Of a DNA stretch of 64,000 bases, positions 1 to 64,000 are shown in pieces; the first letter of the stretch is position 1; each line of letters opens with the position of its first letter. Both the position numbers and the translations under genes were made by a program. Below the pieces are notes generated by a model, which did not search any database, had not been told where the DNA came from, and worked only from the letters and a program-made list of their open reading frames with translations. Source of the stretch: a virus; IMG/VR virus record IMGVR_UViG_3300030103_003222, positions 1 to 64,000 of that record, one strand, 5' to 3'.

Positions 1-80
1 CATGAGGTGCAGTGCCGGGTTATAGCCGAGCAGCCTAACGCTACGCGCGCGATGAAAAGCAGCATCGGCCTACGCACGGA

Positions 81-115
81 GGAGCGTGACGCTGCCCCCG
101 GCAGCGTGACGCTCC
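81..115. repeat. Strong hairpin, 16-bp arms
   Basis: Bases 81-96 pair with 100-115 around a 3-base CCC loop. Fifteen of 16 positions are complementary, with one central G-G mismatch. The stem is GC-rich. No T-run follows, so an intrinsic terminator of the usual kind is unlikely. It may be a protein-binding or structural site. Confidence 0.7.
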
Positions 116-143
116 GGCTCCAATTACGCATGAGCAGGGTGGG

Positions 144-211
144 CCGCAGTGCGCCGATTACGTGGAGCCGAGCAGCGTTAAGCAACAGCGCCGCAGTGCC
201 CCGATTACGTG
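144..211. repeat. Direct repeats with ATTACG core
   Basis: Units 144-164 and 191-211 agree at 20 of 21 positions, with a period of 47 bases. The core CCGATTACGTG is shared in all but its first base or two. Further ATTACG copies occur at 123, 237 and 249. A related sequence, AGCCGAGCAGC, occurs near 24 and near 166. The arrangement is iteron-like. Confidence 0.6.
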
Positions 212-281
212 CCGCCCCTTAGCCGGAGGGATGCCTATTACGCGCCCGATTACGCTTCATTAGCCACGCACAGCGCTCCGA

Positions 282-305
282 GAAAATTTGAAAAAAAATA
301 AATTG
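282..305 (+). promoter_or_regulatory. Possible promoter for the tagged-protein cluster
   Basis: This is an almost pure A/T tract in an otherwise GC-rich region and includes a TATA-like AAATAAATT. With the usual archaeal spacing of about 25 bases, transcription would begin near 325 and leave a leader of about 45 bases before the start at 370. Function is inferred from composition and position only. Confidence 0.35.
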
Positions 306-369
306 TGACCTCGGTGTTGACCTTTAACGCAGCGACGGTTTCAAAGCCTCTACCCTCCTGTGCCACATC

Positions 370-1017
370 ATGTCGGATGCCTTCGAGGTCGCGTGGACTT
401 TGCTCAAGTCTGATTTCATGGTCCGCAAAAATGTCATCGGCATGCAAGACGGGACGCAATATAACATGCCCCCGGCTATTGCTTCCATGGCTCAGCGACC
501 TCAGCGGCCTGAGATGATGACGCAGCAGATGGAAGTCCAGCAGCAACAACCGGGATTCTTTGGGAGGTTCAGACAACCAACTACTGAAATGCGAACTACG
601 CAAATCCCCACTGGTGCAAACGTAGTAGGGAGGCGTCCCGGCTACTTCGCAAATGTAAATGCTGGCCCAATTCAGACCAACTCACCACACCCAATGGGTG
701 AAATTGCTGCCAGCCCAGCACCGGGTGCTCAAGTGACCCGTATGCCCCGACCGGGACCTTTCCCCGGAGGTTATTCCTCAAATGCGTCGAGGATGCCGTC
801 CTTCAGCAACTATCAAGGACATTACGGCAGTGGGGTAAATCGTAGTGGGTTCGACGGCGATGGCCCCATAGGCACGCAGCCCGCCACCATCCTTGACCTG
901 CCATACCACGGAACCCGAGGAAACATCCACGACGAGGGTGGGCCGGAGAGAAGTTCAGGGCAAATTCAGCAGGACTATTACGGCGACCAATTTGGACCAA
1001 ATCGGTCTTTCAACTAA
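370..1017 (+). CDS. Tagged virion-cargo candidate, disordered
   Basis: This 215-residue protein of unknown function begins with MSDAFEVAWTLLKS, the shared tag of this cluster; the conserved tag also supports this start. The rest is rich in Pro, Gln, Gly, Met and Asn with few hydrophobic stretches, so it is probably disordered. No enzyme motif is visible. No ribosome binding site is obvious, and the gene may depend on the AT-rich tract upstream. It leads a run of five closely spaced genes for proteins that begin with, or begin near, related peptides. I infer that it is an internal virion protein; this is not shown directly. Confidence 0.75.
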   Translation: MSDAFEVAWTLLKSDFMVRKNVIGMQDGTQYNMPPAIASMAQRPQRPEMMTQQMEVQQQQPGFFGRFRQPTTEMRTTQIPTGANVVGRRPGYFANVNAGPIQTNSPHPMGEIAASPAPGAQVTRMPRPGPFPGGYSSNASRMPSFSNYQGHYGSGVNRSGFDGDGPIGTQPATILDLPYHGTRGNIHDEGGPERSSGQIQQDYYGDQFGPNRSFN

Positions 1018-1035
1018 GCAGAAAAGGCGAGGCAC

Positions 1036-1761
1036 GTGACCCCTTTTGACCGGGCGTGGTCCTTGCTCAAGATGGCTCGCTATAGAGCAGGGCCATACGA
1101 GATTTGGGACAGCAACGAAAAAGGGGGCTACGCTGATGGGGACGGCGAGTTCGACCATCTCCCTCAAACCTTCAGCCAGCCAAACTACGTGCGCAACGAG
1201 GAAACTGGTGAGTATGAGCAGCAAGGCGTGAGAGAGCACAGGCAGTATTACCCGATTGGGGCGAACTTTGGCTTCAAGTTCAAACCCGGTAAAGCCATGA
1301 TGACGCCCGAGCAGTTTCACGGACTCGTAGCCAGCCCGCAGCCTGAACACCGCACTGGTCAGCAAAAGGGCATTCTTGAGTCCATGAACCGAGGTGCACC
1401 AATTGCTGCGCCGATTCTAAGGGTCAAGCCCGATGGCAGCGGTTTCAGGGTCGAAGAACACGAAGGCCGCCACCGCATGCAAGCGCTTCGTGATGCGGGT
1501 TTGGGCGACGTGCCAGTCCCAATCGAAATACAGGGAGCGGGGTATCAATACCCCTACGACATGAACAACGAAAAGTTGAGAGAGATGTTGGCGGGTGCCA
1601 CCATTCAACCTCAGTATGGGGTCTACACACCCAGTGAAATGGCCCCCGGCACGGCCCTCTCTCCCGACGGCGACCGAGGACTCCACCCTCTCAACCAGCC
1701 CTTCACCATCTCCGACTTCGACCCATATTGGAACCGAGGTGCATATCATGACACCGTTTGA
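1036..1761 (+). CDS. Tagged protein with ParB/sulfiredoxin-like motif
   Basis: This 241-residue protein starts at GTG with MTPFDRAWSLLK, identical over 12 residues to the start of the next gene. The C-terminal half contains a region around residues 114-155 with the motif EGRHRMQAL followed by a short VPVPIEI strand. This resembles the G/E-x-RHR-x-x-A signature of the ParB/sulfiredoxin-like nuclease or NTPase fold. ParB-family domains bind DNA or nucleotides, but the exact activity here cannot be told. A GGCGAGG-like ribosome binding site precedes the start. The stop overlaps the next gene by 14 bases, which suggests coupled translation. Likely role: cargo delivered with the genome (inference). 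Confidence 0.75.
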   Translation: MTPFDRAWSLLKMARYRAGPYEIWDSNEKGGYADGDGEFDHLPQTFSQPNYVRNEETGEYEQQGVREHRQYYPIGANFGFKFKPGKAMMTPEQFHGLVASPQPEHRTGQQKGILESMNRGAPIAAPILRVKPDGSGFRVEEHEGRHRMQALRDAGLGDVPVPIEIQGAGYQYPYDMNNEKLREMLAGATIQPQYGVYTPSEMAPGTALSPDGDRGLHPLNQPFTISDFDPYWNRGAYHDTV

Positions 1762-2653
1762 CCGAGCGTGGTCCTTGCTCAAGTCTCGTGACTTTGGCTA
1801 TGAACCGGGCGATTCGCTTTACCGCCCACCCGAGGGACAGGGCAAACTACCGCGTTCGGTGCCCTACACCGAGTTTGGTCAGCAACAGACACTCAGTGAG
1901 TTCGACCCATCGTTTTCACCCACCTTCGTTCGCCCCCGGACTCGGGCTGAATTGTTCAGGGCATACAGAGAAGGCCTTACCGGCGGAGAAGAGGGTTACA
2001 GAATAGAGGAAGATGACGACGTTCAGCAGCCCGACAAACCAACGCACGTCAAGCGCATCCACGACCCTGAGCGTCATACCATGCACTACGTTTTGATGGG
2101 TGAGCGTGGCCCTCTTTCAAAATTGAGTGCAGGGGACATGTATGACCAAGAGGGTGGTCTTATCGACTTCAGCAGCGAAACTCACCCAGCACATATGCGA
2201 CAGGGGCACTACGGAACGCTCATCAATTCTCTTGTGCAAGCGGGCTATCCCGTTCACTCAATCAATCGAAACCACATGTCCCACCCCTTCCACACGAGGT
2301 TTCAACGCAATCTCCCAGCGGACATAAGACCCGGCATCACGGACGACAAACAGACCTCCTTTGAATGGGGACTCGACGTGGACGCTGATGACCCCACAAA
2401 TCGCCTTTTCTCATATGAGCGCAAGCCGATGAGGGAACTAACGCCGGAAAACTGGGGTGCGCTGCGCCCAATGAGGAGTGATTTTGTCCCACTCCGTGGG
2501 TTTGAAACCAAACGACCTGACATATCGAGGCCTGATGTGCGCTATTTCCAAGGAGTAGATGACCCTCACCAGCAGGTCCTTTTCAACTACCAAATCAACC
2601 CTCAAAATGAGTTTGTCCTCGCTCCTAACGATGCCTACAGGTATCAGAATTGA
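1748..2653 (+). CDS. Tagged protein with GNAT-like region
   Basis: This 301-residue protein begins with MTPFDRAWSLLKSRDFGYE. I chose ATG 1748 because GAGGTG lies just upstream and the tag then becomes N-terminal. Around residues 150-195 it has MRQGHYGTLINSL, then a hydrophobic turn and SINRNHMSHPFHTRFQ. This recalls the R-x-G-x-G/Y acetyl-CoA loop and following helix and strand of GNAT acetyltransferases, although the match is loose. A clear paralog lies at 57711, sharing MRxGHY, RNxMSHPFHT, LPxDI/M and PENWG motifs but lacking the N-terminal tag. The tag region is also similar at the DNA level to the preceding gene, consistent with duplication. Function is probably enzymatic but unproven. 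Confidence 0.75.
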   Translation: MTPFDRAWSLLKSRDFGYEPGDSLYRPPEGQGKLPRSVPYTEFGQQQTLSEFDPSFSPTFVRPRTRAELFRAYREGLTGGEEGYRIEEDDDVQQPDKPTHVKRIHDPERHTMHYVLMGERGPLSKLSAGDMYDQEGGLIDFSSETHPAHMRQGHYGTLINSLVQAGYPVHSINRNHMSHPFHTRFQRNLPADIRPGITDDKQTSFEWGLDVDADDPTNRLFSYERKPMRELTPENWGALRPMRSDFVPLRGFETKRPDISRPDVRYFQGVDDPHQQVLFNYQINPQNEFVLAPNDAYRYQN

Positions 2654-2667
2654 GGCGGTGCATTGAA

Positions 2668-3195
2668 ATGGTGTTGCCCTATACGCCTGACCATATGAGT
2701 TACGCTTTCGAGGCCGCTTGGACCCTGCTTAAGCAGGAGCAAGAGGACGAGGGCAATCCCGTGACTCACATGGGTCGACGTGGCCGCGCACGTGCTGAAA
2801 GGCGCGCAGAGCGAGCACGGATGCGCGGCGGCGGTAACTCGCCTTTGATGAACGAAACCGCAGCAGCGCGCCGAGAGGGGCGACGCACGCCGCTTGAAGG
2901 CTCGTTCATTATGGGGCCTCTGCCCCATATCAGGGGGCAGGCTCACCCTCTCGACGCGCTTCCGTTCAGAGAGGACCATCCCGATGTCAAAGTCCATGAC
3001 AGGACCATGGGTCGAATGCGCATGCCCACAACCGGACCTGTGACTGTGCCCGGTCAGGCTGAAAACATGAACACACCCATGAGCGATGAAGAGTTCGAGG
3101 GTCTGATGCGGCATCAGTCCCTGCTGAAACCCCAGCCAAATCCTTTCGAGACAAGGCGTATGCAAATCGGTGACTTCCCAGTCCGACAACGGTGA
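2668..3195 (+). CDS. Tagged, Arg-rich virion-cargo candidate
   Basis: This is a protein of about 175 residues. ATG 2668 follows GAGGCGGTG at a good distance, but ATG 2695 would put the tag MSYAFEAAWTLLKQ exactly at the N-terminus, so the start is uncertain. After the tag comes a strongly basic stretch of Arg and Ala (about residues 37-65) that could contact nucleic acid. The C-terminus contains PNPFETRR, one of several NPF motifs found in this and the next protein. No known domain is seen. It is the fourth gene of the tagged cluster and is followed after five bases by the next start. Confidence 0.7.
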   Translation: MVLPYTPDHMSYAFEAAWTLLKQEQEDEGNPVTHMGRRGRARAERRAERARMRGGGNSPLMNETAAARREGRRTPLEGSFIMGPLPHIRGQAHPLDALPFREDHPDVKVHDRTMGRMRMPTTGPVTVPGQAENMNTPMSDEEFEGLMRHQSLLKPQPNPFETRRMQIGDFPVRQR

Positions 3196-3200
3196 TACAC

Positions 3201-4163
3201 ATGACTGCCTTCGACACTGCATTCACCTTCCTTCGTGATTCCGTCATCGAGAAGAACGCCCCGTCCATCGAACAGATGCGCAATTTCGTTGCAGCAAATG
3301 AAAACCACCCCGACCCTGCTATTCGCGCAAAGGTCGAAGAGGTCTATCAGCACCTTACGTCCATGATGAGCGGTCGTGAATCTCTTCAGCCTCAAATGCC
3401 TGACGTGCACGCCATCGAGGCTGCGCGTCGTGAAGCGATGGCTCGCCGTTCGTTCGATGCTGCACCGCCCATGGCCCAAATGGTGGAGGGTTCGCCCGAA
3501 ACACCGGGTATGCGCATGACCCCCGGCGGTCAAATGGCCCCGATGCCTGTGGAACAAACGCCGCGCGTTGATGCAACGAGGCCAGCCAACCCGTTTAGGG
3601 GCGAGCGCGGGCGAATGAAAAAAGCAGAGCGTGTTCAGCGTCGCGAGCGCCGCACCCAGCCCGGTGAAAACAGCATGCTCACGCCGGAAGAGGCAGAAGG
3701 CGAGCAGATTCAACAAGAGCGAGAGAGCGGCATTCGCCCACTGCCGCAGTTCATGCGCCCCATGAGCCGCGCTCCTCCCCGCCCTGCAGAACCTGACACA
3801 AATGAGCCACCCAACCCATTCCCGATGAAGCGCAAGGGTTCACCCATGGACATCGCGTTTGCGATGCTTAAGTCGCAATACCGCTACCCGGACCCTCAAC
3901 CTCATGAGGAAACAATCGACCCAAATGAGATGCTGCGTCGCATCGAGGCAGACCGTGAAGCCCAGCGGATGAGAATGGAAGTCGGCATGCCCGACCCCCG
4001 CGTTAAGGACGTTTCTCACATTGACGAGATGATGCCCGAATACATGACGCCCGAAGAAAGGTTGGCGCTCGAAGAAATTCTGATGCGCAACCACGCAACT
4101 GGGCAGCCCTCCAACCCATTCAAGGGCGAACGTGGCAAAGCCTATGCCTCTGAAGGCTTGTGA
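3201..4163 (+). CDS. Tagged protein with internal tag copy and NPF repeats
   Basis: This 320-residue, charged, Met- and Pro-rich protein begins with MTAFDTAFTFLRDS, a divergent tag. A second tag-like segment, PMDIAFAMLKSQ, occurs about two thirds along (bases 3843-3878). Each half ends in a related motif: ANPFRGERGR near base 3586 and SNPFKGERGK near base 4110; a third, PNPFPMKRKG, lies just before the second tag. The protein therefore looks like an internal duplication or a fusion of two tagged units. No enzyme motif is visible and most of it is probably helical or disordered. ATG 3201 is preferred over the GTG at 3192 because it leaves the tag at the N-terminus. Confidence 0.7.
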   Translation: MTAFDTAFTFLRDSVIEKNAPSIEQMRNFVAANENHPDPAIRAKVEEVYQHLTSMMSGRESLQPQMPDVHAIEAARREAMARRSFDAAPPMAQMVEGSPETPGMRMTPGGQMAPMPVEQTPRVDATRPANPFRGERGRMKKAERVQRRERRTQPGENSMLTPEEAEGEQIQQERESGIRPLPQFMRPMSRAPPRPAEPDTNEPPNPFPMKRKGSPMDIAFAMLKSQYRYPDPQPHEETIDPNEMLRRIEADREAQRMRMEVGMPDPRVKDVSHIDEMMPEYMTPEERLALEEILMRNHATGQPSNPFKGERGKAYASEGL

Positions 4164-4172
4164 GGGCTGAAC

Positions 4173-5390
4173 TTGCCCGCTCCAGCAGTTGCCGTATTGG
4201 CAGGCGGTGGTGCCGCAGCAGGCGGTGGAGCCGCAGCAGGCGGAACGGCAGCGGCCGGTGGTGCTGCGTCAGGTAGTGCCGCTGGAGCAACAGCCGCTGG
4301 TGGATTCAGCCCCAAGAAGGTTCTCGGCGCGGCGGGCGCTGGTTTGTTGGCTGGCGGTGGCAACAGCACTTCGCGACAGGAAGGGCGCATGAACGACATG
4401 GCTCGCAGCGGCGCGGGCACGGGGCAGAAGTTCGGCGGAGGAGTGGGAGTGGCTAAAGCGCAGCAAACGCTGTTCGGCTACAGCCGACCTCACATCGAGC
4501 AGGCCATGTCGCCCGATTCAAACACGGTCATCATCGCATCAAAACCCGGTGGCCAAGATTTGCCTCTTGACGCGCAGTCGCAGCGGCATGACGAGATGCA
4601 CGGTGAACTGACTGAACTCGCTGCCGCCAATCCTGCACTCCGTATTCTTAGCGGCAAAGGCCGCAGCAAAGAGTGGGGCGACGAAAACTCGTTTGCTTTG
4701 ACCAACGTGCCCGACCATCTGATGCCGCTGATACGTCAAATGGCTGGTCGGTATAAGCAGGACAGCATTCTGCATTCCCCGGTCGGGACGTCGGATGCCT
4801 TCTTCACCAAACCCGGCGGTCAACGGACTGGTGCGCTGACAGACCCGGTTCTATCGAACGAAGAGCCTTCGGATTTCACGCAATTCGGTGGCGGCAACCT
4901 CGTTTTCGGTGGTTATCGCGACATGAAGCAGGCCAGTGAGGCGATGGATGCGGCGTGGCGTATGCTCATCAAAGAGCGCAAGTCTCCAGAAGCCATGCAG
5001 CACAAGCGTGAGTATGACAAGGCCTACGAGTCAACGCCTGAGCGCGTCAAATACCGCGTCGACCTCAACCGAGAGCGCCGACGTCGCGGGATTATGGGCA
5101 GCCGCGACCACATGGACGTCAGCCATACCGAAGGTGGCAAATTGACGCTTGAGCCGGAGCATTCCAACCGAGCGCGGCACTTCAAGGAGCAGGGAACGCT
5201 CCGCAGACTGGCAAAATCGGCCAAAGACGACATCGAACTGCTCCGAAACCTGCTGCAAGGCCCGATGGACGAGCAAGACCGCCTGATTGCGACCAAACTT
5301 GCTGAAAACATCAAGGAAAAGGACGACTCAGAGGCTGAAATGGCCGAAGAAGACACCTATCAGCACCTCGTGCGACCTTCGCATGATTAA
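4173..5390 (+). CDS. Gly/Ala-rich protein with tag and HNH-like segment
   Basis: This 405-residue protein starts at TTG behind GAGGGCTGA. Residues 1-65 are an Ala/Gly-rich low-complexity region that could insert in or disturb membranes. The middle (about 85-240) is globular but unrecognised. A tag-like helix, AMDAAWRMLIKER, lies at residues 257-269. Immediately after it come AYESTPERVKYR, LNRERRRRG, then DVSHTEGGKLTLEP and SNRARHF. This order resembles small HNH-type proteins of marine phages, in which a basic helix precedes a D-H motif and a final Asn-Arg. The C-terminus is an acidic/basic helical tail. The nuclease assignment is tentative. The gene ends just before the inverted repeat at 5394. 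Confidence 0.7.
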   Translation: MPAPAVAVLAGGGAAAGGGAAAGGTAAAGGAASGSAAGATAAGGFSPKKVLGAAGAGLLAGGGNSTSRQEGRMNDMARSGAGTGQKFGGGVGVAKAQQTLFGYSRPHIEQAMSPDSNTVIIASKPGGQDLPLDAQSQRHDEMHGELTELAAANPALRILSGKGRSKEWGDENSFALTNVPDHLMPLIRQMAGRYKQDSILHSPVGTSDAFFTKPGGQRTGALTDPVLSNEEPSDFTQFGGGNLVFGGYRDMKQASEAMDAAWRMLIKERKSPEAMQHKREYDKAYESTPERVKYRVDLNRERRRRGIMGSRDHMDVSHTEGGKLTLEPEHSNRARHFKEQGTLRRLAKSAKDDIELLRNLLQGPMDEQDRLIATKLAENIKEKDDSEAEMAEEDTYQHLVRPSHD

Positions 5391-5393
5391 ATC

Positions 5394-5454
5394 TGTAGTG
5401 TATTGAGTTCTATCATATTTAATAGTAATAAAAGATAGAACACAACACACTACA
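5394..5454. repeat. Long interrupted inverted repeat
   Basis: Bases 5394-5414 pair with 5434-5454. Nineteen of 21 positions are complementary, with mismatches at 5402/5446 and 5406/5442, around a 19-base A/T-rich loop. It lies in the only sizeable gap between two plus-strand modules. It may act as a terminator for the tagged cluster or as an operator, because a TATA-like sequence sits in the loop. Confidence 0.75.
5415..5424 (+). promoter_or_regulatory. TATA-like box in the hairpin loop
   Basis: ATATTTAATA is the best archaeal TATA-box match in this gap. It would start transcription near 5450, about 40 bases before the gene at 5492. Its location between the arms of an inverted repeat suggests that a dimeric regulator could occlude it. 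This is inferred from sequence only. Confidence 0.4.
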
Positions 5455-5491
5455 CACTTAACTTAACGCCTGCTCGGCCCGCGCAACCCTT

Positions 5492-6100
5492 ATGTGGACC
5501 TCAGATGTGGACAAGCCAGTGGTCAACATGGATGACGAGCAACACGACGCTGAAATCCGCCTCATGGGCCTCATTTTGGCTCAAAGTGCCCTCGTGGGCG
5601 TCGCCGTCGGCGTTTTTGACGCCGATGTGTGGCTGAAGAACGACACAACTTGGCTGAACGGCTTCACTTACGCGATGGGGGCGTTTTTCGTGCAGGGAAT
5701 CGCCTATTACGTGTTCAAAATGTTCTTTGAGCAGTCCATGAGGGAGCGAGCGCGTGCCAGTCAAATCGACAGGCAGCGCACCAACAAATACCGCTCCATG
5801 CAGCAATCTTTCGACTCTCGACGCTCTGAGATGGAAATCCGCATGCAGGAGGCCCAATTGGAGGCCGAATTGCGCTGGATGGAGGCAAATCCGGGCAAAA
5901 TGCCGCCTTCATGGGGCGTTCACGGTGGCTCACCCTCGATGGTGACGTCCTATGACCAGCAACGTCAAGACAACCTGCGCATTCCCACTCATCAAGCGCA
6001 AACCCAGCAACCGCTGTCGCTGGGAGCAGCAGAAGAGGGCGAAATCCCACTCAAAAAGGACGGCACGCCCGACAAGCGCTATCAGAAGAAGAATGAGTGA
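5492..6100 (+). CDS. Two-pass membrane protein with coiled-coil tail
   Basis: This 202-residue protein has two hydrophobic segments, about residues 24-43 and 56-78. They are followed by a long charged helical region (about 80-135) with heptad-like spacing and a Gln-rich tail. No signal peptide cleavage site or catalytic motif is evident. It is the first gene of a compact block with a small membrane protein and a membrane-anchored GTPase, which suggests that the three act together at the host membrane. No clear ribosome binding site precedes the ATG. Function is unknown. Confidence 0.75.
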   Translation: MWTSDVDKPVVNMDDEQHDAEIRLMGLILAQSALVGVAVGVFDADVWLKNDTTWLNGFTYAMGAFFVQGIAYYVFKMFFEQSMRERARASQIDRQRTNKYRSMQQSFDSRRSEMEIRMQEAQLEAELRWMEANPGKMPPSWGVHGGSPSMVTSYDQQRQDNLRIPTHQAQTQQPLSLGAAEEGEIPLKKDGTPDKRYQKKNE

Positions 6101-6105
6101 CAATC

Positions 6106-6360
6106 ATGGGTCGCATCTTCAAAACGGTGTCCGACAACGCAACTGAAGAGACGCTACGCGCCATTCACCTTGCGAACACGGTCGACACCACCTATGAGCG
6201 TGCTTGGGGTTGGGTGAAAACGCTTCTTGCCTCACTCATCACGGCGTTGACGGTTAGCGGTATCGAGTTCTTCAACCCGGAAGTCAGTTTCTATGAATCT
6301 TCAGTGGACTGGCTCGTGGAAAAACTCAGGGACTTCGCGAACTGGCTGAAATGGTGGTGA
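6106..6360 (+). CDS. Small single-pass membrane protein
   Basis: This 84-residue protein has one hydrophobic segment, about residues 38-56, and a Trp-rich amphipathic C-terminus. Just before the membrane segment it contains TYERAWGWVKTLL, which resembles the recurring tag but may simply be an amphipathic membrane helix. ATG 6106 is chosen because GAGTGA lies 5 bases upstream, over the stop of the preceding gene. The GTPase gene follows after 10 bases. A membrane partner of the GTPase is plausible, but its function is unknown. Confidence 0.7.
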   Translation: MGRIFKTVSDNATEETLRAIHLANTVDTTYERAWGWVKTLLASLITALTVSGIEFFNPEVSFYESSVDWLVEKLRDFANWLKWW

Positions 6361-6370
6361 AGGTGGCGTC

Positions 6371-7096
6371 ATGGTTGAGCCTGCAGGGACGGCACTGGTT
6401 GGCGCTGCCGTGTGGGGACAAGCCCTCTACCACTCGTGGCGACCAAGACGAGTCGGAATCTACGGAGCGCCCCTCGTCGGAAAAACAACCCTCGACCGAT
6501 ACATGACAACGCCCGGTGAGATGGAAGCCATCTCTGATGAGGACCGGACAACGCACGGCCGACTGCTCGGCGTTGCCGGCCCTTACCGTATGCCCAGTCC
6601 GACGCGCAAGCGCATCTCGTGGAATGGCGATAAGCGAGTTGTCTTTTCAGCCGACATTGGTGGACAAGAACGATTTTGGAATCTGTGGATTGAGGATGCA
6701 GTCACTCGGCGCGTCGAAGCCATCGTCTACATGTTTGATGAGCGGGCTTTCAAGGGCGGAGAAAGCGGACTACAGCAGGTTGGCGGCTTTCGTTTCCTCG
6801 TTGACCGTTTGATAACGCGCGACTACCGCTACCGCTCGCTCAGAGCACGGCTGAAGGGTAAGCGGTATCATCCCAAACTTGTCATGCTCGTGGCCAACAA
6901 AGCCGACCGCTTCTTTGACGACACGGCATCGAAGTTGTGGCATGACGGGCGTATTGGTGAACACAAAGTCTTCGACCCTTTCAGAGACGACCTCATTCGT
7001 TTGCAGAAAGCCGGCATCCCGACCAAGCGCTCGTTCATGGCAACGCGCATCGGGTGGAACGTTGAGAAGACCATGCTCGACGTGCTGACCTCATAA
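6371..7096 (+). CDS. Membrane-anchored SR-beta/Arf-like GTPase
   Basis: This 241-residue protein has the motifs of a small GTPase: P-loop GAPLVGKT at residues 32-39, DIGGQE at 95-100 (the D-x-G-G-Q form of Arf and signal-recognition-particle receptor beta), and NKAD at 176-179. A hydrophobic stretch at about residues 5-22 precedes the P-loop, as in SR-beta, which is anchored by an N-terminal membrane helix. GTP binding is therefore well supported. The partner and role are unknown; remodelling or trafficking at the host membrane is possible. An AGGTGGCG ribosome binding site precedes ATG 6371. It follows two membrane-protein genes. A small GTPase is unusual in a head-tail virus. Confidence 0.85.
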   Translation: MVEPAGTALVGAAVWGQALYHSWRPRRVGIYGAPLVGKTTLDRYMTTPGEMEAISDEDRTTHGRLLGVAGPYRMPSPTRKRISWNGDKRVVFSADIGGQERFWNLWIEDAVTRRVEAIVYMFDERAFKGGESGLQQVGGFRFLVDRLITRDYRYRSLRARLKGKRYHPKLVMLVANKADRFFDDTASKLWHDGRIGEHKVFDPFRDDLIRLQKAGIPTKRSFMATRIGWNVEKTMLDVLTS

Positions 7097-7107
7097 GTGA
7101 CCTCAAT

Positions 7108-7116
7108 CCTTTTATC
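7108..7116 (+). promoter_or_regulatory. Weak TATA-like box before the AbrB-type gene
   Basis: CCTTTTATC is AT-rich relative to its surroundings and lies about 26 bases before ATG 7138, a spacing that would give a nearly leaderless transcript. A GGTGG motif at 7126-7130 could instead act as a ribosome binding site, so the promoter is uncertain. Confidence 0.25.
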
Positions 7117-7137
7117 AAGAGCGACGGTGGACAAAAC

Positions 7138-7335
7138 ATGGCGGCAAAGCGAAAGACGACCTCACTCACTCCAACCAGTGAGCAGTCGCGCACGCTTCGC
7201 ACGACCATCCCGATTTGGATTGTCGACCATTTCGGATTGGAGGCAGGCGACCGCGTCGAGTGGTCGTTTGAGGTGAAAGACGGAAATATCATCGTCGTCA
7301 TGTCTCCATCAGGGGGCGAAGACATTGATGCTTAG
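7138..7335 (+). CDS. AbrB/SpoVT-type swapped-hairpin DNA-binding protein
   Basis: This 65-residue protein has the pattern of an AbrB-like swapped-hairpin domain: LRTTIPIWIVDHFGLEAGD, then a strand WSFEVKDGNIIVVM. Such proteins are dimeric DNA-binding regulators and are common in archaea. The single domain fills the protein, as expected for the short members. It could regulate one or more of the promoters here, for example the one inside the inverted repeat at 5394-5454, but that is inference. Its stop overlaps the start of the next gene. Confidence 0.75.
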   Translation: MAAKRKTTSLTPTSEQSRTLRTTIPIWIVDHFGLEAGDRVEWSFEVKDGNIIVVMSPSGGEDIDA

Positions 7336-8251
7336 ACCGCAACAAGCGCAAGTGCCACTTTACGGGGCAAATGAAGGACACCTTGCCGCTTTGGCACAAC
7401 AGGGTAATCTGCAGTTGACGCAAGCCGCGCTTGCTGAAATGATGTCCGCACAGCAGGGTATGCAGCAAATGGCTGCTCAAAAAAATCTCGAAGTGCCGAA
7501 AGTCAACTTCTACCCAAGTAAGCACGCCGACCCACACAAGGCTCGTAAGCGTGACATTCGCCAAGCCTACCGTCTTCTCCAGCCTGCGAAGCGGTCATGG
7601 TTTAGTCCGATGCGCTGGGCCGGTAACAAATACCGGTATAACAAGGACACAGGCGTCTGTGTTGTCGACGGCTGCGACTGTGCTGAACTCATCCGCCACG
7701 AAAACCTGTATGAGCGCATTTGTGACGAGGAAACGGGGCGCAGTCTCTACGAGATGTATTGGCAAAACCCGGTGACTGGGCAGGCTGAGGCCTTCATCGC
7801 GCGTGACAAAGTGACAAGCGGCAAGAAGATGCGAGGCACCTATTGTCCTGAACATCTTCATCTCTTCCATTTGCTGAAGAAGTGGGAGGCTGAAGAGGAC
7901 AAGCAGAACGAGATGAACCCTCGCCGTCTGCGCGACAAGGTCAAGCGCGGCGTGTCCATCGTGACTGTGCCTGTGGCTGCGGTTAGGTCAAAGGAAGTAA
8001 TCCCCCCTCTCTTCGTCAAATATGAGTCGTGGTTCGATGAACTGGCTCGTGATGCCGGTCGCACCAAGGCCATCCGCATCACTCGCGACATCGACCCACT
8101 GACAGGTGAAAATGACGTGGTGCGAGTGACCTTCGATAGCCGCTACATGCGGTGGGAAATGGAGCAAGCCAATCTACCGACTCCGCAATTTCAGGCCATG
8201 ATGCAGCAGCAGAACCTTGATGTCTCCATGGTCCCTCCGATGGGTGAGTGA
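7328..8251 (+). CDS. Cys/His-containing protein of unknown function
   Basis: This protein of about 307 residues starts at ATG 7328; a TTG at 7325 is an alternative. Residues 1-60 are Gln/Ala/Met-rich. The middle has Cys and His residues arranged as CVVDGCDC, a later Cys, and CPEHLH, consistent with one or two bound zinc ions. The C-terminal third is globular with no motif I recognise and ends in a Gln-rich tail. It overlaps the AbrB-type gene by 8 bases and is followed after one base by the next start. A structural or assembly role is possible but unsupported. Confidence 0.7.
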   Translation: MLRPQQAQVPLYGANEGHLAALAQQGNLQLTQAALAEMMSAQQGMQQMAAQKNLEVPKVNFYPSKHADPHKARKRDIRQAYRLLQPAKRSWFSPMRWAGNKYRYNKDTGVCVVDGCDCAELIRHENLYERICDEETGRSLYEMYWQNPVTGQAEAFIARDKVTSGKKMRGTYCPEHLHLFHLLKKWEAEEDKQNEMNPRRLRDKVKRGVSIVTVPVAAVRSKEVIPPLFVKYESWFDELARDAGRTKAIRITRDIDPLTGENDVVRVTFDSRYMRWEMEQANLPTPQFQAMMQQQNLDVSMVPPMGE

Positions 8252-8252
8252 C

Positions 8253-8849
8253 ATGTTCAACTTCGGCGGTCAGCGCCCTCAATCCGGTTTGAACCTCTCA
8301 GCCACCGGTGCTCCTCAGCAGCAGTGGCAGCAACAGCCACAGCAGGGCTATGGCGTGTTTGGCGCACAGCAGCCGCAGTGGCAGCAACAACCACAGCAGC
8401 AAGCACCCCCGCCTCCCAGTGAAATGGAATTGATGAACGCCCTTCTGCAGTCCCAAAACCCAATTCATCGCTTCATCGCCAGCGGTGGTCTTGCTTCAGT
8501 CATTGACTTGGTCGCAACGGCCACGTCTCTTTCTGTTCTGAGCGTTCTCAAGGACGCCACGTTTGTGCTCGATGATGACGAGGGTGCGATGAAACTTGAC
8601 ACCGCTTCTCTGCCTGACAACCTCAAGACGCTGAGCGCTGAAAACGTCGGCATGTTGCTCAATCAGATGGTCAACAACAGCCAACAGACCATCCAGCAAG
8701 CCGAAATGCAACGTCAGCAAATTCTCGCCATGAGTCAACAGTCGGCCATGGGGGCAAAACTCAGCGCCGCTCTCGCTGACGAAAACACGTTGGAGAAGGC
8801 GGGCAATTTCTTCGGTAACGTGGCCGGACGAGCCTTGGGAAGTCGGTGA
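8253..8849 (+). CDS. Gln-rich virion-associated candidate
   Basis: This 198-residue protein begins at ATG 8253 after GGGTGAGTG. Residues 1-60 are a Gln/Pro-rich low-complexity region with repeated QWQQQPQQ. The rest is mainly helical, with a hydrophobic segment near residues 76-90 and a long Gln-rich helix near 135-165. No known domain is seen. It lies between an unknown zinc-binding protein and a small membrane protein, overlapping the latter by one base. Function unknown. Confidence 0.65.
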   Translation: MFNFGGQRPQSGLNLSATGAPQQQWQQQPQQGYGVFGAQQPQWQQQPQQQAPPPPSEMELMNALLQSQNPIHRFIASGGLASVIDLVATATSLSVLSVLKDATFVLDDDEGAMKLDTASLPDNLKTLSAENVGMLLNQMVNNSQQTIQQAEMQRQQILAMSQQSAMGAKLSAALADENTLEKAGNFFGNVAGRALGSR

Positions 8850-9103
8850 TGAAAATGCAAACAGGACCTCGATTTGACATGCCTCTTGGCTTTTCACAAA
8901 CCAGCGTTGACGTGCTTGCACCGTCTCGCTCTGTAGTTACGGACATGATTATGGTGCAGTTCATCGCCATGATTGTGGTGCTGCTCGCTGTTCTGCTTTT
9001 CCGAGGCAACGACTTGACCACTGAGGAGGCTTCTCTCTTCATCATCGGCGTTTTTGCATCATCCATCATGCTCGGGAGCATCTACACTCGACTGACGAGG
9101 TGA
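8849..9103 (+). CDS. Small two-pass membrane protein
   Basis: This 84-residue protein has two hydrophobic segments, about residues 34-52 and 62-79, separated by a short charged turn. ATG 8849 overlaps the stop of the preceding gene by one base. A holin-like or envelope-active role is possible from size and topology, but nothing specific identifies it. Its last 45 bases overlap the end of the reverse-strand gene at 9059-9400, a convergent overlap. Confidence 0.6.
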   Translation: MKMQTGPRFDMPLGFSQTSVDVLAPSRSVVTDMIMVQFIAMIVVLLAVLLFRGNDLTTEEASLFIIGVFASSIMLGSIYTRLTR

Positions 9104-9400
9104 GACATTGCCCCACTTCTCGTGAGGGCAAACGCTCGACGGAGCCATCGCTTTGAGACGGATGTAGCAGCCGCAGGCGCGGCACATGTCGATGGCCTTG
9201 AGGTTATACTCACAGGCTCGGCAGATGTTCATGCGGCGGACAAACTCATCTTTGCTTACTCGCTTCCCTCTCGCCACTTCATTCACCGCCATGCCGAGTT
9301 CAGCAACACGCCGTGCTCCCGGCAATCGACCGAACATCGGCAGCGACTCAGGCTTCGGCCTGAAAAGGATTATGACGCGAAGGTGCTTAGAAGGCAGCAT
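9059..9400 (-). CDS. Reverse-strand zinc-ribbon protein
   Basis: This is the only reverse-strand gene I support. The protein (about 113 residues from ATG 9400; an ATG at 9337 or a TTG at 9424 are alternatives) contains R-x-NICRACEY, MCRACGCYIRLKAM and VCPHEKWG. The C-x2-C ... C-x2-CGC-x3-K ... CP-x3-W layout matches a small zinc-binding family I know from marine phages, whose function is unknown. The preceding segment ELGMAVNEVARGKRVSKDEF also fits that family. The plus strand from 9104 to 9398 has no convincing gene, which supports this reading. Its start overlaps the start of the divergent gene at 9399 within a CATG. No good promoter is evident. Confidence 0.65.
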   Translation of the reverse strand: MLPSKHLRVIILFRPKPESLPMFGRLPGARRVAELGMAVNEVARGKRVSKDEFVRRMNICRACEYNLKAIDMCRACGCYIRLKAMAPSSVCPHEKWGNVSPRQSSVDAPEHDG

Positions 9401-10085
9401 GGGGGAGGCGGAGCGTGTCGTCAAACGTTCTTGTCCCCTGTGTCAACATGCCTCTCGTGATGAGTTGGAAAACGCATTACTGCTCGGTGAAATCTCGTCT
9501 CAGCAGTTAGACCGTGACATGGGTTGGCGGCTCAACACAACCGACCGTCACTTCCGCAACCACATGGGTCAGTATCACATGGCGGCAAACCCTCAGTGCA
9601 AAGTCTGCGCACATCCGCAGCGAGCCGATTTTGAGCAGCGTTATTTTGCAGATGGCGCTGAGTCTGAAGCCATCGCCACTGAACTCGGTATTCGCGAAGA
9701 CAGCGTCTACCACCATATGAAGCACCATTTTCAGCCATTGGTCCAACGGTCTGCTGTGGCTGAAGTCACCGTATTGGTCGGACGTGAAGTAGATGTCCTC
9801 AGAAGCAACGTCGAACGCCTCAACCACAAATTGTCTGAACTGCTCGATGAGGGAAGCGTTCACGAAGATGGATTCGTTCGTGATGCAGTGTCACTGCATA
9901 AAGAAGTCAGAGAATCCGTGAAAGACCTCGTTAAGATGCAGGAGACGTGGGGCGCGACCACTGAAAACAACGAGATTCACAACACCATCAACATCCTGAA
10001 GGTGGAATTGGGCAAAGAAAGCCCGGAAACGTGGGCGCGGCTGCGCGAAAAACTCGTCAACGACATGGAGGGATTCAGCGAATGA
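9399..10085 (+). CDS. Duplicated Zn-finger/HTH protein, small terminase candidate
   Basis: This 228-residue protein contains two tandem copies of one unit. The first runs from CPLCQH through LDRDMGWRLNTTDRHFRNHM and the second from CKVCAHPQR through ELGIREDSVYHHMKHH. Each couples a C-x2-C-x-H zinc site to a helix-turn-helix that ends in H-x3-H. A coiled-coil region follows (about residues 130-200). DNA-binding HTH plus coiled-coil oligomerisation is the usual plan of small terminase subunits, and the large terminase gene follows 5 kb downstream. I therefore propose TerS, but a transcription regulator is an alternative. I prefer ATG 9399; the frame extends upstream but overlaps the reverse-strand gene. 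Confidence 0.6.
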   Translation: MGEAERVVKRSCPLCQHASRDELENALLLGEISSQQLDRDMGWRLNTTDRHFRNHMGQYHMAANPQCKVCAHPQRADFEQRYFADGAESEAIATELGIREDSVYHHMKHHFQPLVQRSAVAEVTVLVGREVDVLRSNVERLNHKLSELLDEGSVHEDGFVRDAVSLHKEVRESVKDLVKMQETWGATTENNEIHNTINILKVELGKESPETWARLREKLVNDMEGFSE

Positions 10086-10489
10086 GCGTTTCCGTTCCTG
10101 TGCCTGACTTGCTTCAAATGATGCACGGTGGCTACGCACTTGTCTTGAATGATGGCGTGGCAAAAGAGCACGAACTACCCAATCTCATTGACTACGCGCG
10201 TTGCATCGTGCAGCGGTTCGAGCACTACGGGTCATTGTCTGTCGCTCCCGAAGACCTCTTCGTCAGGTTGTGTGATGTATTCCAAGTGCTCACCGAATGC
10301 GATGAGCCGACGCTGTTTTTTGAAGCGAGAGATAGCGCAGTTGGTTATATCGAAGAACTCGAAATCGTCATGCGCAACATGTCACGAGCCTTCACTTCCA
10401 GCGAGCGAATCAGCCGCCACTACCACTCGGTGGCCATGACATTCCACAATTCACTGCGTCATTTGCTCGGAGGTGAGATGTGTGACTGA
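10082..10489 (+). CDS. Conserved-looking protein of unknown function
   Basis: This 135-residue, mostly helical, mildly acidic protein has no motif I recognise. ATG 10082 overlaps the stop of the Zn-finger/HTH gene (ATGA) and fits a coupled start. It is followed by an overlapping gene at 10482. Position between a possible small terminase and other virion candidates suggests a packaging or assembly role, but nothing in the sequence proves it. Confidence 0.65.
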   Translation: MSVSVPVPDLLQMMHGGYALVLNDGVAKEHELPNLIDYARCIVQRFEHYGSLSVAPEDLFVRLCDVFQVLTECDEPTLFFEARDSAVGYIEELEIVMRNMSRAFTSSERISRHYHSVAMTFHNSLRHLLGGEMCD

Positions 10490-11660
10490 AGGTATGATGG
10501 GTCGTGGGTCTGACACCCGCATCTACTCCCCTCGCTCAGAGTCCTCGCACATGTTCCGTGCAAACTACGAGGATGAGAGCACACCTACCGGGATTGACGA
10601 CGCTGCGGACAAAGAACGTCGCATGGACAAGCGGCAGAAGAAGAGGGAAGCGGAGGAGAAAGAAGACCGCAAAATGCGTCATATCAAGATTCGACGCCAT
10701 CATATGGCGCACGGTCGTGGCGAGATTCCCGAGATTGAAGCAGAAGAGGACGACTCGTTCAAACCACGAGCCTCTGTTTCTGAGCCGACGATTCCTTCTG
10801 GTGCTGGTGGCTTCCTAACCAGTCTCGCAACGCAAGCCAAAGGCCCCGGTGCCGCTGGTGGTGAGATGATTCAGATGGGCAAACCAATGGACCACGCTTG
10901 GTCTGAATTGCTAAAGTCGAAGCGCTCCCGTGAAAAGCGTCGCAAAACTGAGCAGCGAGCGAAGTGGCGCCCGTCGACCGGGCAGTTCAAGCGCCCTCCC
11001 GGTGGTTTTCGTGGCAAGTCCTACACCTCACAACGGGCCAAGGGTCTGTCGCGCAATCTCCCCATGGGGAAGAAGACTGGGCTGATGCGCCCCCACCTCG
11101 CGGTTGAGATGGCTCACCGTGGTATCGCCAGCAAGCAACCAATGTCCAAGGACCCACAAGCCTATGGGCAATACCGCGCCTATCAGGAGGCGCAGAAGAT
11201 TCAGGGTGGTGTGCGCGCACCGAAGGTCCCTCTCCCCTTCGGGCGCCGTAGTCCTCTCATGCGGTTGCCAAAGCCTCGGCTTCACCCCGTGCGCGCCCCA
11301 CCCATCATGCCACCGCGTCTACGACGCCCGCGTCTCAACCGACCAAAGATGCCCGGTATGGTCACGATGAGTGAGGACGAGCCGGAGTCCGGTGACATCT
11401 TGAAGGCACGTCGTCGTTATTCTGAAATCGCTGAACTGCGTATGGCTGTTCAGCAATTGAAGGACTTGCTGCGTGACGAAAAGGACCGCAAACGCAAGGG
11501 CATGGGCACCAAGGACACGGCCGGTGGAGCCAGCGACAAGCCCAACGACCCCGGTGGCCCGTCCCGTGAGACGAATCACAATCAAGGCCCGACCGAGAGT
11601 CAAGACTCGGAGGCCATCTACGGCTACAGCCCCAGTGCGAAACTGACAAATCGGAGTTGA
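10482..11660 (+). CDS. Very basic protein with internal tag-like helix
   Basis: This 392-residue protein starts at GTG 10482, five bases after GGAGGTGA. The N-terminal third is highly charged (Lys/Arg/Glu). At residues 136-146 lies MDHAWSELLKS, a copy of the cluster tag, followed at once by a long Lys/Arg/Pro/Gly-rich region (about 147-300) typical of nucleic-acid-binding, disordered proteins. A coiled coil near 310-345 follows, introduced by GDILKARR, and the C-terminus is polar. The composition suggests DNA condensation or internal head protein function, which is inference. No enzyme motif is seen. Confidence 0.7.
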   Translation: MTEGMMGRGSDTRIYSPRSESSHMFRANYEDESTPTGIDDAADKERRMDKRQKKREAEEKEDRKMRHIKIRRHHMAHGRGEIPEIEAEEDDSFKPRASVSEPTIPSGAGGFLTSLATQAKGPGAAGGEMIQMGKPMDHAWSELLKSKRSREKRRKTEQRAKWRPSTGQFKRPPGGFRGKSYTSQRAKGLSRNLPMGKKTGLMRPHLAVEMAHRGIASKQPMSKDPQAYGQYRAYQEAQKIQGGVRAPKVPLPFGRRSPLMRLPKPRLHPVRAPPIMPPRLRRPRLNRPKMPGMVTMSEDEPESGDILKARRRYSEIAELRMAVQQLKDLLRDEKDRKRKGMGTKDTAGGASDKPNDPGGPSRETNHNQGPTESQDSEAIYGYSPSAKLTNRS

Positions 11661-11664
11661 GGTC

Positions 11665-14124
11665 ATGGCGCTCCGGCTTTTCTACGGCGTCTTCCGCAAA
11701 GGTGACGGCAACGTCGGCGTCGACCCATCGACTGGGGCGCAATACCTGATGTCTTACCCTCCTCCTGAGAACTATGAGGAGGACCCTGAAATTCCCGACG
11801 CTCCTGCTTTTGCACACACGGGCGCGATGGAACACCGCCACGAAGCGGGCCATCCTGAACACGTTCCCGGCATGGGTCGCCGTATTGGTGGTGAGTTCAA
11901 GCAGGGTCCGTATCACGAGAACGTCTACCACGGTGAAGACGACCACTACTACCATCACGGCATTGACGGTATCATCCATCAAATCGGCAAGGCGATGGAA
12001 GAGGCAGGCCTCATCACAGAAGGCGAAGGCGGCATCGTTGTCACAGAAGCAAACAAAGAGAAACTGCTTCCGAGGGACGTCGTGCAACAAGCGATTGACG
12101 AGTTCAACAGAAAGCACTCTGACCCGAGGCAACACCTCCCGAACGTCGACAGCGTTGAGTGGCGCAAGATGCACTCAGCCGTGCCTGACAAGGGTGGGGC
12201 AAAAAATTGGGCTATGTATGACGCGTCCAACATGCCAACGAGAAGACCCGATGGGCGTCTGACGACGATGTGGACGAACAACAAGTCACAGGACAACCTG
12301 TTGGGTCACTTCCCTGAGTCCTACGCTGTGCCCATCTTCAGGGAACTTGGTGAAATTCTGAGAAGCGACTTTGGTGGCGCACTCTCAGGACTCGCCAGCA
12401 AAGCCGAGTGGGCCAAGCGACCGTGGGTGTCGTCTGACGTGCTGCACCCCTACGCCCACCGCACGACGGGTATGGGTGGCGACAAACTGGAGGGCGACAC
12501 CATCGGTTCAGCCAGCATCTCTGACCGTGTTTTGGGGCAGGACCGGTTTAAGGGAATCCCCAATCTAAACAGCGACAAGCAAGTGGTTCACTCCTACGGG
12601 CTGCACGCTCACCTTCCCAAGTTCTTCTATCACGACCTGATGAGCGAAGCACAGCGTCAACGCGGTATTGATAGCGAGACGAAGCAAGAGGCCGCACAGC
12701 GCGCTCAAGTCTTCCAAAAACTCCGCAACCACATGCAGATGGCCGCTCAACGTGGTTCATTCCCTGACGGGCAGGTGCAGATTGGTGACAACATGTTCGA
12801 CATCAGTGTCGCCATGACAGACCCCACGCTGCGTGACCACATTGCGGACGAACTGTCGCGCACCATCTCAGGGCACTTCTTCGTTGGTCGTGTTCAGGCT
12901 GGAGGTAAAACCAACCGTAGCCCCGGTGGTCGTGCCTTTGACAAACTGCTTGAGCAGTTCGGTGGCGATGCTGATGAAGAGGGCAGTCGTCCAGCCCATC
13001 GTGACATGCAAACGCATTTGATTGCTGGTCGTAACATCGCTGGCTCAGGCACGTCAGGTCAGGGGACGCATGCAGCAGCACGTCGATTCTACGCCAAGGT
13101 CTTGCAGTCGGGTAAGGGAGAAGGCGGCGCTCCTTCCAAGATGGCCGAGTTTGAAGCCGACGAAGAAGCACTTCAGCAACTCGGCATTAGCGCTGAAGGT
13201 AGCCGTGCCGATTACCGCCGGCAATTGGCCTCCGCCTTTGGTTCGGCCGTCACCCATGCTCACGGTTTTGAAGACCTGAGCACGCTCCCTCGTTATATCC
13301 CAACAGGGGCACATGGTGCACACAGTGGCGGTATCGCAGGTTATCCGACCGAGCAGATGGAACTTCCACCCCACGTTGCTGACCGCCACGCGGAGCGTGA
13401 AATCGAAGAACCCTTGGAAGATGCACCGCCCGGTCGACAGGACCACACCACCACGGAAGGTAGGCCGCGCCCTGTCGCGCCTTCTGCTCCTGAAGGAGAC
13501 AAGCGAGTGCGTCGTGAAGAGCCTCGCGAAGAGCGAGGGCCGATTCAGGTGGTCCCGGCGGACCAAATGAGGCTGGACCAATTCACGGGCGCACCGGCAC
13601 CTGTCGCTGCACCTACGCCAATGCCACCTCAAGACGCCTACACGCGCCTACCCCCTGAAGTCGTGGCGGCGCGACAATTCATTGGTCAAGCCTCACCCCA
13701 AGATTTGCGGCAAGTCATCAGTCAAGGTAACGTCCCAATCCGCCCCGGCACCGGCCCACTGACGCCGCAGGAACAGCAGTTCCAGCAGACCATGGGCGAC
13801 CCTGCACAGCGCCTCCTGACCCAATACCTTCGCAGCCTCGACCAATCACTGCCTGAAGCAGAGCGTTTGCTCAAAGCCATGGAGAGCATGCAAATGGACG
13901 ACGCCAAGCAGGACAACCGCGTGATGAAAATGTCGCGCGACCCAGTGCATCTTGCAGACGAATACGCGGTGCAGACGTTCGCCAAGAGCGTTGGGCTGAC
14001 TTCGCTTGACGTTCGCGCCATTGCTCACACGCATGGTGACTGGCAGCGCATCAGTGACAAACTCGGTGTTGGGCTAAATGTCATCAAGGCCGTGAAGGTC
14101 ACGGTAACGGGGGGACTGTCGTGA
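11665..14124 (+). CDS. Large protein of unknown function
   Basis: This 819-residue protein begins MALRLFYGVFRKGDGNVGV. A His-rich stretch occurs near residues 85-100 and a polar, Pro/Arg/Glu-rich linker near 565-640. The C-terminus has a small helical segment, IAHTHGDWQRISDKLGV, that resembles a helix-turn-helix or UBA-like fold. The bulk looks globular, but I cannot place it in a family. It lies between the basic tagged protein and a Gly-rich protein, upstream of the terminase. A virion or injection role is possible. A motif AERLLKAMES occurs near the C-terminus. Its stop overlaps the next start (GTGA). Confidence 0.7.
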   Translation: MALRLFYGVFRKGDGNVGVDPSTGAQYLMSYPPPENYEEDPEIPDAPAFAHTGAMEHRHEAGHPEHVPGMGRRIGGEFKQGPYHENVYHGEDDHYYHHGIDGIIHQIGKAMEEAGLITEGEGGIVVTEANKEKLLPRDVVQQAIDEFNRKHSDPRQHLPNVDSVEWRKMHSAVPDKGGAKNWAMYDASNMPTRRPDGRLTTMWTNNKSQDNLLGHFPESYAVPIFRELGEILRSDFGGALSGLASKAEWAKRPWVSSDVLHPYAHRTTGMGGDKLEGDTIGSASISDRVLGQDRFKGIPNLNSDKQVVHSYGLHAHLPKFFYHDLMSEAQRQRGIDSETKQEAAQRAQVFQKLRNHMQMAAQRGSFPDGQVQIGDNMFDISVAMTDPTLRDHIADELSRTISGHFFVGRVQAGGKTNRSPGGRAFDKLLEQFGGDADEEGSRPAHRDMQTHLIAGRNIAGSGTSGQGTHAAARRFYAKVLQSGKGEGGAPSKMAEFEADEEALQQLGISAEGSRADYRRQLASAFGSAVTHAHGFEDLSTLPRYIPTGAHGAHSGGIAGYPTEQMELPPHVADRHAEREIEEPLEDAPPGRQDHTTTEGRPRPVAPSAPEGDKRVRREEPREERGPIQVVPADQMRLDQFTGAPAPVAAPTPMPPQDAYTRLPPEVVAARQFIGQASPQDLRQVISQGNVPIRPGTGPLTPQEQQFQQTMGDPAQRLLTQYLRSLDQSLPEAERLLKAMESMQMDDAKQDNRVMKMSRDPVHLADEYAVQTFAKSVGLTSLDVRAIAHTHGDWQRISDKLGVGLNVIKAVKVTVTGGLS

Positions 14125-15113
14125 GTCGAGTCCTCGTTCGCAAGGCGGACATCGTCTACGACGTGATGAGCGGTAGACCTCAGTTGCAGGTTGGTGTCGG
14201 CGCCCGTCGTGACAACGACGGTAGGCGGATGATGCCGACCTTTGGGGGCGAAGGAAACCTTGTTGCTGTTCAAAACGCATTACAGGACAGAGAGGGACGA
14301 ATCGCAAACATTGAGTCGCAAATCCCGGTAGACCCGCGAACTGGATTCCGCTCTTCGCAGGATGAAAAGGAGTTCCAGCATGCCGTGGGGCAACTGGGCA
14401 GTGGCTTTGCTTCCGACCAAGAGCGAATCGCTTTTGGTGCACGTCATGAGGATAAAGGTGCAAAGTTTGACGCAGCCCGCCGTGGCGCTGGCATCGGTGG
14501 ACGAATTGGGCAGGGGCTTGGTGCGTTAGGCACGAGCCTCGTTGGTGTGATGAGTGGACTGAGCGCGCTTGAAGGCGGACAAGGACCACTCGCCGCAGGT
14601 CTGACCGGTTACACGGCTGCTCAGCAATTGGGCGGTATGACGCCCTATCTGACTGAAGCAGGGATGCGGGTAGGTGCGGGGTTGGGAGCACGCCGCAAGG
14701 TGCCCGAAAACACGTCCTCTACCGCAGCGGTGGCTGAGCCAACGATGAACAACGTGAACACCACTGGGTCATCAGTCAATCCCAACCTGATTACCTCCTA
14801 TGGGGGCGCATCTGCCGAAGGACCAACTGGCGTTGGTGTGCAGGGCACCCGTGCATCCCGTCGACCGCGACGGGCGACAATGGCAGAGCCGACGCCACCG
14901 ATGACAGCGACCGACGCTGGAGAAGTGATTGGCTCTCATCTTGACAACAACACAGCAAAACCACAAGGGCTTGAACCACCCAACCCAAGAACAGCGGCTG
15001 AAGCGGCTGTTCCCCAATCGTCGCTGACCGCTCCCGAGGCTGCGGGAGACTTGAGTGCATATTTCAACAAAGTGAGAGACGAAGGCGCAAGCAGTGTTCC
15101 GGGTGGTTACTGA
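14121..15113 (+). CDS. Gly-rich, possibly membrane-active virion protein
   Basis: This 330-residue protein starts at GTG 14121, overlapping the previous stop. Residues 120-180 form a Gly/Ala/Leu-rich hydrophobic region that could be membrane-active, as in pilot or penetration proteins. The C-terminal half is polar, rich in Thr, Pro, Asn and Ala, and probably disordered. No catalytic motif is visible. The terminase gene begins at its stop codon. Function unknown. Confidence 0.65.
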   Translation: MSRVLVRKADIVYDVMSGRPQLQVGVGARRDNDGRRMMPTFGGEGNLVAVQNALQDREGRIANIESQIPVDPRTGFRSSQDEKEFQHAVGQLGSGFASDQERIAFGARHEDKGAKFDAARRGAGIGGRIGQGLGALGTSLVGVMSGLSALEGGQGPLAAGLTGYTAAQQLGGMTPYLTEAGMRVGAGLGARRKVPENTSSTAAVAEPTMNNVNTTGSSVNPNLITSYGGASAEGPTGVGVQGTRASRRPRRATMAEPTPPMTATDAGEVIGSHLDNNTAKPQGLEPPNPRTAAEAAVPQSSLTAPEAAGDLSAYFNKVRDEGASSVPGGY

Positions 15114-16588
15114 TGGAGAACAAAGGCGAGATGCGAGAACTCGTCATTGAGATGGACCGCAAGATGTCGGAGAAGTCCTTCCCATACTTCTTCGAGACGG
15201 TCCTCGGTTTTGACTTCGCTAACCACCACAAACTGTGGCAGAAGGGCATGGAAGAGAGCCGGTATTATTGCGTGAAAGCGAGCCGCGACCACGGTAAGTC
15301 TGTGTTCTTCATGTCCTACGCACTGTGGATTGCCGCCTTCAACCCCGGCACTCACGTCATGATTTTCTCGCACTCGCTTGAGCAGACGTTGGAGCACATG
15401 CGCTTCATTCGCAACAACATCGAGCACTCTCCCTGTCTCAAGTCGCTGATTCCATCGGGTAAGCCATGGCGCAAGACGTATTTCGAGTTCACCAACGGCA
15501 GCCGTATGATGGCCAAGTCGGTGGGCGGCGGAACGCGTGGTTTCCACCCTGACGTTGTCGTGTGTGACGACATCTTGTGGGGCACAACGGGGTCTGAACT
15601 GCAGCGTGCTGCGGACTGGTTCTATGGTGTTCTGCTACCTGTGCTGCACCACTCCGGTCGCATGATGATGGTCGGCACGCCTTTCTCATATAACGACCTC
15701 TACGCACAATTGGAGAAGACTGAGACGTTCCGAGTCGAAACCTACCCCGCCATCAACAAGGAAGGTGATGCGCTGTGGCCCGAGCGATGGGACCTCGAAT
15801 CGCTTGACCAACGCCGCATGACCATGCCTGCTATTCAGTTCACTCGTGAATACCTGTGCGAGCCGATTCACGACGTGGCCAGCATGTTCCCCATGGAAAT
15901 GCTTGAGAAAGCGCGTGACCACGAACTCGTGCTGCTTGATAGGGCCGACATGGAATATGACGAGAATGGTGATTCTGTTGGCGTTTATGGTCATCACTTC
16001 ATCGGCTGGGACACGGCTATCGCTTCTGACAAGAACGCCGACTACACGGCCATGACCGTCATGCGCACGTTGCCCGATGAAGACGTGAAGCAGATTGTCG
16101 GTGTGGTGCACGAGAAGGGGATGTCCTCGATGGCGCAGAAGCGTCAAATCATCATCCTCAACAACAAGTTCCAACCCGACCTCATCGAACTTGAAGGCAA
16201 CAACTTCCAGCGCATGTTCGCCATGGAACTGCAGGACATCCGCCAAGACATCCCCATCCGCACGTTCATCACAACCCGCACTCGCAAGGAGAGTCTGTTC
16301 ATGTCGCTGCTGCTCGCCTTTGAGCAGGGGCAAATCAAACTGCCATACGGCGATGACCGCTCGCGTCGTTTCACGCACAAAGTGGAGGAGGAACTCAACC
16401 GCTTCGGTATGCAGAAAAACGGCCGATTGGAGAGCGTCGGCACTCACGATGACCTTGCCATGTCGTTAGCACTCGCTAATTGGGGAACCAAAGAGTTCCG
16501 TGGCTCGGTTGTGCTTCTCGATGATGTCATGCCCGGTTTCGATGACTGGTTGACGGGCCGCAGAAAACCAAAATGGGCGGTCCCATGA
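15113..16588 (+). CDS. terL: Terminase large subunit
   Basis: This is the DNA-packaging motor and nuclease. The 491 residues show an ATPase domain with a Walker A-like SRDHGKS at 57-63 and Walker B VVVCDD at 148-153. A nuclease domain follows with D300 in GWDTAIASDKNADYTAM, acidic residues in IELEGNNF (about 358-365) and HDD at 445-447, as in RNase H-like terminase nucleases. Length is normal for the family. Walker A is of the variant form in which the classical GxxxxGK is not complete, common in TerL. ATG 15113 overlaps the previous stop. The portal gene follows 2.8 kb downstream, after an insertion of small Lys/Cys-rich genes and a LAGLIDADG gene. Confidence 0.95.
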   Translation: MENKGEMRELVIEMDRKMSEKSFPYFFETVLGFDFANHHKLWQKGMEESRYYCVKASRDHGKSVFFMSYALWIAAFNPGTHVMIFSHSLEQTLEHMRFIRNNIEHSPCLKSLIPSGKPWRKTYFEFTNGSRMMAKSVGGGTRGFHPDVVVCDDILWGTTGSELQRAADWFYGVLLPVLHHSGRMMMVGTPFSYNDLYAQLEKTETFRVETYPAINKEGDALWPERWDLESLDQRRMTMPAIQFTREYLCEPIHDVASMFPMEMLEKARDHELVLLDRADMEYDENGDSVGVYGHHFIGWDTAIASDKNADYTAMTVMRTLPDEDVKQIVGVVHEKGMSSMAQKRQIIILNNKFQPDLIELEGNNFQRMFAMELQDIRQDIPIRTFITTRTRKESLFMSLLLAFEQGQIKLPYGDDRSRRFTHKVEEELNRFGMQKNGRLESVGTHDDLAMSLALANWGTKEFRGSVVLLDDVMPGFDDWLTGRRKPKWAVP

Positions 16589-16620
16589 CGTTATATCCGT
16601 TTGATGCTTGGGGGTTTTGA

Positions 16621-17454
16621 ATGAAGGAAACGAAGGTCGGAAAGAAGCCGCACGGCGTCGTGCTCGTGGTGTCACTTGGCAAACCGGGTGACAAGAAGCC
16701 CGAGCGTGCTGCTGACCCGGACAAGCAGAAGAAGATGGACCGACTCAGTAGCGAGGTGGCGAGAAGTAGTGGTCGACCTTTACCAAACTGGATGGCTCGC
16801 AGGGCTGCTGGGCGGCAGGTAGCGAATCAAGTTCGCTATCAGCAAGGTAACCTCAACGACCCCAACGCTGAACCTGAAGGGAAGTTCCCCGAACTCGCTG
16901 ACAATGTCGCTTCTGGTCACAGCGGGCGACGAGGCAGCAAAGCGCAAGCCGAGGATTTTCAGTCGGCTGTGCCTTTGATGCAGCGTGTTCAAGAACAAGA
17001 GGATGCGAAAAAGCCCCAGACGGAGGAGGAAGACCTCTATGCCAACATCTTCGCTGACCAAGACATGACGCGACGAGCATTCGACAACCTCGAAGCGTTC
17101 AATGCTTTGCGGAAAGGCGAGCCTGTCGATTTCTGCACCTGCTGCTCCCCTTCAGACCTTGCTTGGGCCATCGTGAAGGCGAAGAAGAAGTCCAAACCGT
17201 TCCACGGCTATAACCCGAATCGCCATCACAAGAAGGGTGGGTTGAACGCTAAGGGTCGCGCAAAGGCCAAGCGTGAGACTGGTGCGAATCTCAAGCCACC
17301 TGTCACCACCAAACCGAGCAAACTCAAACCCGGTTCCAAGAAGGCCAAGCGTCGTAAATCGTTCTGCGCTCGCATGGGTGGCATGAAGGGGCCGACGTCC
17401 AAGAAGGGCAAACTCACGCCGAAGGGCGCCGCGCTAAGGAGGTGGAACTGTTGA
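16621..17454 (+). CDS. Lys-rich phage protein with C-terminal RKSFCARM motif
   Basis: This 277-residue protein is largely disordered over residues 1-170. A tag-like segment SDLAWAIVKAKKKS at 178-191 sits after a Cys cluster, CTCC. The C-terminal region has GGLNAKGRAKAKRETGANL, KPGSKKAKRRKSFCARMGG and a terminal RRWNC. I recognise this order from a small protein common in marine T4-like and other phages (a domain-of-unknown-function family, DUF6321 as I recall). Its function is not known. It overlaps the next gene by 4 bases. The shared tag suggests it is carried with, or processed in, the head (inference). Confidence 0.8.
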   Translation: MKETKVGKKPHGVVLVVSLGKPGDKKPERAADPDKQKKMDRLSSEVARSSGRPLPNWMARRAAGRQVANQVRYQQGNLNDPNAEPEGKFPELADNVASGHSGRRGSKAQAEDFQSAVPLMQRVQEQEDAKKPQTEEEDLYANIFADQDMTRRAFDNLEAFNALRKGEPVDFCTCCSPSDLAWAIVKAKKKSKPFHGYNPNRHHKKGGLNAKGRAKAKRETGANLKPPVTTKPSKLKPGSKKAKRRKSFCARMGGMKGPTSKKGKLTPKGAALRRWNC

Positions 17455-17645
17455 CTGACTGTGACTGTGGACATTGTGTTGGAATGGATGCTGCGTGGAG
17501 CCTTCTGCAAAAGAAACTCTGCCCCGAAGGCAAGGCAGCGGCCAAGAGGAAGTTCGATGTCTACCCGTCGGCCTATGCGAACGGCTGGGCCGTTCAGTAT
17601 TGTCGTGGTAAGTTCCGCAAGAAGAAGGGGGGTAAGAAGAAATGA
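17451..17645 (+). CDS. Small tagged protein with YPSAYANGWA motif
   Basis: This 64-residue protein starts at TTG 17451, six bases after GGAGGTG and overlapping the previous stop (TTGA). A Cys-rich N-terminus, DCDCGHC, is followed by MDAAWSLLQKK (residues 12-22, the shared tag) and then by KRKFDVYPSAYANGWAVQYC, a motif I know from small proteins of marine phages. The C-terminus is poly-Lys-like. No function is established. It is part of a four-gene run of very small, basic, Cys-containing proteins. Confidence 0.75.
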   Translation: MTDCDCGHCVGMDAAWSLLQKKLCPEGKAAAKRKFDVYPSAYANGWAVQYCRGKFRKKKGGKKK

Positions 17646-17800
17646 AACTCAAGCGTGACTCTTGCTGTTGTGGGGGGACAAAGCAGACTCCTTGCGTTTG
17701 CATGCTCAAGGGTGTTATGCAGTGTTCAGCAAAAAAGCCGAAGTGCCCCTGCTACAGTTTGATAGATAAGCAGAAGAGCCGAAAGGTGAAGGTCAAATGA
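17642..17800 (+). CDS. Small Cys-rich protein, 52 residues
   Basis: This short gene (52 residues) begins with ATG 17642, overlapping the previous stop (ATGA), and ends in a stop that overlaps the next ATG. The protein has eight Cys: CCC at 8-10, C18, C20, C28, C35 and C37, in the order CCCG, PCVCM, CSA, CPCY, followed by a Lys-rich end. I recall similar short Cys-rich proteins in marine phages beside the neighbouring families. Metal binding is likely, but the role is unknown. The double start/stop overlap supports a real gene despite its size. Confidence 0.75.
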   Translation: MKLKRDSCCCGGTKQTPCVCMLKGVMQCSAKKPKCPCYSLIDKQKSRKVKVK

Positions 17801-18111
17801 GCGACCGCTGCACCTGCCATGATGTTCTCGTCATCAAGAACTTGAACCGCTGGTTCAAGGAAAAGTGGGTGGACGTCAGCCGCAAAGACAAGGACGGTAA
17901 GCACCCGCCCTGTGGCCGTTCCAAAGCCAAGAAGGGCAGCAAGGGCTACCCCAAGTGCCGTCCGTCTGTCAAGGTCAGCGACAAGACACCGAAGACCAGT
18001 GGCTCGATGAGCGAAGGTCAGAAGCGTGCAGCCACCAAGCGCAAGCGTGCGAAAAAGCAGGGCGTCGGCGGCAAGCCAACCATCGTCAAAGGATGGGTCG
18101 GTGTTAAGTAG
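17797..18111 (+). CDS. DUF5872-type basic protein
   Basis: This 104-residue basic protein contains WFKEKWVDVSRKDKDGK, PPCGRSKAKKG, YPKCRPS and MSEGQKRAATKRKRAK. This order matches the DUF5872 family of phage and algal/viral proteins, of unknown function. No tag-like peptide is present. ATG 17797 overlaps the previous stop. With its three upstream neighbours it forms a cassette of small basic proteins between terminase and portal. Confidence 0.8.
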   Translation: MSDRCTCHDVLVIKNLNRWFKEKWVDVSRKDKDGKHPPCGRSKAKKGSKGYPKCRPSVKVSDKTPKTSGSMSEGQKRAATKRKRAKKQGVGGKPTIVKGWVGVK

Positions 18112-18133
18112 AGGTCACAGGAGAGGTCAAATT

Positions 18134-19360
18134 ATGTGGGGGTCGGCGCTTATCGAAGTCGAAGACATCCCTCACGACACCGTGTTTGAAGAAAAAATCT
18201 CAATCATGCAGAAGTCCTACTCATTTGCCCCCAACGGTGACGGTTGGTTTGAAGCAAAGACGGGCACGACTGCGGACGCCATGGTCAAGCGACTGCGCAA
18301 AGCACGTCGTCACAACAAAGACGCAAAAGACGACATCGACGCGCTCATTGGTGACATCCGCATGATGAAGGCCTTAGAAGCGGAAATGACCATCCGCAAT
18401 CTCTCATGGGGCATTGGGAAAGAAGATGCCATCAAAGGGCTGGGTTTGTCTGACCGCTCGTTGAAGCACTTGCGCCAGTTTGGCGAGTCGCGTAGCGTAT
18501 CTCTGCAGAAGGCTTGCTTGCTATGGCAAAAAGCCGAGTCTACGTTGAAGATGCTCGATGAGCACGAAGACGTGTGGGGCGCTGAAGAGCAACAGGCGTG
18601 GGCAAATGCGATGCGTGACCGTAGCGATGCGCGAAAGATGTGGCGCACGGCCTTGTTTCAGGCCGACAAATTGTCAAAGAAGGAGCAGGACTACCTCTCA
18701 TTTGCGGCTGAAGAATTGCTGCAAAAGGGACCGATGAAGGCTGCTGAGATTCGCATTAACATGAATGATGCGGGCATCGTGAAAAAGTCCTACACGGACA
18801 AGAAGTTCTCCATGCTACTCTCACTCTATGGTGAGGAATACGACATCATCAAAGGCGCTCAACGTGGGACATACGTTCGCATCACCACCGATGGACTGGT
18901 GATGAAGGATTCGTGGGCCTACGGCGCTGGCTTTCTCGATGCTGACGGCTACATCACCATCACCGAAAGAGGCGAACCTCGTGCGGGCTTGATTGCTACA
19001 GGCGACCGTGGTAGGACACACTGCGAAGACCTCTATAAAACGCTGGACTGCGGGGTGCTTCAGTTGGACAGCAAGGTGTATCACAAAGCCTCGCAGCGAA
19101 GTCAACACCGTCTTCAGTTCTATTCCAAAGCCGACCTACGGAAGTTCCTTACCGGGGTCCTACCTCACCTGCGTATGAAGTCGACGCAGGCAAAGGCCGT
19201 CCTCGCCTTCATTGACGAGAAGGACGTCACTCGAAAGCAGGAACTCAAACGCCTTGTGCGCTATGAAAACTGGAAAGACCACACGAAGAAGTCTGCTGAA
19301 CTTCTGAGTGGTTGGGGTATTGACGCTGACACTGTCGGCACTTACGCGGAGGGTCTGTGA
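18134..19360 (+). CDS. LAGLIDADG-domain protein with HTH region
   Basis: This 408-residue protein starts at ATG 18134 after GAGAGGTCA. Residues 1-190 are helical and unrecognised. Residues about 195-250 look like a winged helix. A single LAGLIDADG-like motif, AYGAGFLDADGYITI, begins at about residue 262, and the following region fits one LAGLIDADG homing endonuclease-like domain. Members with one motif normally act as homodimers. The acidic residue of the motif (DADG) is present. It lies directly before the portal gene, a favoured place for homing elements, yet it is a fusion and no intron or intein is seen nearby. It could be a free-standing homing enzyme, or a domesticated DNA-binding protein such as a packaging factor. 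Confidence 0.7.
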   Translation: MWGSALIEVEDIPHDTVFEEKISIMQKSYSFAPNGDGWFEAKTGTTADAMVKRLRKARRHNKDAKDDIDALIGDIRMMKALEAEMTIRNLSWGIGKEDAIKGLGLSDRSLKHLRQFGESRSVSLQKACLLWQKAESTLKMLDEHEDVWGAEEQQAWANAMRDRSDARKMWRTALFQADKLSKKEQDYLSFAAEELLQKGPMKAAEIRINMNDAGIVKKSYTDKKFSMLLSLYGEEYDIIKGAQRGTYVRITTDGLVMKDSWAYGAGFLDADGYITITERGEPRAGLIATGDRGRTHCEDLYKTLDCGVLQLDSKVYHKASQRSQHRLQFYSKADLRKFLTGVLPHLRMKSTQAKAVLAFIDEKDVTRKQELKRLVRYENWKDHTKKSAELLSGWGIDADTVGTYAEGL

Positions 19361-21102
19361 TGGCTGAAGAAGAACGAGGACCAGTCAGCCGATTTTTGTC
19401 GGCCATCGCCAGCCCATTTCGACGTCGCACGACGCCGCAGCCGCAAATGCCCCTCTACACCACGGGCATTCAGGAACCTGTGCTCGCACAGGGTATCACC
19501 ATCCCATCGCTGTATGCGGTCAGTCACGAAAACCTGATTCTACGCACGGTTCAATCCAAACTCCAGCAAGAGGTCTTCAGGCGTGGCTACTACTGGGAGA
19601 AGCGTTTTGAGTCCAAGTGCATCGAATGTGAAGAGGAGTTCAATCACTCAGTCGACGTCTGCAAGTCCTGCGGTGGTGAGGTTCGCAAGCCTGACCCTGA
19701 GCAAGTCATTTACGCCAAATGGCTGCTAAATCAAGAGAACTCGATGGAGCAGTCCTTCATGCAAGTCTTGCGTGAAGTTGAAAACGACCTCAACATCGTG
19801 GATGACGCCTTTCTCATTCTTATCAAGGAGTATTACGTTGACCCTGAATCGGGCGATATTGCCTTTTTCCGCGTCAAGGAAATCATTCGAGGCGACCCTA
19901 TCTTCATGCGCATCATCGCAGACAAGCGTGGTGTCCGTGGTGGGCGGTATAAGGTGTGCCGCATCCATCGCGACCAAGTCGCATACCCCGGTCAAGAATC
20001 GAAATGTCAGACCTGTGGCTCACGCATGGTTGACGCACACTACGTCAACATGGCTGGGAGCGGTAAGAACCAGTATTTCACCAAGGGCGAAGTCATCCAC
20101 ATCAGCAAGTATAACCCGTCCAAACTCTACGGGCGCAGTCCTGTCAACACCATGTGGCGACAGGCGATGAGCCTCACGGCCATGGACAACTACATCTACA
20201 CCGCGTATCAGAAGCGACGCACGCCAAAAGGCATCATTTCCGTCACCACTGATAATCTTGAGTCGATGAAGTCGTTTTGGAAATCTGTCGATGAGAAGAT
20301 GGAGCGTGACCCGCACTACGTGCCGAAGGTCGGTATCGAAAGTCAGACTGGGCGCGGTGGTGTGAACTGGGTCAAGTTCATGGACACGTTGGAAGAGATG
20401 CAATACATCGCTGTGCGCGACGAGATTCGCAACCGTATCGCGGCGTATTACGGTGTCTCGTCCATCTTCATGATTGACAACGGTAAGTCTGGTGGCCTCA
20501 ACAACGAGGGGTTGCAGATTCTTGTCACCAACCGCGCAGTCGAGTTTGGTCAGAAGGTCTACACCGACGTTCTGTTCCCCCGTATGTTGCGTGAGATGGA
20601 TGTCTCAGATTGGAAACTCACTCTCTATCCCAATGAGGAAGAAGACGAAATCACTCGCCTGCGACGCGACGAGATGGAGGTCAACCTCGCTCAGCGTATG
20701 GCTATGCTCGGCTATAAGCCGGAATTGCTTGAAGAAGGCGACCGCGACATTCGCTTTGTCTACAAGCAACAGGAAGAGCAACAGGGTGGGCAACAGGGTG
20801 GGCAACCCGGTATGCCTCCGGGTATGCCTCCCGGTATGCCTCCGGGTATGCCACCGGGTGGTGCAATGCCTCCGGGTGGTGCAATGCCTCCGGGTGGCGC
20901 GATGCCGCCCATACCTCCCTCTCAACCGGGCGGTGAAGGTGCGGGCATTCGCACACCGCGTTCACCGGCTCGGCCGCAGGCTCGCGGTAGTCCGGGTGCA
21001 GGCTCACCTGTAACCAGCGTTCAGCAGCGAGGTCCAGCACCCACGCAGGGGATGCAGAACTCAAGAGCGATTGGCGATGCGCGACGACTTCGCGGGGCTT
21101 AA
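19360..21102 (+). CDS. Portal protein with zinc-ribbon inserts
   Basis: This 580-residue protein is recognised as a portal by its overall pattern (QSFMQVLREVENDLNIVDDAF, HISKYNPSKLYGRSPV, YYGVSSIFM) and its position between terminase and capsid protease. Two zinc-ribbon-like inserts are present: C87-x2-C90 with C101-x2-C104, and C200-x2-H203 with C216-x2-C219. The C-terminus (about 485-580) is a low-complexity tail of PGMPP and PPGGA repeats. The portal forms the dodecameric ring for DNA passage. The zinc sites are unusual for portals and may stabilise the ring or dock partners. ATG 19360 overlaps the previous stop. Confidence 0.88.
   Translation: MAEEERGPVSRFLSAIASPFRRRTTPQPQMPLYTTGIQEPVLAQGITIPSLYAVSHENLILRTVQSKLQQEVFRRGYYWEKRFESKCIECEEEFNHSVDVCKSCGGEVRKPDPEQVIYAKWLLNQENSMEQSFMQVLREVENDLNIVDDAFLILIKEYYVDPESGDIAFFRVKEIIRGDPIFMRIIADKRGVRGGRYKVCRIHRDQVAYPGQESKCQTCGSRMVDAHYVNMAGSGKNQYFTKGEVIHISKYNPSKLYGRSPVNTMWRQAMSLTAMDNYIYTAYQKRRTPKGIISVTTDNLESMKSFWKSVDEKMERDPHYVPKVGIESQTGRGGVNWVKFMDTLEEMQYIAVRDEIRNRIAAYYGVSSIFMIDNGKSGGLNNEGLQILVTNRAVEFGQKVYTDVLFPRMLREMDVSDWKLTLYPNEEEDEITRLRRDEMEVNLAQRMAMLGYKPELLEEGDRDIRFVYKQQEEQQGGQQGGQPGMPPGMPPGMPPGMPPGGAMPPGGAMPPGGAMPPIPPSQPGGEGAGIRTPRSPARPQARGSPGAGSPVTSVQQRGPAPTQGMQNSRAIGDARRLRGA
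20809..20908 (+). repeat. Tandem repeats in the portal C-terminus
   Basis: A 12-base unit (GGTATGCCTCCG and close variants) is repeated about four times, followed by three copies of an 18-base unit coding PPGGAM. They encode Pro/Gly/Met repeats. Such in-frame repeats can change in number by slippage without breaking the gene. Confidence 0.8.
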
Positions 21103-21144
21103 TGCTTTAAGCAGGAGCGTTCTACGGGGAACAGAGGGACTTCG

Positions 21145-21495
21145 ATGGACCTACTCAAAATGCACCCGATGGCTCGAAAAATGGCTGTTCACAGCGAAGC
21201 CTTTGCGAAGGCGCTGGAAAGCGGTAACGCACAAGATGCGCAAGACCACATCAACGAGGTGTTGAAGTTCGCCGGCTTCCTTTCAGACGACATTCACGGC
21301 GCCATTGTCAAGGCTGAAACCGACAAGCACAACGAAATCGCCGGCAACATGATTCAGAAGATGAACGTGACCGGGCAGAAGTTCGATGTTGCTCAGCGCG
21401 CTGATGTTCTTCCCGGCACCATCATCGCCGCTCGCACGCACAACCGTGCTCGCGTTCACCGTGGCACCTTTGGCCGTTTCGTCCCCGACTCGTGA
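21145..21495 (+). CDS. Small protein after the portal, unknown
   Basis: This 116-residue protein begins MDLLKMHPMARKMAVHSEAF, behind GAGGGA. The N-terminal half is helical and the C-terminal half has a strand-rich GTIIAARTHNRARVHRGTFGRF segment. I do not recognise a family. It sits between the portal and a coiled-coil protein related to the scaffold, so a head-assembly role is plausible. The initial MDLLKMH faintly resembles the recurring LLK motif. Confidence 0.65.
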   Translation: MDLLKMHPMARKMAVHSEAFAKALESGNAQDAQDHINEVLKFAGFLSDDIHGAIVKAETDKHNEIAGNMIQKMNVTGQKFDVAQRADVLPGTIIAARTHNRARVHRGTFGRFVPDS

Positions 21496-21504
21496 GGTGA
21501 GCAG

Positions 21505-21840
21505 ATGACGGAGGAAGTGTCCACGACAGAGCGCTTGATGAACGCGCTCATTTCCAAAATGGAAGCCATGGACAGCGATGTGCAGGCGTTGAAGGCTGAA
21601 AATGCCAATCTCCGAAAGGCACTTCGCGACCCTTCAGCCATGCTCCGCAAGGCAGGATTCGTCTCCGCAACCACCCCATTGAGCGAAGACGTCCCCCAAG
21701 ACCCCTTCCGTGCCGATAGTGGTGCGCTGCTCAAGGGTGAGCAGGGAGGCTTCCCCTCAAACGCTGAGATTCATCAGATGTCTTGGGACGATATTCACGA
21801 AATGGCCGAGCAGGCTCGTTCCGTGGAGGTGGTGCCTTGA
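21505..21840 (+). CDS. Small scaffold-like coiled-coil protein
   Basis: This 111-residue protein begins at ATG 21505, four bases after GAGGTGAG. Residues 8-40 form a coiled coil. The C-terminus contains MSWDDIHEMAEQA, nearly the same as MSWDEVHSLANRA at the C-terminus of the protease/scaffold protein at 28499. The two proteins thus share a plan: acidic start, coiled coil, linker with an LLKG/LAKS site, and a terminal MSWD helix. It also has GALLKGEQ in its linker. I infer a minor scaffold or capsid-assembly protein derived from the same ancestor. Function is not proven. Confidence 0.7.
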   Translation: MTEEVSTTERLMNALISKMEAMDSDVQALKAENANLRKALRDPSAMLRKAGFVSATTPLSEDVPQDPFRADSGALLKGEQGGFPSNAEIHQMSWDDIHEMAEQARSVEVVP

Positions 21841-22646
21841 AGCCGATTCCCAGCCCAGCATCCCGCGAAGCCATGGACCTGCTCAACAAGGCGATGCGCC
21901 TGCTTCAAAAAGCCGAAGAACTCGACATGGTCGAGCACGAGGGCGAAGAGGTCCCCGCTTTTGCTGCTGACGGCAAAGGCCCCAAGGACAAGAAGAAGGG
22001 CAAAAAGTGCCCTGAGTGTCAGGGTGAGGGCGACGACTGCGAATGTGACGATGAAGACGAAGGGCCTCAAGACGAGGGCGACGACGACATCAAACTGGAA
22101 AAAGGCAAGTGCAAGTGCAAGAAGGGCGAATCTTGTCGCGATTGCGAAAAGTGCCCTGAATGTGGCGGGGCCATGAACAAGGGCAATTGCATGAAGATGA
22201 ACTGCGGTGGGCCAACTAAGATGGCTAAGGCCAAGTGCGACTGCAAGAAGGGCGAATCTTGTCGCGATTGCGAAAAGTGCCCTGAATGCGGTGCTAAGAT
22301 GGTAAAGGGCGCTTGCATGAAGATGAACTGCGGTGCAAAAATGCAGAAGGCCCAACCCGGTTTCTCGACCACGTTTGGTTTTGAGCCTCAGAACATCATG
22401 TTCGCATCCGAGTCCGGTGGGCAGACGCGCAACGCGTATTATTCCACCAACCAGTATGTCATCAACTCGCAAGATGTTACCAACAAGGGCGGTCAATCGT
22501 CTTCTATCAACTTCGACGGACTTTCTGCTCAATTGAATCCACATGATGGTGGCGGCGTTGACCGACAAGTGCAGGGTGAGACACTCACCAAGCAACAGAT
22601 TGTCAAAATCCGCGATATTGTCAGGAAGTCAGGGCTTCAGGGGTGA
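21837..22646 (+). CDS. Cys-rich tandem-repeat protein
   Basis: This 269-residue protein starts at TTG 21837, behind GGAGGTGGTG and overlapping the previous stop. An N-terminal helix, AMDLLNKAMRLLQKAEE, loosely resembles the tag. Then comes an acidic linker and two 42-residue Cys-rich repeats with CKKGESCRDCEKCPECG and CMKMNC, which look zinc-binding. The C-terminal 100 residues are polar and lack Cys. I do not know the family. Position between the portal and the capsid block suggests a head component. Confidence 0.7.
   Translation: MKPIPSPASREAMDLLNKAMRLLQKAEELDMVEHEGEEVPAFAADGKGPKDKKKGKKCPECQGEGDDCECDDEDEGPQDEGDDDIKLEKGKCKCKKGESCRDCEKCPECGGAMNKGNCMKMNCGGPTKMAKAKCDCKKGESCRDCEKCPECGAKMVKGACMKMNCGAKMQKAQPGFSTTFGFEPQNIMFASESGGQTRNAYYSTNQYVINSQDVTNKGGQSSSINFDGLSAQLNPHDGGGVDRQVQGETLTKQQIVKIRDIVRKSGLQG
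22116..22288 (+). repeat. 126-base tandem duplication in a Cys-rich gene
   Basis: A run of 47 identical bases occurs at 22116-22162 and again at 22242-22288, an offset of 126 bases (42 codons). The sequence between them is also related but has diverged. This indicates a fairly recent duplication of one Cys-rich unit. Confidence 0.85.
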
Positions 22647-22652
22647 GCCTGT

Positions 22653-25600
22653 GTGGAGGAAGACCCAGCGGAGGTCTACATTCGCGCCCGTAATGACCTG
22701 CTGAAAAGCGCGGTTGATTTTCACGATTACGAAGACAACATCGCGAACTACGCGTTTGCGAAACTCAGTCTTGAGCACCACGGTATCGAGTTCGAGCCGC
22801 TGTGGGAAGACCGTCTTTGTGAGTCCATCCTCAAATCTGCTTTCAGGACTAAACTCGATGCAGAACCAGCCCTCTCTGAGAACGCTCTGCTCGACTTGCA
22901 GGTCAACAACCCTGAACTTGCTCGGGAATACGCGGAGGCGTTGGGCGAACTCAAAGATGCGCGTAACGCAATGAGTGGTAGCGTTAGTGTCGATGAGATG
23001 TTGAGTTTCGGCAAACTTTCTGACCGCGTCGCTGCGCTTGAAGCACAGGTAACTGGACGCAGCACTGAGCAGCAGAAAGAGGAAGGAGCGCTCGGTGGAA
23101 ACATCAGCGATGAGGCTGCTCGAATCCCCCAGCATACCTTCTCTGACCGCATCGTGGAACACTCTCTACGCGACATTCATCGAATGTGGCCTCAAGTCAA
23201 ACCTATCGGTCGCTATGACGAGTCTTTCCTGAGTGACGGTCACGGTTTGCTCTCCTATGACCCGACAGACCCGACAGGTCGTCCCATGTGGGCGCGTTTG
23301 CTTCGTGGTTTCTATCTACCTCAACCCTATCAGAAGGGCGACAAGAACTTGCGAATGTCGCTGGCCGAACGATACGCCTCCGCTGAGTTGGCGCACCTCA
23401 AGGCCAACAAGGGCAAGCGAGCCTTTGAGCCTCGAAAGCGTAGCGGTGCTGAAGATGAAGAGCATATCCCTCACTTTGGGCCACTGATGTCCACCTCGCA
23501 CGCCGTCTATGAGCAAGCGTATCAGGCGTGGCGTCAAAGTCGCGGCGGAAAACTGTCTGAACTGATGGTCTTTGCAGATACCGAAAACCCAGTCGAGCGA
23601 GACTATCGCATGCGTGAAGAGCACTTCAAGGCGGTTGAAGACCACGCTTGGTTCAGCACTGGTATCGGGGGTAACGTCGACCCCAAAAGCACCATGAGTC
23701 AAGAGGAAATCGCGGAGCGTGGTATCAACGACCCCGAGTCATTGGAGGAATATGACATTGACCATGGCTTTGGGATTTGGCCGTATCTTCTTGGTTTGGA
23801 CTTTTTGCCACCTGCCGACATGCACCGTGTCTTGAAACACATTGACGAACACGGCACCGATAAAGCAGACCAGCAAATTGTGAAACTCAGCGGCCCGGTT
23901 CCTTTTATCGACATGGGGCGTGTGAAGCGTGACTTCGCTCAGCGTTTCACCCCTCTTTTCCACGCTGCGGCGCGGAACGCACATCACCCCGGAGCCACCA
24001 TGCGCAAGCGCAACGAAGGGTCGAGGTTGACCGACGCTCGTGGTTTTGAAGGCCTCGAAAGGGACAACCTCTTCTACGCTCTCAGTCACACTCCTCACCC
24101 AAGCAATCCTGACAGGACGTTGCGCGATTTCGTCAACGAGCGCTTTTCACGTTATATGAACCCCGGAGATACAGAGGACGATGTCGTTGACGAGAACTAT
24201 CCCATTCCCAACATCACTGCTGCACTCGCCAAGAATATGGAGGGTAACACACCCGAGGAGAATCGGGAATTACTCGGTAGACTGAAACCCGCATACGCAC
24301 ATTCTGAACACAGCGTGAACTGGTTCCTCGGGAGAGACAAGGACGGTGCGCTCATCAATGACCACCCCCTCTATCCTGATGCTACCGATGCAAACCACCC
24401 TGCTGGGCAGGAAGATTTGATTGAGCGTCTGCACGATGCCTCTGACGAACTCACTGATGCTGTGATGTCTTCCAAGTTTTCACGTGACATTGACGCCTTC
24501 TATCATCTCGGGAACAACGTCCCATCGCTTGACGACATCCCCGAGTCTGAGCGAGAATCGTGGCTACGCGCCGATGACGGCTCTTTGCTCGGTCTTGCAC
24601 ATTACTGGGGCAAGCCGTTCCACTACGAGGGTGGTTATGGGAAGCATCCCAAGATGCTGATTGAAATGCTACATCAGATGTGGCCCGGTGAGCGTTCTCC
24701 TTTCGGTCAACTCGAAGGCGGTCGCATTACGCCGAACGAGGATGCACTCGGCCTCACCAGCCGCTACATCTCAATGGGTTTTGCACCTGAAACACAACAC
24801 GCGGGCAGTCCACGTGTTCAGTTGTCATTCTTCAACGCCTCTCAACCAAGGAGTGAAACGGCAAAGCGTCGCTCTCGCACTCGAAATCAGGCAGCATTCC
24901 ACGGCAAAGTCAGCACTTCACCGGCATATTCCAATTCGGTTGCTGGCAAAAGCGACGACGAGATTCGTCAAGTCACTGGCGGTAAGGTGCAGAAATTTTC
25001 TCTTGATAATACCGGATGGACCACGGGCGACTCCTATGGCGCGATTGGCTCCAAGCAACGCTTCACGATGCGGGAAAGGGCATCTCGTTGGTGGCACTGG
25101 TTGGCTACGCGAATGCGCACTGGCTCAGGTGAAATCCCCGACAAGTTTCATTCGCAGCAAGAGATGGAAGCCGGTAACGTTGAGCGCACTCGTGGCACAA
25201 AGCGTGAGTTTGACCGCTTGCAGGGGTGGGCTGATAAGGACAAGACTTCATCGAAGAAGTTTGCTGAAATGCTGGATGAGGCGGGTCATGACGAAGCCGT
25301 TGACGAAATCACCCTCAATCACTTGTCCGACACACAATTGGCTTTGGAAGAAGCACTTCAGGAAGAGTTCTCTTCCTCGTTCAAAGATGAAATCGGCAAC
25401 GCTTCTTCTGAAGAAGTGCAAGCGCTCATTGCAGGTGTTGAAGACCCCAACAAGCGCGCTGACATGATGCGTCGCTTCCGTGAAATCTACGACTCCAGCG
25501 GAATCGTTGACGCCCATCGCGAGTTCGATGAGATGATGGAGTCCTACGAGCGGGTCGGTGAAAGCGAGTTTGACCCATCGAAAGATGACTTCAGCAGACG

Positions 25601-28454
25601 CGCGCATGTGAACAAGAAGTTCGACATGGACATGGCTGCTGTGACTTCTCGCGCTCGTCAGATGTTTCAGTCTGCGCTCAAGACGCATCCTGAACACTTC
25701 AACCCAAACAACCCACAGTTCATCCCTAACGTCGTTCAGTTGTTCCATGCTGCTGAGAAGGACCTTCTCATGAACGGAGGTGAACAACATGGACTCAAGA
25801 CGTGGGGCTACGCAGTCGGGGAAAAGCCGGGTGCCTCGCTTGAAGAAGAGATTGGTGGCGACCTTTCTTCTTCACCTGCGAAGGTGTTGGCTCACGGACT
25901 GAATCTCGTCAACGAAGATATGCGCATTAACATGAACTCCTCGAACGCTCGCATTCTCGACGTGCTTCGGATTCCCGAGGACCAGCGCGACCAAGCCCAT
26001 ATCGAAATGGCTGAGCGCATCAAAGAGCAGTTAGAAGGCCACACTGAGAACGCCGTCATCATGACTGTCGGTGAGGCACTTCGACAGGGCATTTCACCAA
26101 AGGTGCAGACAAGTCGAGGCGTTCAAACCATTCCTGCCCCTTACGACATGGAGACTCCTGACGCTGAAGGTCCTGTTGACCACTGGGCAGCCAGCAAGGC
26201 ACACTACCGTGGCCTCATCCCATTGAAGAAAGAAGTCGGGGAGACGGCGTATAAGCGAGCGCGGCGTCAGGCAGACGCTTGGGCGAAAGGCGCCGCTCGC
26301 AACATCCCTCGATATTTCACTGAGCATCGACAACTTGGTTTGTTTGGTGATGACCGCAAACAGGAAGCGGAGCAGCATGGCCTCATGATGGTGCCACTCG
26401 AACGCCAGTTTCAAGGCACGGACAGAACGGGAATTGCGCTCGCGCAGCATGAGATTGAGAACGCCATGCACGCCGTGCTGATGTTCTCACCCGGACATCC
26501 CGGCTTCGACCCCGCCGTGATGCAGGGAGCCAAGAAGGCCACCATGGGCAACGTGAAACACGCTGAGTGGCAAGAAGTCCCAGTCGGTCCTGTGCACCCT
26601 GATTCACAAGGCGTCATCAACACTCATTACACGGGCGGTCTGATGGACCGAGGTGTTGTCATCGCTCCCCCGTCCATCGGTTTCTCTGTAGGGAAGGGAC
26701 GAGAGCCGACCGTTGGCACCAACATCGTGGGCGATGTCCGCCGCGTTCTTCCCAGTAAGGAGCAGATGGCGATGGTCACTGGAGCCGAGATGACCGAGAC
26801 GGCTCTCAACAATGGCTTCCCATATGTGCAGCAACAAGCCCAGCACTTCTCTGTCGACCCGTTCACAGGCACCGCGCCCGTAGACGGCGGCTATGACCTC
26901 ATTCACACCAGCGACCCTGTCGAGACACTGATGGTGCTTCTTGACCCTCAAGCCCTGCTGAAGAGTGATGAAAGCCGGCCACCGCCTGTGTTGGCGATGC
27001 ACCGCATTTTTGCTCTACGCGACCTCGACTCGTTGCGTGGCTTCAGCGATGACTGGGCTGTTTCGGGCCTTCCCCGTGGTGAGCGCCTTATCGTCAAGCG
27101 CGAAAGTGACGATGTCACAGCGTATGACGAAGGTGGGGAGGATGTAAAACTCAAGCCTGCTGACGTCAAGCAGTTCAAGGCCTTGGCCGACAGCGACTAC
27201 GTGATTGACGTTGTGCGGGCAAAGAAGGAGTTCGTCGTCTATGACCTGCTGTCCTATGACGACAACAATGTGTCGGACATGCTGTTGCGTGAGCGCATCA
27301 AACTCTTGCGCGCTCAATTCGACAGCCACGAGCACGTCATTGTCCCCGGCCCGCACAATTTCCGCATGACCGACCGTGAAGGGCTTGAAGCCGTGGTCGA
27401 GGCCTTGTCACCTGACCACGATTACCTGATGCTACGCGATGCGACTTCGACTTACATGAAGGGAGAGCGACGCCATCCGAAGTGGTTTATGCTCCGCAAA
27501 GACAAGGTCTTGTCCTTCATGGTGCTCGACGCTCGTGGGAAAGGACCGTTCGTCTATCGCCTCGGTGCTGGACCTGTCGACGCTGAGGACAGCGGGAACC
27601 GTGTGGTCGAACACGAAGGTAAGCACTACGTTGACGTCGGCACGGTGCGCAGCCCCAAGCCATTCAATGAAGGCGACGTCATCCAAGTCCGCGTGTCTGG
27701 TGTTCGCGTTAAGCGCGACAACAAGACCTACGACGTCACCGTGTCCAATGTGAAAGGCACGAGTGAGGACGAGTCCCCCGCTTCGCTGGAAACACTCAGT
27801 CTTCTGACCAAGTCCCATCCCATTATCGCCGTGCCCTTCGACGTCACCATGGGTAGCGAACGGCTAACGCTGGACATCTCCGAAGTGGACAGCATCACGT
27901 ATCGCTTGGAGAAATCACAACACGGTGTGTGGGCCATTGAGGGGCGTGCAGCGCTCGGTGCTGTGCAAAAGAGCGACTACGCCATGCGCCTCGCAGAAAG
28001 TCTGCGACCTCTGTGGATGGAAGCAGCGGCTCTCATCTCAAAGGGAACAGAGAAAGTCCGTAGCATGACCGAACCCAAGAATCAACGGCAATCGGCCAAA
28101 GAGTCTGCGGGTATCATCGAGGAAGACGATGAAGAGGCCATCCTCAAGCCAAAGAAGGTCGAGGTGATGGCTAAGACGCTGATGCGAATTGCCGACTTGA
28201 TGGACCGCATCGAGAAAGAGCGCATGACTGGCGGTCCCGGTGCCCGTGGCTTCTCGTTTGACGCAGGGAGTCAGGTTGAGTCGCCTCGTGGACCCACTCG
28301 TTTGACCTCCGAAGAGTCGCTACCTGACTGGGACATGAAGGAGCGCCCCACTGAGGACCCCGAGGAAGAATACCCTGAAGCGCGTCGTAAGCGTCTGAAA
28401 GACAAAAATGAGCGGCAGTCTACCGATTTGGAAGAAAACGTCGACTCATATTGA
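22653..28454 (+). CDS. Giant protein with ligase-like domain lacking the lysine
   Basis: This 1933-residue protein starts at GTG (22653; 22651 is out of frame). Most of it is unrecognised, with charged and helical regions. Residues about 1440-1700 resemble the adenylation domain of ATP-dependent DNA ligases: GERLIVKR at 1476-1483, FVVYDLLSYDDNN and SDMLLRERIKLLR, then LMLRDATSTYMKGERRHPKWFML at about 1592-1615. An OB-fold-like segment follows (YVDVGTV ... GDVIQVRVSGV). At the place of the KxDG nucleophile the sequence is GLPRGER, so the lysine appears replaced. It is likely a catalytically dead, structural or nucleic-acid-binding relative. The N-terminus has DLLKSA (16-20) and a later ALLKSDE. 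Its position just before the protease suggests a virion protein. Confidence 0.75.
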   Translation: MEEDPAEVYIRARNDLLKSAVDFHDYEDNIANYAFAKLSLEHHGIEFEPLWEDRLCESILKSAFRTKLDAEPALSENALLDLQVNNPELAREYAEALGELKDARNAMSGSVSVDEMLSFGKLSDRVAALEAQVTGRSTEQQKEEGALGGNISDEAARIPQHTFSDRIVEHSLRDIHRMWPQVKPIGRYDESFLSDGHGLLSYDPTDPTGRPMWARLLRGFYLPQPYQKGDKNLRMSLAERYASAELAHLKANKGKRAFEPRKRSGAEDEEHIPHFGPLMSTSHAVYEQAYQAWRQSRGGKLSELMVFADTENPVERDYRMREEHFKAVEDHAWFSTGIGGNVDPKSTMSQEEIAERGINDPESLEEYDIDHGFGIWPYLLGLDFLPPADMHRVLKHIDEHGTDKADQQIVKLSGPVPFIDMGRVKRDFAQRFTPLFHAAARNAHHPGATMRKRNEGSRLTDARGFEGLERDNLFYALSHTPHPSNPDRTLRDFVNERFSRYMNPGDTEDDVVDENYPIPNITAALAKNMEGNTPEENRELLGRLKPAYAHSEHSVNWFLGRDKDGALINDHPLYPDATDANHPAGQEDLIERLHDASDELTDAVMSSKFSRDIDAFYHLGNNVPSLDDIPESERESWLRADDGSLLGLAHYWGKPFHYEGGYGKHPKMLIEMLHQMWPGERSPFGQLEGGRITPNEDALGLTSRYISMGFAPETQHAGSPRVQLSFFNASQPRSETAKRRSRTRNQAAFHGKVSTSPAYSNSVAGKSDDEIRQVTGGKVQKFSLDNTGWTTGDSYGAIGSKQRFTMRERASRWWHWLATRMRTGSGEIPDKFHSQQEMEAGNVERTRGTKREFDRLQGWADKDKTSSKKFAEMLDEAGHDEAVDEITLNHLSDTQLALEEALQEEFSSSFKDEIGNASSEEVQALIAGVEDPNKRADMMRRFREIYDSSGIVDAHREFDEMMESYERVGESEFDPSKDDFSRRAHVNKKFDMDMAAVTSRARQMFQSALKTHPEHFNPNNPQFIPNVVQLFHAAEKDLLMNGGEQHGLKTWGYAVGEKPGASLEEEIGGDLSSSPAKVLAHGLNLVNEDMRINMNSSNARILDVLRIPEDQRDQAHIEMAERIKEQLEGHTENAVIMTVGEALRQGISPKVQTSRGVQTIPAPYDMETPDAEGPVDHWAASKAHYRGLIPLKKEVGETAYKRARRQADAWAKGAARNIPRYFTEHRQLGLFGDDRKQEAEQHGLMMVPLERQFQGTDRTGIALAQHEIENAMHAVLMFSPGHPGFDPAVMQGAKKATMGNVKHAEWQEVPVGPVHPDSQGVINTHYTGGLMDRGVVIAPPSIGFSVGKGREPTVGTNIVGDVRRVLPSKEQMAMVTGAEMTETALNNGFPYVQQQAQHFSVDPFTGTAPVDGGYDLIHTSDPVETLMVLLDPQALLKSDESRPPPVLAMHRIFALRDLDSLRGFSDDWAVSGLPRGERLIVKRESDDVTAYDEGGEDVKLKPADVKQFKALADSDYVIDVVRAKKEFVVYDLLSYDDNNVSDMLLRERIKLLRAQFDSHEHVIVPGPHNFRMTDREGLEAVVEALSPDHDYLMLRDATSTYMKGERRHPKWFMLRKDKVLSFMVLDARGKGPFVYRLGAGPVDAEDSGNRVVEHEGKHYVDVGTVRSPKPFNEGDVIQVRVSGVRVKRDNKTYDVTVSNVKGTSEDESPASLETLSLLTKSHPIIAVPFDVTMGSERLTLDISEVDSITYRLEKSQHGVWAIEGRAALGAVQKSDYAMRLAESLRPLWMEAAALISKGTEKVRSMTEPKNQRQSAKESAGIIEEDDEEAILKPKKVEVMAKTLMRIADLMDRIEKERMTGGPGARGFSFDAGSQVESPRGPTRLTSEESLPDWDMKERPTEDPEEEYPEARRKRLKDKNERQSTDLEENVDSY

Positions 28455-28463
28455 TGCCGCCTT

Positions 28464-28471
28464 ATTTATGT
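28464..28471 (+). promoter_or_regulatory. TATA-like box of the capsid block
   Basis: TTATTTAT lies in the 44-base gap between the giant gene and the protease gene. With a spacing of about 26 bases, transcription would start near 28494, only a few bases before GTG 28499, giving an almost leaderless message. A separate promoter would suit high expression of protease, scaffold and capsid protein. Confidence 0.45.
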
Positions 28472-28498
28472 AGGTGAACACACCAACGGGGGATTAGT

Positions 28499-29875
28499 GT
28501 GCTACTCCGAAGCAGCAATCAGTCCGGCCTCACTCTCCTCAAGGGGAGCAGTGACCTCGTCGTTGCTGGCTATGCTTCAGTAGAACTCGTAGACAAACAG
28601 GGGGACTTGATTACACGGTCGGCGCTTAAGGACGCGTTCAAGAAGTTCATGTCCGACCCCAAGTATTCAAACGTCCAATTAGCACACTCAAACATTCAAG
28701 TCGGAGAAGTAATACCGTCATACACAGACAACGAAGGGAGGTTTTGGAAGAGCGAGGTTGATGATGCGGGAATGTTCGTCGTCGTCAAACTGAGAAATGA
28801 CATCGAGAAAGCCCGAGAAGTGGCCGCCGAGATTCGTAAAGGAAACCTTGCAGGATTCAGCATCGGGGGACAAGCGTTCAAGCGAGTTCACAAAGCAGAC
28901 GCGAATCACGGCTCATATCAGGAAATCTCCAAACTCGAACTTCACGAAATCACAATCTGCGAAAAAGGAATCAACCCCGAAGCCACATTCAAAATCCTAA
29001 AGGAAGACACTGAAAACAACAAGGTGAGTAAAATGACTGACGATGTAATGAACCAAATGAACAGCGTGTTGGAGCGACTGGAAGGTCGCCTCGATGACAT
29101 GGAAAAGGGCATGCCTCCTCAACTGAAGGAGCACATGGAAGACAAGAAGTCCAAGAAGGACGACAAGGAAAAGGCCGCATATAAGGCTGAAGCCGAAGAG
29201 GACGAGAAGGAGAAGAAGGACGAGAAGAAGAAGTCCGAGTTCTCCGACGTCATCACGGCCGAATACCTCGACTGGATGGAGAACACCCTCAAGTCCGCTG
29301 GTGTGGACACTGATGGTGCTCGCGCCCACTTCGACGGCATCACCAAGGCCAACCTCGGCTCCACCCCCGAGTCCATCGGTGACGGCGCTTCCTACTTTGC
29401 TGGGCAGGTCAACGGCCGTGCTCAGGAAGGCGGCTCCCCGTCCACCAACGCTCTTGCTCGCGCCGGCCTCTCTCGTGGCGGCGGCGGCGAAGTCAGCAAG
29501 GGTGACTTCCTCACCTCCATTGACCCCGTCAGCGCCGAAGAGGCCTACGAGGTCTTCAAGGCCGCTAAGCAGGAAGAAGAACTCCGCAAGGCCCTTGAAG
29601 GAAACTTTGAGCAGCGCTACACTCATGAGCGCACGGTCGAAGTTCAGAAGGCTCAGGCCCAAGCGTTTGACCCTCGCGGTCCCCTCGATGAAGTCATGAA
29701 GGCGCTCGGCGCCCTCAATGAGCGCATCGACAACCTGTCTACCGGCGGCGGCACCACGCTCGCCAAGTCGGCTGACGCTGCCCCGACGGTCGCTGTCCCT
29801 GAGACGGCTGACCTCGCCAGCATGTCATGGGATGAGGTCCACTCGCTCGCGAACCGAGCGATTCGTGGAGAGTGA
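28499..29875 (+). CDS. Prohead protease fused to scaffold region
   Basis: This 458-residue protein starts at GTG 28499. Residues 1-165 match the HK97-type prohead maturation protease: H63 in LAHSN, S121 in GNLAGFSIGG and E150 in LHEITICEKGINPEA agree with the His, Ser and Glu of that family. Residue 11-18 is LTLLKGSS. Residues 178-458 form an acidic/basic coiled coil and a linker that ends in MSWDEVHSLANRA, typical of a scaffold. An internal start (see 29033) could make the scaffold alone, as for lambda C/Nu3. The base composition changes at that point: the protease part is AT-richer and the scaffold part uses the same favoured GC-ending codons as the capsid gene. Confidence 0.88.
   Translation: MLLRSSNQSGLTLLKGSSDLVVAGYASVELVDKQGDLITRSALKDAFKKFMSDPKYSNVQLAHSNIQVGEVIPSYTDNEGRFWKSEVDDAGMFVVVKLRNDIEKAREVAAEIRKGNLAGFSIGGQAFKRVHKADANHGSYQEISKLELHEITICEKGINPEATFKILKEDTENNKVSKMTDDVMNQMNSVLERLEGRLDDMEKGMPPQLKEHMEDKKSKKDDKEKAAYKAEAEEDEKEKKDEKKKSEFSDVITAEYLDWMENTLKSAGVDTDGARAHFDGITKANLGSTPESIGDGASYFAGQVNGRAQEGGSPSTNALARAGLSRGGGGEVSKGDFLTSIDPVSAEEAYEVFKAAKQEEELRKALEGNFEQRYTHERTVEVQKAQAQAFDPRGPLDEVMKALGALNERIDNLSTGGGTTLAKSADAAPTVAVPETADLASMSWDEVHSLANRAIRGE
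29033..29875 (+). CDS. Nested in-frame scaffold protein
   Basis: ATG 29033 lies in frame inside the protease gene and is preceded by AAGGTGAG at 29021-29028, a good ribosome binding site at a normal distance. The product would be 280 residues, MTDDVMNQMNS..., with a coiled coil, a Lys/Glu-rich segment and the terminal MSWD helix, and without the protease domain. Codon use becomes much more biased from this point on. This is the arrangement of lambda C/Nu3, in which the scaffold is translated from an internal start. The small protein at 21505 begins with a similar acidic start and ends with the same helix. It is inferred from sequence only. Confidence 0.65.
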   Translation: MTDDVMNQMNSVLERLEGRLDDMEKGMPPQLKEHMEDKKSKKDDKEKAAYKAEAEEDEKEKKDEKKKSEFSDVITAEYLDWMENTLKSAGVDTDGARAHFDGITKANLGSTPESIGDGASYFAGQVNGRAQEGGSPSTNALARAGLSRGGGGEVSKGDFLTSIDPVSAEEAYEVFKAAKQEEELRKALEGNFEQRYTHERTVEVQKAQAQAFDPRGPLDEVMKALGALNERIDNLSTGGGTTLAKSADAAPTVAVPETADLASMSWDEVHSLANRAIRGE

Positions 29876-29911
29876 GCAATCACCAAACACACAAAATGAG
29901 GAGTGAATAAT

Positions 29912-31090
29912 ATGGCACGAAACTACGTCCGAACTGTTACCGACATGGAGCGCTATTACTACGGCGCCGGAAACGCGATGGGATATTCCTACAGCGGCTC
30001 TGAATTGCTCAAGGCTGACGCACCGATGCTGTCCACCACTGGTGGCACCTATCAGGCCATCTACGGCCGCAAAGTGTGGTCCCAATTGAACCAAGAGTTC
30101 AACGCCTTCTCCATCCTTCCCAAGAAGCCTTGGGAGCGAAGTGGATGGCGCGTCATCACCGCCAAGCCTAACGGCGGCTCTCTGAGCGGCGGAATCGCTG
30201 AGAACGGCACCCTGCCGGAAACCATCAAGCCTACCTTCCAGCACGTTGCTGCGAAGCCCAAGACCATCGCTCACACCTTCGACCTGAGCGAAGTCGCCAT
30301 CTTCTTGTCCGACAAGGACGACGGCCTCGGTGACATGCGCGCCGTGATGAAGGAAGAGATGGGTAAGCACCACGCTGAGATGGTGAACCTGATGCTCACC
30401 ACCGACGTCAGCACCGTTGCGGGCAACAACTTCGAGTCCCTCGACCGCATTACCGCTGCCGACGGTGGCTCCAGCCCCTCCAACAACGCTGGTCTGAAGA
30501 CGGCTGGCGGCAACCAACACGTTGACGCCGCCTCCGACCTCGACATCTACAGCATCGCCCGCGCCTCAAACTCGTGGTCCCACGCTGAGATGAACTGCGC
30601 CAACGACACCACGGCGGGCAACAAGCGTGTGCTCTCCCTCGACTTGCTCGACACGATGTTCCAGCAGATGTGGGAGCGCGGTGGCAACCCCAAGGTCATC
30701 CTGACGGGCTACGACACCCTGATGCGCCTCCAGCAACTCTTGCAGGCGCAGCAGCGCTTCATGGAAGAGAAGCGTGTGACGCCCACCTACAACGGTGTGA
30801 AGGGTGTTCCCGGTATCGAAGCCGGTTTCATCGTCGCTACCTACAACGGTGTGCCCATCATCCCCTCGAAGGACGTCAACGACGACGATGGCCTCGCCCG
30901 CATGTATTTCCTCGACACTGACTACCTCTACTTCAGCACGGCCATCCCCACGCAATACTTCGAGTCCGGCATCGAGACTGGCGACCCATTCGCCATCAAC
31001 CGTCTTGGTCAGGAAGGCCTCTACCGCACGATGGGCGAGGTTTGGACGACTTTCTTTGGAGCGCAGGGCCAAATCCGCGACCTTAAGTGA
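29912..31090 (+). CDS. Major capsid protein, HK97 fold
   Basis: This 392-residue protein starts at ATG 29912, five bases after GAGGAGTGA. It is placed as the capsid protein by its position right after protease/scaffold and by its patterns (NPKVILTGYDTLMRLQQLLQ, GIEAGFIVATYNGVPIIPSKDV, ETGDPFAINRLGQEGLYRTMGE), which fit HK97-fold capsid proteins of archaeal and bacterial viruses. Codon use is the most biased in the window (Lys AAG, Asn AAC, Ile ATC), consistent with very high expression. Residues 29-38, GSELLKADAP, contain an LLK motif that could be the site of maturation cleavage (inference). Confidence 0.9.
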   Translation: MARNYVRTVTDMERYYYGAGNAMGYSYSGSELLKADAPMLSTTGGTYQAIYGRKVWSQLNQEFNAFSILPKKPWERSGWRVITAKPNGGSLSGGIAENGTLPETIKPTFQHVAAKPKTIAHTFDLSEVAIFLSDKDDGLGDMRAVMKEEMGKHHAEMVNLMLTTDVSTVAGNNFESLDRITAADGGSSPSNNAGLKTAGGNQHVDAASDLDIYSIARASNSWSHAEMNCANDTTAGNKRVLSLDLLDTMFQQMWERGGNPKVILTGYDTLMRLQQLLQAQQRFMEEKRVTPTYNGVKGVPGIEAGFIVATYNGVPIIPSKDVNDDDGLARMYFLDTDYLYFSTAIPTQYFESGIETGDPFAINRLGQEGLYRTMGEVWTTFFGAQGQIRDLK

Positions 31091-31121
31091 ACACAAAAAA
31101 AACAACACGGAGTGATTAAAC

Positions 31122-31544
31122 ATGGAAGAACTTACACTGTCTGGAACTGCAACTGCGACCCTTGTGGGCGCATGGGAACTTCGCGCTGGCTCTCAGTCCA
31201 CCACCGAGTGGCAAGACGGAGCCGCTGACACCTCCTACCCCGGAGGCGGTCCCGGCACCTTTAGTGCTGTGAACAGCGACGGAGCGAACGGCTACGACCC
31301 CGCCCCGAAGATGGCTCTGATTTCCCTCACTGGAGTGGCGGACAACGAAACCGTCATCCTTGGAGGAGGAATCTCCTCTATCTACGCGGCCTTCATCCAA
31401 GAGAACGACGCTACGCCTGTCAACGACGCTCACGGGAGCAACAACATGGCGCTTGACATCTCGCGGAGTGGAACCACCGTCACGCTTCACGTTGTTGGCG
31501 GAGCCGCTGACATCATCGCTGACTTGATGGTCCTCTATTCGTGA
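31122..31544 (+). CDS. Possible capsid decoration protein
   Basis: This 140-residue, Gly/Ala/Thr-rich protein with many short strand-like segments follows the capsid gene directly, behind GGAGTGAT. There is no motif I recognise. Small beta-rich proteins next to the capsid gene are often decoration or cement proteins, so this is the most likely role, by position only. It shares the favoured codon use of the capsid gene. Confidence 0.65.
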   Translation: MEELTLSGTATATLVGAWELRAGSQSTTEWQDGAADTSYPGGGPGTFSAVNSDGANGYDPAPKMALISLTGVADNETVILGGGISSIYAAFIQENDATPVNDAHGSNNMALDISRSGTTVTLHVVGGAADIIADLMVLYS

Positions 31545-31554
31545 GGTGGGCTGA

Positions 31555-31959
31555 GTGCCGACCATTACCTACATCGGTAGGCGCTTCCAAAAGCGCTGCG
31601 TCGACCCGTCGCATCCAAACTGGATTCGTGGCGAATCACGTGAGGTCACGGCTGCTTGGCTTGACCGCTACATGCCGAGGGTCGACATGACCCATTACGT
31701 CATCGAAGGCTGGGAGCCGAAGGTTCCCGAGGCTGAAACGGTTGACGCTGGCAACGACGGCGTCCCTGACGAGGGCTGGAACCGCAAGGACATCGCTACG
31801 TGGCTCGCTGGCTACGACATCAAGCCCAAGGGCTACGCAACCAAATCCACACTGCTCGAACTCGTCGCTACTGTTATGAGTCCTGACGGTGTGGCCGAGA
31901 CTGAAGAGATGGTGGCCGAGTCCGCTGAATCTGAAGAAGAATCCACAGAGAGTGAGTGA
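31555..31959 (+). CDS. HeH/SAP-like domain protein
   Basis: This 134-residue protein starts at GTG 31555. The middle has a region, WNRKDIATWLAGYDIK then GYATKSTLLELV (about residues 75-105), that matches the short helix-extended-loop-helix pattern of HeH/SAP/LEM domains, which can bind DNA or protein. The C-terminus is very acidic. A similar SAP-like domain occurs in the protein at 37137. It belongs to the row of small genes between capsid and connector, so it may be a head-completion protein. Confidence 0.6.
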   Translation: MPTITYIGRRFQKRCVDPSHPNWIRGESREVTAAWLDRYMPRVDMTHYVIEGWEPKVPEAETVDAGNDGVPDEGWNRKDIATWLAGYDIKPKGYATKSTLLELVATVMSPDGVAETEEMVAESAESEEESTESE

Positions 31960-31961
31960 AC

Positions 31962-32273
31962 ATGACGACGCTAACGATTGACCCCCGACCAACCTACTTT
32001 GGCGACCGCATGATTGTGACCGGCTCCTATGCTGCCGGACGCACTGAAATCGCTCTTGGCAGCCTTCTCGCAAGCATTGACGCGTTCATCCTGAACCCGT
32101 CCGCAGTCACCGCTCAGGTGGTTGACACGACGCCTGCTGACGACGGCGGCACTGCCGGCACCCTGAATCTCTTGGACGTCGCGACCGTTGACGGGACCAC
32201 TGTGACCATCGCCGGGGCTGCGGCAGGAACGACTGTTGCTGGCACTTTCCTTGCTATCGGTCGCCGCTCCTGA
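31962..32273 (+). CDS. Small beta-rich protein
   Basis: This 103-residue protein begins at ATG 31962 after GAGTGA. It is made of Thr/Ala/Gly-rich strand-like segments (GTVTIAGAAAGTTVAGT-like) with no recognised motif. It is next in the row of small genes after the capsid protein. A role on the capsid surface or at the neck is possible but not shown. Confidence 0.6.
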   Translation: MTTLTIDPRPTYFGDRMIVTGSYAAGRTEIALGSLLASIDAFILNPSAVTAQVVDTTPADDGGTAGTLNLLDVATVDGTTVTIAGAAAGTTVAGTFLAIGRRS

Positions 32274-32286
32274 AGGCGGTGATTGA

Positions 32287-32460
32287 TTGGCAAAGACCGT
32301 GACCATTCTCGGCCCCTTCGCGCAGAAGGACTTCAACAACTCCACTGCACGCACGGTTGTCGAGACGGCCATTAGCACCGCTATTGGCTCCAACACCTGC
32401 GTGTCGGCTGACCCACATCTCATCCTCGGGAACATCTACATCTTTGTGACGACTTCCTGA
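32287..32460 (+). CDS. Short hydrophobic/beta protein, 57 residues
   Basis: This short gene begins at TTG 32287, behind GGCGGTGATT, and ends 6 bases before the next start. The protein starts MAKTVTILGPFAQKDF and ends in the strand LILGNIYIFVTTS. Its start, ribosome binding site and exact fit into the gap make it credible. It is probably a small structural protein like its neighbour at 31962. Function unknown. Confidence 0.6.
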   Translation: MAKTVTILGPFAQKDFNNSTARTVVETAISTAIGSNTCVSADPHLILGNIYIFVTTS

Positions 32461-32465
32461 GTGTG

Positions 32466-32768
32466 ATGGGTATGGGCTTTGAACTGGCGAGCATCGACTT
32501 CGATGACATCAGCCGGATGCAAAAGCAAGCCGTCCGCTCCGACGTGGCTCTTGCACCTGAGATGGTGAACCCTGAAGACCCTCTCAAGGGCGTAGTCAAA
32601 GAACAGCGCAACCGCAACAGCGAGATTGGCGATGTTCTCAACATCGGCTCAGGGACGCGCTGCAAGCACTGCGGCATGCTGCACTTCATGTGGCGTGAGA
32701 ACTGCGGCTCTTGCGGCAAGCCCATGGAGTATAACCTCGGCCACCGTGATGAGGGGGCAAGAGAGTAA
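32466..32768 (+). CDS. Small zinc-ribbon protein
   Basis: This 100-residue protein has CKHCGMLHFMWRENCGSCG (about residues 66-84), a C-x2-C ... C-x2-C zinc ribbon, after a charged helical N-terminus. ATG 32466 is chosen; ATG 32472 or GTG 32463 are alternatives. Its stop overlaps the connector gene. A scaffold-like role at the head-tail joint is possible. Function unknown. Confidence 0.65.
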   Translation: MGMGFELASIDFDDISRMQKQAVRSDVALAPEMVNPEDPLKGVVKEQRNRNSEIGDVLNIGSGTRCKHCGMLHFMWRENCGSCGKPMEYNLGHRDEGARE

Positions 32769-34360
32769 TGCCTGTCGTCTTCAACCCCGGTGAGCCTGAG
32801 ACTCGCCCTCTTGACCCCACCGCGATGGTCTACACGACGCCGCAGAAGGTGGCTGACTACCTCGGTATTGGGCCACAGGAGCCTGTGCTCGCATCTGCTG
32901 ACTCTGTGAGCGACGGCGTGTTCATCACTGGCGAAGACTACCGCCGCTGCGGCACCGAGGTTGGCGACACCATCCTCATCTACAGCGACGCCAACCCTCT
33001 TGGCGTTGAGAAAGAGATTACCGGCATCAGCAACGGTGGCACCAGTGGTGTGAAACTGGAGTTCACCGGCTCTTTCACTCACGCTGATTTTGAGGCGGCA
33101 GACAACGCCTACGTGCAGAATCTCGCATCGTTCACCAACGCCAAGGTGGGTCGACAACGCGGTGTCACCAAGGCGATTGTGCAGGCACGTATTCGTGAGG
33201 TGCAAGACAAAATCGACAACATCACGCACACAGCGTGGCGTCCCTACATTGTCGCTGCAGAGTTCATCAATTTTGACACGTATAAGCCATACAGGCGTCG
33301 ATATTACACCGATTATGTCGGCACTACACCGCTTCTGTTCCGCAGCGTGCAACAGGTTCTGCGATTGGAACTGTGGCAGGGTGACGACTACCGTGAGATT
33401 TGTGGTGCTGAAGCCCGACTGCAGATTCCTGAAGACGTGCGAGCCATCAGTGGCTCTATTGTTCTGTCACCCGGAAACGGGACCTCCGTGACGTTGACTG
33501 CGGAGAAGGACTCTGCTGCCACGGCCACCACCACCAAGTGGCGCACGGACTTTGACGCCACGACCACTGCGCAGAACCTCGCGGACCTCATCAACAAGGA
33601 AGACCGCGTCAGCAAGGCGTCTGTTGAGTTCAGCCCTGCCTTCACCCTCGAAGGCTCTACGTCAAACGTGGCCGTCCACAACGAGTTCCTCGCCTCAGCC
33701 AATGCCGAATACGGCACGGGAATCGTCAAACTCTCCAGCATGCGTCAAGCGAAGGGCGGTGAAGTTTGCAGCCTCGTCTGCACTGACAGCACCATCGGCA
33801 TCTCACAGACTGCGCAGCAGACCACCGCCTTCAGTGCTGTTGTGGACACCGATGACGTGCAGGTCACTTCGACTGGGGGCTTTGCCAAGGCGGGTGTTGC
33901 GACAGATGGCACCAACGTCTTTCGCTACACCGCAGTGTCCGATACCAAGTTTCTGAACTGCACAGCGGTCATCGGCTCGCTCGGCTCACTGAGCGGCAAC
34001 ATCAGTCAACACTTGCTGCAACTCGACTTGCAGGGTGGGAGCGCCAGTGGCGACAACGCCCGTTTCAAGGACTGGTGGCTCGACCACGACATGGGTATCA
34101 TTTACTTCAACAACTCATACCCCTTCTTCGAGTGGAACGCCGTCAAGGTGTCCTACATCTACGGTGAGCGCTATTTGGAGAAGGCCATTGAGGAGGTCGC
34201 CACGAAGATGGTGGTCATTGACCTGCTCATGTCTGATGACCGCAGCGTGCTGCTGCCTGAAGGGACCAACAACATCGACCTCTCAGCCAAGGTGCAGTTG
34301 CTGCAGTCTGAGATTGACCGCATTCTCCCACGGTATCAGGAAATCGTCCTGTTCGAGTGA
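32768..34360 (+). CDS. Head-tail connector/adaptor
   Basis: This 530-residue protein lies between the small head genes and the neck genes. The N-terminal (about 25-45 and 140-210) and C-terminal (about 455-530) helical parts, with YIYGERYLEKAIEEVATKMVVIDLLM, resemble the helical adaptor proteins (HK97 gp6-like) that join the portal to the neck. A beta-rich middle region of about 250 residues, with Thr/Ser/Ala-rich strands, appears inserted. Assignment is from this pattern and from gene order. ATG 32768 overlaps the previous stop. Confidence 0.6.
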   Translation: MPVVFNPGEPETRPLDPTAMVYTTPQKVADYLGIGPQEPVLASADSVSDGVFITGEDYRRCGTEVGDTILIYSDANPLGVEKEITGISNGGTSGVKLEFTGSFTHADFEAADNAYVQNLASFTNAKVGRQRGVTKAIVQARIREVQDKIDNITHTAWRPYIVAAEFINFDTYKPYRRRYYTDYVGTTPLLFRSVQQVLRLELWQGDDYREICGAEARLQIPEDVRAISGSIVLSPGNGTSVTLTAEKDSAATATTTKWRTDFDATTTAQNLADLINKEDRVSKASVEFSPAFTLEGSTSNVAVHNEFLASANAEYGTGIVKLSSMRQAKGGEVCSLVCTDSTIGISQTAQQTTAFSAVVDTDDVQVTSTGGFAKAGVATDGTNVFRYTAVSDTKFLNCTAVIGSLGSLSGNISQHLLQLDLQGGSASGDNARFKDWWLDHDMGIIYFNNSYPFFEWNAVKVSYIYGERYLEKAIEEVATKMVVIDLLMSDDRSVLLPEGTNNIDLSAKVQLLQSEIDRILPRYQEIVLFE

Positions 34361-34369
34361 GGTGGGTGT

Positions 34370-34711
34370 GTGGTTAGCGACATCCTCGATGACCTCTTTA
34401 ACGCAGCAGCGAAAGACATGGCCGACCCCAAAGTGCAGTCTGAACTCCAGCAGTTCGTCAAGGAGCACGATGGAAACTACCGTCGTGCCGTTGAGCAGCA
34501 GGAACTGGGGATGGACGGTATCAACCGCAACGAGTCGGGCGATTATGAGCAGCGTGGACGCAAACCGGAGGAGAGCGTTCTTAACGCAGCGCTGGGTAGG
34601 GTCGATAAGCGGATGCTGACGGAGTCTCCTGACCTCGTCAAGCAAAAACTCACAGTCAGTGCAGGTAATGTCACTCTTGACAAGAAGGCGTATCGAAGGG
34701 AGGTGGAGTGA
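34370..34711 (+). CDS. Neck-region protein, unknown
   Basis: This 113-residue, highly charged, mainly helical protein starts at GTG 34370 behind GAGGTGGGTG and ends at the next start. No known domain is visible. Gene order (connector, this gene, tail terminator) suggests a stopper or neck protein, though it lacks clear beta-barrel pattern. Unproven. Confidence 0.55.
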   Translation: MVSDILDDLFNAAAKDMADPKVQSELQQFVKEHDGNYRRAVEQQELGMDGINRNESGDYEQRGRKPEESVLNAALGRVDKRMLTESPDLVKQKLTVSAGNVTLDKKAYRREVE

Positions 34712-35157
34712 TGGTCGCAACGTGGACTGAAGGCCTCGATGTAGTCATCGCTGTGCTGGAGGATTGGAACCGCGCCAACACGAGCAACATCAAGCCGGTC
34801 ATTGCTGACATCGCCACCGTCAACCCTGAGCGTGGGAAGCGCCTCGACATGAAAAAGTCGGACTACGTCATGTGCTACGAGACGGCGCACAACGAAGAAG
34901 CGCCTGAATTGCTCTATGACTTCGTCACGACGCGCATCAACATCACTGTTGACATGCGCACGATGCGTGGGCGTAAGCACATGCAAGCGATGGAAAACGA
35001 GGTGCGTCGCCTCATTCACACCAAGCGCAAGGGCGACGGAGTGTCGTTCGACCGCTTGGTTTTCAAAACGCGGACAGACCTGTCTGACCGCACCAAGAGC
35101 CTATTCCGCATGACCTTTCAAATCGAGGTTGTTATATTCGCGGAACTCGTGCCATAA
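34711..35157 (+). CDS. Tail terminator/completion protein
   Basis: This 148-residue protein has the alpha/beta pattern of tail completion proteins: an N-terminal helix (GLDVVIAVLEDWNRAN), a middle strand-helix (INITVDMRTMRGRKHMQAMENEVRRLI) and final strands (FRMTFQIEVVIFAEL). It lies just before the tail tube gene, the usual place of the terminator, which caps the tail and joins it to the head. ATG 34711 is behind GGGAGGTGGAGTG. Confidence 0.7.
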   Translation: MVATWTEGLDVVIAVLEDWNRANTSNIKPVIADIATVNPERGKRLDMKKSDYVMCYETAHNEEAPELLYDFVTTRINITVDMRTMRGRKHMQAMENEVRRLIHTKRKGDGVSFDRLVFKTRTDLSDRTKSLFRMTFQIEVVIFAELVP

Positions 35158-35168
35158 GGTGAGCCAAC

Positions 35169-37127
35169 ATGCCGTCGACTGTCTACAAGGGTGACTTGAC
35201 CGAGGTGTCCTTCGGACACGAGACTGCACTTCGGTTGGACCACGACTACGCTGGCTCCTTCGGTTTCCAACTCACGACCGTGACCGCTGCCGACGAAACG
35301 TCGGTCATTACGTTGTCCAACGGGGCATCCGGCACGCCCGTCAACGGCGGTATTCTCAAAGTGCCCATCGGTATGCTGGTCGGTGTCAAGGTCAGCATTA
35401 TTGGCGGTGGGAACTTCACTGACGACAATGGGCGACTCTTCACGGTCATCGCTCAGACCAAGAACACGTTCACGGTGACGCCTGCTCTCAATGAAGCCAA
35501 CTTGACATCCAGCGCTGCCGGCGATGCGCTCATCTTCCACTCGCTTGCGATGCCCAGCGTTGACGTGAACTCCGGGCACAACGACAACGCAAATGCTTCG
35601 ACAGAGCGTTCGCTGCTCGACCAATTCGTCGGTCTGACGGCTACTGTGACGTTGCCCGAGACGAAGGTGGACCTCAAGCGCTATCACGTCGTTGGCCTTG
35701 GCCGCGACGTCGCTGTGCAGGTGCCGGGTCGTTTCGTCAACCAAGGTGGCTCGTTTGAGGTCAACATGCATAACCCACGCTGGCTCTATTACTGCCTCGG
35801 TATGGAGTCTGTGGACGTCGGCACGACGTATGACGCATTGTGCGACAACAACAACTACACGTTGAATGGCGCCATCAAGGCGGGTGCGACGGTCATCACC
35901 TTTGCTGGCACTGGCACTCCTGATTTCGCCAGCGTCTCTTCTCCCGTTGGAGCGGGTGATTACGTTATCATCAAAGACACGACTTCTGCTGACATCATCA
36001 CGTATCGAGAGGCTGACAGTGGGAAGAAGTTCGGTGATGCCGGCACCGCCATCAACGATTACTTCGACACCACCGAAACGAGTGAAATCCGCCGTATCGT
36101 GGCCATCACTGGGTCCAACAAAATCTTCCTTGACGGCGCTCTGCTCTTCCCCCATGCCACGGGTAAGTCGATTCGCTTTGCTCGCTTCAACAGCGATTCT
36201 ACGCAGGGAAGTCCCGACCGTGCCAGCACGGGCGCGTTGACCAACGGTGTGACCCGTCTGCTCTATTCCCGCTCTCATGTGCCATCTTTCGCCATGGAGG
36301 TCAGCATCCGACGCCGCGATAGCGATGGTGGTGACGGTGCTGGCGTGACGGACGGGGTATCGGAAACCGACGTGACTGACGAAGCCGTTGACGGTGGGAG
36401 CACCGACAACAAGCAATTGACGCGTGTGTTCCGTGGCTGCAAGGTCAAGGACTTCTCGCTCACGGCTGATACAGACGCCGCGCTGCGGCTCAACGTCAAC
36501 TTTGACTCGACGCTCTGCTACACGGACACTGGGCGGCTTGAGGCGTCCAACAAGGGCGACCGCTACGACACTCACCGCATGTTTGAGGACACGGCCAACA
36601 CCGACGCCAAGCGCAAGGAGAGCGGCATCGCTCCGGGCACGCAGAAGCCCTTCATGTTCTATAACGGGACCGTCACCTTTGCCGGTCGCCGCATTGGGCA
36701 GGTTGTCTCTTTCACACTCAACGGTAGCACGGGTGTGCAGCAGTTCTACACCATCAACGGTGCGGCTGTGACCGACGCTGCAACCGACCAAACGCCGTTC
36801 GCTGGTTCGCGCAACGCCTCGTTGTCTGTTGAGGGCAAGACCGAATACAGCATGGACATGGAAATCATCGTGGAAGACCCAGTCTTCTACCACGAGATGC
36901 GCCGCGCAGTCGGCCGCGACCCAACGACCGCTGACATGATTCGCCTGTCTTTCACCAAACCCGGCACGGCAAGCGGGCGTGAGTCGCTGGACATCATGCT
37001 GGACGACTATTACATCACGGAAGCGGGTCTGCCGATTCCTGAAGACAAGGGACCAATCCGTGCACCACTCAAGGTGCTACCCAAGGCCATTCGCGTGGTA
37101 TCGACGGACACGCTCTTCCACTGCTGA
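35169..37127 (+). CDS. Major tail (tube) protein
   Basis: This 652-residue protein begins MPSTVYKGDLTEVSFGHE and is built of many beta segments. It follows the terminator and precedes the tail chaperones, the place of the tail tube protein. It is longer than a typical tube protein, which suggests extra domains displayed on the outside of the tail. The C-terminal 100 residues (RLSFTKPGTASGRESLDIMLDDYYITEAG) look like the conserved core. No sheath gene is seen next to it. The start is behind AAGGTGAG. Confidence 0.75.
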   Translation: MPSTVYKGDLTEVSFGHETALRLDHDYAGSFGFQLTTVTAADETSVITLSNGASGTPVNGGILKVPIGMLVGVKVSIIGGGNFTDDNGRLFTVIAQTKNTFTVTPALNEANLTSSAAGDALIFHSLAMPSVDVNSGHNDNANASTERSLLDQFVGLTATVTLPETKVDLKRYHVVGLGRDVAVQVPGRFVNQGGSFEVNMHNPRWLYYCLGMESVDVGTTYDALCDNNNYTLNGAIKAGATVITFAGTGTPDFASVSSPVGAGDYVIIKDTTSADIITYREADSGKKFGDAGTAINDYFDTTETSEIRRIVAITGSNKIFLDGALLFPHATGKSIRFARFNSDSTQGSPDRASTGALTNGVTRLLYSRSHVPSFAMEVSIRRRDSDGGDGAGVTDGVSETDVTDEAVDGGSTDNKQLTRVFRGCKVKDFSLTADTDAALRLNVNFDSTLCYTDTGRLEASNKGDRYDTHRMFEDTANTDAKRKESGIAPGTQKPFMFYNGTVTFAGRRIGQVVSFTLNGSTGVQQFYTINGAAVTDAATDQTPFAGSRNASLSVEGKTEYSMDMEIIVEDPVFYHEMRRAVGRDPTTADMIRLSFTKPGTASGRESLDIMLDDYYITEAGLPIPEDKGPIRAPLKVLPKAIRVVSTDTLFHC

Positions 37128-37136
37128 GGTGACAAC

Positions 37137-37667
37137 ATGACCGACCGATTGACTGCTTTCCATTACCGCCGCAAGACCCCTGTTGATTACGCGCACTGGT
37201 TTGCGGAGCACATCGGGGTGGAGGGTATCGTCCTCGACAGGGTGCCTCGTGAGAAGGAGCGCATCGAAGACCTTGTGTTGACCCTGACCGCCCCGCACGA
37301 GTCGGAGATTCAGCCGACCACTGAGTCGAATGACCCGGAGAACATCCCCGACACCGAGGTTGAAGACATCCCCAACAGCGAGGACTTTCCCGCTGAACTT
37401 TCCTACGATGCCATGACGCTTGTTGAACTCCGCGAAGAGTGCAAGCGCCGTGGTCTTCCCTACTACGGCACCAAGGCTGAGATTGCTCTCCGCCTAAAGC
37501 GTGACGATGAAGGGATTGAAGAGTCCACACCGACGCCGGAGGCCCCCGATGAAGAATCGGCTGCCGAGGAAGAAGTGGACGCCCCCGCTGATGAAGCGGC
37601 TGCGACCGAGGTGGAGATGAATGAAGACAGTGAGCGACAAGACCAAACTGCTGAGACAGAAGAATGA
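37137..37667 (+). CDS. SAP-domain tail-region protein
   Basis: This 176-residue protein has LSYDAMTLVELREECKRRG and YYGTKAEIALRLKRDD (about residues 84-120), a clear SAP-type helix-linker-helix pattern with the usual G-T-K. SAP domains often bind nucleic acid. The last 50 residues are very acidic. It starts after GAGGTGAC, and its end overlaps the following gene by 47 bases. A tail-assembly role is likely by position. Why a SAP domain is in this place is unknown. Confidence 0.65.
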   Translation: MTDRLTAFHYRRKTPVDYAHWFAEHIGVEGIVLDRVPREKERIEDLVLTLTAPHESEIQPTTESNDPENIPDTEVEDIPNSEDFPAELSYDAMTLVELREECKRRGLPYYGTKAEIALRLKRDDEGIEESTPTPEAPDEESAAEEEVDAPADEAAATEVEMNEDSERQDQTAETEE

Positions 37668-37992
37668 GAAGATGCACGAGATTCCTGTAGACCCCGATGA
37701 CCCAAATGTGGTCATGCGGGTGTGGGTCAGGGACATCTCATTCTTTGACATGCAGCAGGCCGCTCAAGCCATGCTCGATTTCGAGTCTGACGGTTCATTC
37801 AACATCAACCTCGCCGCCTACTGGCGCCACGCTTTCACGCACTGGATTGTCCGCTCTGAACCGGAGATGACCAGCAGCGAACTGCTTGACCTCAGAGGCG
37901 ACATCGGCCAGCGCATTTCGTCGCTGCTACCTTCGCCCAACGCGCTTGCGGAGGCGATTCAGGGAGATTTTACGCAAGGCGACAGTCAGTGA
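37621..37992 (+). CDS. Tail assembly chaperone, first
   Basis: This 123-residue protein, with DPDDPNVVMRVWVRDISFFDMQQA and a helical rest, lies between tail tube and tape measure, the place of tail assembly chaperones (gpG-like). It overlaps the previous gene by 47 bases, and ATG 37621 has GAGGTGGAG upstream; ATG 37672 is a weaker alternative. It does not run into the next gene by frameshift: the two are joined by a GTGA overlap. Confidence 0.65.
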   Translation: MKTVSDKTKLLRQKNEKMHEIPVDPDDPNVVMRVWVRDISFFDMQQAAQAMLDFESDGSFNINLAAYWRHAFTHWIVRSEPEMTSSELLDLRGDIGQRISSLLPSPNALAEAIQGDFTQGDSQ

Positions 37993-38264
37993 TTGAGGCC
38001 TTCCTCAGTCGAAAGACGGTCGCCACTGCAGAAGACATGCAGATGCAATTGGAATTGTGGGCCTACATCATCGCCAAACACTACGGTATATCGTTGAAGG
38101 AAGTGCATGAGATGAGTCCTGAGACGTTCCAGCAGTCGTTGACTTGGGCCTTCGTTGGAAGGAGTCAAGAGGAAAAGGACATGAAGAGGCAGCGCCAAGA
38201 AGCAAACAGCGGGGGCCGTGAGACGGTCAGCCTCGACTATGATTGGCTCAGTGAGGACTTCTGA
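37989..38264 (+). CDS. Tail assembly chaperone, second
   Basis: This 91-residue helical protein (ELWAYIIAKHYGISLKEVHEM) starts at GTG 37989, overlapping the previous stop, and ends at the ATG of the tape measure. Size, helical content and place suit the second tail chaperone (gpT-like), which helps to fold and wind the tape measure. No frameshift site is needed, since the gene has its own start. Confidence 0.6.
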   Translation: MIEAFLSRKTVATAEDMQMQLELWAYIIAKHYGISLKEVHEMSPETFQQSLTWAFVGRSQEEKDMKRQRQEANSGGRETVSLDYDWLSEDF

Positions 38265-39601
38265 TGGTGGGACTTTCAGCGATTGCCAGCCTTGGGGCCA
38301 GCGTAGGTGCGCTTGGCGGTGCTCTGAGCAGTGCCTCATCTCTACTCGCGGGTATTGGGCAAAGCGTGAAAAAAGCGGGGCAGGCAATTAAGCAATCATT
38401 TGGCGAGGCAAAGGACTTCATCATCGAAAAGTTTGAGGGCATCAAGACGTGGTGGCAGGACAACGTCGTGCCAATTTGGCAGACACTGTCTGACGCGGCT
38501 ATGCCCATCATTCAGTCTGTCGTTGACTTCTTCACCACTACGTTCGGCTCAGGTTTTGATTTACTTAAGGCAGCATGGGAATCAGTCACCGGAGTGCTTA
38601 GCGTCACATGGAATGCTGTTGTCCAGCCCCTCATCGAACTCTTCACTGGTTCATTCACGGGCGGCATGGCGCTGCTGCAGGGTGATTTCAGCGGTGCGAT
38701 GGAGGCAGTAAAGGGCATTTGGGACAACGTCGTGATGCCGCTTATCCAGCCGTTTGTTGACTCGTTCAAGACAGGTTTGGCTCTCGTTAAGGGTGACTGG
38801 GATGGCGTCATTACGGGCCTCAAGGCCGTGTGGGATGGCACCATCGGTCCCTTGGTCAGTGCGTTTGTCGACCCGTTCCTGAACGCTCTGAGCAGCATTC
38901 GTGAGCGATGGAGTGAGATGACTAAAACCATGCGTGAGCGGTTCGGTTTTATTGACGCCATCTTCACCAAACTGGAAGAGTTCAAGGCCAAGTTCGACTT
39001 CATTCGCGACAACTGGTCACTCATCATAAACGCCATGAAAACGCGTTTTGAGAAGTTCATTGAACCCCTCAAGGACAAACTCGCAGGGCCTGTTGAGAAA
39101 CTGAAAGACAAGATGGAGATTGTCAAAACGCGCTTCAGCGAACTCAAGACCAGCATGGAAGATTTTCGAGATACGCTTGTGGATGCCTTTGAGACTCACA
39201 TTCAACCGAAGTTCGAGAAACTCAAGGAACTGATTGACGACATCAAAACGGGTTATGACAACATCAAGGGCTTTGTTGGCGATACCAAGGACAACATCTT
39301 GGGAAGAAGCGAAGGGGGTGGCGGCGGATTCTCTGCTGGAGGTGTCGCTTCAGGGCCAACAAGTGGCTACACTGCTACACTTCACGGCACAGAAGCCATC
39401 GTTCCTCTACCGAACGGGAGGTCCATTCCAGTGGAAATGAAGGGTGATGCCGCAGGTTCGCAGACGTTCAACATCACCGTCAACGCCAGCGGCATCACAG
39501 ACCGCAGCGACAAACGCCAGTTGGCGCGTGAAATTGGCAACATGTTGCAGCAAGAAGTCGCCCGTGCCGTGGGCGGTAGCACCACACGAGGGAGGTTCTG
39601 A
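38264..39601 (+). CDS. Tape measure protein
   Basis: This 445-residue protein has a Gly/Ser/Ala-rich start, repeated Trp-containing amphipathic units (about 55-205, e.g. VKGIWDNVVMPLIQPFVDSF and LKAVWDGTIGPLVSAFVDPF), long charged helices (about 210-350) and a C-terminal GGVASGPTSGYTATLHGTE, as is typical of tape measures, which set the tail length. At about 1.5 angstroms per residue, the tail would be roughly 65 nm, rather short. ATG 38264 overlaps the previous stop. Confidence 0.9.
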   Translation: MVGLSAIASLGASVGALGGALSSASSLLAGIGQSVKKAGQAIKQSFGEAKDFIIEKFEGIKTWWQDNVVPIWQTLSDAAMPIIQSVVDFFTTTFGSGFDLLKAAWESVTGVLSVTWNAVVQPLIELFTGSFTGGMALLQGDFSGAMEAVKGIWDNVVMPLIQPFVDSFKTGLALVKGDWDGVITGLKAVWDGTIGPLVSAFVDPFLNALSSIRERWSEMTKTMRERFGFIDAIFTKLEEFKAKFDFIRDNWSLIINAMKTRFEKFIEPLKDKLAGPVEKLKDKMEIVKTRFSELKTSMEDFRDTLVDAFETHIQPKFEKLKELIDDIKTGYDNIKGFVGDTKDNILGRSEGGGGGFSAGGVASGPTSGYTATLHGTEAIVPLPNGRSIPVEMKGDAAGSQTFNITVNASGITDRSDKRQLAREIGNMLQQEVARAVGGSTTRGRF

Positions 39602-39603
39602 AC

Positions 39604-40863
39604 ATGAATCAACCAGTGCGTATTCTGTTCAGCAATCAGAAGAAGATGGACGAGCACTATCCCGGTGGAATGGAACTCATGGCGACGTCCATTCAGATGG
39701 ACGTTGAGCGGAAGTTCAACCCAATTCCCATTCCGCTTGGGGGTGGCGCTCGATTCGGCATTGACATGAACAGCGTCAACAGTGCCATTCAGATTGAGGG
39801 CGTTCTGACTGACGATGACCCAGCAGGGCGCACCGTTAGTGGAACCAAAGCCGTGGCTGAAATTGACGTTGCATTCGACTCTTCAAGCAAGGTCGCGGTT
39901 GGTGCCCTACAGGCCGTCACAACATCGAATTATGCTTCTGCAAAAGGCATTGGAATCAGCGTAGGTGGAGTGGAGTGGAGAATCTTCCTCAGCGAAACAC
40001 ATGGCTCCGCCAGCATTGGTGACGTCAGTTTCGAGTCACTCACTCTTGGAACGTCTGCACGCACAGCAAACGTGCGTATTTTCGTTAGTTCAGGCCCAAC
40101 ATACGCCACTGCCCCGCAGGTAGCAACGGCTATTGCATCCGCCATCAACAACACAACTCAAAGCGGTTGGGAAATGCCCTTCACTGCCTCAGTTCTGACG
40201 TCAAAACTCAAACCGTCTGTGGGTGCCACGCTTGTCTCAATTGAATACGACGAAGTCGGGAGCGCTGGAAACGACGCCGTCCTCTCTCAATCTTCGTTGA
40301 CTTCCCGAGCCTTGGGTTCGCCTTTTAAGTTTCAGAGCAGAGACTTTAGCGGCGGTCGAGACAAGTCCAGTGCTTTTGCCCGCTCTGCTGGTGACAAACT
40401 GCAGGACCTCTACGGTATCGTCCACAATACGCAGAAGCCCGGCTCTTCTATCGTCGCTGGTGCGGCTATTGGAGCCGGTGCTGCTGCCTTGACAGTCGCT
40501 ACTGGTGGGGCTGCGGCTATTGCTGGTGCAGCCTTATTCGGTAGTAGTGCGGGTTATTTGGCGGGTGGAGGACTGGCTCTTTTCGTAGATGGCGACTACC
40601 CCAGTCAACTCATCATTCCGTATAATTCGATGCTTACGGCAGACAGCGGTGAACTGTATTCGGTGCGCCATCTTCGTCTTGCTCTTGGGCTTGGGAAGAG
40701 AAGAGAAGACAAATTGTCAACGACAAACACGAGCACGAAGCAAAATGATGGAGACGACATTGCCATCCGTGGGGGTATCAAGAGCCTGACGTTGGGCCAT
40801 CAGGCGGGTGAAACCATTTACTCCTTCCGTATGACCTACCTGCCCGTCAACATTCTACTGTGA
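39604..40863 (+). CDS. Distal tail/baseplate protein
   Basis: This 419-residue protein follows the tape measure, where siphoviruses have the distal tail (Dit-like) protein. It has beta-rich N-terminal parts (about 1-240), a Gly/Ala-rich hydrophobic segment (about 285-330, VAGAAIGAGAAALTVATGG) that could insert in a membrane, and a final strand region. It starts three bases after the previous stop. Assignment is from gene order. Confidence 0.6.
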   Translation: MNQPVRILFSNQKKMDEHYPGGMELMATSIQMDVERKFNPIPIPLGGGARFGIDMNSVNSAIQIEGVLTDDDPAGRTVSGTKAVAEIDVAFDSSSKVAVGALQAVTTSNYASAKGIGISVGGVEWRIFLSETHGSASIGDVSFESLTLGTSARTANVRIFVSSGPTYATAPQVATAIASAINNTTQSGWEMPFTASVLTSKLKPSVGATLVSIEYDEVGSAGNDAVLSQSSLTSRALGSPFKFQSRDFSGGRDKSSAFARSAGDKLQDLYGIVHNTQKPGSSIVAGAAIGAGAAALTVATGGAAAIAGAALFGSSAGYLAGGGLALFVDGDYPSQLIIPYNSMLTADSGELYSVRHLRLALGLGKRREDKLSTTNTSTKQNDGDDIAIRGGIKSLTLGHQAGETIYSFRMTYLPVNILL

Positions 40864-40872
40864 GGTGATACC

Positions 40873-43800
40873 GTGCCCATCATGCTCCAGTCCAATCACG
40901 CGCTGTTGTTTGACGGCGTGACGGATTCGGTCATCATCCCACAGGGGCGCAACAGCCGGGTCGGGGAGAAGTCAGAGCAGGGCGACATCGTTTCGACCAA
41001 CCTGCTTGGTGAAGACCTCAGCGGAGAACGGGGGCAAGGGCTGATTGGCGACTTGTTCGACCGAGGCTTCGCGATTGAGGCGTGGGTCACGCCTGACTGT
41101 GGTGGACGTGTTGTGCAGAAAGACGGTCAGTTTCTCCTAAGCGTTGGTGACGTCGACACGCCCGGACCAGCGGTGTTTGAACTCAACGTGGTAAGCGATG
41201 TTGGGCTTGAGAAGGTCATTCTCCGAACAGCCGTGGAGACAACTGCTGGTTATGACGGCACCGTCTATCCTGTCAACACGTTTGGTGGAGTTGACGATGC
41301 CTTCAATCGCTTCAACAGTGATGATGATGGCACCGCGCTGACGTTGTCGCAGCGTCCGCTTTTGCATCTCGTCGCTGGTGTTCGTGAGGGCAAGGTTGTG
41401 CTTTTCGTCAACGGTGTGTTGATGGCCTCGCAGGAATTGTCACAGGAGTTTGTGCTCAACAGCAGCAACGAGCCAGTCTTCATCGGCGGACACGGCGGGC
41501 AGTTTCGCGGCATTATCGAATCGCTGCACATCTCATCAGCGTTTTCTGATGAGATGACGACCCGCAGTGCACCATTGGTCAGTAGTAGAACGGCCTGTTT
41601 GATGCGCTTTGAAGAGCCGATTTCGCCTATCAGCGGCACCTATACGTTCAGCAGCATCGGTAGTTCCAGCGGTCTTTCAACGCTCAACATCGGCACCACA
41701 ACGGCTGCCTCATTGGCCAGTGCTCTGACAGGAAAGACACAGACATCAGGCACGGTTGATTTCACCAAGACCCCCTATTCGACAGGTGACTACAGCGTCG
41801 TTGACTTCACGACTTCACCGGGCACAAAGCGCACGCACCTTGTCCCCCATGTGCCGTTTAACCTCCTCATCAATCCCGGTGCTGTCAAGCGCAGCACCAT
41901 GAAGCCGAACCAATCTCCGCCTGAGCGCGTCCGGCTGCTCTCAATCGACCTCGGTGCTGGCACAGCACTGGTCAGTAGCGTCCACCTCGATTTCGTCAAC
42001 AGCACGCACGACAGTCGCGATGTCCCGTCGCTGCATGACGGATTGCGACCAGTGCTTCACAGCCGTAGTTCTGCGACGGGCGATGATTACTTCGTCGTCA
42101 TCACTGGTGACAGCCTCATTGAAAACGGCTCAGGGCGCCCCTATCAGCCGCCTCATTTTTCCACTCAGATTGTCGACCGCACAGGTCAGATGGTGCTCGA
42201 TGAGGGGCATTTCGAGCAACACGGTATTGTGTATTCCGACCGCATGGCCACGACAGCAAGTGACAGCGACAACCCGTTCGCTGTGACGTGGCCGAGCACG
42301 CTTGACGCGTCGTTTCAAGTCGGGCACAGCGGACGCCACACGCTAAACCACGTCCAAGGGCACCACTACCTACGTCAGATGGCCGACCCGCAAGAGGAGA
42401 TTCTCGACCAGCGTATTGACGCCGCCGATGTGCTGACGTTGATTTATGACGCAGCATCGAAGGGCATTGACAAGCAGTTCCCGATGAACTCACGCGTCGA
42501 CTATTACCGCGAACTGGGCACTCTACCACTTCTCACCGTCGTTTCTTCTTCCACCGCCTATGAGGAGGTGGATAACGGTTTGACGGGCGCATCTCGCGAC
42601 CTTATCGCCATCGGTGGGCTAAGCGGAGGGTTGAGGTTTGACCCTTCGCCGTTCTTCCTCAAAGGCCCTGTGCCCGAAGATTACGCGAACGTCGATGCCG
42701 AACTGCGCAAGCATCACTTGAGGCCATCAGCGACTTCGCGTATTGCGGTGTTGGAGGTCAGCGGTCTGTCGAGTTACGGCATGTCCCCATACGTTGAGAT
42801 TCACTATAACGCCATTGACCTCACTGGCGCGAGCATGGGCAAGACAGCGCCTATGCTGATGGTGGAGAAGACTATACCAGCGGCCAACACGTTGCTCTCA
42901 GGTTCGACGTATGTGCTTGACGTCATCGAAACTGCGTTGTCATCAGGCGCTACGTTGCACGCTCCCGGTGGCGTCATTTCCTTTGGCGCACCAAGTGACA
43001 GCGCGATGTCCCAGTTCTTTGCTTCAAATACTCTGATGGGTGACAACAGCGAAGGTTTCGAGAGTGACGATGAATTGGATGAGCGGTTCACGCCTCAAAA
43101 TTACTCGACCATCGTTGCCAATCAACCGCGTAAGCCACCTCAAAACATCGCTGCATCGCACACCACAGCAACCCATGAGTCGCAGTTCAACAGGCTTGTG
43201 ATACAGCAAATCGACGCCCCAACCGAGACGTTCACCAATCGTCGTGCTGTCCACACTGACCACACCTCTCCAAGCAACGGTCAGTTCGACGTTGGGCGCA
43301 CAGCAAGCGCGAGCAACGTGCACGAGATGTTCGACATCATCGACAACCACGCTGTGCTCTCTCCAAACGTCAAAGCGCGGTATTTCGTTCAGCCCTCAAA
43401 TCGCACGCGCACGCGACAACTGACGTATGCCCGTGGCGCTTTCACTCGTCCTGACGACTTCAACGTGGCCAAGGTCATGTTGCTTATGTCCCCCATGCGA
43501 CTCCGCTCTGTCGCTGAAGATGAGAGCGATGAGGGTAGCCGCGCCACCATTGTTCGCTGCGTGGGTATGAACGCTGACGCGATGACCCGTGATGTCAGTG
43601 AGATTGGCTCAGGTAGCCCCAACTCGCATGTCGTCAAGGAAATTGAGCCAAACGCACCCGTCGTCACTGTGACGCTCGGTGGGGTTGGTCAAGGAGCCTA
43701 TGACACCAAACCTACGTTCGACCCAAGCCCAATGGCTCGTCTGCCCTACAGCACGAGGCGTGGTTATTCGGTGTATGCGACTTCGGCTCGTGTTGATTTG

Positions 43801-46800
43801 AGCGCTTCGCCACAGAACTTCCTGAACGTCGTGGCGCTCAACAACGACACAGACGACCTCAAAACTTGGGCGACATACCCCTTCCCGAAGAAGGGACGCA
43901 TCTATCTGAAGACGGGCGCCAGTGCAGAATACGCCAACAAAACGGGTGTCTCGTTCCACTTCGCCAACGCTTCAATCGGCAGTGGCACCTACGTCTTGTC
44001 CGATGGGCGCGAGGTGGCATCGTTCCACGAATGGGTCGTTGGCTCGGGCCTCATCCCTCAAGCATCTTCTCTGTCGGGCACGAACAGCGATGTCTACCCA
44101 CTGGGCGAGGTCATCCTTGGCGACGGTCACTTCTTTGCTGAGAATGCCGCAGACGATGGCACGACAGTCAACGACCGTATGTTCCAGTCCATGGATAACG
44201 TCACGCACGATTATCAGTTGGGCACGCAGTTTGCCAGCACCCGTGCGTTGGTGGAGATTCCGCTGTTCAACGCGCAGTTTTTTGAGAACGTGAGCGAGGG
44301 CGTTCTACCCGGTCCCGATAACTCGTTGAAACTCCACGTCGACCCGACCATGACGGCGCACACGTGGAATCCGTCACCAGTCGGTCGCCGCTTCCCTGAG
44401 AAGGCACCAAGCGACCGCTCCGCCCGTGGTGCCTACGCCTATGCTGCCGAGAACTCGGAGCAAGTGCGTGGTGCGACTATCATCCACAAAGCGGAGATTG
44501 TCAGCGGCAAATACCGACTATACGTCGACAAGCCGGAAATCTTCCCTGCAGCCGTCACGTCGGCAGGTGCGTTCTCTTACGTCACCAACGTCGTGCGCTA
44601 CCGCCGTGCCTTCCTCAGCAACGGTGAGTGGGTTATCTATGAGAACGACCCGGCTGCGAATGGTTTTCTCCGATTTGAGGACGAAGACTGGTCTACGTCT
44701 GAGAACTTCCTGCGCGACTACGAGGTAGGACACTCGCTGATGACGGCGGGCGGTTATGAGTCTGAAGCACTCGTGCCAATGGAGAGTGACATCCTCACCT
44801 CGTCCTCAGCCATGGAGCGGCGCAGCGAATATTACCACGACTCTGCAAGCGTCAAGACACAGGGTGGCAACGTCGATTACGGGCTACGCCAATACGTCAG
44901 CGCTGTTGAGTTCAAGGCCGGTCCAAAGTCAAACCCACACGCAAATCGAACGGTGGCTAAACGTGCCAGTGGGACTGTGCTGTCGGTCACGCCGCTGGGC
45001 ACAACGGCAAATTTCGGTGGCCTCGTTCTGCTGACGTTCTCCGAAGAGGACTTCGCAAAGTTCCCCAAGGTGCCCGTGCCTACCGACACGAACAATCTCA
45101 TCACATTCACGACTGGCGACTACCACTACGAACTAACGGTGCCGTCGCCCGACGGTAGCATTCGTCGCTTCATCTATTGGGGCAGTGCGGCGAACGTAGG
45201 ATTGCGGTCATCCGACATGACGCCTGAAAATCTCGGCACGTCAATCGTTGTGCAGCCTGTTTTCACGGCATTGGCTGCGACGACACCAAACTACCTACTC
45301 GCAACATCAGCCGACTTCATCGCGGGTGAAAAGGCCACGCTCACCAAGCGTTCGTTTGACATTGGCTTCAGCGTGAACCCAGTCGATGTTGCCTTAGAAA
45401 CCACACTCAACATCAGCGACTCATTCCGACCGGGTGGCACAGGTGTTCGGAAATCATGGACAGTCGCAAACGTCGCATCGACGAGCAGCATGACTGTGAC
45501 TAACACCAGTTCGCTGTTCCTACAGTCCAACACCTTGGGGCTGACAGTGAAAGTCAACGACTACCTCTACGCTGAAACCAACACCGGTAGCGCTGTGACC
45601 GTAGTGCGCTACCTTGGTCGAGTGACGGCGATTGCTGACTATTCGGCTTCATCCTCTCTACCTCTCACCATCACGCTCGATGGCAGCATGACGTCAGCCA
45701 CGCAATCCAACATCAACAGCGAGATTGCAGGTGGAAGCCTCACCATCCACCTCAGAGTCGGATGTCACGACGTGATGAAGAATGACGATGAGGCTGTGCT
45801 CAACCGTCAGTGGCTGTCTCCATATGCGCAGGGTGGTCTGCGCCATGGGGACACCGTGTGGGCGAACATGACGTATAACAACCCGCACGCCGTAGAGGGT
45901 ATGTTCGCCAAGAGCCGTGGTGTCTTCAACGAAGCCTTGGTGTGGACCGGCTTCAACGACGGCGACGGCTCTTTGACAACCAGCGCACGCACAAGCATTC
46001 CGCTTGAGAACTTCTTGATTGGTGACTCTTGCCTTGAGACAGCGCAGAATTATGCGCAGCACGTCAACAAGACAATTGAACTGAACTACACCAATCTCGG
46101 CTTGTCGACCGACCTTGCACCCAAGGTCGCGTTTGTCGACCCTTACCTTGCCAACGAAGAGCACGCTCGGGTGTTGCTCTACGACGTGGCGCACGACCGA
46201 GAGTTCGTCGCTTTCCAAGACCTACACATGCAAGTGCAAACCAGCGCCAAAGTGGCAGAGATTGGTTGGCAGCGCGAGTTCACAGCCACCAATATTGTTG
46301 ACTCCAGCACGGAGATTGACCTTGTGCCTTATTCGATTGGCTTTAACGGAGCCAGTCAACACGCCTTCCTGACGCAAATTGACGTTGCCGCTGGCTTCCT
46401 TTCGCAGAACAAATACGCACGCTCGACAATTCGTTCTCGCTTCATGGAGAGCGCCTATGCCCACGACATCGCGAATCACGTCGCAATATCGCTGCTCAAC
46501 CCCATCGCAAGTGGGACTGCGCCGACAAACATCGTCCGTAGCCTGACCAACGTGACGCGTATCGCTCAGTTTGGCAAGGCGCATGGACACTTTGTGCACA
46601 CTGGCTACCACAAGGCAGGCCCATTCGGCAACCGCTCGCTTGGTGACAGCATTCTCCCACGCACCACAGATGGCTCTGCTATTCCGTATTGGGCTGACAA
46701 GATGCACACCTACACGCGCACGTCATTCAGCGACACGGGTAGTTTCTTGCTCAAACTACGTGAGCATCGAGAGAGCGTCACAGGTGCATCTTTCCGCGAC

Positions 46801-49800
46801 CCATCCACTTTGTTCGATACACCCGATGGCACGCGAGTCGTGCCTGCATTCCTTGCTCTCAAGGGCATTCGCTCAGAGGCACTCAGCCTCACCACACATG
46901 ACGAGGCTCGCTTGCAGCATCTGAAGCAGTGGACTGACATGGACTTTACGCGACGTTTGACCATCGACCTTGGTGAAGTCGGTGCGCGTATTGGTGGGAC
47001 AAGCATCCTCGCGGCTGCGAACGAGGTAGTGCGTCTCATCAATCAGGCCGGTGCAAAGCAAGGTCGCACACATGCACGTCGTCCATCCGAGCAATACCCC
47101 GGTGAATCAGAATCACTCGATTTGACTCGCGTTGGCGCTCGTGCTGCCGATGGCATACGTGACCCAGCGTCCTCGCACATCAACGCCGATTTCGCAGCGA
47201 CTGGTTCGACCCATGACCCTGCGGTATGGTGGGACGAAGACAAGGCGTTCGAGTCGCATGACAAGGGCACACACATGGGCTATGTGCGCGCTCACATCGG
47301 ACGTATCGTGCAGGACACCAACGGCAACGAAGGCTTCAGCATCGTTGTTCACAGCACAGTGCCCGGTGCGACTGGGCGAAACTTCTGTGTATGGCTCGAC
47401 AACAGCAAAGGTCAATCGCGCTACACGCCGAAGTTCCTGATTGGTCACGGTGGACGTTATCGCACGTTCTGGTGCCAACCCGATGAACTCAGTGGAGAGA
47501 ACATGCACCCCGCGCCGATGCCGCTTAATAAGCACGGTCGTCCGTTTGCACCAGTCACCACCCTGCAAGGCTATGTTGTTCCTGACGACAGCGGTGTTGA
47601 GTTCAAAGCGAGCAGCGACTTTGCACCCCGTGGTGATGAAACCTCTGACCCAGTTATGCGCGCCGTCTCTATGGCCACTGGCTCAGGACAGTCGCATAAC
47701 ACAGTGAACACAGAATCACTGGAGGTCGAGGGCTTCAACACGTCCTACGTCACAGGTCTGCGCACGGGAACCAACGCGGTCGCTCGCGTCAATTTTGGCG
47801 GACTTGCCGCTTCCGGTGTTCCGGGCTTTGCTCCTGACGCCGGTAAGTGGGGTTTCGGTCGCAAGGGCGATGTGCGAATCGCTGAACGCTATGGTCCAGC
47901 CAAAGACACCAGTGCTTCATCGACTGCTGCAACGACCTATTCCAGTTATGTGCCCTCTACTGATGTGCGCGAAGAAGCCATCGGTAATGCACCGCTCTAT
48001 GCTTTCCGTTTCATTGACCATCGTGGTGTCGGACACGGCATTCGCTTCATCTACCGTAGCATGGGAGAGTCATTCGCTTTAGACGAAACACTATTGCCGT
48101 CAACGATTGATGATGAAATTGCAGTCTTCATTGACGACCGAGACGTTGGGCAAGGCGGCTTCACCATCGGCAAGCACATGCACGGTATTGGTGATGCTAC
48201 GGGCCGTTTTGGCGCAGCGGGAACCAACACGTCGCTCATGTCGTGGAGGGGGAACCGTTGGAACCCCGTGCCTTCGCCAAGCGCCGCGTATGACTGCAAC
48301 GCAGCCTACGATTCATCAAGCAACAAAATCACTGTCACGCTACAGGCTCCGTATAACGCGTGCCCTCATTTCGACGTCCTCGGCTACATGGGCTTCCCGC
48401 TAAGCCAAGGTTTGCTCCAACTCTCTGACCCGTTTGTGGATAGCAGCATGAACGGTAGCCAAGGCCACGTTTTTTCCTACACTCACCGCACACGAGAGGG
48501 AAGCAGCGGCACACACGTCTTCCACGGCATCCAAGGCTCGACATTTACACCGAGTCACACGCACTCAGGCGGCTCAGTTTCAGCAAACTCTTCGTCAGTG
48601 TTCGGAACTGGGAGCATCAACATTCGCGCACTCATTTCTTCGACGGTCAATTGGACGACGCTTGTGACCGACGAACTGCTTGCTGCCATCACAGCCGCAG
48701 CCATCAACCTTGCAGACCCTAACGTCGATGAGGGCGTGCCCTTTGACTGCCGCGACATGTTCGCTTCAGATGGGCGGACATTTGGTGAGTGGGGTGTGGC
48801 GGAGGACGCTATTCGCATTCGTGCGTTCAACACCGCTGGTGGCGGCATCCGACCCCTTTCGGACTTTTTTTCTGCGTCTCTGCATCGAGACTTTGCCATT
48901 CAGTCTGCTCACGTTGAGTTTGGTGACATTGAGGAAATCGAAGTCGACAATGGTGGCATTAGCCTCCCCAGCACTTCACGCGCTGCGACTGACGCCAGCA
49001 TTGACAACGGTTTGAGGGCAGAGTGTGGGTATTTGCCATTCACCGTTCTGCAAGTCTTCACCAAGAGCAAGGGTAGCAACAGCAATACAGCCTCACCAGT
49101 TCTCGTTGACTCTCGCAACAACCCGGTAGACCCTGACGAATGGCACCGTCGACTTATCGGCTACACTTTCACTGCAAACGCGGGGGACCATGTTCTACCG
49201 CGCGTCGACAACCCATCGGTCCTTCTATTGGCTGCCGAAGTGACCAGCGACCCAATTCAACTGACCACGAATCAGGTGTGGCACTTTGCTCAACCTGCCG
49301 GTGAAGAAGGCACAAGCATCAGCAGCAAGACCAAGATTGCATCTTTTGGTAGTGTGAGCAACCTGCATGTGCAGAATGGTGACGTCTTGGTGACAAGTCA
49401 AAACGGTGCCAACAGCAAGACGCATCTTTCACTGGTGACTGGCACGAAGACCTCAACTTTCCCTGCAAGTGACCCTGCCAGCAACGCTGTAGCGCAGCGC
49501 TTTGGTGACACTGCGCGAGCATTCCGCACTGCTGGGAGCCGCGTCTTGGGTAGCGTGTTCTCTCGTCCCATGCTCTTCTTCCGTGGTGGGCGCGACAGCA
49601 TCGACCACTCAGTGCCACTGTTCTTCGGCGGTGGTTTCAGTGGCGTCACACTCGACATCAACGACGGCACCAAGAACGACTACAGCGAGTTCTTCACTCA
49701 TCCATACGCGGCTGGACCAACCGGTGTCGCTGGTGTGCAGCACGCCAACGAGTTCCTCTCGTCCTACTCAATGCTCGACTGCAACGCTATGATGGCGTTT

Positions 49801-52800
49801 TTCCCCGGCACCCCGCTTTTGAACCAACATCGCGGCAACATCAATCCGCCGTTCTTCAACTCTGAAAACATGCTAACGCCTGACCTGAAACGCGGCACGC
49901 AGGGGCATCACAGCGACTACCCTGCCCCGTATTCAAGCGGTGTTAAGGTCCAAGTGCCAATTCCATTGGTGTTGCGTTTCGCACACCCCACTGCTCGATA
50001 CAGCGACCACAGTGGGACCACAGATAGCAAAACCACCTACCTGATTTTCGGTCCCGGTCAAGCCTTCCCATTCACGGCTCAAACCGCTACCCCAGACAAC
50101 AGCAGCGAACCACATCCCGGTCGTGCTTTGACTGTCGGCAACACATGGTCGAAGGTGCCAACACACACCAGCGGTAAGCAGTTCCTGCACAACCACATTA
50201 CCAATTCAACCGTCGGTTTCCTTCCCGAACTTCACTCCACGCAGGTCAACCGCTACCGGACACACTGGCGACAAACGATGAACTGGGAGCCTGCGCAGGG
50301 CAAGTCCAATGCCACGCGATTGTTTCAGCGTCCTGAGTCCGGCCGTTTCTATGGTGAGATGTTCACGTCAAACGGCGTGCTCAACAGCACCTCACTCGCT
50401 GACTACAGAACCGCTCATCCACTTCGGCATGCTGTGTTTATGGGATTCGGTATGGCCAGCAATTCTGATTGGTGTTTCCACATGGACGGCGGTTATCACC
50501 CCGGTGGCTCGTGGTTGGACAATCAACTGACGTTCAATCCACCACACCCCAACGACAACAGCCGCGTAGCAAAAAGCGGCGTGGCTGGTAACGAACTACA
50601 CCCAAGCGCATTCCGCGTAGCAGCGCCGTTGGCCAACCGGGTGCTCTACGGCTCATCTGCATCTTTTGCCAGCGACACCATCGAGAGCGACGACGTCGAA
50701 CTCGAATACATCGCTGTCGACGCCACGAAATGTCAGAATGGGGAGGAAATGGCTGCCCTGCTCGGCTCTGCCATCAACTCATTCCCCGGTGCTGGTGCAC
50801 TGAAGGCTATGGGTGGGACGTTCCTACCCAGCATGGGGACCAGCAACCGGCAAGACCGCTACGGTTGGGTCGAAGTCACGGGAGTTGTCGCCTATTTCCT
50901 CAGTGGAGAAGACACGGCTGCGAACGTCAAGACCAACGCCATCAAGGACAACTTCATGACGCTGGCCTTTTCCAGTCAGATTTTGGCTGAGCAAGTTCCT
51001 GAAAGCGGTTGGTTGCGAACAAGTGCCGACTTTGACAACGGGGTAGACAGCAACAGCGATTCTGCTGCTTTCGCACCCTATCACAGTCGAATCGTCAAAC
51101 TTGACACGAGTTCGAGCCAATACCACGTCACCTTCTATCTCGGTAGCAATCGCATCGCTGGTTCAAAGGCCTTTGAGTCGCTTAAGACGTGGAAGGACTA
51201 CCTCGACACAGGTGTTGCTGCAGGCAATGAGGTTGTTCCCAATGTAAGCAGTGCAACCAAGGTCTACGTGTGGACCAAAGCAGGTGTGCACCGATGGGAC
51301 AACTCGGGTCGGCTTGAGGGCTATTCGCAAGTGCACTTCAGCGGCTTGGTCGACGCCATCGACAGAACGCGGCCAGTTGGGCTACCGGGTTGGCACGGTG
51401 AACGCTATTCTTACCTGAACACGTTGGCCGTGTCCGGCGCGTATTCTGCCGGCCTTGGTGCATGGCACCCATCCCTCGGCTTCTCTCCGTTCGGAGGTAG
51501 CATGGGTTGCGCGTCTGTGCTTGGTCACTTGCCTCACATCGCTCCCATGCCCAACAGTCCCGAAAGTGGTTTGCCCAACGACGGGAGCAACGGTGCTGCC
51601 GACTTCCCCGATGCCGACACACCCAATGGCCCGAACTATGACGCTGACGACGACGGCGACCAATCCTACAGCGCGAGTTTCGTTGACGGTAGTGGTAACA
51701 ATAGCCCACCACTCACCACGTTTGACGAAAACGTGCACAAGGACTTACAGCACGCTCAAGGCGTATATGCCCGAGCCATGTTGGTCGTCGCTCACGAGTC
51801 AGAACTGGCTTTGGTGGCCAAGCGCGACCGTGACGGTATCAAGTGCGTTGGTGACTGGTTGCGCTCCAAAGATGCGAGCAGCATCACGTTGGCCGGCACA
51901 ACACGTTGGGACGACCGGATTCACGGTCAGGACCGGTTTATCGCAACAGCAAACGCAGGTCCCAACATTGAGGCTCTCATCGTTGATGACACGGCTTTGC
52001 CAACGGTAAGCAGCCCTACAGCAGCCAGTGGTTTGGTGGCCTCACCGTTCAACGCTGAGTTCTTCTTGCACACGGCCGTTTCAGCAGACACTGAACTCGA
52101 AAATGCCGAGCCGTGCCGCAAACCAACTGGTGACTTGTTCCTCGACATTGACAAGAGCATCGGCTCTTTCTATTCCGCAAGCGCTGGCGCGCAGCGCAAC
52201 ATCATGGACCATTTCTATGAGGCAGGGAGCAACAACCCAATGGGTGGTTTGTGGGGCGGTAATACGCAGAAAAACTCCTACTGGATGGGTGACGTCAACG
52301 GTTATGAGATGTTCAAGCGTTCGCCGGCCAAGAACTTCAGCATCGAGCACATCGTGTGGAAGCGCATGGACGGAGGTAGCCTGTCGCTACCCGCCATGAA
52401 CGCGCGTGGGCTTGGTGCTGTGCCATGGGTCAGTCGCGTTGACGGTAGCAACGCCTACACGACCGGTGAGAAATTGCTCGGTAACGTGCGCTTCTCGTTT
52501 GAGACGACGAACTCAGCGATGATGCCAATTATGCGAGCGCATGAACTCGGCCATCCTCAATTGGCTGTTGACCCACCTGTCGAACTCCGTGATGTGTTGG
52601 AAATCCCCAACGAAGAAATGCAGTTTGACGACATGGTCGTTGTCGATGACACGGGACAATCGCATACGTTGAACGGTGGTTCACCGCTGGGTGTCGTCAT
52701 TCGCGCCTTCCGCTCCAGCGGTGAACGACTCGCAAGTGGCCTCGCCCCATCTGTTGCAGGTGCTGGGCTTGAGCCAAACATGACCATCCGGCTACCCGAC

Positions 52801-55800
52801 TCCAACGCGATTCCCGGCAACATTCTTGTTCGCAGTGGTTTTGACCGTGTGCAAGCCTATCAGACAGAAACCATGGGCGACGGGGGTATGATGAGCAACC
52901 CACAGGGCCTCGGTCAACTGTTTGATGGTTTGACTGGGCCGTTCGGCGCACCTGTGTTGTCTGAAGCAGGGTGGGAACACATCGACAAGGCAGGATTGGA
53001 CAGCACCAGCAGCAAATGGGATGCAGCGACGAGCGACAAACCTCTGAGCAGCGCGTATGAACTTCACGACCGCACTCTGTTTTTCCACGTCACGAAGATG
53101 GGACACAGTCACACCGACCGCTACCCAACGACCTACACGCACAGCGGAGGTCTGCAAAATCAAGCGCTAACGGTGTCTTCGTATGCGAGCAGCACTGCGA
53201 TTTTGACCGCGTCCGCATCAATCACGACTGCGATTTTTGACGCCGACTTCGCCACGAAGGAAGTCATGGACGAAGGGTCGGGTAAGCGACGTAGGTTCCT
53301 ACGTCTCGCCACCGCAACAGACAGCGTCGTCGTTTCCTACACAGGCATCAGTGGGGCTACGTTCACAGGAGTGGTTGGTGACATTGACTTCGACCAGTTC
53401 TTGCTCGACAACCCACCCGCTTCGTCCACCATCAACGTCACTCCGTCCTATTACGTGCCTGCTGGTAGCACCCGTTTCTTTGCAGCACGACGTTTGCGTG
53501 ACCACGCGGAGGTCAGCGGTAACAGCCCCGACATGGCGCACACGCACTACTTGAACGGGAACGCTGACACGACAGGCTATGCCCGCTATAGCGTGCCGCG
53601 TATGACCCCCATGCCCTACCCACGTATGGGCCACCATTTCGTCAACGCCACCATGCCGATGCTACCCGGACACTGGGCACACCCTGCCTATCAGGGCCTC
53701 TATTCAGGACATGAAGCGGAGCGACGTGCAACGTTGCGCGACCCTGACTACATTCGTCTGTTGGACCATACCGACCTTGACGACGCCACCTTCGACAGCA
53801 ACGTCTCAGACTACCTCCACCCCCTCAATCCGCAAATCCGCATTGGGAGTCTGACCGCTACACCAAGCGGACCCAGCGATATTCACGGTGGTGCCTTCAC
53901 TTTGATGTTTGAGACGAAGGTGCGCTTCGACGGCTACGGTGTTCTTGCCTCAAAGGGCACGGCAGGGGACATGAACAAGTTAGGAGGTCACTCGATTGTG
54001 TTGGAGGCTGGTGGAAACTACACGCAAGACGGTCACTTCCCTGACCCCGCTGAGGTCGGTGCCTACCAGATTGTCATTCAACCCAATCTACACGAGACAC
54101 AGATTGCTGGTTTCCATCACAACAACAGCACGACTACCGCTTTGCCAAACGGTAGCAAGCGTGCGCTCACAGCCCAGCAGATTCACCTCGTGGTCGGTAT
54201 CAAATATGACAGTGAGCGAGGTGGCTCGCCCATTGGTGGAGCAACGCTAATTCTTGCCGAGGCGACGTTGGCTGACGTGAGAGGTTGTGAAATCTTCGTG
54301 AATGAGGTCATCCTCGACCACGACCCCGACCACGGTAGTCACTTCACAAACATCCCACCGATGCTGCTCTATAACCCACTGGGTGTGCAGGGCAGCGAAT
54401 CCCCGACATTCACACGTCGAACTCAACCGTATCATCCGGGCATGTTTGAGGACAGCACGCCCGGACACACGCTAAACATCCCGTGGTGGAGCATTTTCCA
54501 CAAAGTGGCACCTGACGACTCCTCGTCTACCGGTTTCAGGCATTTGGCGCTTTATCGCATTGACAACTTCTACCAGTTCTGCCGAGCGTCATCGGGCGCA
54601 GTGGCAGCACAACTGACGCTGGCTGGCTATCCCTCCATCAGTCCCGACATCTATTCTGACGTGATGGCTAACGTCTCACTCAGTCCTAAGTGCACCGTTA
54701 CCGGTAGCGGCTCGGGCTACATCGAGGTTGACGATGCGTCGTTCTTCCCGAACAAACCAGCCTATGGGGAGCGTCTGCACTACGTTGACGCAAGTGGGAA
54801 TGACAAGTTCATCACCTACACTCAACGTAGCGGCACGACGGCGAATGCGGCGACGATGAACCAACCTGACCGCTTCGTCACCAGTGCAAGTTCACCCGGT
54901 GACGGAACGGTTCTGCGGTTGACGCGACCTTACAGTGAGCGCATGACCGACACGCTGTTCACTCATTCCAAGAGCAGTGTGTTGACGCGCATCATGCCGC
55001 AAATGTTGCCGGGTTCACGCGACACGAACAGCCTCTATACGGCTGACGCGTTCTTGTGCATGTGGCACCACAACCTCGGTCGTCCTCACACGTTCTATTC
55101 CGACAGTCCGAGGACATGGGGTGGCACAACAACAGACCGCGCTATCAACAAAGCAGCGTATAACGGCATGCCCGAGCACTTCGAGACTGTCCATTACCAC
55201 GCGGTGAACTACGCGGCAAGCCATGGCCCGTTCCATCTTGACTTCAAGACGCCCAAACCCGCGCAGCACTTGTCAGGCACCTTCAGTTCGGTCAGCGGTT
55301 CACCCTCTACACTGGTGTTTGGTGCAGACGTTTCAGGCGACGGTTTGGTCGGTAAGGTGCTGTTCACCGATGGGCGAGTCATTGGAACGGTTGCATCTGT
55401 TTCAACCACCGACGTCACGTTGACCGGTGACATCCTCTACACCCCCGCTGCTTCAACGACCGTCTACGTCGGTGCAGATGGTTCGGTTGACACGGCGGCC
55501 AACATTCACGCCATGACCGGTTATCAGGCTCAGGGTGGCACTTCAACGATGCTGACTCATTACTGGCCGTGCGGTAGTCGAGGTGGGCCGCTGGTCAGCC
55601 GACTCGACGGCTATGCGGCTTGGGCTGCCGGGTGGCATGTGCCTCGCCAATATTCATCCGGTGGCGGTAAGCACTGGGTCGATGATGACGACAGCGGCTC
55701 ATATTCTGTTTCAAGCGGCTTGAGTGACGGCTCGTTGGTTGCGTCTCGCACCTATCCGTTTGGCTATCGCTTTGGCCTACGCCAACCGTGGAATCGACCG

Positions 55801-57714
55801 CAGTGGGGCTTCTACGGTATGCGTGCACATCGTGAGGAGGGCCTGTTCAGTGGCTCACCAGCCAACGCCAATTATGCTGTGGGTAATGGCACTGGACCAT
55901 TGGTCGCGTATGAGACTCAGACGTTGATTGCGAAGGGTGGAAGCAACAGCGACCAAACGCTGAAGCCGACATACGCCGGTATCATGGAGCGACAGACCAA
56001 CTTCAGTGCCATGCTCGGTCCCGACAAGGCTGAGTGGCAGGTTCGCTACAGTGACGGTCGCCGCATGACTCGCTCATTCGGTTGCCCTGTGCGCACCATT
56101 CGCAACGGTAGCGGCGCTCCGCGCGATTGGTGGGGTGACAGTGCCGGTTTGGGCATCTCCACGATTGATGCTGCTGTCGGGTATTACCTCGTTGACTGGT
56201 GGGGCAACACGCGTGGTGAAGACATTCGACGTGCCCCGGTGCGAGGCTTTGGTATTCGCCCAGCATGGGACGCGGGTGATGCGTATGAGTATGACCGCAC
56301 CAACGGCCGCACGCCCTACGCTCGGCTCTATAACAACGGCAAACCGATTGTCAACCTCAAGGGTATTGCTGACAGCAGCGGTGACGTGCTGAGCAGTCCT
56401 ACCGCCGTCGTGCCTCGCTTTGGCGGTCGAGTCAACAACACCAACAACAAAAGCACAACAACGCTGGTTGACGTTTTCGCTCCCACCAACGCACTACGCG
56501 TGGGTGATATGGGTGGTGGTCGTGGTGTCCGTTATCCAACGCAGTTTAACGAAGACGTGCTGGTCGAAATCAGCGACGTGTATCAAGCGTCAGGTGTTGT
56601 CTTGTCAGGTAACACTGCTGAGCCTGCCTTTGGTCAAGGACTCATCCGTCCGCTTGACAGCGTGGTGCAACCTGACGAAATCAAGCGCGGCATCAGCCGT
56701 CGTCTTGGTGTTGACGAGGATGGTTTGCTGAAACCCGATGCCGTCGTCAGCGACCGAGTCGAAAGCGTCACTGGCACCAGCGTCCACAAGGATGCGGTGT
56801 CGCGCTCATCTCCTCGCATCGGTATTGACGGTGAGACGACTGAATCGCTGTTCAACGGTGTTTCGACAGACATGGTCGCCATTAACAGCGAAGCCCACAG
56901 CCTACACACTGACCTCGGCGTGGGGCAGCGAATTGTGCTTGAAGGCGGTATGCAGGCTGGCTCACAGACGCTTGGCGACTATGACCTGACGGCTCTGTCC
57001 TTCGCTGGTCAACCGCATGGTGGTGTCATGCGATTTACGCACACAAGCAACATCAAACCAAGTGGCGGCACCTATGTCCTTGAGTCGCGCTCTTTCGCTG
57101 CGCCGTTTGATGACACAGGATGGGGACGCTCAGGCTCCGGTAGCACCAGCAACCCGTTCCAAACCACAACTGCGACGTCTGCTCCGCACAACCTGACAGC
57201 CACCAAGGTCACGTTCATGCTGCGCCCAGTTCGACTGCTTGACAACCAACACGTTGCTGTCTTCCGTAGTCCACGTAATCTCGGCGGCTCGACACCTCAA
57301 GACGGCGGCACGGCTTACGGCGCGACTGCGGGTGGAAAATATGGTCTGTTCACGTATGAGGCGACGGACGCGACATCAACGAACTACGTGCGCACGACCA
57401 TGCCTGACGGTGACGCTCCGTATCACCCGGTCTACTTGATGGAGAGTAGTAGCGACACGGTGCCTGTCTCCAAGGGTCCGAAACTACCGGGCACTGCTGT
57501 CGCTGGTTTTGACAGCGACTCGCTCAAGAGCGTGGTCACACGACTCGTTGTCAGTGAGAACACGCTACAGCACTTCCGTAGCGACGCACCTCGTCGCAGC
57601 CTTTCCAAGAAGGACTTCTCAGTCAAGCCTCGGTTCAGTCAATCGTTGCACAGCAAGGGGCATAAAGGAGATGTGGACTACGGTGCATCAGACCACAGCG
57701 GTGACGCATCATGA
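40873..57714 (+). CDS. Giant LamG-containing tail protein, 5613 residues
   Basis: One reading frame of 16.8 kb encodes 5613 residues (about 600 kDa), among the longest viral proteins I know of. It starts at GTG 40873 behind GAGGTGATACC. Residues about 60-225 look like a LamG/concanavalin-type lectin domain (FAIEAWVTP, RPLLHLVAGVREGKVVLFVNGVLMAS, VFIGGHGG). A second LamG-like region lies at about 4330-4500 (FTLMFETKVRFDGYGVLASKG and IHLVVGIKYDS). The rest is Ser/Thr/Gly/Asn-rich with beta-type patterns. It follows the distal tail gene, so it is probably a huge baseplate or fibre protein that binds glycans on the host surface. No enzyme motif was recognised. The frame has no interruption. Confidence 0.85.
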   Translation: MPIMLQSNHALLFDGVTDSVIIPQGRNSRVGEKSEQGDIVSTNLLGEDLSGERGQGLIGDLFDRGFAIEAWVTPDCGGRVVQKDGQFLLSVGDVDTPGPAVFELNVVSDVGLEKVILRTAVETTAGYDGTVYPVNTFGGVDDAFNRFNSDDDGTALTLSQRPLLHLVAGVREGKVVLFVNGVLMASQELSQEFVLNSSNEPVFIGGHGGQFRGIIESLHISSAFSDEMTTRSAPLVSSRTACLMRFEEPISPISGTYTFSSIGSSSGLSTLNIGTTTAASLASALTGKTQTSGTVDFTKTPYSTGDYSVVDFTTSPGTKRTHLVPHVPFNLLINPGAVKRSTMKPNQSPPERVRLLSIDLGAGTALVSSVHLDFVNSTHDSRDVPSLHDGLRPVLHSRSSATGDDYFVVITGDSLIENGSGRPYQPPHFSTQIVDRTGQMVLDEGHFEQHGIVYSDRMATTASDSDNPFAVTWPSTLDASFQVGHSGRHTLNHVQGHHYLRQMADPQEEILDQRIDAADVLTLIYDAASKGIDKQFPMNSRVDYYRELGTLPLLTVVSSSTAYEEVDNGLTGASRDLIAIGGLSGGLRFDPSPFFLKGPVPEDYANVDAELRKHHLRPSATSRIAVLEVSGLSSYGMSPYVEIHYNAIDLTGASMGKTAPMLMVEKTIPAANTLLSGSTYVLDVIETALSSGATLHAPGGVISFGAPSDSAMSQFFASNTLMGDNSEGFESDDELDERFTPQNYSTIVANQPRKPPQNIAASHTTATHESQFNRLVIQQIDAPTETFTNRRAVHTDHTSPSNGQFDVGRTASASNVHEMFDIIDNHAVLSPNVKARYFVQPSNRTRTRQLTYARGAFTRPDDFNVAKVMLLMSPMRLRSVAEDESDEGSRATIVRCVGMNADAMTRDVSEIGSGSPNSHVVKEIEPNAPVVTVTLGGVGQGAYDTKPTFDPSPMARLPYSTRRGYSVYATSARVDLSASPQNFLNVVALNNDTDDLKTWATYPFPKKGRIYLKTGASAEYANKTGVSFHFANASIGSGTYVLSDGREVASFHEWVVGSGLIPQASSLSGTNSDVYPLGEVILGDGHFFAENAADDGTTVNDRMFQSMDNVTHDYQLGTQFASTRALVEIPLFNAQFFENVSEGVLPGPDNSLKLHVDPTMTAHTWNPSPVGRRFPEKAPSDRSARGAYAYAAENSEQVRGATIIHKAEIVSGKYRLYVDKPEIFPAAVTSAGAFSYVTNVVRYRRAFLSNGEWVIYENDPAANGFLRFEDEDWSTSENFLRDYEVGHSLMTAGGYESEALVPMESDILTSSSAMERRSEYYHDSASVKTQGGNVDYGLRQYVSAVEFKAGPKSNPHANRTVAKRASGTVLSVTPLGTTANFGGLVLLTFSEEDFAKFPKVPVPTDTNNLITFTTGDYHYELTVPSPDGSIRRFIYWGSAANVGLRSSDMTPENLGTSIVVQPVFTALAATTPNYLLATSADFIAGEKATLTKRSFDIGFSVNPVDVALETTLNISDSFRPGGTGVRKSWTVANVASTSSMTVTNTSSLFLQSNTLGLTVKVNDYLYAETNTGSAVTVVRYLGRVTAIADYSASSSLPLTITLDGSMTSATQSNINSEIAGGSLTIHLRVGCHDVMKNDDEAVLNRQWLSPYAQGGLRHGDTVWANMTYNNPHAVEGMFAKSRGVFNEALVWTGFNDGDGSLTTSARTSIPLENFLIGDSCLETAQNYAQHVNKTIELNYTNLGLSTDLAPKVAFVDPYLANEEHARVLLYDVAHDREFVAFQDLHMQVQTSAKVAEIGWQREFTATNIVDSSTEIDLVPYSIGFNGASQHAFLTQIDVAAGFLSQNKYARSTIRSRFMESAYAHDIANHVAISLLNPIASGTAPTNIVRSLTNVTRIAQFGKAHGHFVHTGYHKAGPFGNRSLGDSILPRTTDGSAIPYWADKMHTYTRTSFSDTGSFLLKLREHRESVTGASFRDPSTLFDTPDGTRVVPAFLALKGIRSEALSLTTHDEARLQHLKQWTDMDFTRRLTIDLGEVGARIGGTSILAAANEVVRLINQAGAKQGRTHARRPSEQYPGESESLDLTRVGARAADGIRDPASSHINADFAATGSTHDPAVWWDEDKAFESHDKGTHMGYVRAHIGRIVQDTNGNEGFSIVVHSTVPGATGRNFCVWLDNSKGQSRYTPKFLIGHGGRYRTFWCQPDELSGENMHPAPMPLNKHGRPFAPVTTLQGYVVPDDSGVEFKASSDFAPRGDETSDPVMRAVSMATGSGQSHNTVNTESLEVEGFNTSYVTGLRTGTNAVARVNFGGLAASGVPGFAPDAGKWGFGRKGDVRIAERYGPAKDTSASSTAATTYSSYVPSTDVREEAIGNAPLYAFRFIDHRGVGHGIRFIYRSMGESFALDETLLPSTIDDEIAVFIDDRDVGQGGFTIGKHMHGIGDATGRFGAAGTNTSLMSWRGNRWNPVPSPSAAYDCNAAYDSSSNKITVTLQAPYNACPHFDVLGYMGFPLSQGLLQLSDPFVDSSMNGSQGHVFSYTHRTREGSSGTHVFHGIQGSTFTPSHTHSGGSVSANSSSVFGTGSINIRALISSTVNWTTLVTDELLAAITAAAINLADPNVDEGVPFDCRDMFASDGRTFGEWGVAEDAIRIRAFNTAGGGIRPLSDFFSASLHRDFAIQSAHVEFGDIEEIEVDNGGISLPSTSRAATDASIDNGLRAECGYLPFTVLQVFTKSKGSNSNTASPVLVDSRNNPVDPDEWHRRLIGYTFTANAGDHVLPRVDNPSVLLLAAEVTSDPIQLTTNQVWHFAQPAGEEGTSISSKTKIASFGSVSNLHVQNGDVLVTSQNGANSKTHLSLVTGTKTSTFPASDPASNAVAQRFGDTARAFRTAGSRVLGSVFSRPMLFFRGGRDSIDHSVPLFFGGGFSGVTLDINDGTKNDYSEFFTHPYAAGPTGVAGVQHANEFLSSYSMLDCNAMMAFFPGTPLLNQHRGNINPPFFNSENMLTPDLKRGTQGHHSDYPAPYSSGVKVQVPIPLVLRFAHPTARYSDHSGTTDSKTTYLIFGPGQAFPFTAQTATPDNSSEPHPGRALTVGNTWSKVPTHTSGKQFLHNHITNSTVGFLPELHSTQVNRYRTHWRQTMNWEPAQGKSNATRLFQRPESGRFYGEMFTSNGVLNSTSLADYRTAHPLRHAVFMGFGMASNSDWCFHMDGGYHPGGSWLDNQLTFNPPHPNDNSRVAKSGVAGNELHPSAFRVAAPLANRVLYGSSASFASDTIESDDVELEYIAVDATKCQNGEEMAALLGSAINSFPGAGALKAMGGTFLPSMGTSNRQDRYGWVEVTGVVAYFLSGEDTAANVKTNAIKDNFMTLAFSSQILAEQVPESGWLRTSADFDNGVDSNSDSAAFAPYHSRIVKLDTSSSQYHVTFYLGSNRIAGSKAFESLKTWKDYLDTGVAAGNEVVPNVSSATKVYVWTKAGVHRWDNSGRLEGYSQVHFSGLVDAIDRTRPVGLPGWHGERYSYLNTLAVSGAYSAGLGAWHPSLGFSPFGGSMGCASVLGHLPHIAPMPNSPESGLPNDGSNGAADFPDADTPNGPNYDADDDGDQSYSASFVDGSGNNSPPLTTFDENVHKDLQHAQGVYARAMLVVAHESELALVAKRDRDGIKCVGDWLRSKDASSITLAGTTRWDDRIHGQDRFIATANAGPNIEALIVDDTALPTVSSPTAASGLVASPFNAEFFLHTAVSADTELENAEPCRKPTGDLFLDIDKSIGSFYSASAGAQRNIMDHFYEAGSNNPMGGLWGGNTQKNSYWMGDVNGYEMFKRSPAKNFSIEHIVWKRMDGGSLSLPAMNARGLGAVPWVSRVDGSNAYTTGEKLLGNVRFSFETTNSAMMPIMRAHELGHPQLAVDPPVELRDVLEIPNEEMQFDDMVVVDDTGQSHTLNGGSPLGVVIRAFRSSGERLASGLAPSVAGAGLEPNMTIRLPDSNAIPGNILVRSGFDRVQAYQTETMGDGGMMSNPQGLGQLFDGLTGPFGAPVLSEAGWEHIDKAGLDSTSSKWDAATSDKPLSSAYELHDRTLFFHVTKMGHSHTDRYPTTYTHSGGLQNQALTVSSYASSTAILTASASITTAIFDADFATKEVMDEGSGKRRRFLRLATATDSVVVSYTGISGATFTGVVGDIDFDQFLLDNPPASSTINVTPSYYVPAGSTRFFAARRLRDHAEVSGNSPDMAHTHYLNGNADTTGYARYSVPRMTPMPYPRMGHHFVNATMPMLPGHWAHPAYQGLYSGHEAERRATLRDPDYIRLLDHTDLDDATFDSNVSDYLHPLNPQIRIGSLTATPSGPSDIHGGAFTLMFETKVRFDGYGVLASKGTAGDMNKLGGHSIVLEAGGNYTQDGHFPDPAEVGAYQIVIQPNLHETQIAGFHHNNSTTTALPNGSKRALTAQQIHLVVGIKYDSERGGSPIGGATLILAEATLADVRGCEIFVNEVILDHDPDHGSHFTNIPPMLLYNPLGVQGSESPTFTRRTQPYHPGMFEDSTPGHTLNIPWWSIFHKVAPDDSSSTGFRHLALYRIDNFYQFCRASSGAVAAQLTLAGYPSISPDIYSDVMANVSLSPKCTVTGSGSGYIEVDDASFFPNKPAYGERLHYVDASGNDKFITYTQRSGTTANAATMNQPDRFVTSASSPGDGTVLRLTRPYSERMTDTLFTHSKSSVLTRIMPQMLPGSRDTNSLYTADAFLCMWHHNLGRPHTFYSDSPRTWGGTTTDRAINKAAYNGMPEHFETVHYHAVNYAASHGPFHLDFKTPKPAQHLSGTFSSVSGSPSTLVFGADVSGDGLVGKVLFTDGRVIGTVASVSTTDVTLTGDILYTPAASTTVYVGADGSVDTAANIHAMTGYQAQGGTSTMLTHYWPCGSRGGPLVSRLDGYAAWAAGWHVPRQYSSGGGKHWVDDDDSGSYSVSSGLSDGSLVASRTYPFGYRFGLRQPWNRPQWGFYGMRAHREEGLFSGSPANANYAVGNGTGPLVAYETQTLIAKGGSNSDQTLKPTYAGIMERQTNFSAMLGPDKAEWQVRYSDGRRMTRSFGCPVRTIRNGSGAPRDWWGDSAGLGISTIDAAVGYYLVDWWGNTRGEDIRRAPVRGFGIRPAWDAGDAYEYDRTNGRTPYARLYNNGKPIVNLKGIADSSGDVLSSPTAVVPRFGGRVNNTNNKSTTTLVDVFAPTNALRVGDMGGGRGVRYPTQFNEDVLVEISDVYQASGVVLSGNTAEPAFGQGLIRPLDSVVQPDEIKRGISRRLGVDEDGLLKPDAVVSDRVESVTGTSVHKDAVSRSSPRIGIDGETTESLFNGVSTDMVAINSEAHSLHTDLGVGQRIVLEGGMQAGSQTLGDYDLTALSFAGQPHGGVMRFTHTSNIKPSGGTYVLESRSFAAPFDDTGWGRSGSGSTSNPFQTTTATSAPHNLTATKVTFMLRPVRLLDNQHVAVFRSPRNLGGSTPQDGGTAYGATAGGKYGLFTYEATDATSTNYVRTTMPDGDAPYHPVYLMESSSDTVPVSKGPKLPGTAVAGFDSDSLKSVVTRLVVSENTLQHFRSDAPRRSLSKKDFSVKPRFSQSLHSKGHKGDVDYGASDHSGDAS

Positions 57715-58928
57715 GTCAAGAACCCATGACCGATGCTGAATATCAGCAGTGGTTGCAGGGGCAAATTGCCTCTACCATGCGGCCGGGGTTCCAAATGCGT
57801 GAGGGCCAGCAATTAACGCTCAATGATTTGTTTGGTGTGCAACCGGCTGACGACAATTTCAATCTGAGAACATTTGCGAGTGGGGAAAATCCTAACGCGT
57901 GGTGGTTTGACAACCGACCTCCTAACGCTCAGAGTTCGCGAGGACCTACCGACCACAGGGGGAAAATCGCACAAGCCATGCGGTCCTCCATGTATGCTGA
58001 AAACGCCACAAGAGTGCCCACCGCTCAACCAGTGGAAAACACGCGCAGACCCGTCGCCATTGTGGAGCGCAGAACCCCGAAAACACTCAGCCCCCGTGAC
58101 CATGACGGTGTGAGGCATGCTTGGAATCCTGACCAATACATTAGGAGTTTCAGACTGGTGGACGATGATGGAAAAACGCTGTCTGTTATTGATGATGGTG
58201 GGTATAGGCAACCGGGACGCGGACATCAAGAAGCGATTCGGGGCTTTAGCGGTCAAACGTTTGGTCCCATGCGTAGAGGCCACTACCGCAATTTGATGGA
58301 AGGTTTGATTCGTCACGGACTCAATGTTCGCTCAAATGACCGCAACTCGATGTCGCATCCGTTCCACACCAAGTTGCAGCGAACACTCCCTCCTGACATG
58401 ACCGTTGAAGCGAGAATGTTTCGCGGCGACGGAGATGTCGAACACTATGATGAAGGAGAATATGACCCTTCAGATGTAAGCACAGATGACGTTTTGCTCT
58501 ATGAACGAATCATCCCATCCTCACCTGAAAACTGGGGCGACCTGAGCGGCCCAACACGCAGCCAATTCCCGCTCTTTGTGCAACACAGAGAGCGTCCGCC
58601 TTATCATGAGCACCCCGAGTCGGAGAAATCGCAACAAACGCAGTTGTTTGCCCCGAGACGACCAATCGGCGTATCACCGTCTACGTGGGCGGCCACAAAT
58701 CGAACTGAGCGTAGGAAACAGGCTGAGCGCGATTTGAGAGAGCGCATGGACAGATGGTTTAGCCGGCAACAGCAGGGGGAGCAGGCGCTACGGCAGGGCG
58801 GCGTCTCGCTGGACGAAACATTGGATTTGGGTCTGTTGCCCGGAATAAGCCAACCACCGATGCCTCGAATGGAGTATGAAACAAACCCTCGCTTCGTAGG
58901 TGTTAAATCTACACCTGATGTGATGTGA
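57711..58928 (+). CDS. Untagged GNAT-like paralog of the gene at 1748
   Basis: This 405-residue protein overlaps the end of the giant gene (ATGA). Its central part (about residues 145-275) is related to the protein at 1748: PMRRGHYRNLMEGLIRHG, RNSMSHPFHTKLQRTLPPDM and SPENWGDLSGP correspond to MRQGHYGTLINSL, RNHMSHPFHTRFQRNLPADI and TPENWGALRP. It lacks the N-terminal tag; the N-terminus is instead polar. The R-x-GHY loop recalls the acetyl-CoA site of GNAT enzymes, but this is tentative. The C-terminus is charged and Gln-rich. It lies among tail genes, so the two paralogs may serve in different parts of the virion or in the cell. Confidence 0.7.
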   Translation: MSQEPMTDAEYQQWLQGQIASTMRPGFQMREGQQLTLNDLFGVQPADDNFNLRTFASGENPNAWWFDNRPPNAQSSRGPTDHRGKIAQAMRSSMYAENATRVPTAQPVENTRRPVAIVERRTPKTLSPRDHDGVRHAWNPDQYIRSFRLVDDDGKTLSVIDDGGYRQPGRGHQEAIRGFSGQTFGPMRRGHYRNLMEGLIRHGLNVRSNDRNSMSHPFHTKLQRTLPPDMTVEARMFRGDGDVEHYDEGEYDPSDVSTDDVLLYERIIPSSPENWGDLSGPTRSQFPLFVQHRERPPYHEHPESEKSQQTQLFAPRRPIGVSPSTWAATNRTERRKQAERDLRERMDRWFSRQQQGEQALRQGGVSLDETLDLGLLPGISQPPMPRMEYETNPRFVGVKSTPDVM

Positions 58929-58930
58929 CC

Positions 58931-59776
58931 ATGCGCGTGACCATCTACGAAGTCGGACCTCGTGATGGGCTACAGTCGCTGCCACATGTCGTGCCTGTTG
59001 AACAGCGGCGGCAACTCATTTCATCGCTCTATAACGCAGGCTTGCAGCACGTCGAAGAGGTGTCTTTTGTCCACCCCAAATTGCTACCGCAGATGGCTAA
59101 TGCAGAGGACGTCTACAGCGGTAAGGGCGATGCCCTTGTGCTCAACAAGCGGGGTCATGAGCGAGCCGTCGCTGCGGGTGTTGAGCGCATCAACATCGTG
59201 CTTTCGCCTTGTGAGTCGTTCTGCATCAACAACATGGGTCGCAGGTATGACGAATTGGTGTTGAACTATCGGACGTTTATGCAAGACGTTCCGAAGGACA
59301 AGGTGCGTGTCTACCTATCCATGGCGTTCGGCAGTCCTGACAGCGGCGTGTTTGATGCTCGCACGCTGCGTCGCTGCATCAGCGATGCCAAAATGTTCGG
59401 TGACACCATCGTGTTCGCAGACACCGTCGGCGTGGGCACAGCCAACGACGTTTGGGAAATGTCGCGCTTAGCGCAAGACTACGGTATGCGTCCCGCCTTG
59501 CATCTGCATCATCGTGGTGATGAGGGTAAGCCGCTCACGCTCGTGCGTGCGGGGATTCTCGCAGGTATCAGCGAGTTTGACGCCAGTATCGGTGGGCTGG
59601 GAGGATGCCCATTCGCAAGGGGAGGTGGGGCAAACATCGCCACTGAATCATTGGCTCGTCATCTTCACGCTTGGGGTCTTGAGACTGGTCTTGACAGTCG
59701 GGCATTGAGGAGTGCAGCGGCTCTTGCCTTTACCATGAAGCATCCACAGCCGCAGATAACAGAGGCGCACTGCTAA
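58931..59776 (+). CDS. HMG-CoA-lyase-family enzyme (DRE-TIM metallolyase)
   Basis: This 281-residue protein has the features of 3-hydroxy-3-methylglutaryl-CoA lyase: YEVGPRDGLQ at 6-15 (R11, D12), SFVHPKLLPQMANAEDV at 45-61, the metal-binding H191 and H193 in LHLHH, GGLGGCPFA with the active-site C226, and N235 in GGANIATES. All the residues expected for divalent metal and catalysis are present, so it is probably active. The family also includes other carbon-carbon lyases, so the true substrate is unknown. It lies between tail genes. Length is near that of the family. ATG 58931 gives the family's usual start; GTG 58925 is an alternative. Confidence 0.85.
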   Translation: MRVTIYEVGPRDGLQSLPHVVPVEQRRQLISSLYNAGLQHVEEVSFVHPKLLPQMANAEDVYSGKGDALVLNKRGHERAVAAGVERINIVLSPCESFCINNMGRRYDELVLNYRTFMQDVPKDKVRVYLSMAFGSPDSGVFDARTLRRCISDAKMFGDTIVFADTVGVGTANDVWEMSRLAQDYGMRPALHLHHRGDEGKPLTLVRAGILAGISEFDASIGGLGGCPFARGGGANIATESLARHLHAWGLETGLDSRALRSAAALAFTMKHPQPQITEAHC

Positions 59777-59802
59777 AACGCACCACCGCTTGGGGTGAAG
59801 TG

Positions 59803-61185
59803 ATGGCTTACCTTGGCAGCAAGCGCAGGTCCAGCGACTATAACGCTGTGATGAAGCAAGTGCGCAAGCCGGTGTTTGTCGACAACGCCCTACACCTCGG
59901 TGAGTTCACTGCTCAAGGCGTTGACAAAACCAAGGTCACGGTGCGGCAGCGTAAGGCTGCAAACTACCCTATTGCGACAGAGCGCACCTTCACCATCGAA
60001 GAGGGACAGGACGAGATTACGCTCACGCACACTGGTGCACCGGGTCACTCGACGACCACTGCACGATATGACGACACAGCACCCATGCTCTACAGCAGTG
60101 AAAACCCATCGCAACGCCTACGCCTCGGCTCTACGCTCAGCACCACCGACGGTCTACGCATGTCGGTGCGAAACAAGCGCGGCATGACGTTGAGCGAACT
60201 TGGCTTTGAAGGCGACACAGGACACGTCGCTTTCCCGTGCGATGCTGGCTTAAGAACTACGGACATGGCAATGCGACTTGGGCAGGACATTGACTCGCTC
60301 ACGTCGGTCAACCTGACCGGTCCCCGCACTGCTCAGTCAGGTAACGCGCGCCGTCGTCACAGCACGACCTTCGTTGCGAAGAACTTCAAAGCCGTGAACC
60401 TGCTCACTGCGTTGCGTTTCCTCGGTCGGCACGACAACCGCGTTGCTTTGTTCGACCGCTTCGGCAACCTCATCTATGCGCCGTTCACTTACGGTGGACC
60501 CGGTCGCATCGTTGAGGCCAGTTTGCGCTCAGGCGGAGCCAACACTGACCCAACCGACGAAAGCGTCACTGCTGTAGCGGTTGTCGGTATTCCTTTGGCT
60601 GTGAACGAGAGAGCCTTTGCCAAAGTGCGAGACTCAGAGCGAGAAAGCGGGCGTGGAGCCAACATCATCGAAGAACCGCAGCGCATCGAGGACTTCACCG
60701 TTAGCAGCAACGAGGGCGCCCGTCGTGTCGCGCGTGCGGTGCTCAAGGCCAACAACCTGAGCGCTGGCAAGAAGACCAGTGCAGGCCATCCTGACGCATT
60801 CGATTTGCGACCCGGTAGCGTCATCGAATATGAGAACGTCAAACGTGTGTTGACTGAAGTGAGGCACCGCCTGAGTTCCAACGAATCTGACCTCGTTTTC
60901 CTCAATGTGGACATCGGTATCGAGGGTGTGCTGCAGGGCATCAGTGAGGGTATAGGGAACGTCGACCTTGAGCCTGAGACGCAGGAGCAGGTCCGCGAAC
61001 ATGTGCTGTCACTGTTCGGAGATGTCAAAATTCGCTCCATTGCCATCGTCACGCTTAGGGGGCATGGCGATTCAGGTATGCTTGTGGGGCGTGCTATGGG
61101 TCGTGGCATCATCGGTGGCACGTCGTCATCGCAGACCATTGGTGGTAGCAAGACGCAGGCCATTGTGTTGAGAGGTGAAAACTGA
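59803..61185 (+). CDS. Tail hub/baseplate candidate
   Basis: This 460-residue protein starts at ATG 59803 behind GGGGTGAAG. Mixed alpha/beta content with strands near the start (RTFTIEEGQDEITLTH), a middle part KNFKAVNLLTALRFLGRHDNRVALFDRFGNLIYAPF and a Gly/Ser-rich tail, IGGTSSSQTIGGSKT. Pattern and place, among tail genes and before the fibre, suit a hub or baseplate protein. I cannot name a family with certainty. Confidence 0.55.
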   Translation: MAYLGSKRRSSDYNAVMKQVRKPVFVDNALHLGEFTAQGVDKTKVTVRQRKAANYPIATERTFTIEEGQDEITLTHTGAPGHSTTTARYDDTAPMLYSSENPSQRLRLGSTLSTTDGLRMSVRNKRGMTLSELGFEGDTGHVAFPCDAGLRTTDMAMRLGQDIDSLTSVNLTGPRTAQSGNARRRHSTTFVAKNFKAVNLLTALRFLGRHDNRVALFDRFGNLIYAPFTYGGPGRIVEASLRSGGANTDPTDESVTAVAVVGIPLAVNERAFAKVRDSERESGRGANIIEEPQRIEDFTVSSNEGARRVARAVLKANNLSAGKKTSAGHPDAFDLRPGSVIEYENVKRVLTEVRHRLSSNESDLVFLNVDIGIEGVLQGISEGIGNVDLEPETQEQVREHVLSLFGDVKIRSIAIVTLRGHGDSGMLVGRAMGRGIIGGTSSSQTIGGSKTQAIVLRGEN

Positions 61186-61526
61186 TGCCAGTGAGCGACC
61201 GACTGAAGCGTATGCTGCTTGAAACCATTGAGTCCAACATTGATGAAATGGTCATCGGCTTTGATGGCACACCGTCAACCAGTCAGGACGGGGCTGCGGG
61301 GCGACCTGCCATCGTCATCACACCCACAGTGCGTATCACCAGCGACAGCACTATTCTTGTCGAAGGCTTCATACCAGCGACCGAGTCATTCACGGACACG
61401 CTGAAGGAAGTCTTCGTTCAACTGCGCGGCACCAACCCCATCCCAATCGCTCGCCACACTATCGCTCCAATCTTCAAAACGACCGGCAACGAAATGCGGA
61501 TTCAAGTCATCATCGAGGTGAAGTGA
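61185..61526 (+). CDS. Small baseplate-region protein
   Basis: This 113-residue protein with N-terminal helix and several strands (ILVEGFIPATESF, MRIQVIIEVK) overlaps the previous stop by one base and is followed at once by the fibre gene. It could be a baseplate or fibre adaptor. No motif is recognised. Confidence 0.6.
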   Translation: MPVSDRLKRMLLETIESNIDEMVIGFDGTPSTSQDGAAGRPAIVITPTVRITSDSTILVEGFIPATESFTDTLKEVFVQLRGTNPIPIARHTIAPIFKTTGNEMRIQVIIEVK

Positions 61527-61527
61527 C

Positions 61528-64000
61528 ATGGCAAACCCAATCTCAGGACACACAAAGGGCAGTAACGAGGGGCTTACCGACGGTGAGCATATCATCTCGC
61601 CCTCGCTGACGAACATCTACGAGGGTCTGCATGGCAACGGTATTCTGTCGCCATATGACACGGCCTACACTGGTGCGAACCGCAACACACCTGCGTCTTT
61701 GCCCGGAGCCATCAGTCAAGGTGCCAATGCTTCAAAGGTGACAGTCAAGGCCTTTGAGGCCATCATTGACGGCATCCTGTATGACTTCGGCGGAGGCTCT
61801 GATATCACCATCACGCTCGGCTCTACGGGCGACCACCTAAGCGGTGGCTCAACCACCAGCCTGACCAGTGGACAGGAGTGTCTGTTCATCATCATCGCGA
61901 CTGCTGCCGGTGTGAAGTTCACTCAATCCAACATCATCACAACCGCTGTAGGCGCATACCCGTCTGTCACGGGCACTTCGGCTGCATACCTGACGGATGG
62001 CAAAGGAACGCAGAACCAGCAGTCGTTCGTGTTGGGGACGGTGCGTGCGACCAACTCAGGAGGCTCGACCGTTGGTCCGGGCATCCAAGCCCTCTCTGAG
62101 TTCAACGACAAGCGTGTATTCCTACGCCCAACACCTCTCTTCTTCTCGCCCGTGACCAAGGGCAACGTCGGCACTACGACGGGTATCAACAGCCACACAG
62201 CGCTTGCCGGTGCTCACACAGGCGAATCGGGTGACTTGGGTGATACGGGCGTGATTTGGCAGTCGTTCAACAGCGACAACGAGTCAATGCTGTATTACAC
62301 TCGCAAGGACAGCAGCAACCGCCACACTCACCTGCTTGGGCCGACGAACATCAACGTCAGCAGCCCAAGCGGCAACCTGACGTTCACGTTCGACAGCGAC
62401 CAAGTCTTTGTGTTGACGCCGACCACGACCATCAACCTGAACCCCAGTGGCACGTTCCCACCGGGACATACGGTCTTCGTGTCTGTGCCCAGCGGTAGCA
62501 CCGTCACCTTCGACTCGACTGGTTTGAACTCCAGCGTGGTTGCGACTGAAGCCACCATGTTCGTCTATGACGGTGCGAACTGGAAGAAGGTCATGGTGAG
62601 TGGCACCATCAGCCCAGCCTCCAGCGGAGCCAGTGGCATTGTGCAACTGTCCGACGGCGCGGGTGGCTTCACAAGTGACACGACGCTCTCATACGACACT
62701 GCGGCTAACGAACTCATCGTTAACGGCAAGTTGACGGTTAGTGGTTTGATTGACCCAACTGGGCTTGAAATCACCCCACAGTCCAGCAACCCTGCTGCTG
62801 CTGATGGGAGTGTTGTGGATGCTAACACGTTGTGGCTCGACAGCACGGCGAGTAACCGATTGAAGCAGGGTTCGGCTAACGTCATCCGTGCCACGGACAG
62901 CGTCACTGAACTGAGCGACGTGAGCAGCGTTGGCTCCGGTGCCATCATCACTGGTTCCGAGCGTAGCAAATTGAGCGGCATCGCGACTTCCGCTACGGCG
63001 ACAGCAGCGCCAGCAATCGAGGACAACAGCGGCACGCCTGCGTTCGCTACAGGCATCACGAAGGGCGGAGTGCAGTCGCTTCTCAACATCGCTGACGGGG
63101 CGACTGCAAACGCAGGCACAGTCACGAGTGTCGCTACGACGGCACCCATCACGGGCGGCACCATTACGGGGTCGGGCACAATCGGTATCAGCCCAGCATC
63201 GGCAACTGACGCAGGTTCAATGAGTTCTGCCCACTACTCTAAATTGGAAGGCATCGAAGCGGCTGCAACGGCAGACCAAACAAACGACGAGATTCGGGCT
63301 GCGGTCGAAGCAGCCACAGATTCCAATGTCTTCACCGACGCCGACCATAGCAAGTTGAACGCTATCGCCACAGGCGCGACCGCATACGCAGATGCAGACG
63401 CCATCGCTGCCGTTGAAGGAGAAGCAACATTGGCTTTAACGGGCGATGTTACCATCGCCGCAGGCAAAGGTCTGACTGTTGACGGGACTACCTTACACGT
63501 TGACGCTGCCAACGACCGAGTTGGCATCGGAACTGCTTCACCCGCTACTGCCTTGCACGTTGAGGGGGCAAACCACATCATCAGGGTCAAAGACACGTCT
63601 GCCGGTGATACCGCACTTACCCGCACAATGGGTGGACTTGAATTGTCTGCTGCGGGAATGAACACCTCGTCGAAGTTCGGCGTCCCCATCAAGTTCATGT
63701 CCACGGACAGCGCTTTCACTACGGAAAACCCGAAGTTCTTGGCGGCGATTGTGCCTATCGCACGAGAGTCCTACACCGCCGACACAAAGGGTGGAATGGC
63801 AATCGGGTTCGCGGTGACGGCTAACACCGCCGGGGCTTCAACCGTTCCTCAAGTTGCGATGACCCTCGACTCAAACGGAAGGTTGGGCATCGGGACTGGC
63901 GGGCCACAGGCTCCTCTCCACGTCACAGGAACCATCAGGCAAACAACGGTAACGAACGCTGTTCTTGTCGCGAATGCTAACGGTGACTTGGCGGCTGCGA
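61528..64000 (+). CDS. Tail fibre, incomplete at window end
   Basis: An open frame starts at ATG 61528 (behind GAGGTGAAGTGAC) and runs off the window after 824 codons without a stop. It has typical fibre repeats: SKLSGIATSATATAA, SKLEGIEAAATADQT and SKLNAIATGATAYAD, and VGIGTASPATALHVEG and LGIGTGGPQAPLHVTG segments, as in fibres that end in an intramolecular chaperone. That end would lie beyond the window. The N-terminus (MANPISGHTKGSNEG) should attach to the baseplate. It is the likely receptor-binding protein, alongside the giant protein at 40873. Confidence 0.85.
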   Translation, partial: MANPISGHTKGSNEGLTDGEHIISPSLTNIYEGLHGNGILSPYDTAYTGANRNTPASLPGAISQGANASKVTVKAFEAIIDGILYDFGGGSDITITLGSTGDHLSGGSTTSLTSGQECLFIIIATAAGVKFTQSNIITTAVGAYPSVTGTSAAYLTDGKGTQNQQSFVLGTVRATNSGGSTVGPGIQALSEFNDKRVFLRPTPLFFSPVTKGNVGTTTGINSHTALAGAHTGESGDLGDTGVIWQSFNSDNESMLYYTRKDSSNRHTHLLGPTNINVSSPSGNLTFTFDSDQVFVLTPTTTINLNPSGTFPPGHTVFVSVPSGSTVTFDSTGLNSSVVATEATMFVYDGANWKKVMVSGTISPASSGASGIVQLSDGAGGFTSDTTLSYDTAANELIVNGKLTVSGLIDPTGLEITPQSSNPAAADGSVVDANTLWLDSTASNRLKQGSANVIRATDSVTELSDVSSVGSGAIITGSERSKLSGIATSATATAAPAIEDNSGTPAFATGITKGGVQSLLNIADGATANAGTVTSVATTAPITGGTITGSGTIGISPASATDAGSMSSAHYSKLEGIEAAATADQTNDEIRAAVEAATDSNVFTDADHSKLNAIATGATAYADADAIAAVEGEATLALTGDVTIAAGKGLTVDGTTLHVDAANDRVGIGTASPATALHVEGANHIIRVKDTSAGDTALTRTMGGLELSAAGMNTSSKFGVPIKFMSTDSAFTTENPKFLAAIVPIARESYTADTKGGMAIGFAVTANTAGASTVPQVAMTLDSNGRLGIGTGGPQAPLHVTGTIRQTTVTNAVLVANANGDLAAA

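Follow-up and report, generated by a model that had tools for sequence, protein, structure and literature searches.

T4-type proteases cut after Glu. The prohead protease of HK97, gp4, is of the S78 kind; HK97 removes a scaffold domain of 103 residues, and we know of no tagged cargo in this phage. Magroviruses have been seen in metagenomic data alone, and the majority of their proteins are uncharacterized. The capsid-targeting sequences (CTS) of T4 are propeptides of 10–20 residues which the prohead protease cleaves off (PMC5694885); the internal proteins of the T-even phages are diverse defence proteins with the CTS alone in common (PMC3012670). In phage P1 a reporter is directed to the head by the first 30 residues of DarB (PMC9024508), DarA is shortened at its N-terminus by the prohead protease (PMC12810830), and the Dar N-termini revealed no consensus in common (PMC9024508). 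Polyvalent proteins are multidomain proteins from phages and plasmids which are deployed in host conflicts (PMC5512222). Magroviruses have been reported among the most abundant viruses of marine plankton (PMC10160649).

Source virus and tagged genes

The window, i.e. the whole stretch of 64,000 nucleotides analysed here, is part of a magrovirus-like genome of 82.8 kb (the size criterion for the Magrovirales is about 90–110 kb; the record may be incomplete). The genome meets the other Magrovirales criteria: a family-B polymerase and its own replisome, and, on the strand opposite to these, a head/tail module which contains the genes for terminase, portal, S78 protease and capsid protein. Judged from these genes the source virus is magrovirus-like, a predicted virus of the Marine Group II archaea (Poseidoniales), which are abundant in the ocean, an assignment made without a tree including named magroviruses.

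The original prediction held that a recurring A-W-x-L-L-K peptide marks many proteins of the window. Every peptide it named is present, and the count goes far beyond its list (398 N-tagged ORFs in the window and its relatives). We found no published description of a tag of this kind for magroviruses. It is a peptide of 12 residues, the end of which resembles a cutting site for a head-assembly protease. The N-terminal form, M-x-[PA]-F-[DE]-x-A-W-x-[LVI]-L-K, is carried by five consecutive genes (370–4163), and there are five internal copies (3840, 4938, 10881, 17146 and 17478). All tags of the window are on the + strand and fall within the region of the head genes:

370..1017, + strand: N-tagged protein 1; MSDAFEVAWTLLK, then S (tag 370–408); Gln/Pro-rich, unknown
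1036..1761, + strand: N-tagged protein 2; MTPFDRAWSLLK, then M (tag 1036–1071); GTG start
1748..2653, + strand: N-tagged protein 3; MTPFDRAWSLLK, then S (tag 1748–1783); GNAT-like core (weak evidence)
2695..3195, + strand: N-tagged protein 4; MSYAFEAAWTLLK, then Q (tag 2695–2733); basic, disordered-looking, unknown
3201..4163, + strand: N-tagged protein 5; MTAFDTAFTFLR, a divergent tag (3201–3236)
3840–3872, + strand: second, internal tag of N-tagged protein 5; SPMDIAFAMLK, then S
4173..5390, + strand: internally tagged protein; EAMDAAWRMLIK at 4938–4973, directly before an HNH-like domain (phrog_6437)
10473..11660, + strand: cassette-bearing carrier protein; one tag, KPMDHAWSELLK, then S, at 10881–10916; C-terminal LK/A site SGDILK, then A (K codon about 11403–11405)
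16621..17454, + strand: Lys-rich DUF6321 protein; SPSDLAWAIVK, then A, at 17146–17178, directly before the DUF6321 domain
17442..17645, + strand: small Lys-rich protein; VGMDAAWSLLQK at 17478–17513; DUF5872-like (weak); phrog_27331

Protein 2 contains a ParB-like motif, EGRHRMQAL, which was spotted by eye and recurs in "EGGHRMEALRQMGHGDTPVPV" proteins of relatives; a tagged orthologue is present in the related loci L190/L195. There is only a hint that protein 3 may be GNAT-like: the structure model is poor (pLDDT 40), and its Foldseek list consists mostly of acetyltransferases at E ≥ 0.06. An untagged paralogue of protein 3 is located at 57711–58928, and a direct peptide scan of viral contigs gave no relative. 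For protein 4, earlier given as the gene at 2668, the position of the tag favours the ATG at 2695 as the putative start. A PHROG "internal virion protein" match to the product of 4173–5390 was rejected, being mostly on a low-complexity Ala/Gly stretch. The carrier protein had no match among annotated phages. One PADLOC match was to Cas12u2.

Specificity of the tag

Relatives were found with the terminase large subunit, and the scan set comprised the window and 80 terminase-related loci. In this set the strict pattern matched 157 times on the coding strand, never on the opposite strand and once in reversed coding-strand peptides. A profile search of related viral genomes, the check suggested with the original prediction, gave after iteration 404 matches at a score of at least 14, against 0 on the minus strand, 0 in reversed and 5 in shuffled sequences. 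Some of the 404 belong to the portal (NIVDDAFLILIK) and coiled-coil protein (ESMDSDLQSLKA) families; these are ordinary homologous families reached by profile drift, which were rejected as tag carriers and left out afterwards, the strict pattern being used instead. The internal pattern was searched in 257 Gb of prokaryote genomes without a match; there the N-terminal pattern matched three times, about the chance number, vs at least 119 stretches in viral contigs.

LLK-type helices are common, and even the replication strand shows a mild excess of LLK[ASG], so the tag might be a product of chance or a generic amphipathic helix. The 157/0/1 result and the lack of any internal-form match in the 257 Gb leave this explanation with practically no chance, and on both counts it is already refuted.

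Modularity

Once the tag is removed from the sequences, the 398 N-tagged ORFs fall into 192 clusters, most of them without a Pfam match. Their tag consensus is MxPFDxAWxxLK, which meets the T4-CTS criterion of a shared N-terminal peptide; in 52 tag-bearing members with otherwise little in common A7, W8, L11 and K12 are kept in at least 90%. The earlier statement that the remainder of the tagged proteins differ is borne out by these clusters. Domain cassettes are passed, together with the tag, from one carrier protein to another. Two distinct carriers (L048:4648 and L050:11461) share an ASIEEL-type cassette, and the HNH-like domain (phrog_6437) is N-tagged, internally tagged or untagged across relatives. 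The carrier proteins of relatives have one to four tags with shuffled domains in between. Tag sites beyond the N-terminus are both internal and C-terminal, including 2–5 copies per polypeptide; a pure N-terminal propeptide does not need such copies. Judged only by the cassettes, several enzyme domains in the proteins of relatives and a ParB-like candidate in the window, the set may resemble the polyvalent proteins, with the difference that here one shared peptide tag accompanies every domain.

Exchange of tag-flanked cassettes between viruses and carriers would also fit a DNA-level recombination joint for cassette shuffling, the peptide being incidental, and in nucleotide sequence the two tags at 1036 and 1748 hardly differ. 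However, in two other genomes third codon positions are only 36–37% identical at shared residues, which argues for selection at the peptide level, and the tag flanks are at background identity; on these figures a nucleotide-repeat explanation was discarded. The Met-anchored N-terminal position and the preference for K before A, S or G are, moreover, features of a protein. The tag is conserved as peptide and not as DNA, and a recombination joint is barely credible.

Putative cleavage sites

With P1 left free, 97 of the 103 N-tags had K there and one had R. P1' is A, S or G in 48% of N-tags vs 15–19% at P2'–P6' (46% vs 9–16% with one member per cluster); it is not strictly small, since E, N, Q and M occur too. 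At the sequence level the end of the tag shares its motif with the capsid protein, cleavage not having been observed. The following head genes were compared:

15113..16588, + strand: terminase large subunit; LLK[ASG] nearly absent (0.06 per protein)
19357..21102, + strand: portal protein; LLK[ASG] nearly absent (0.04 per protein, 106 homologues)
22653..28454, + strand: 1,933-aa head-region protein; conserved N-terminal RNDLLK/S (K18), and DPQALLK/S (K1437) before a DNA-ligase-like domain
28499..29875, + strand: prohead serine protease (Peptidase_S78), probable scaffold C-terminus; LTLLK, then G (K15)
29903..31090, + strand: major capsid protein; GSELLK, then AD (K37), just before the N-arm

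The capsid, protease, carrier and 1,933-aa proteins have 1.0–1.9 LLK[ASG] sites per protein. GSELLK/AD of the capsid protein is invariant in close relatives; this protein is conserved throughout, and within close relatives an invariant LLK says little. The N-terminal LTLLK/G of the protease is kept in 61 of 61 relatives; its LLK could be a structural strand. Both sites of the 1,933-aa protein are candidate protease sites, with conservation in 42 of 44 for this protein, and the C-terminal site of the carrier is kept in 54 of 55 (two best columns 0.93–1.0 vs 0.50 in the flanks). Across the genome LLK[ASG] is enriched no more than moderately, by a factor of 2.5 on the strand of the head/tail genes and of 1.5 (z 3.9) on that of the replication genes, and single sites are therefore weak evidence.

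The tag could be no more than a protease site or polyprotein linker, with packaging dependent on other regions of the individual proteins. Indeed, the LLK/[ASG] half is common to the capsid protein, the protease and the large protein, all of which lack the AW half, and multi-tag carriers resemble polyproteins. In unrelated proteins, however, the upstream [PA][FM][DE]xAW equals the LLK half in conservation, while the other sites do not need it, and small single-domain proteins require no processing unless removal of 12 residues brings a gain. We regard this explanation as improbable. Still less probable is recruitment to a chaperone (e.g. the virus-encoded thermosome) or another cytoplasmic partner instead of the head, which predicts neither K with a small P1' nor the match to the capsid-protein and protease sites. 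Thermosome and protease are both present in 7 of 7 genomes examined, so that co-occurrence cannot discriminate, and, to go by the title of ref. 29 of PMC10052503, the N-terminus of T4 gp23 directs proteins to GroEL.

Comparison with described systems

The S78 assignment of the protease (PF04586, E=1.4e-9) and the adjoining capsid gene at 29903 meet the HK97-type criterion. In the HK97 capsid protein, gp5, K103-S104 is present and mature PDB chains begin at 104; HK97 resembles the present virus in its S78-kind protease, and its cut would match the K before A/S/G proposed here, whereas the proposed magrovirus capsid propeptide has 37 residues instead of 103. The closest named relatives of the capsid protein (32% identity) and protease are in the Druskaviridae haloviruses HVTV-1 and HCTV-1, where very large proteins (zeta toxin) also lie between the portal and the protease. 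The K-A-D of the proposed site is kept in register in the HVTV-1 capsid protein (MSK/AD; we know of no mature N-terminal sequence). The AW-LLK tag is absent from both haloviruses. Nothing in the PDB is related in sequence to these capsid proteins, and the capsid-protein structure model was unusable (pLDDT 33).

Like the CTS of T4 internal proteins and Alt, the tag is a short N-terminal peptide common to otherwise different proteins, which are head cargo in T4 and inferred cargo here; its sequence and proposed protease specificity differ from those of T4. With K, not Glu, at P1 the T4-type criterion is not met, so that on sequence grounds the tag works like the CTS family but is not a member. 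It also differs in belonging to an archaeal virus, in spanning about 190 clusters, in its packaging being inferred, and in having internal and multi-copy forms which the T4 model lacks. In comparison with P1 Dar, an explicit consensus exists only in magroviruses.

Proposed function

The original prediction was T4-like: a modular tag loads proteins into the head, where the head protease trims them. Of the explanations considered this fits best, given the unrelated carriers, the N-terminal or cassette-joint position, the head-gene strand, the K/[ASG] end and the S78 protease; packaging, cleavage and delivery are inferred. The tag is specific, modular and restricted to one strand, head proteins have conserved sites of the K/[ASG] type which match it, and we consider it quite likely to be a modular cleavable head-targeting and maturation signal of magroviruses. 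Its likeness to the T4 capsid-targeting sequence is best explained, from comparison of the two systems, as analogy without homology. A short amphipathic helix, [PA]-[FMIL]-[DE]-x-A-W, would dock the protein into the procapsid, the inferred partner probably being the scaffold or the protease. The viral S78 prohead protease would cut the adjoining [LIV]-L-K before A/S/G, and may also trim the capsid protein at GSELLK/AD. Any N-tagged protein, or a cassette behind an internal tag in a carrier, could be loaded; cutting at each tag would free the carrier domains, and the cargo, inferred to be present in virions, would enter the next host cell with the DNA. We found neither a virion proteome nor an N-terminal sequence for any magrovirus.

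A wider proposal, which we see as evenly poised between right and wrong, is that one universal cleavable peptide code in an archaeal virus family loads a large, rapidly exchanging set of effectors, multi-tag polyproteins being cut by the prohead protease inside the capsid and virions serving as programmable protein-delivery particles. If the head-targeting reading is right, the tag would be the first explicit head-targeting consensus known to us for archaeal viruses, would define a cleavage specificity for an archaeal-virus prohead protease, and would offer a ready peptide with which foreign proteins could be loaded into the heads of archaeal viruses. Virion-carried, injected proteins could be listed from sequence only (about 190 clusters here), and the way in which these viruses disarm their Marine Group II hosts would become testable.

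Genome organization

The IMG/VR record is 82,761 bases long, and the window comprises its bases 1–64,000. Gene calls in unannotated genomes are our own. The main features of the record are:

15113, plus strand: terminase
19357, plus strand: portal (Pfam Phage_portal)
22653, plus strand: 1,933-amino acid protein with a DNA-ligase-like domain (the "large protein")
28499, plus strand: S78 prohead protease
29903, plus strand: major capsid protein
Tail region, plus strand, the same as the head genes
Remainder of the record (L002), minus strand: TCP-1/thermosome chaperonin, family-B DNA polymerase and AAA clamp-loader-like protein

This is the layout described for the Magrovirales, viruses of Poseidoniales in which head and replication genes are transcribed in opposite directions (PMC12999244); the resemblance rests on gene layout, without a tree that includes named magroviruses. 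The nearest named relatives of its capsid protein and protease are the haloarchaeal Druskaviridae. The virus-encoded chaperonin gene (L002 1450-2961, minus strand; about 64450-65961 of the genome) is present in all seven genomes examined.

The head-gene region also contains a MazE/AbrB-type small DNA-binding protein gene (7138-7335) and a protein (6371-7096; 46 relatives) which has no Pfam matches and in which small-GTPase-like motifs (GAPLVGKTT, DIGGQE, NKAD) were recognized by eye. The tail region includes a single open reading frame of 5,613 amino acids (40873-57714) and, amid the tail genes, a metabolic gene specifying an HMGL-like protein (58925-59776; Pfam HMGL-like, E 1e-20), relatives of which occur in 30 further fetched loci.

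The tag and its specificity

The original prediction held that a recurring A-W-x-L-L-K peptide marks many unrelated proteins, and all of the peptides which it listed are present in the window: five adjacent genes begin with this tag and there are five internal copies. One of these genes, placed at 2668, is better started at 2695, where an ATG opens the tag. The claim also held in related viruses. Across the window and 80 terminase-related viral loci (70–87% identity) the strict pattern gave 157 matches on the coding strand, far above the controls (none on the opposite strand and one in reversed coding-strand peptides), which shows the tag to be genuine and specific.

The consensus of 103 non-redundant N-terminal tags, with the last position left free, is M-x(0-2)-[PA]-F-[DE]-x-A-W-x-[LVI]-L-K. 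This last residue (P1) is K in 97 and R in only one, and several of the non-K endings belong to DUF6321-protein tags (IEKG/LLEKG) in which the K is shifted one residue downstream. The loci used for these P1 statistics were not retrieved by the N-terminal pattern that fixes K, save some retrieved by the internal pattern. Among 52 tagged proteins with little else in common A7, W8, L11 and K12 are each at least 90% conserved; a second alignment, retrieved with W and K fixed, was excluded as evidence for those positions. In 48% of the 103 tags the residue that follows (P1') is A, S or G, versus 15–19% at the next five positions; the figures are 46% versus 9–16% in a larger set with one protein per cluster. 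Judged from sequence, a P1 preference this sharp, followed by just one small residue at P1', gives the tag end the look of a protease site; a generic helix would not tell K from R.

Distribution and modularity

Six further near-complete genomes (97–116 kb) carry one to nine N-tagged genes each, plus internal copies, and the matches listed all lie on the head-gene strand except for one doubtful minus-strand match (in genome G003). As a degenerate DNA pattern EPMDxAWxLLK was found in 32 IMG/VR stretches and had no matches in 257 Gb of prokaryote genomes. The N-terminal pattern occurs in at least 119 IMG/VR stretches, where, among those listed, as many as 11 matches fall within 11 kb; in prokaryote genomes it gave three matches, approximately our chance expectation. 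Relatives of window proteins are encoded in 95 of 116 newly fetched stretches, the remaining ones being mostly short.

In total 398 N-tagged ORFs fall into 192 clusters once the tag is removed (BLAST E 1e-3, bit score over 40), some of which would merge under remote homology. The recognized families include DUF7831, a YspA-type SLOG domain, HD phosphohydrolase, GNAT acetyltransferases, zinc ribbons, ParB-like and HNH-like domains, GP88 and DUF6321. Most tagged proteins have no family match, and a second set (n=85) yielded six families only, with one member each; structure predictions gave no useful help.

A single tag is present in the carrier, a cassette-bearing protein (10473-11660), and one to four in its relatives, with differing domains in between. 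Several cassettes (MSEAEAL..., FKTPNHEWYDQIMG... and DVTDEYDYYNYY...) turn up in more than one virus, and one of ASIEEL... type is shared by the carrier and the DUF6321 protein, both times with the tag at its end. The HNH-like domain of 4173-5390 is N-tagged in one locus (L168), internally tagged in three (L167, L028, L037) and untagged in another (L164); C-terminal tags also exist (e.g. L165, L181). Within two genomes the third positions of N-tags agree at only 36–37% of shared residues and the flanks on both sides show no more than background identity, indicating selection on the tag peptide rather than on its DNA.

The GNAT-like protein that bears a tag (1748-2653) has a paralogue without one (57711-58928), which lies after the giant tail gene. 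A Cys-rich protein with repeated zinc-ribbon-like units (21783-22646) possesses an N-terminal EAMDLLNKAMRLLQKA helix similar to a diverged tag.

Sites in head proteins

The sequence [L/I]LK|[ASG], in which the bar marks a proposed, unobserved cut, is a conserved island in other head-module proteins also:

Major capsid protein, just before the N-arm: GSELLK|AD (SDILK|AD in one distant relative)
Protease N-terminus: LLK-type site in 61/61 relatives
Carrier, C-terminal part: LLK-type site in 54/55 (L and K conservation 0.93–1.0, flanks 0.50)
Large protein, N-terminus: LLK-type site in 42/44
Large protein, before the ligase-like domain: LLK-type site, K invariant

These four families average 1.0–1.9 such sites per protein, versus 0.04 in portals (n=106) and 0.06 in terminases (n=65). 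The head region of the window genome has 16 sites versus 3.5 expected from shuffling, and its tail and replication proteins are at the shuffled expectation. The excess is less marked over seven genomes (179 versus 72.5 expected on the head/tail strand, 77 versus 50.3 on the other), and the weight therefore rests on the family-level conservation. For the stricter [ST][DE][ILMV][LIM]K[ASG] there are 13 occurrences on the head/tail strand against one elsewhere; the same search found none with R or E replacing K.

In the large protein (22653-28454), which sits between portal and protease, the ATP-dependent DNA-ligase-like domain occupies residues 1515–1611 with the conserved ALLK|S site ahead of it; it is possibly a virion-packaged ligase.

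The HK97 capsid protein is cut at K103|S104 (from its sequence; mature PDB chains begin at residue 104). In the capsid protein of HVTV-1 (32% identity) K-A-D is retained at the corresponding position of the alignment (GGMSK|ADNLL). The tag is absent from HVTV-1. Both its protease and its capsid protein (L231 13934-17236) contain [VM]SK|[AG] sequences, whose placement suggests that a related specificity applies there: K|small, with Ser at P2.

Proposed function

By sequence the tag is not a T4 capsid targeting sequence (CTS), because T4-type proteases cleave after Glu; in its working it would be alike. The CTS is the cleavable head-targeting peptide of T-even internal proteins (PMC3012670, PMC5694885). 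In phage P1 the N-terminus of DarB serves as a head-targeting peptide, and no common consensus could be found among the Dar proteins (PMC9024508).

What was observed fits a head-targeting peptide that can be cleaved off. Its AW half would dock the protein in the head on an inferred partner, and the S78 protease, which would also mature the capsid protein, is inferred to cut the LLK|[ASG] half; the tagged proteins would be present in the virion and then be delivered, both steps being likewise inferred.
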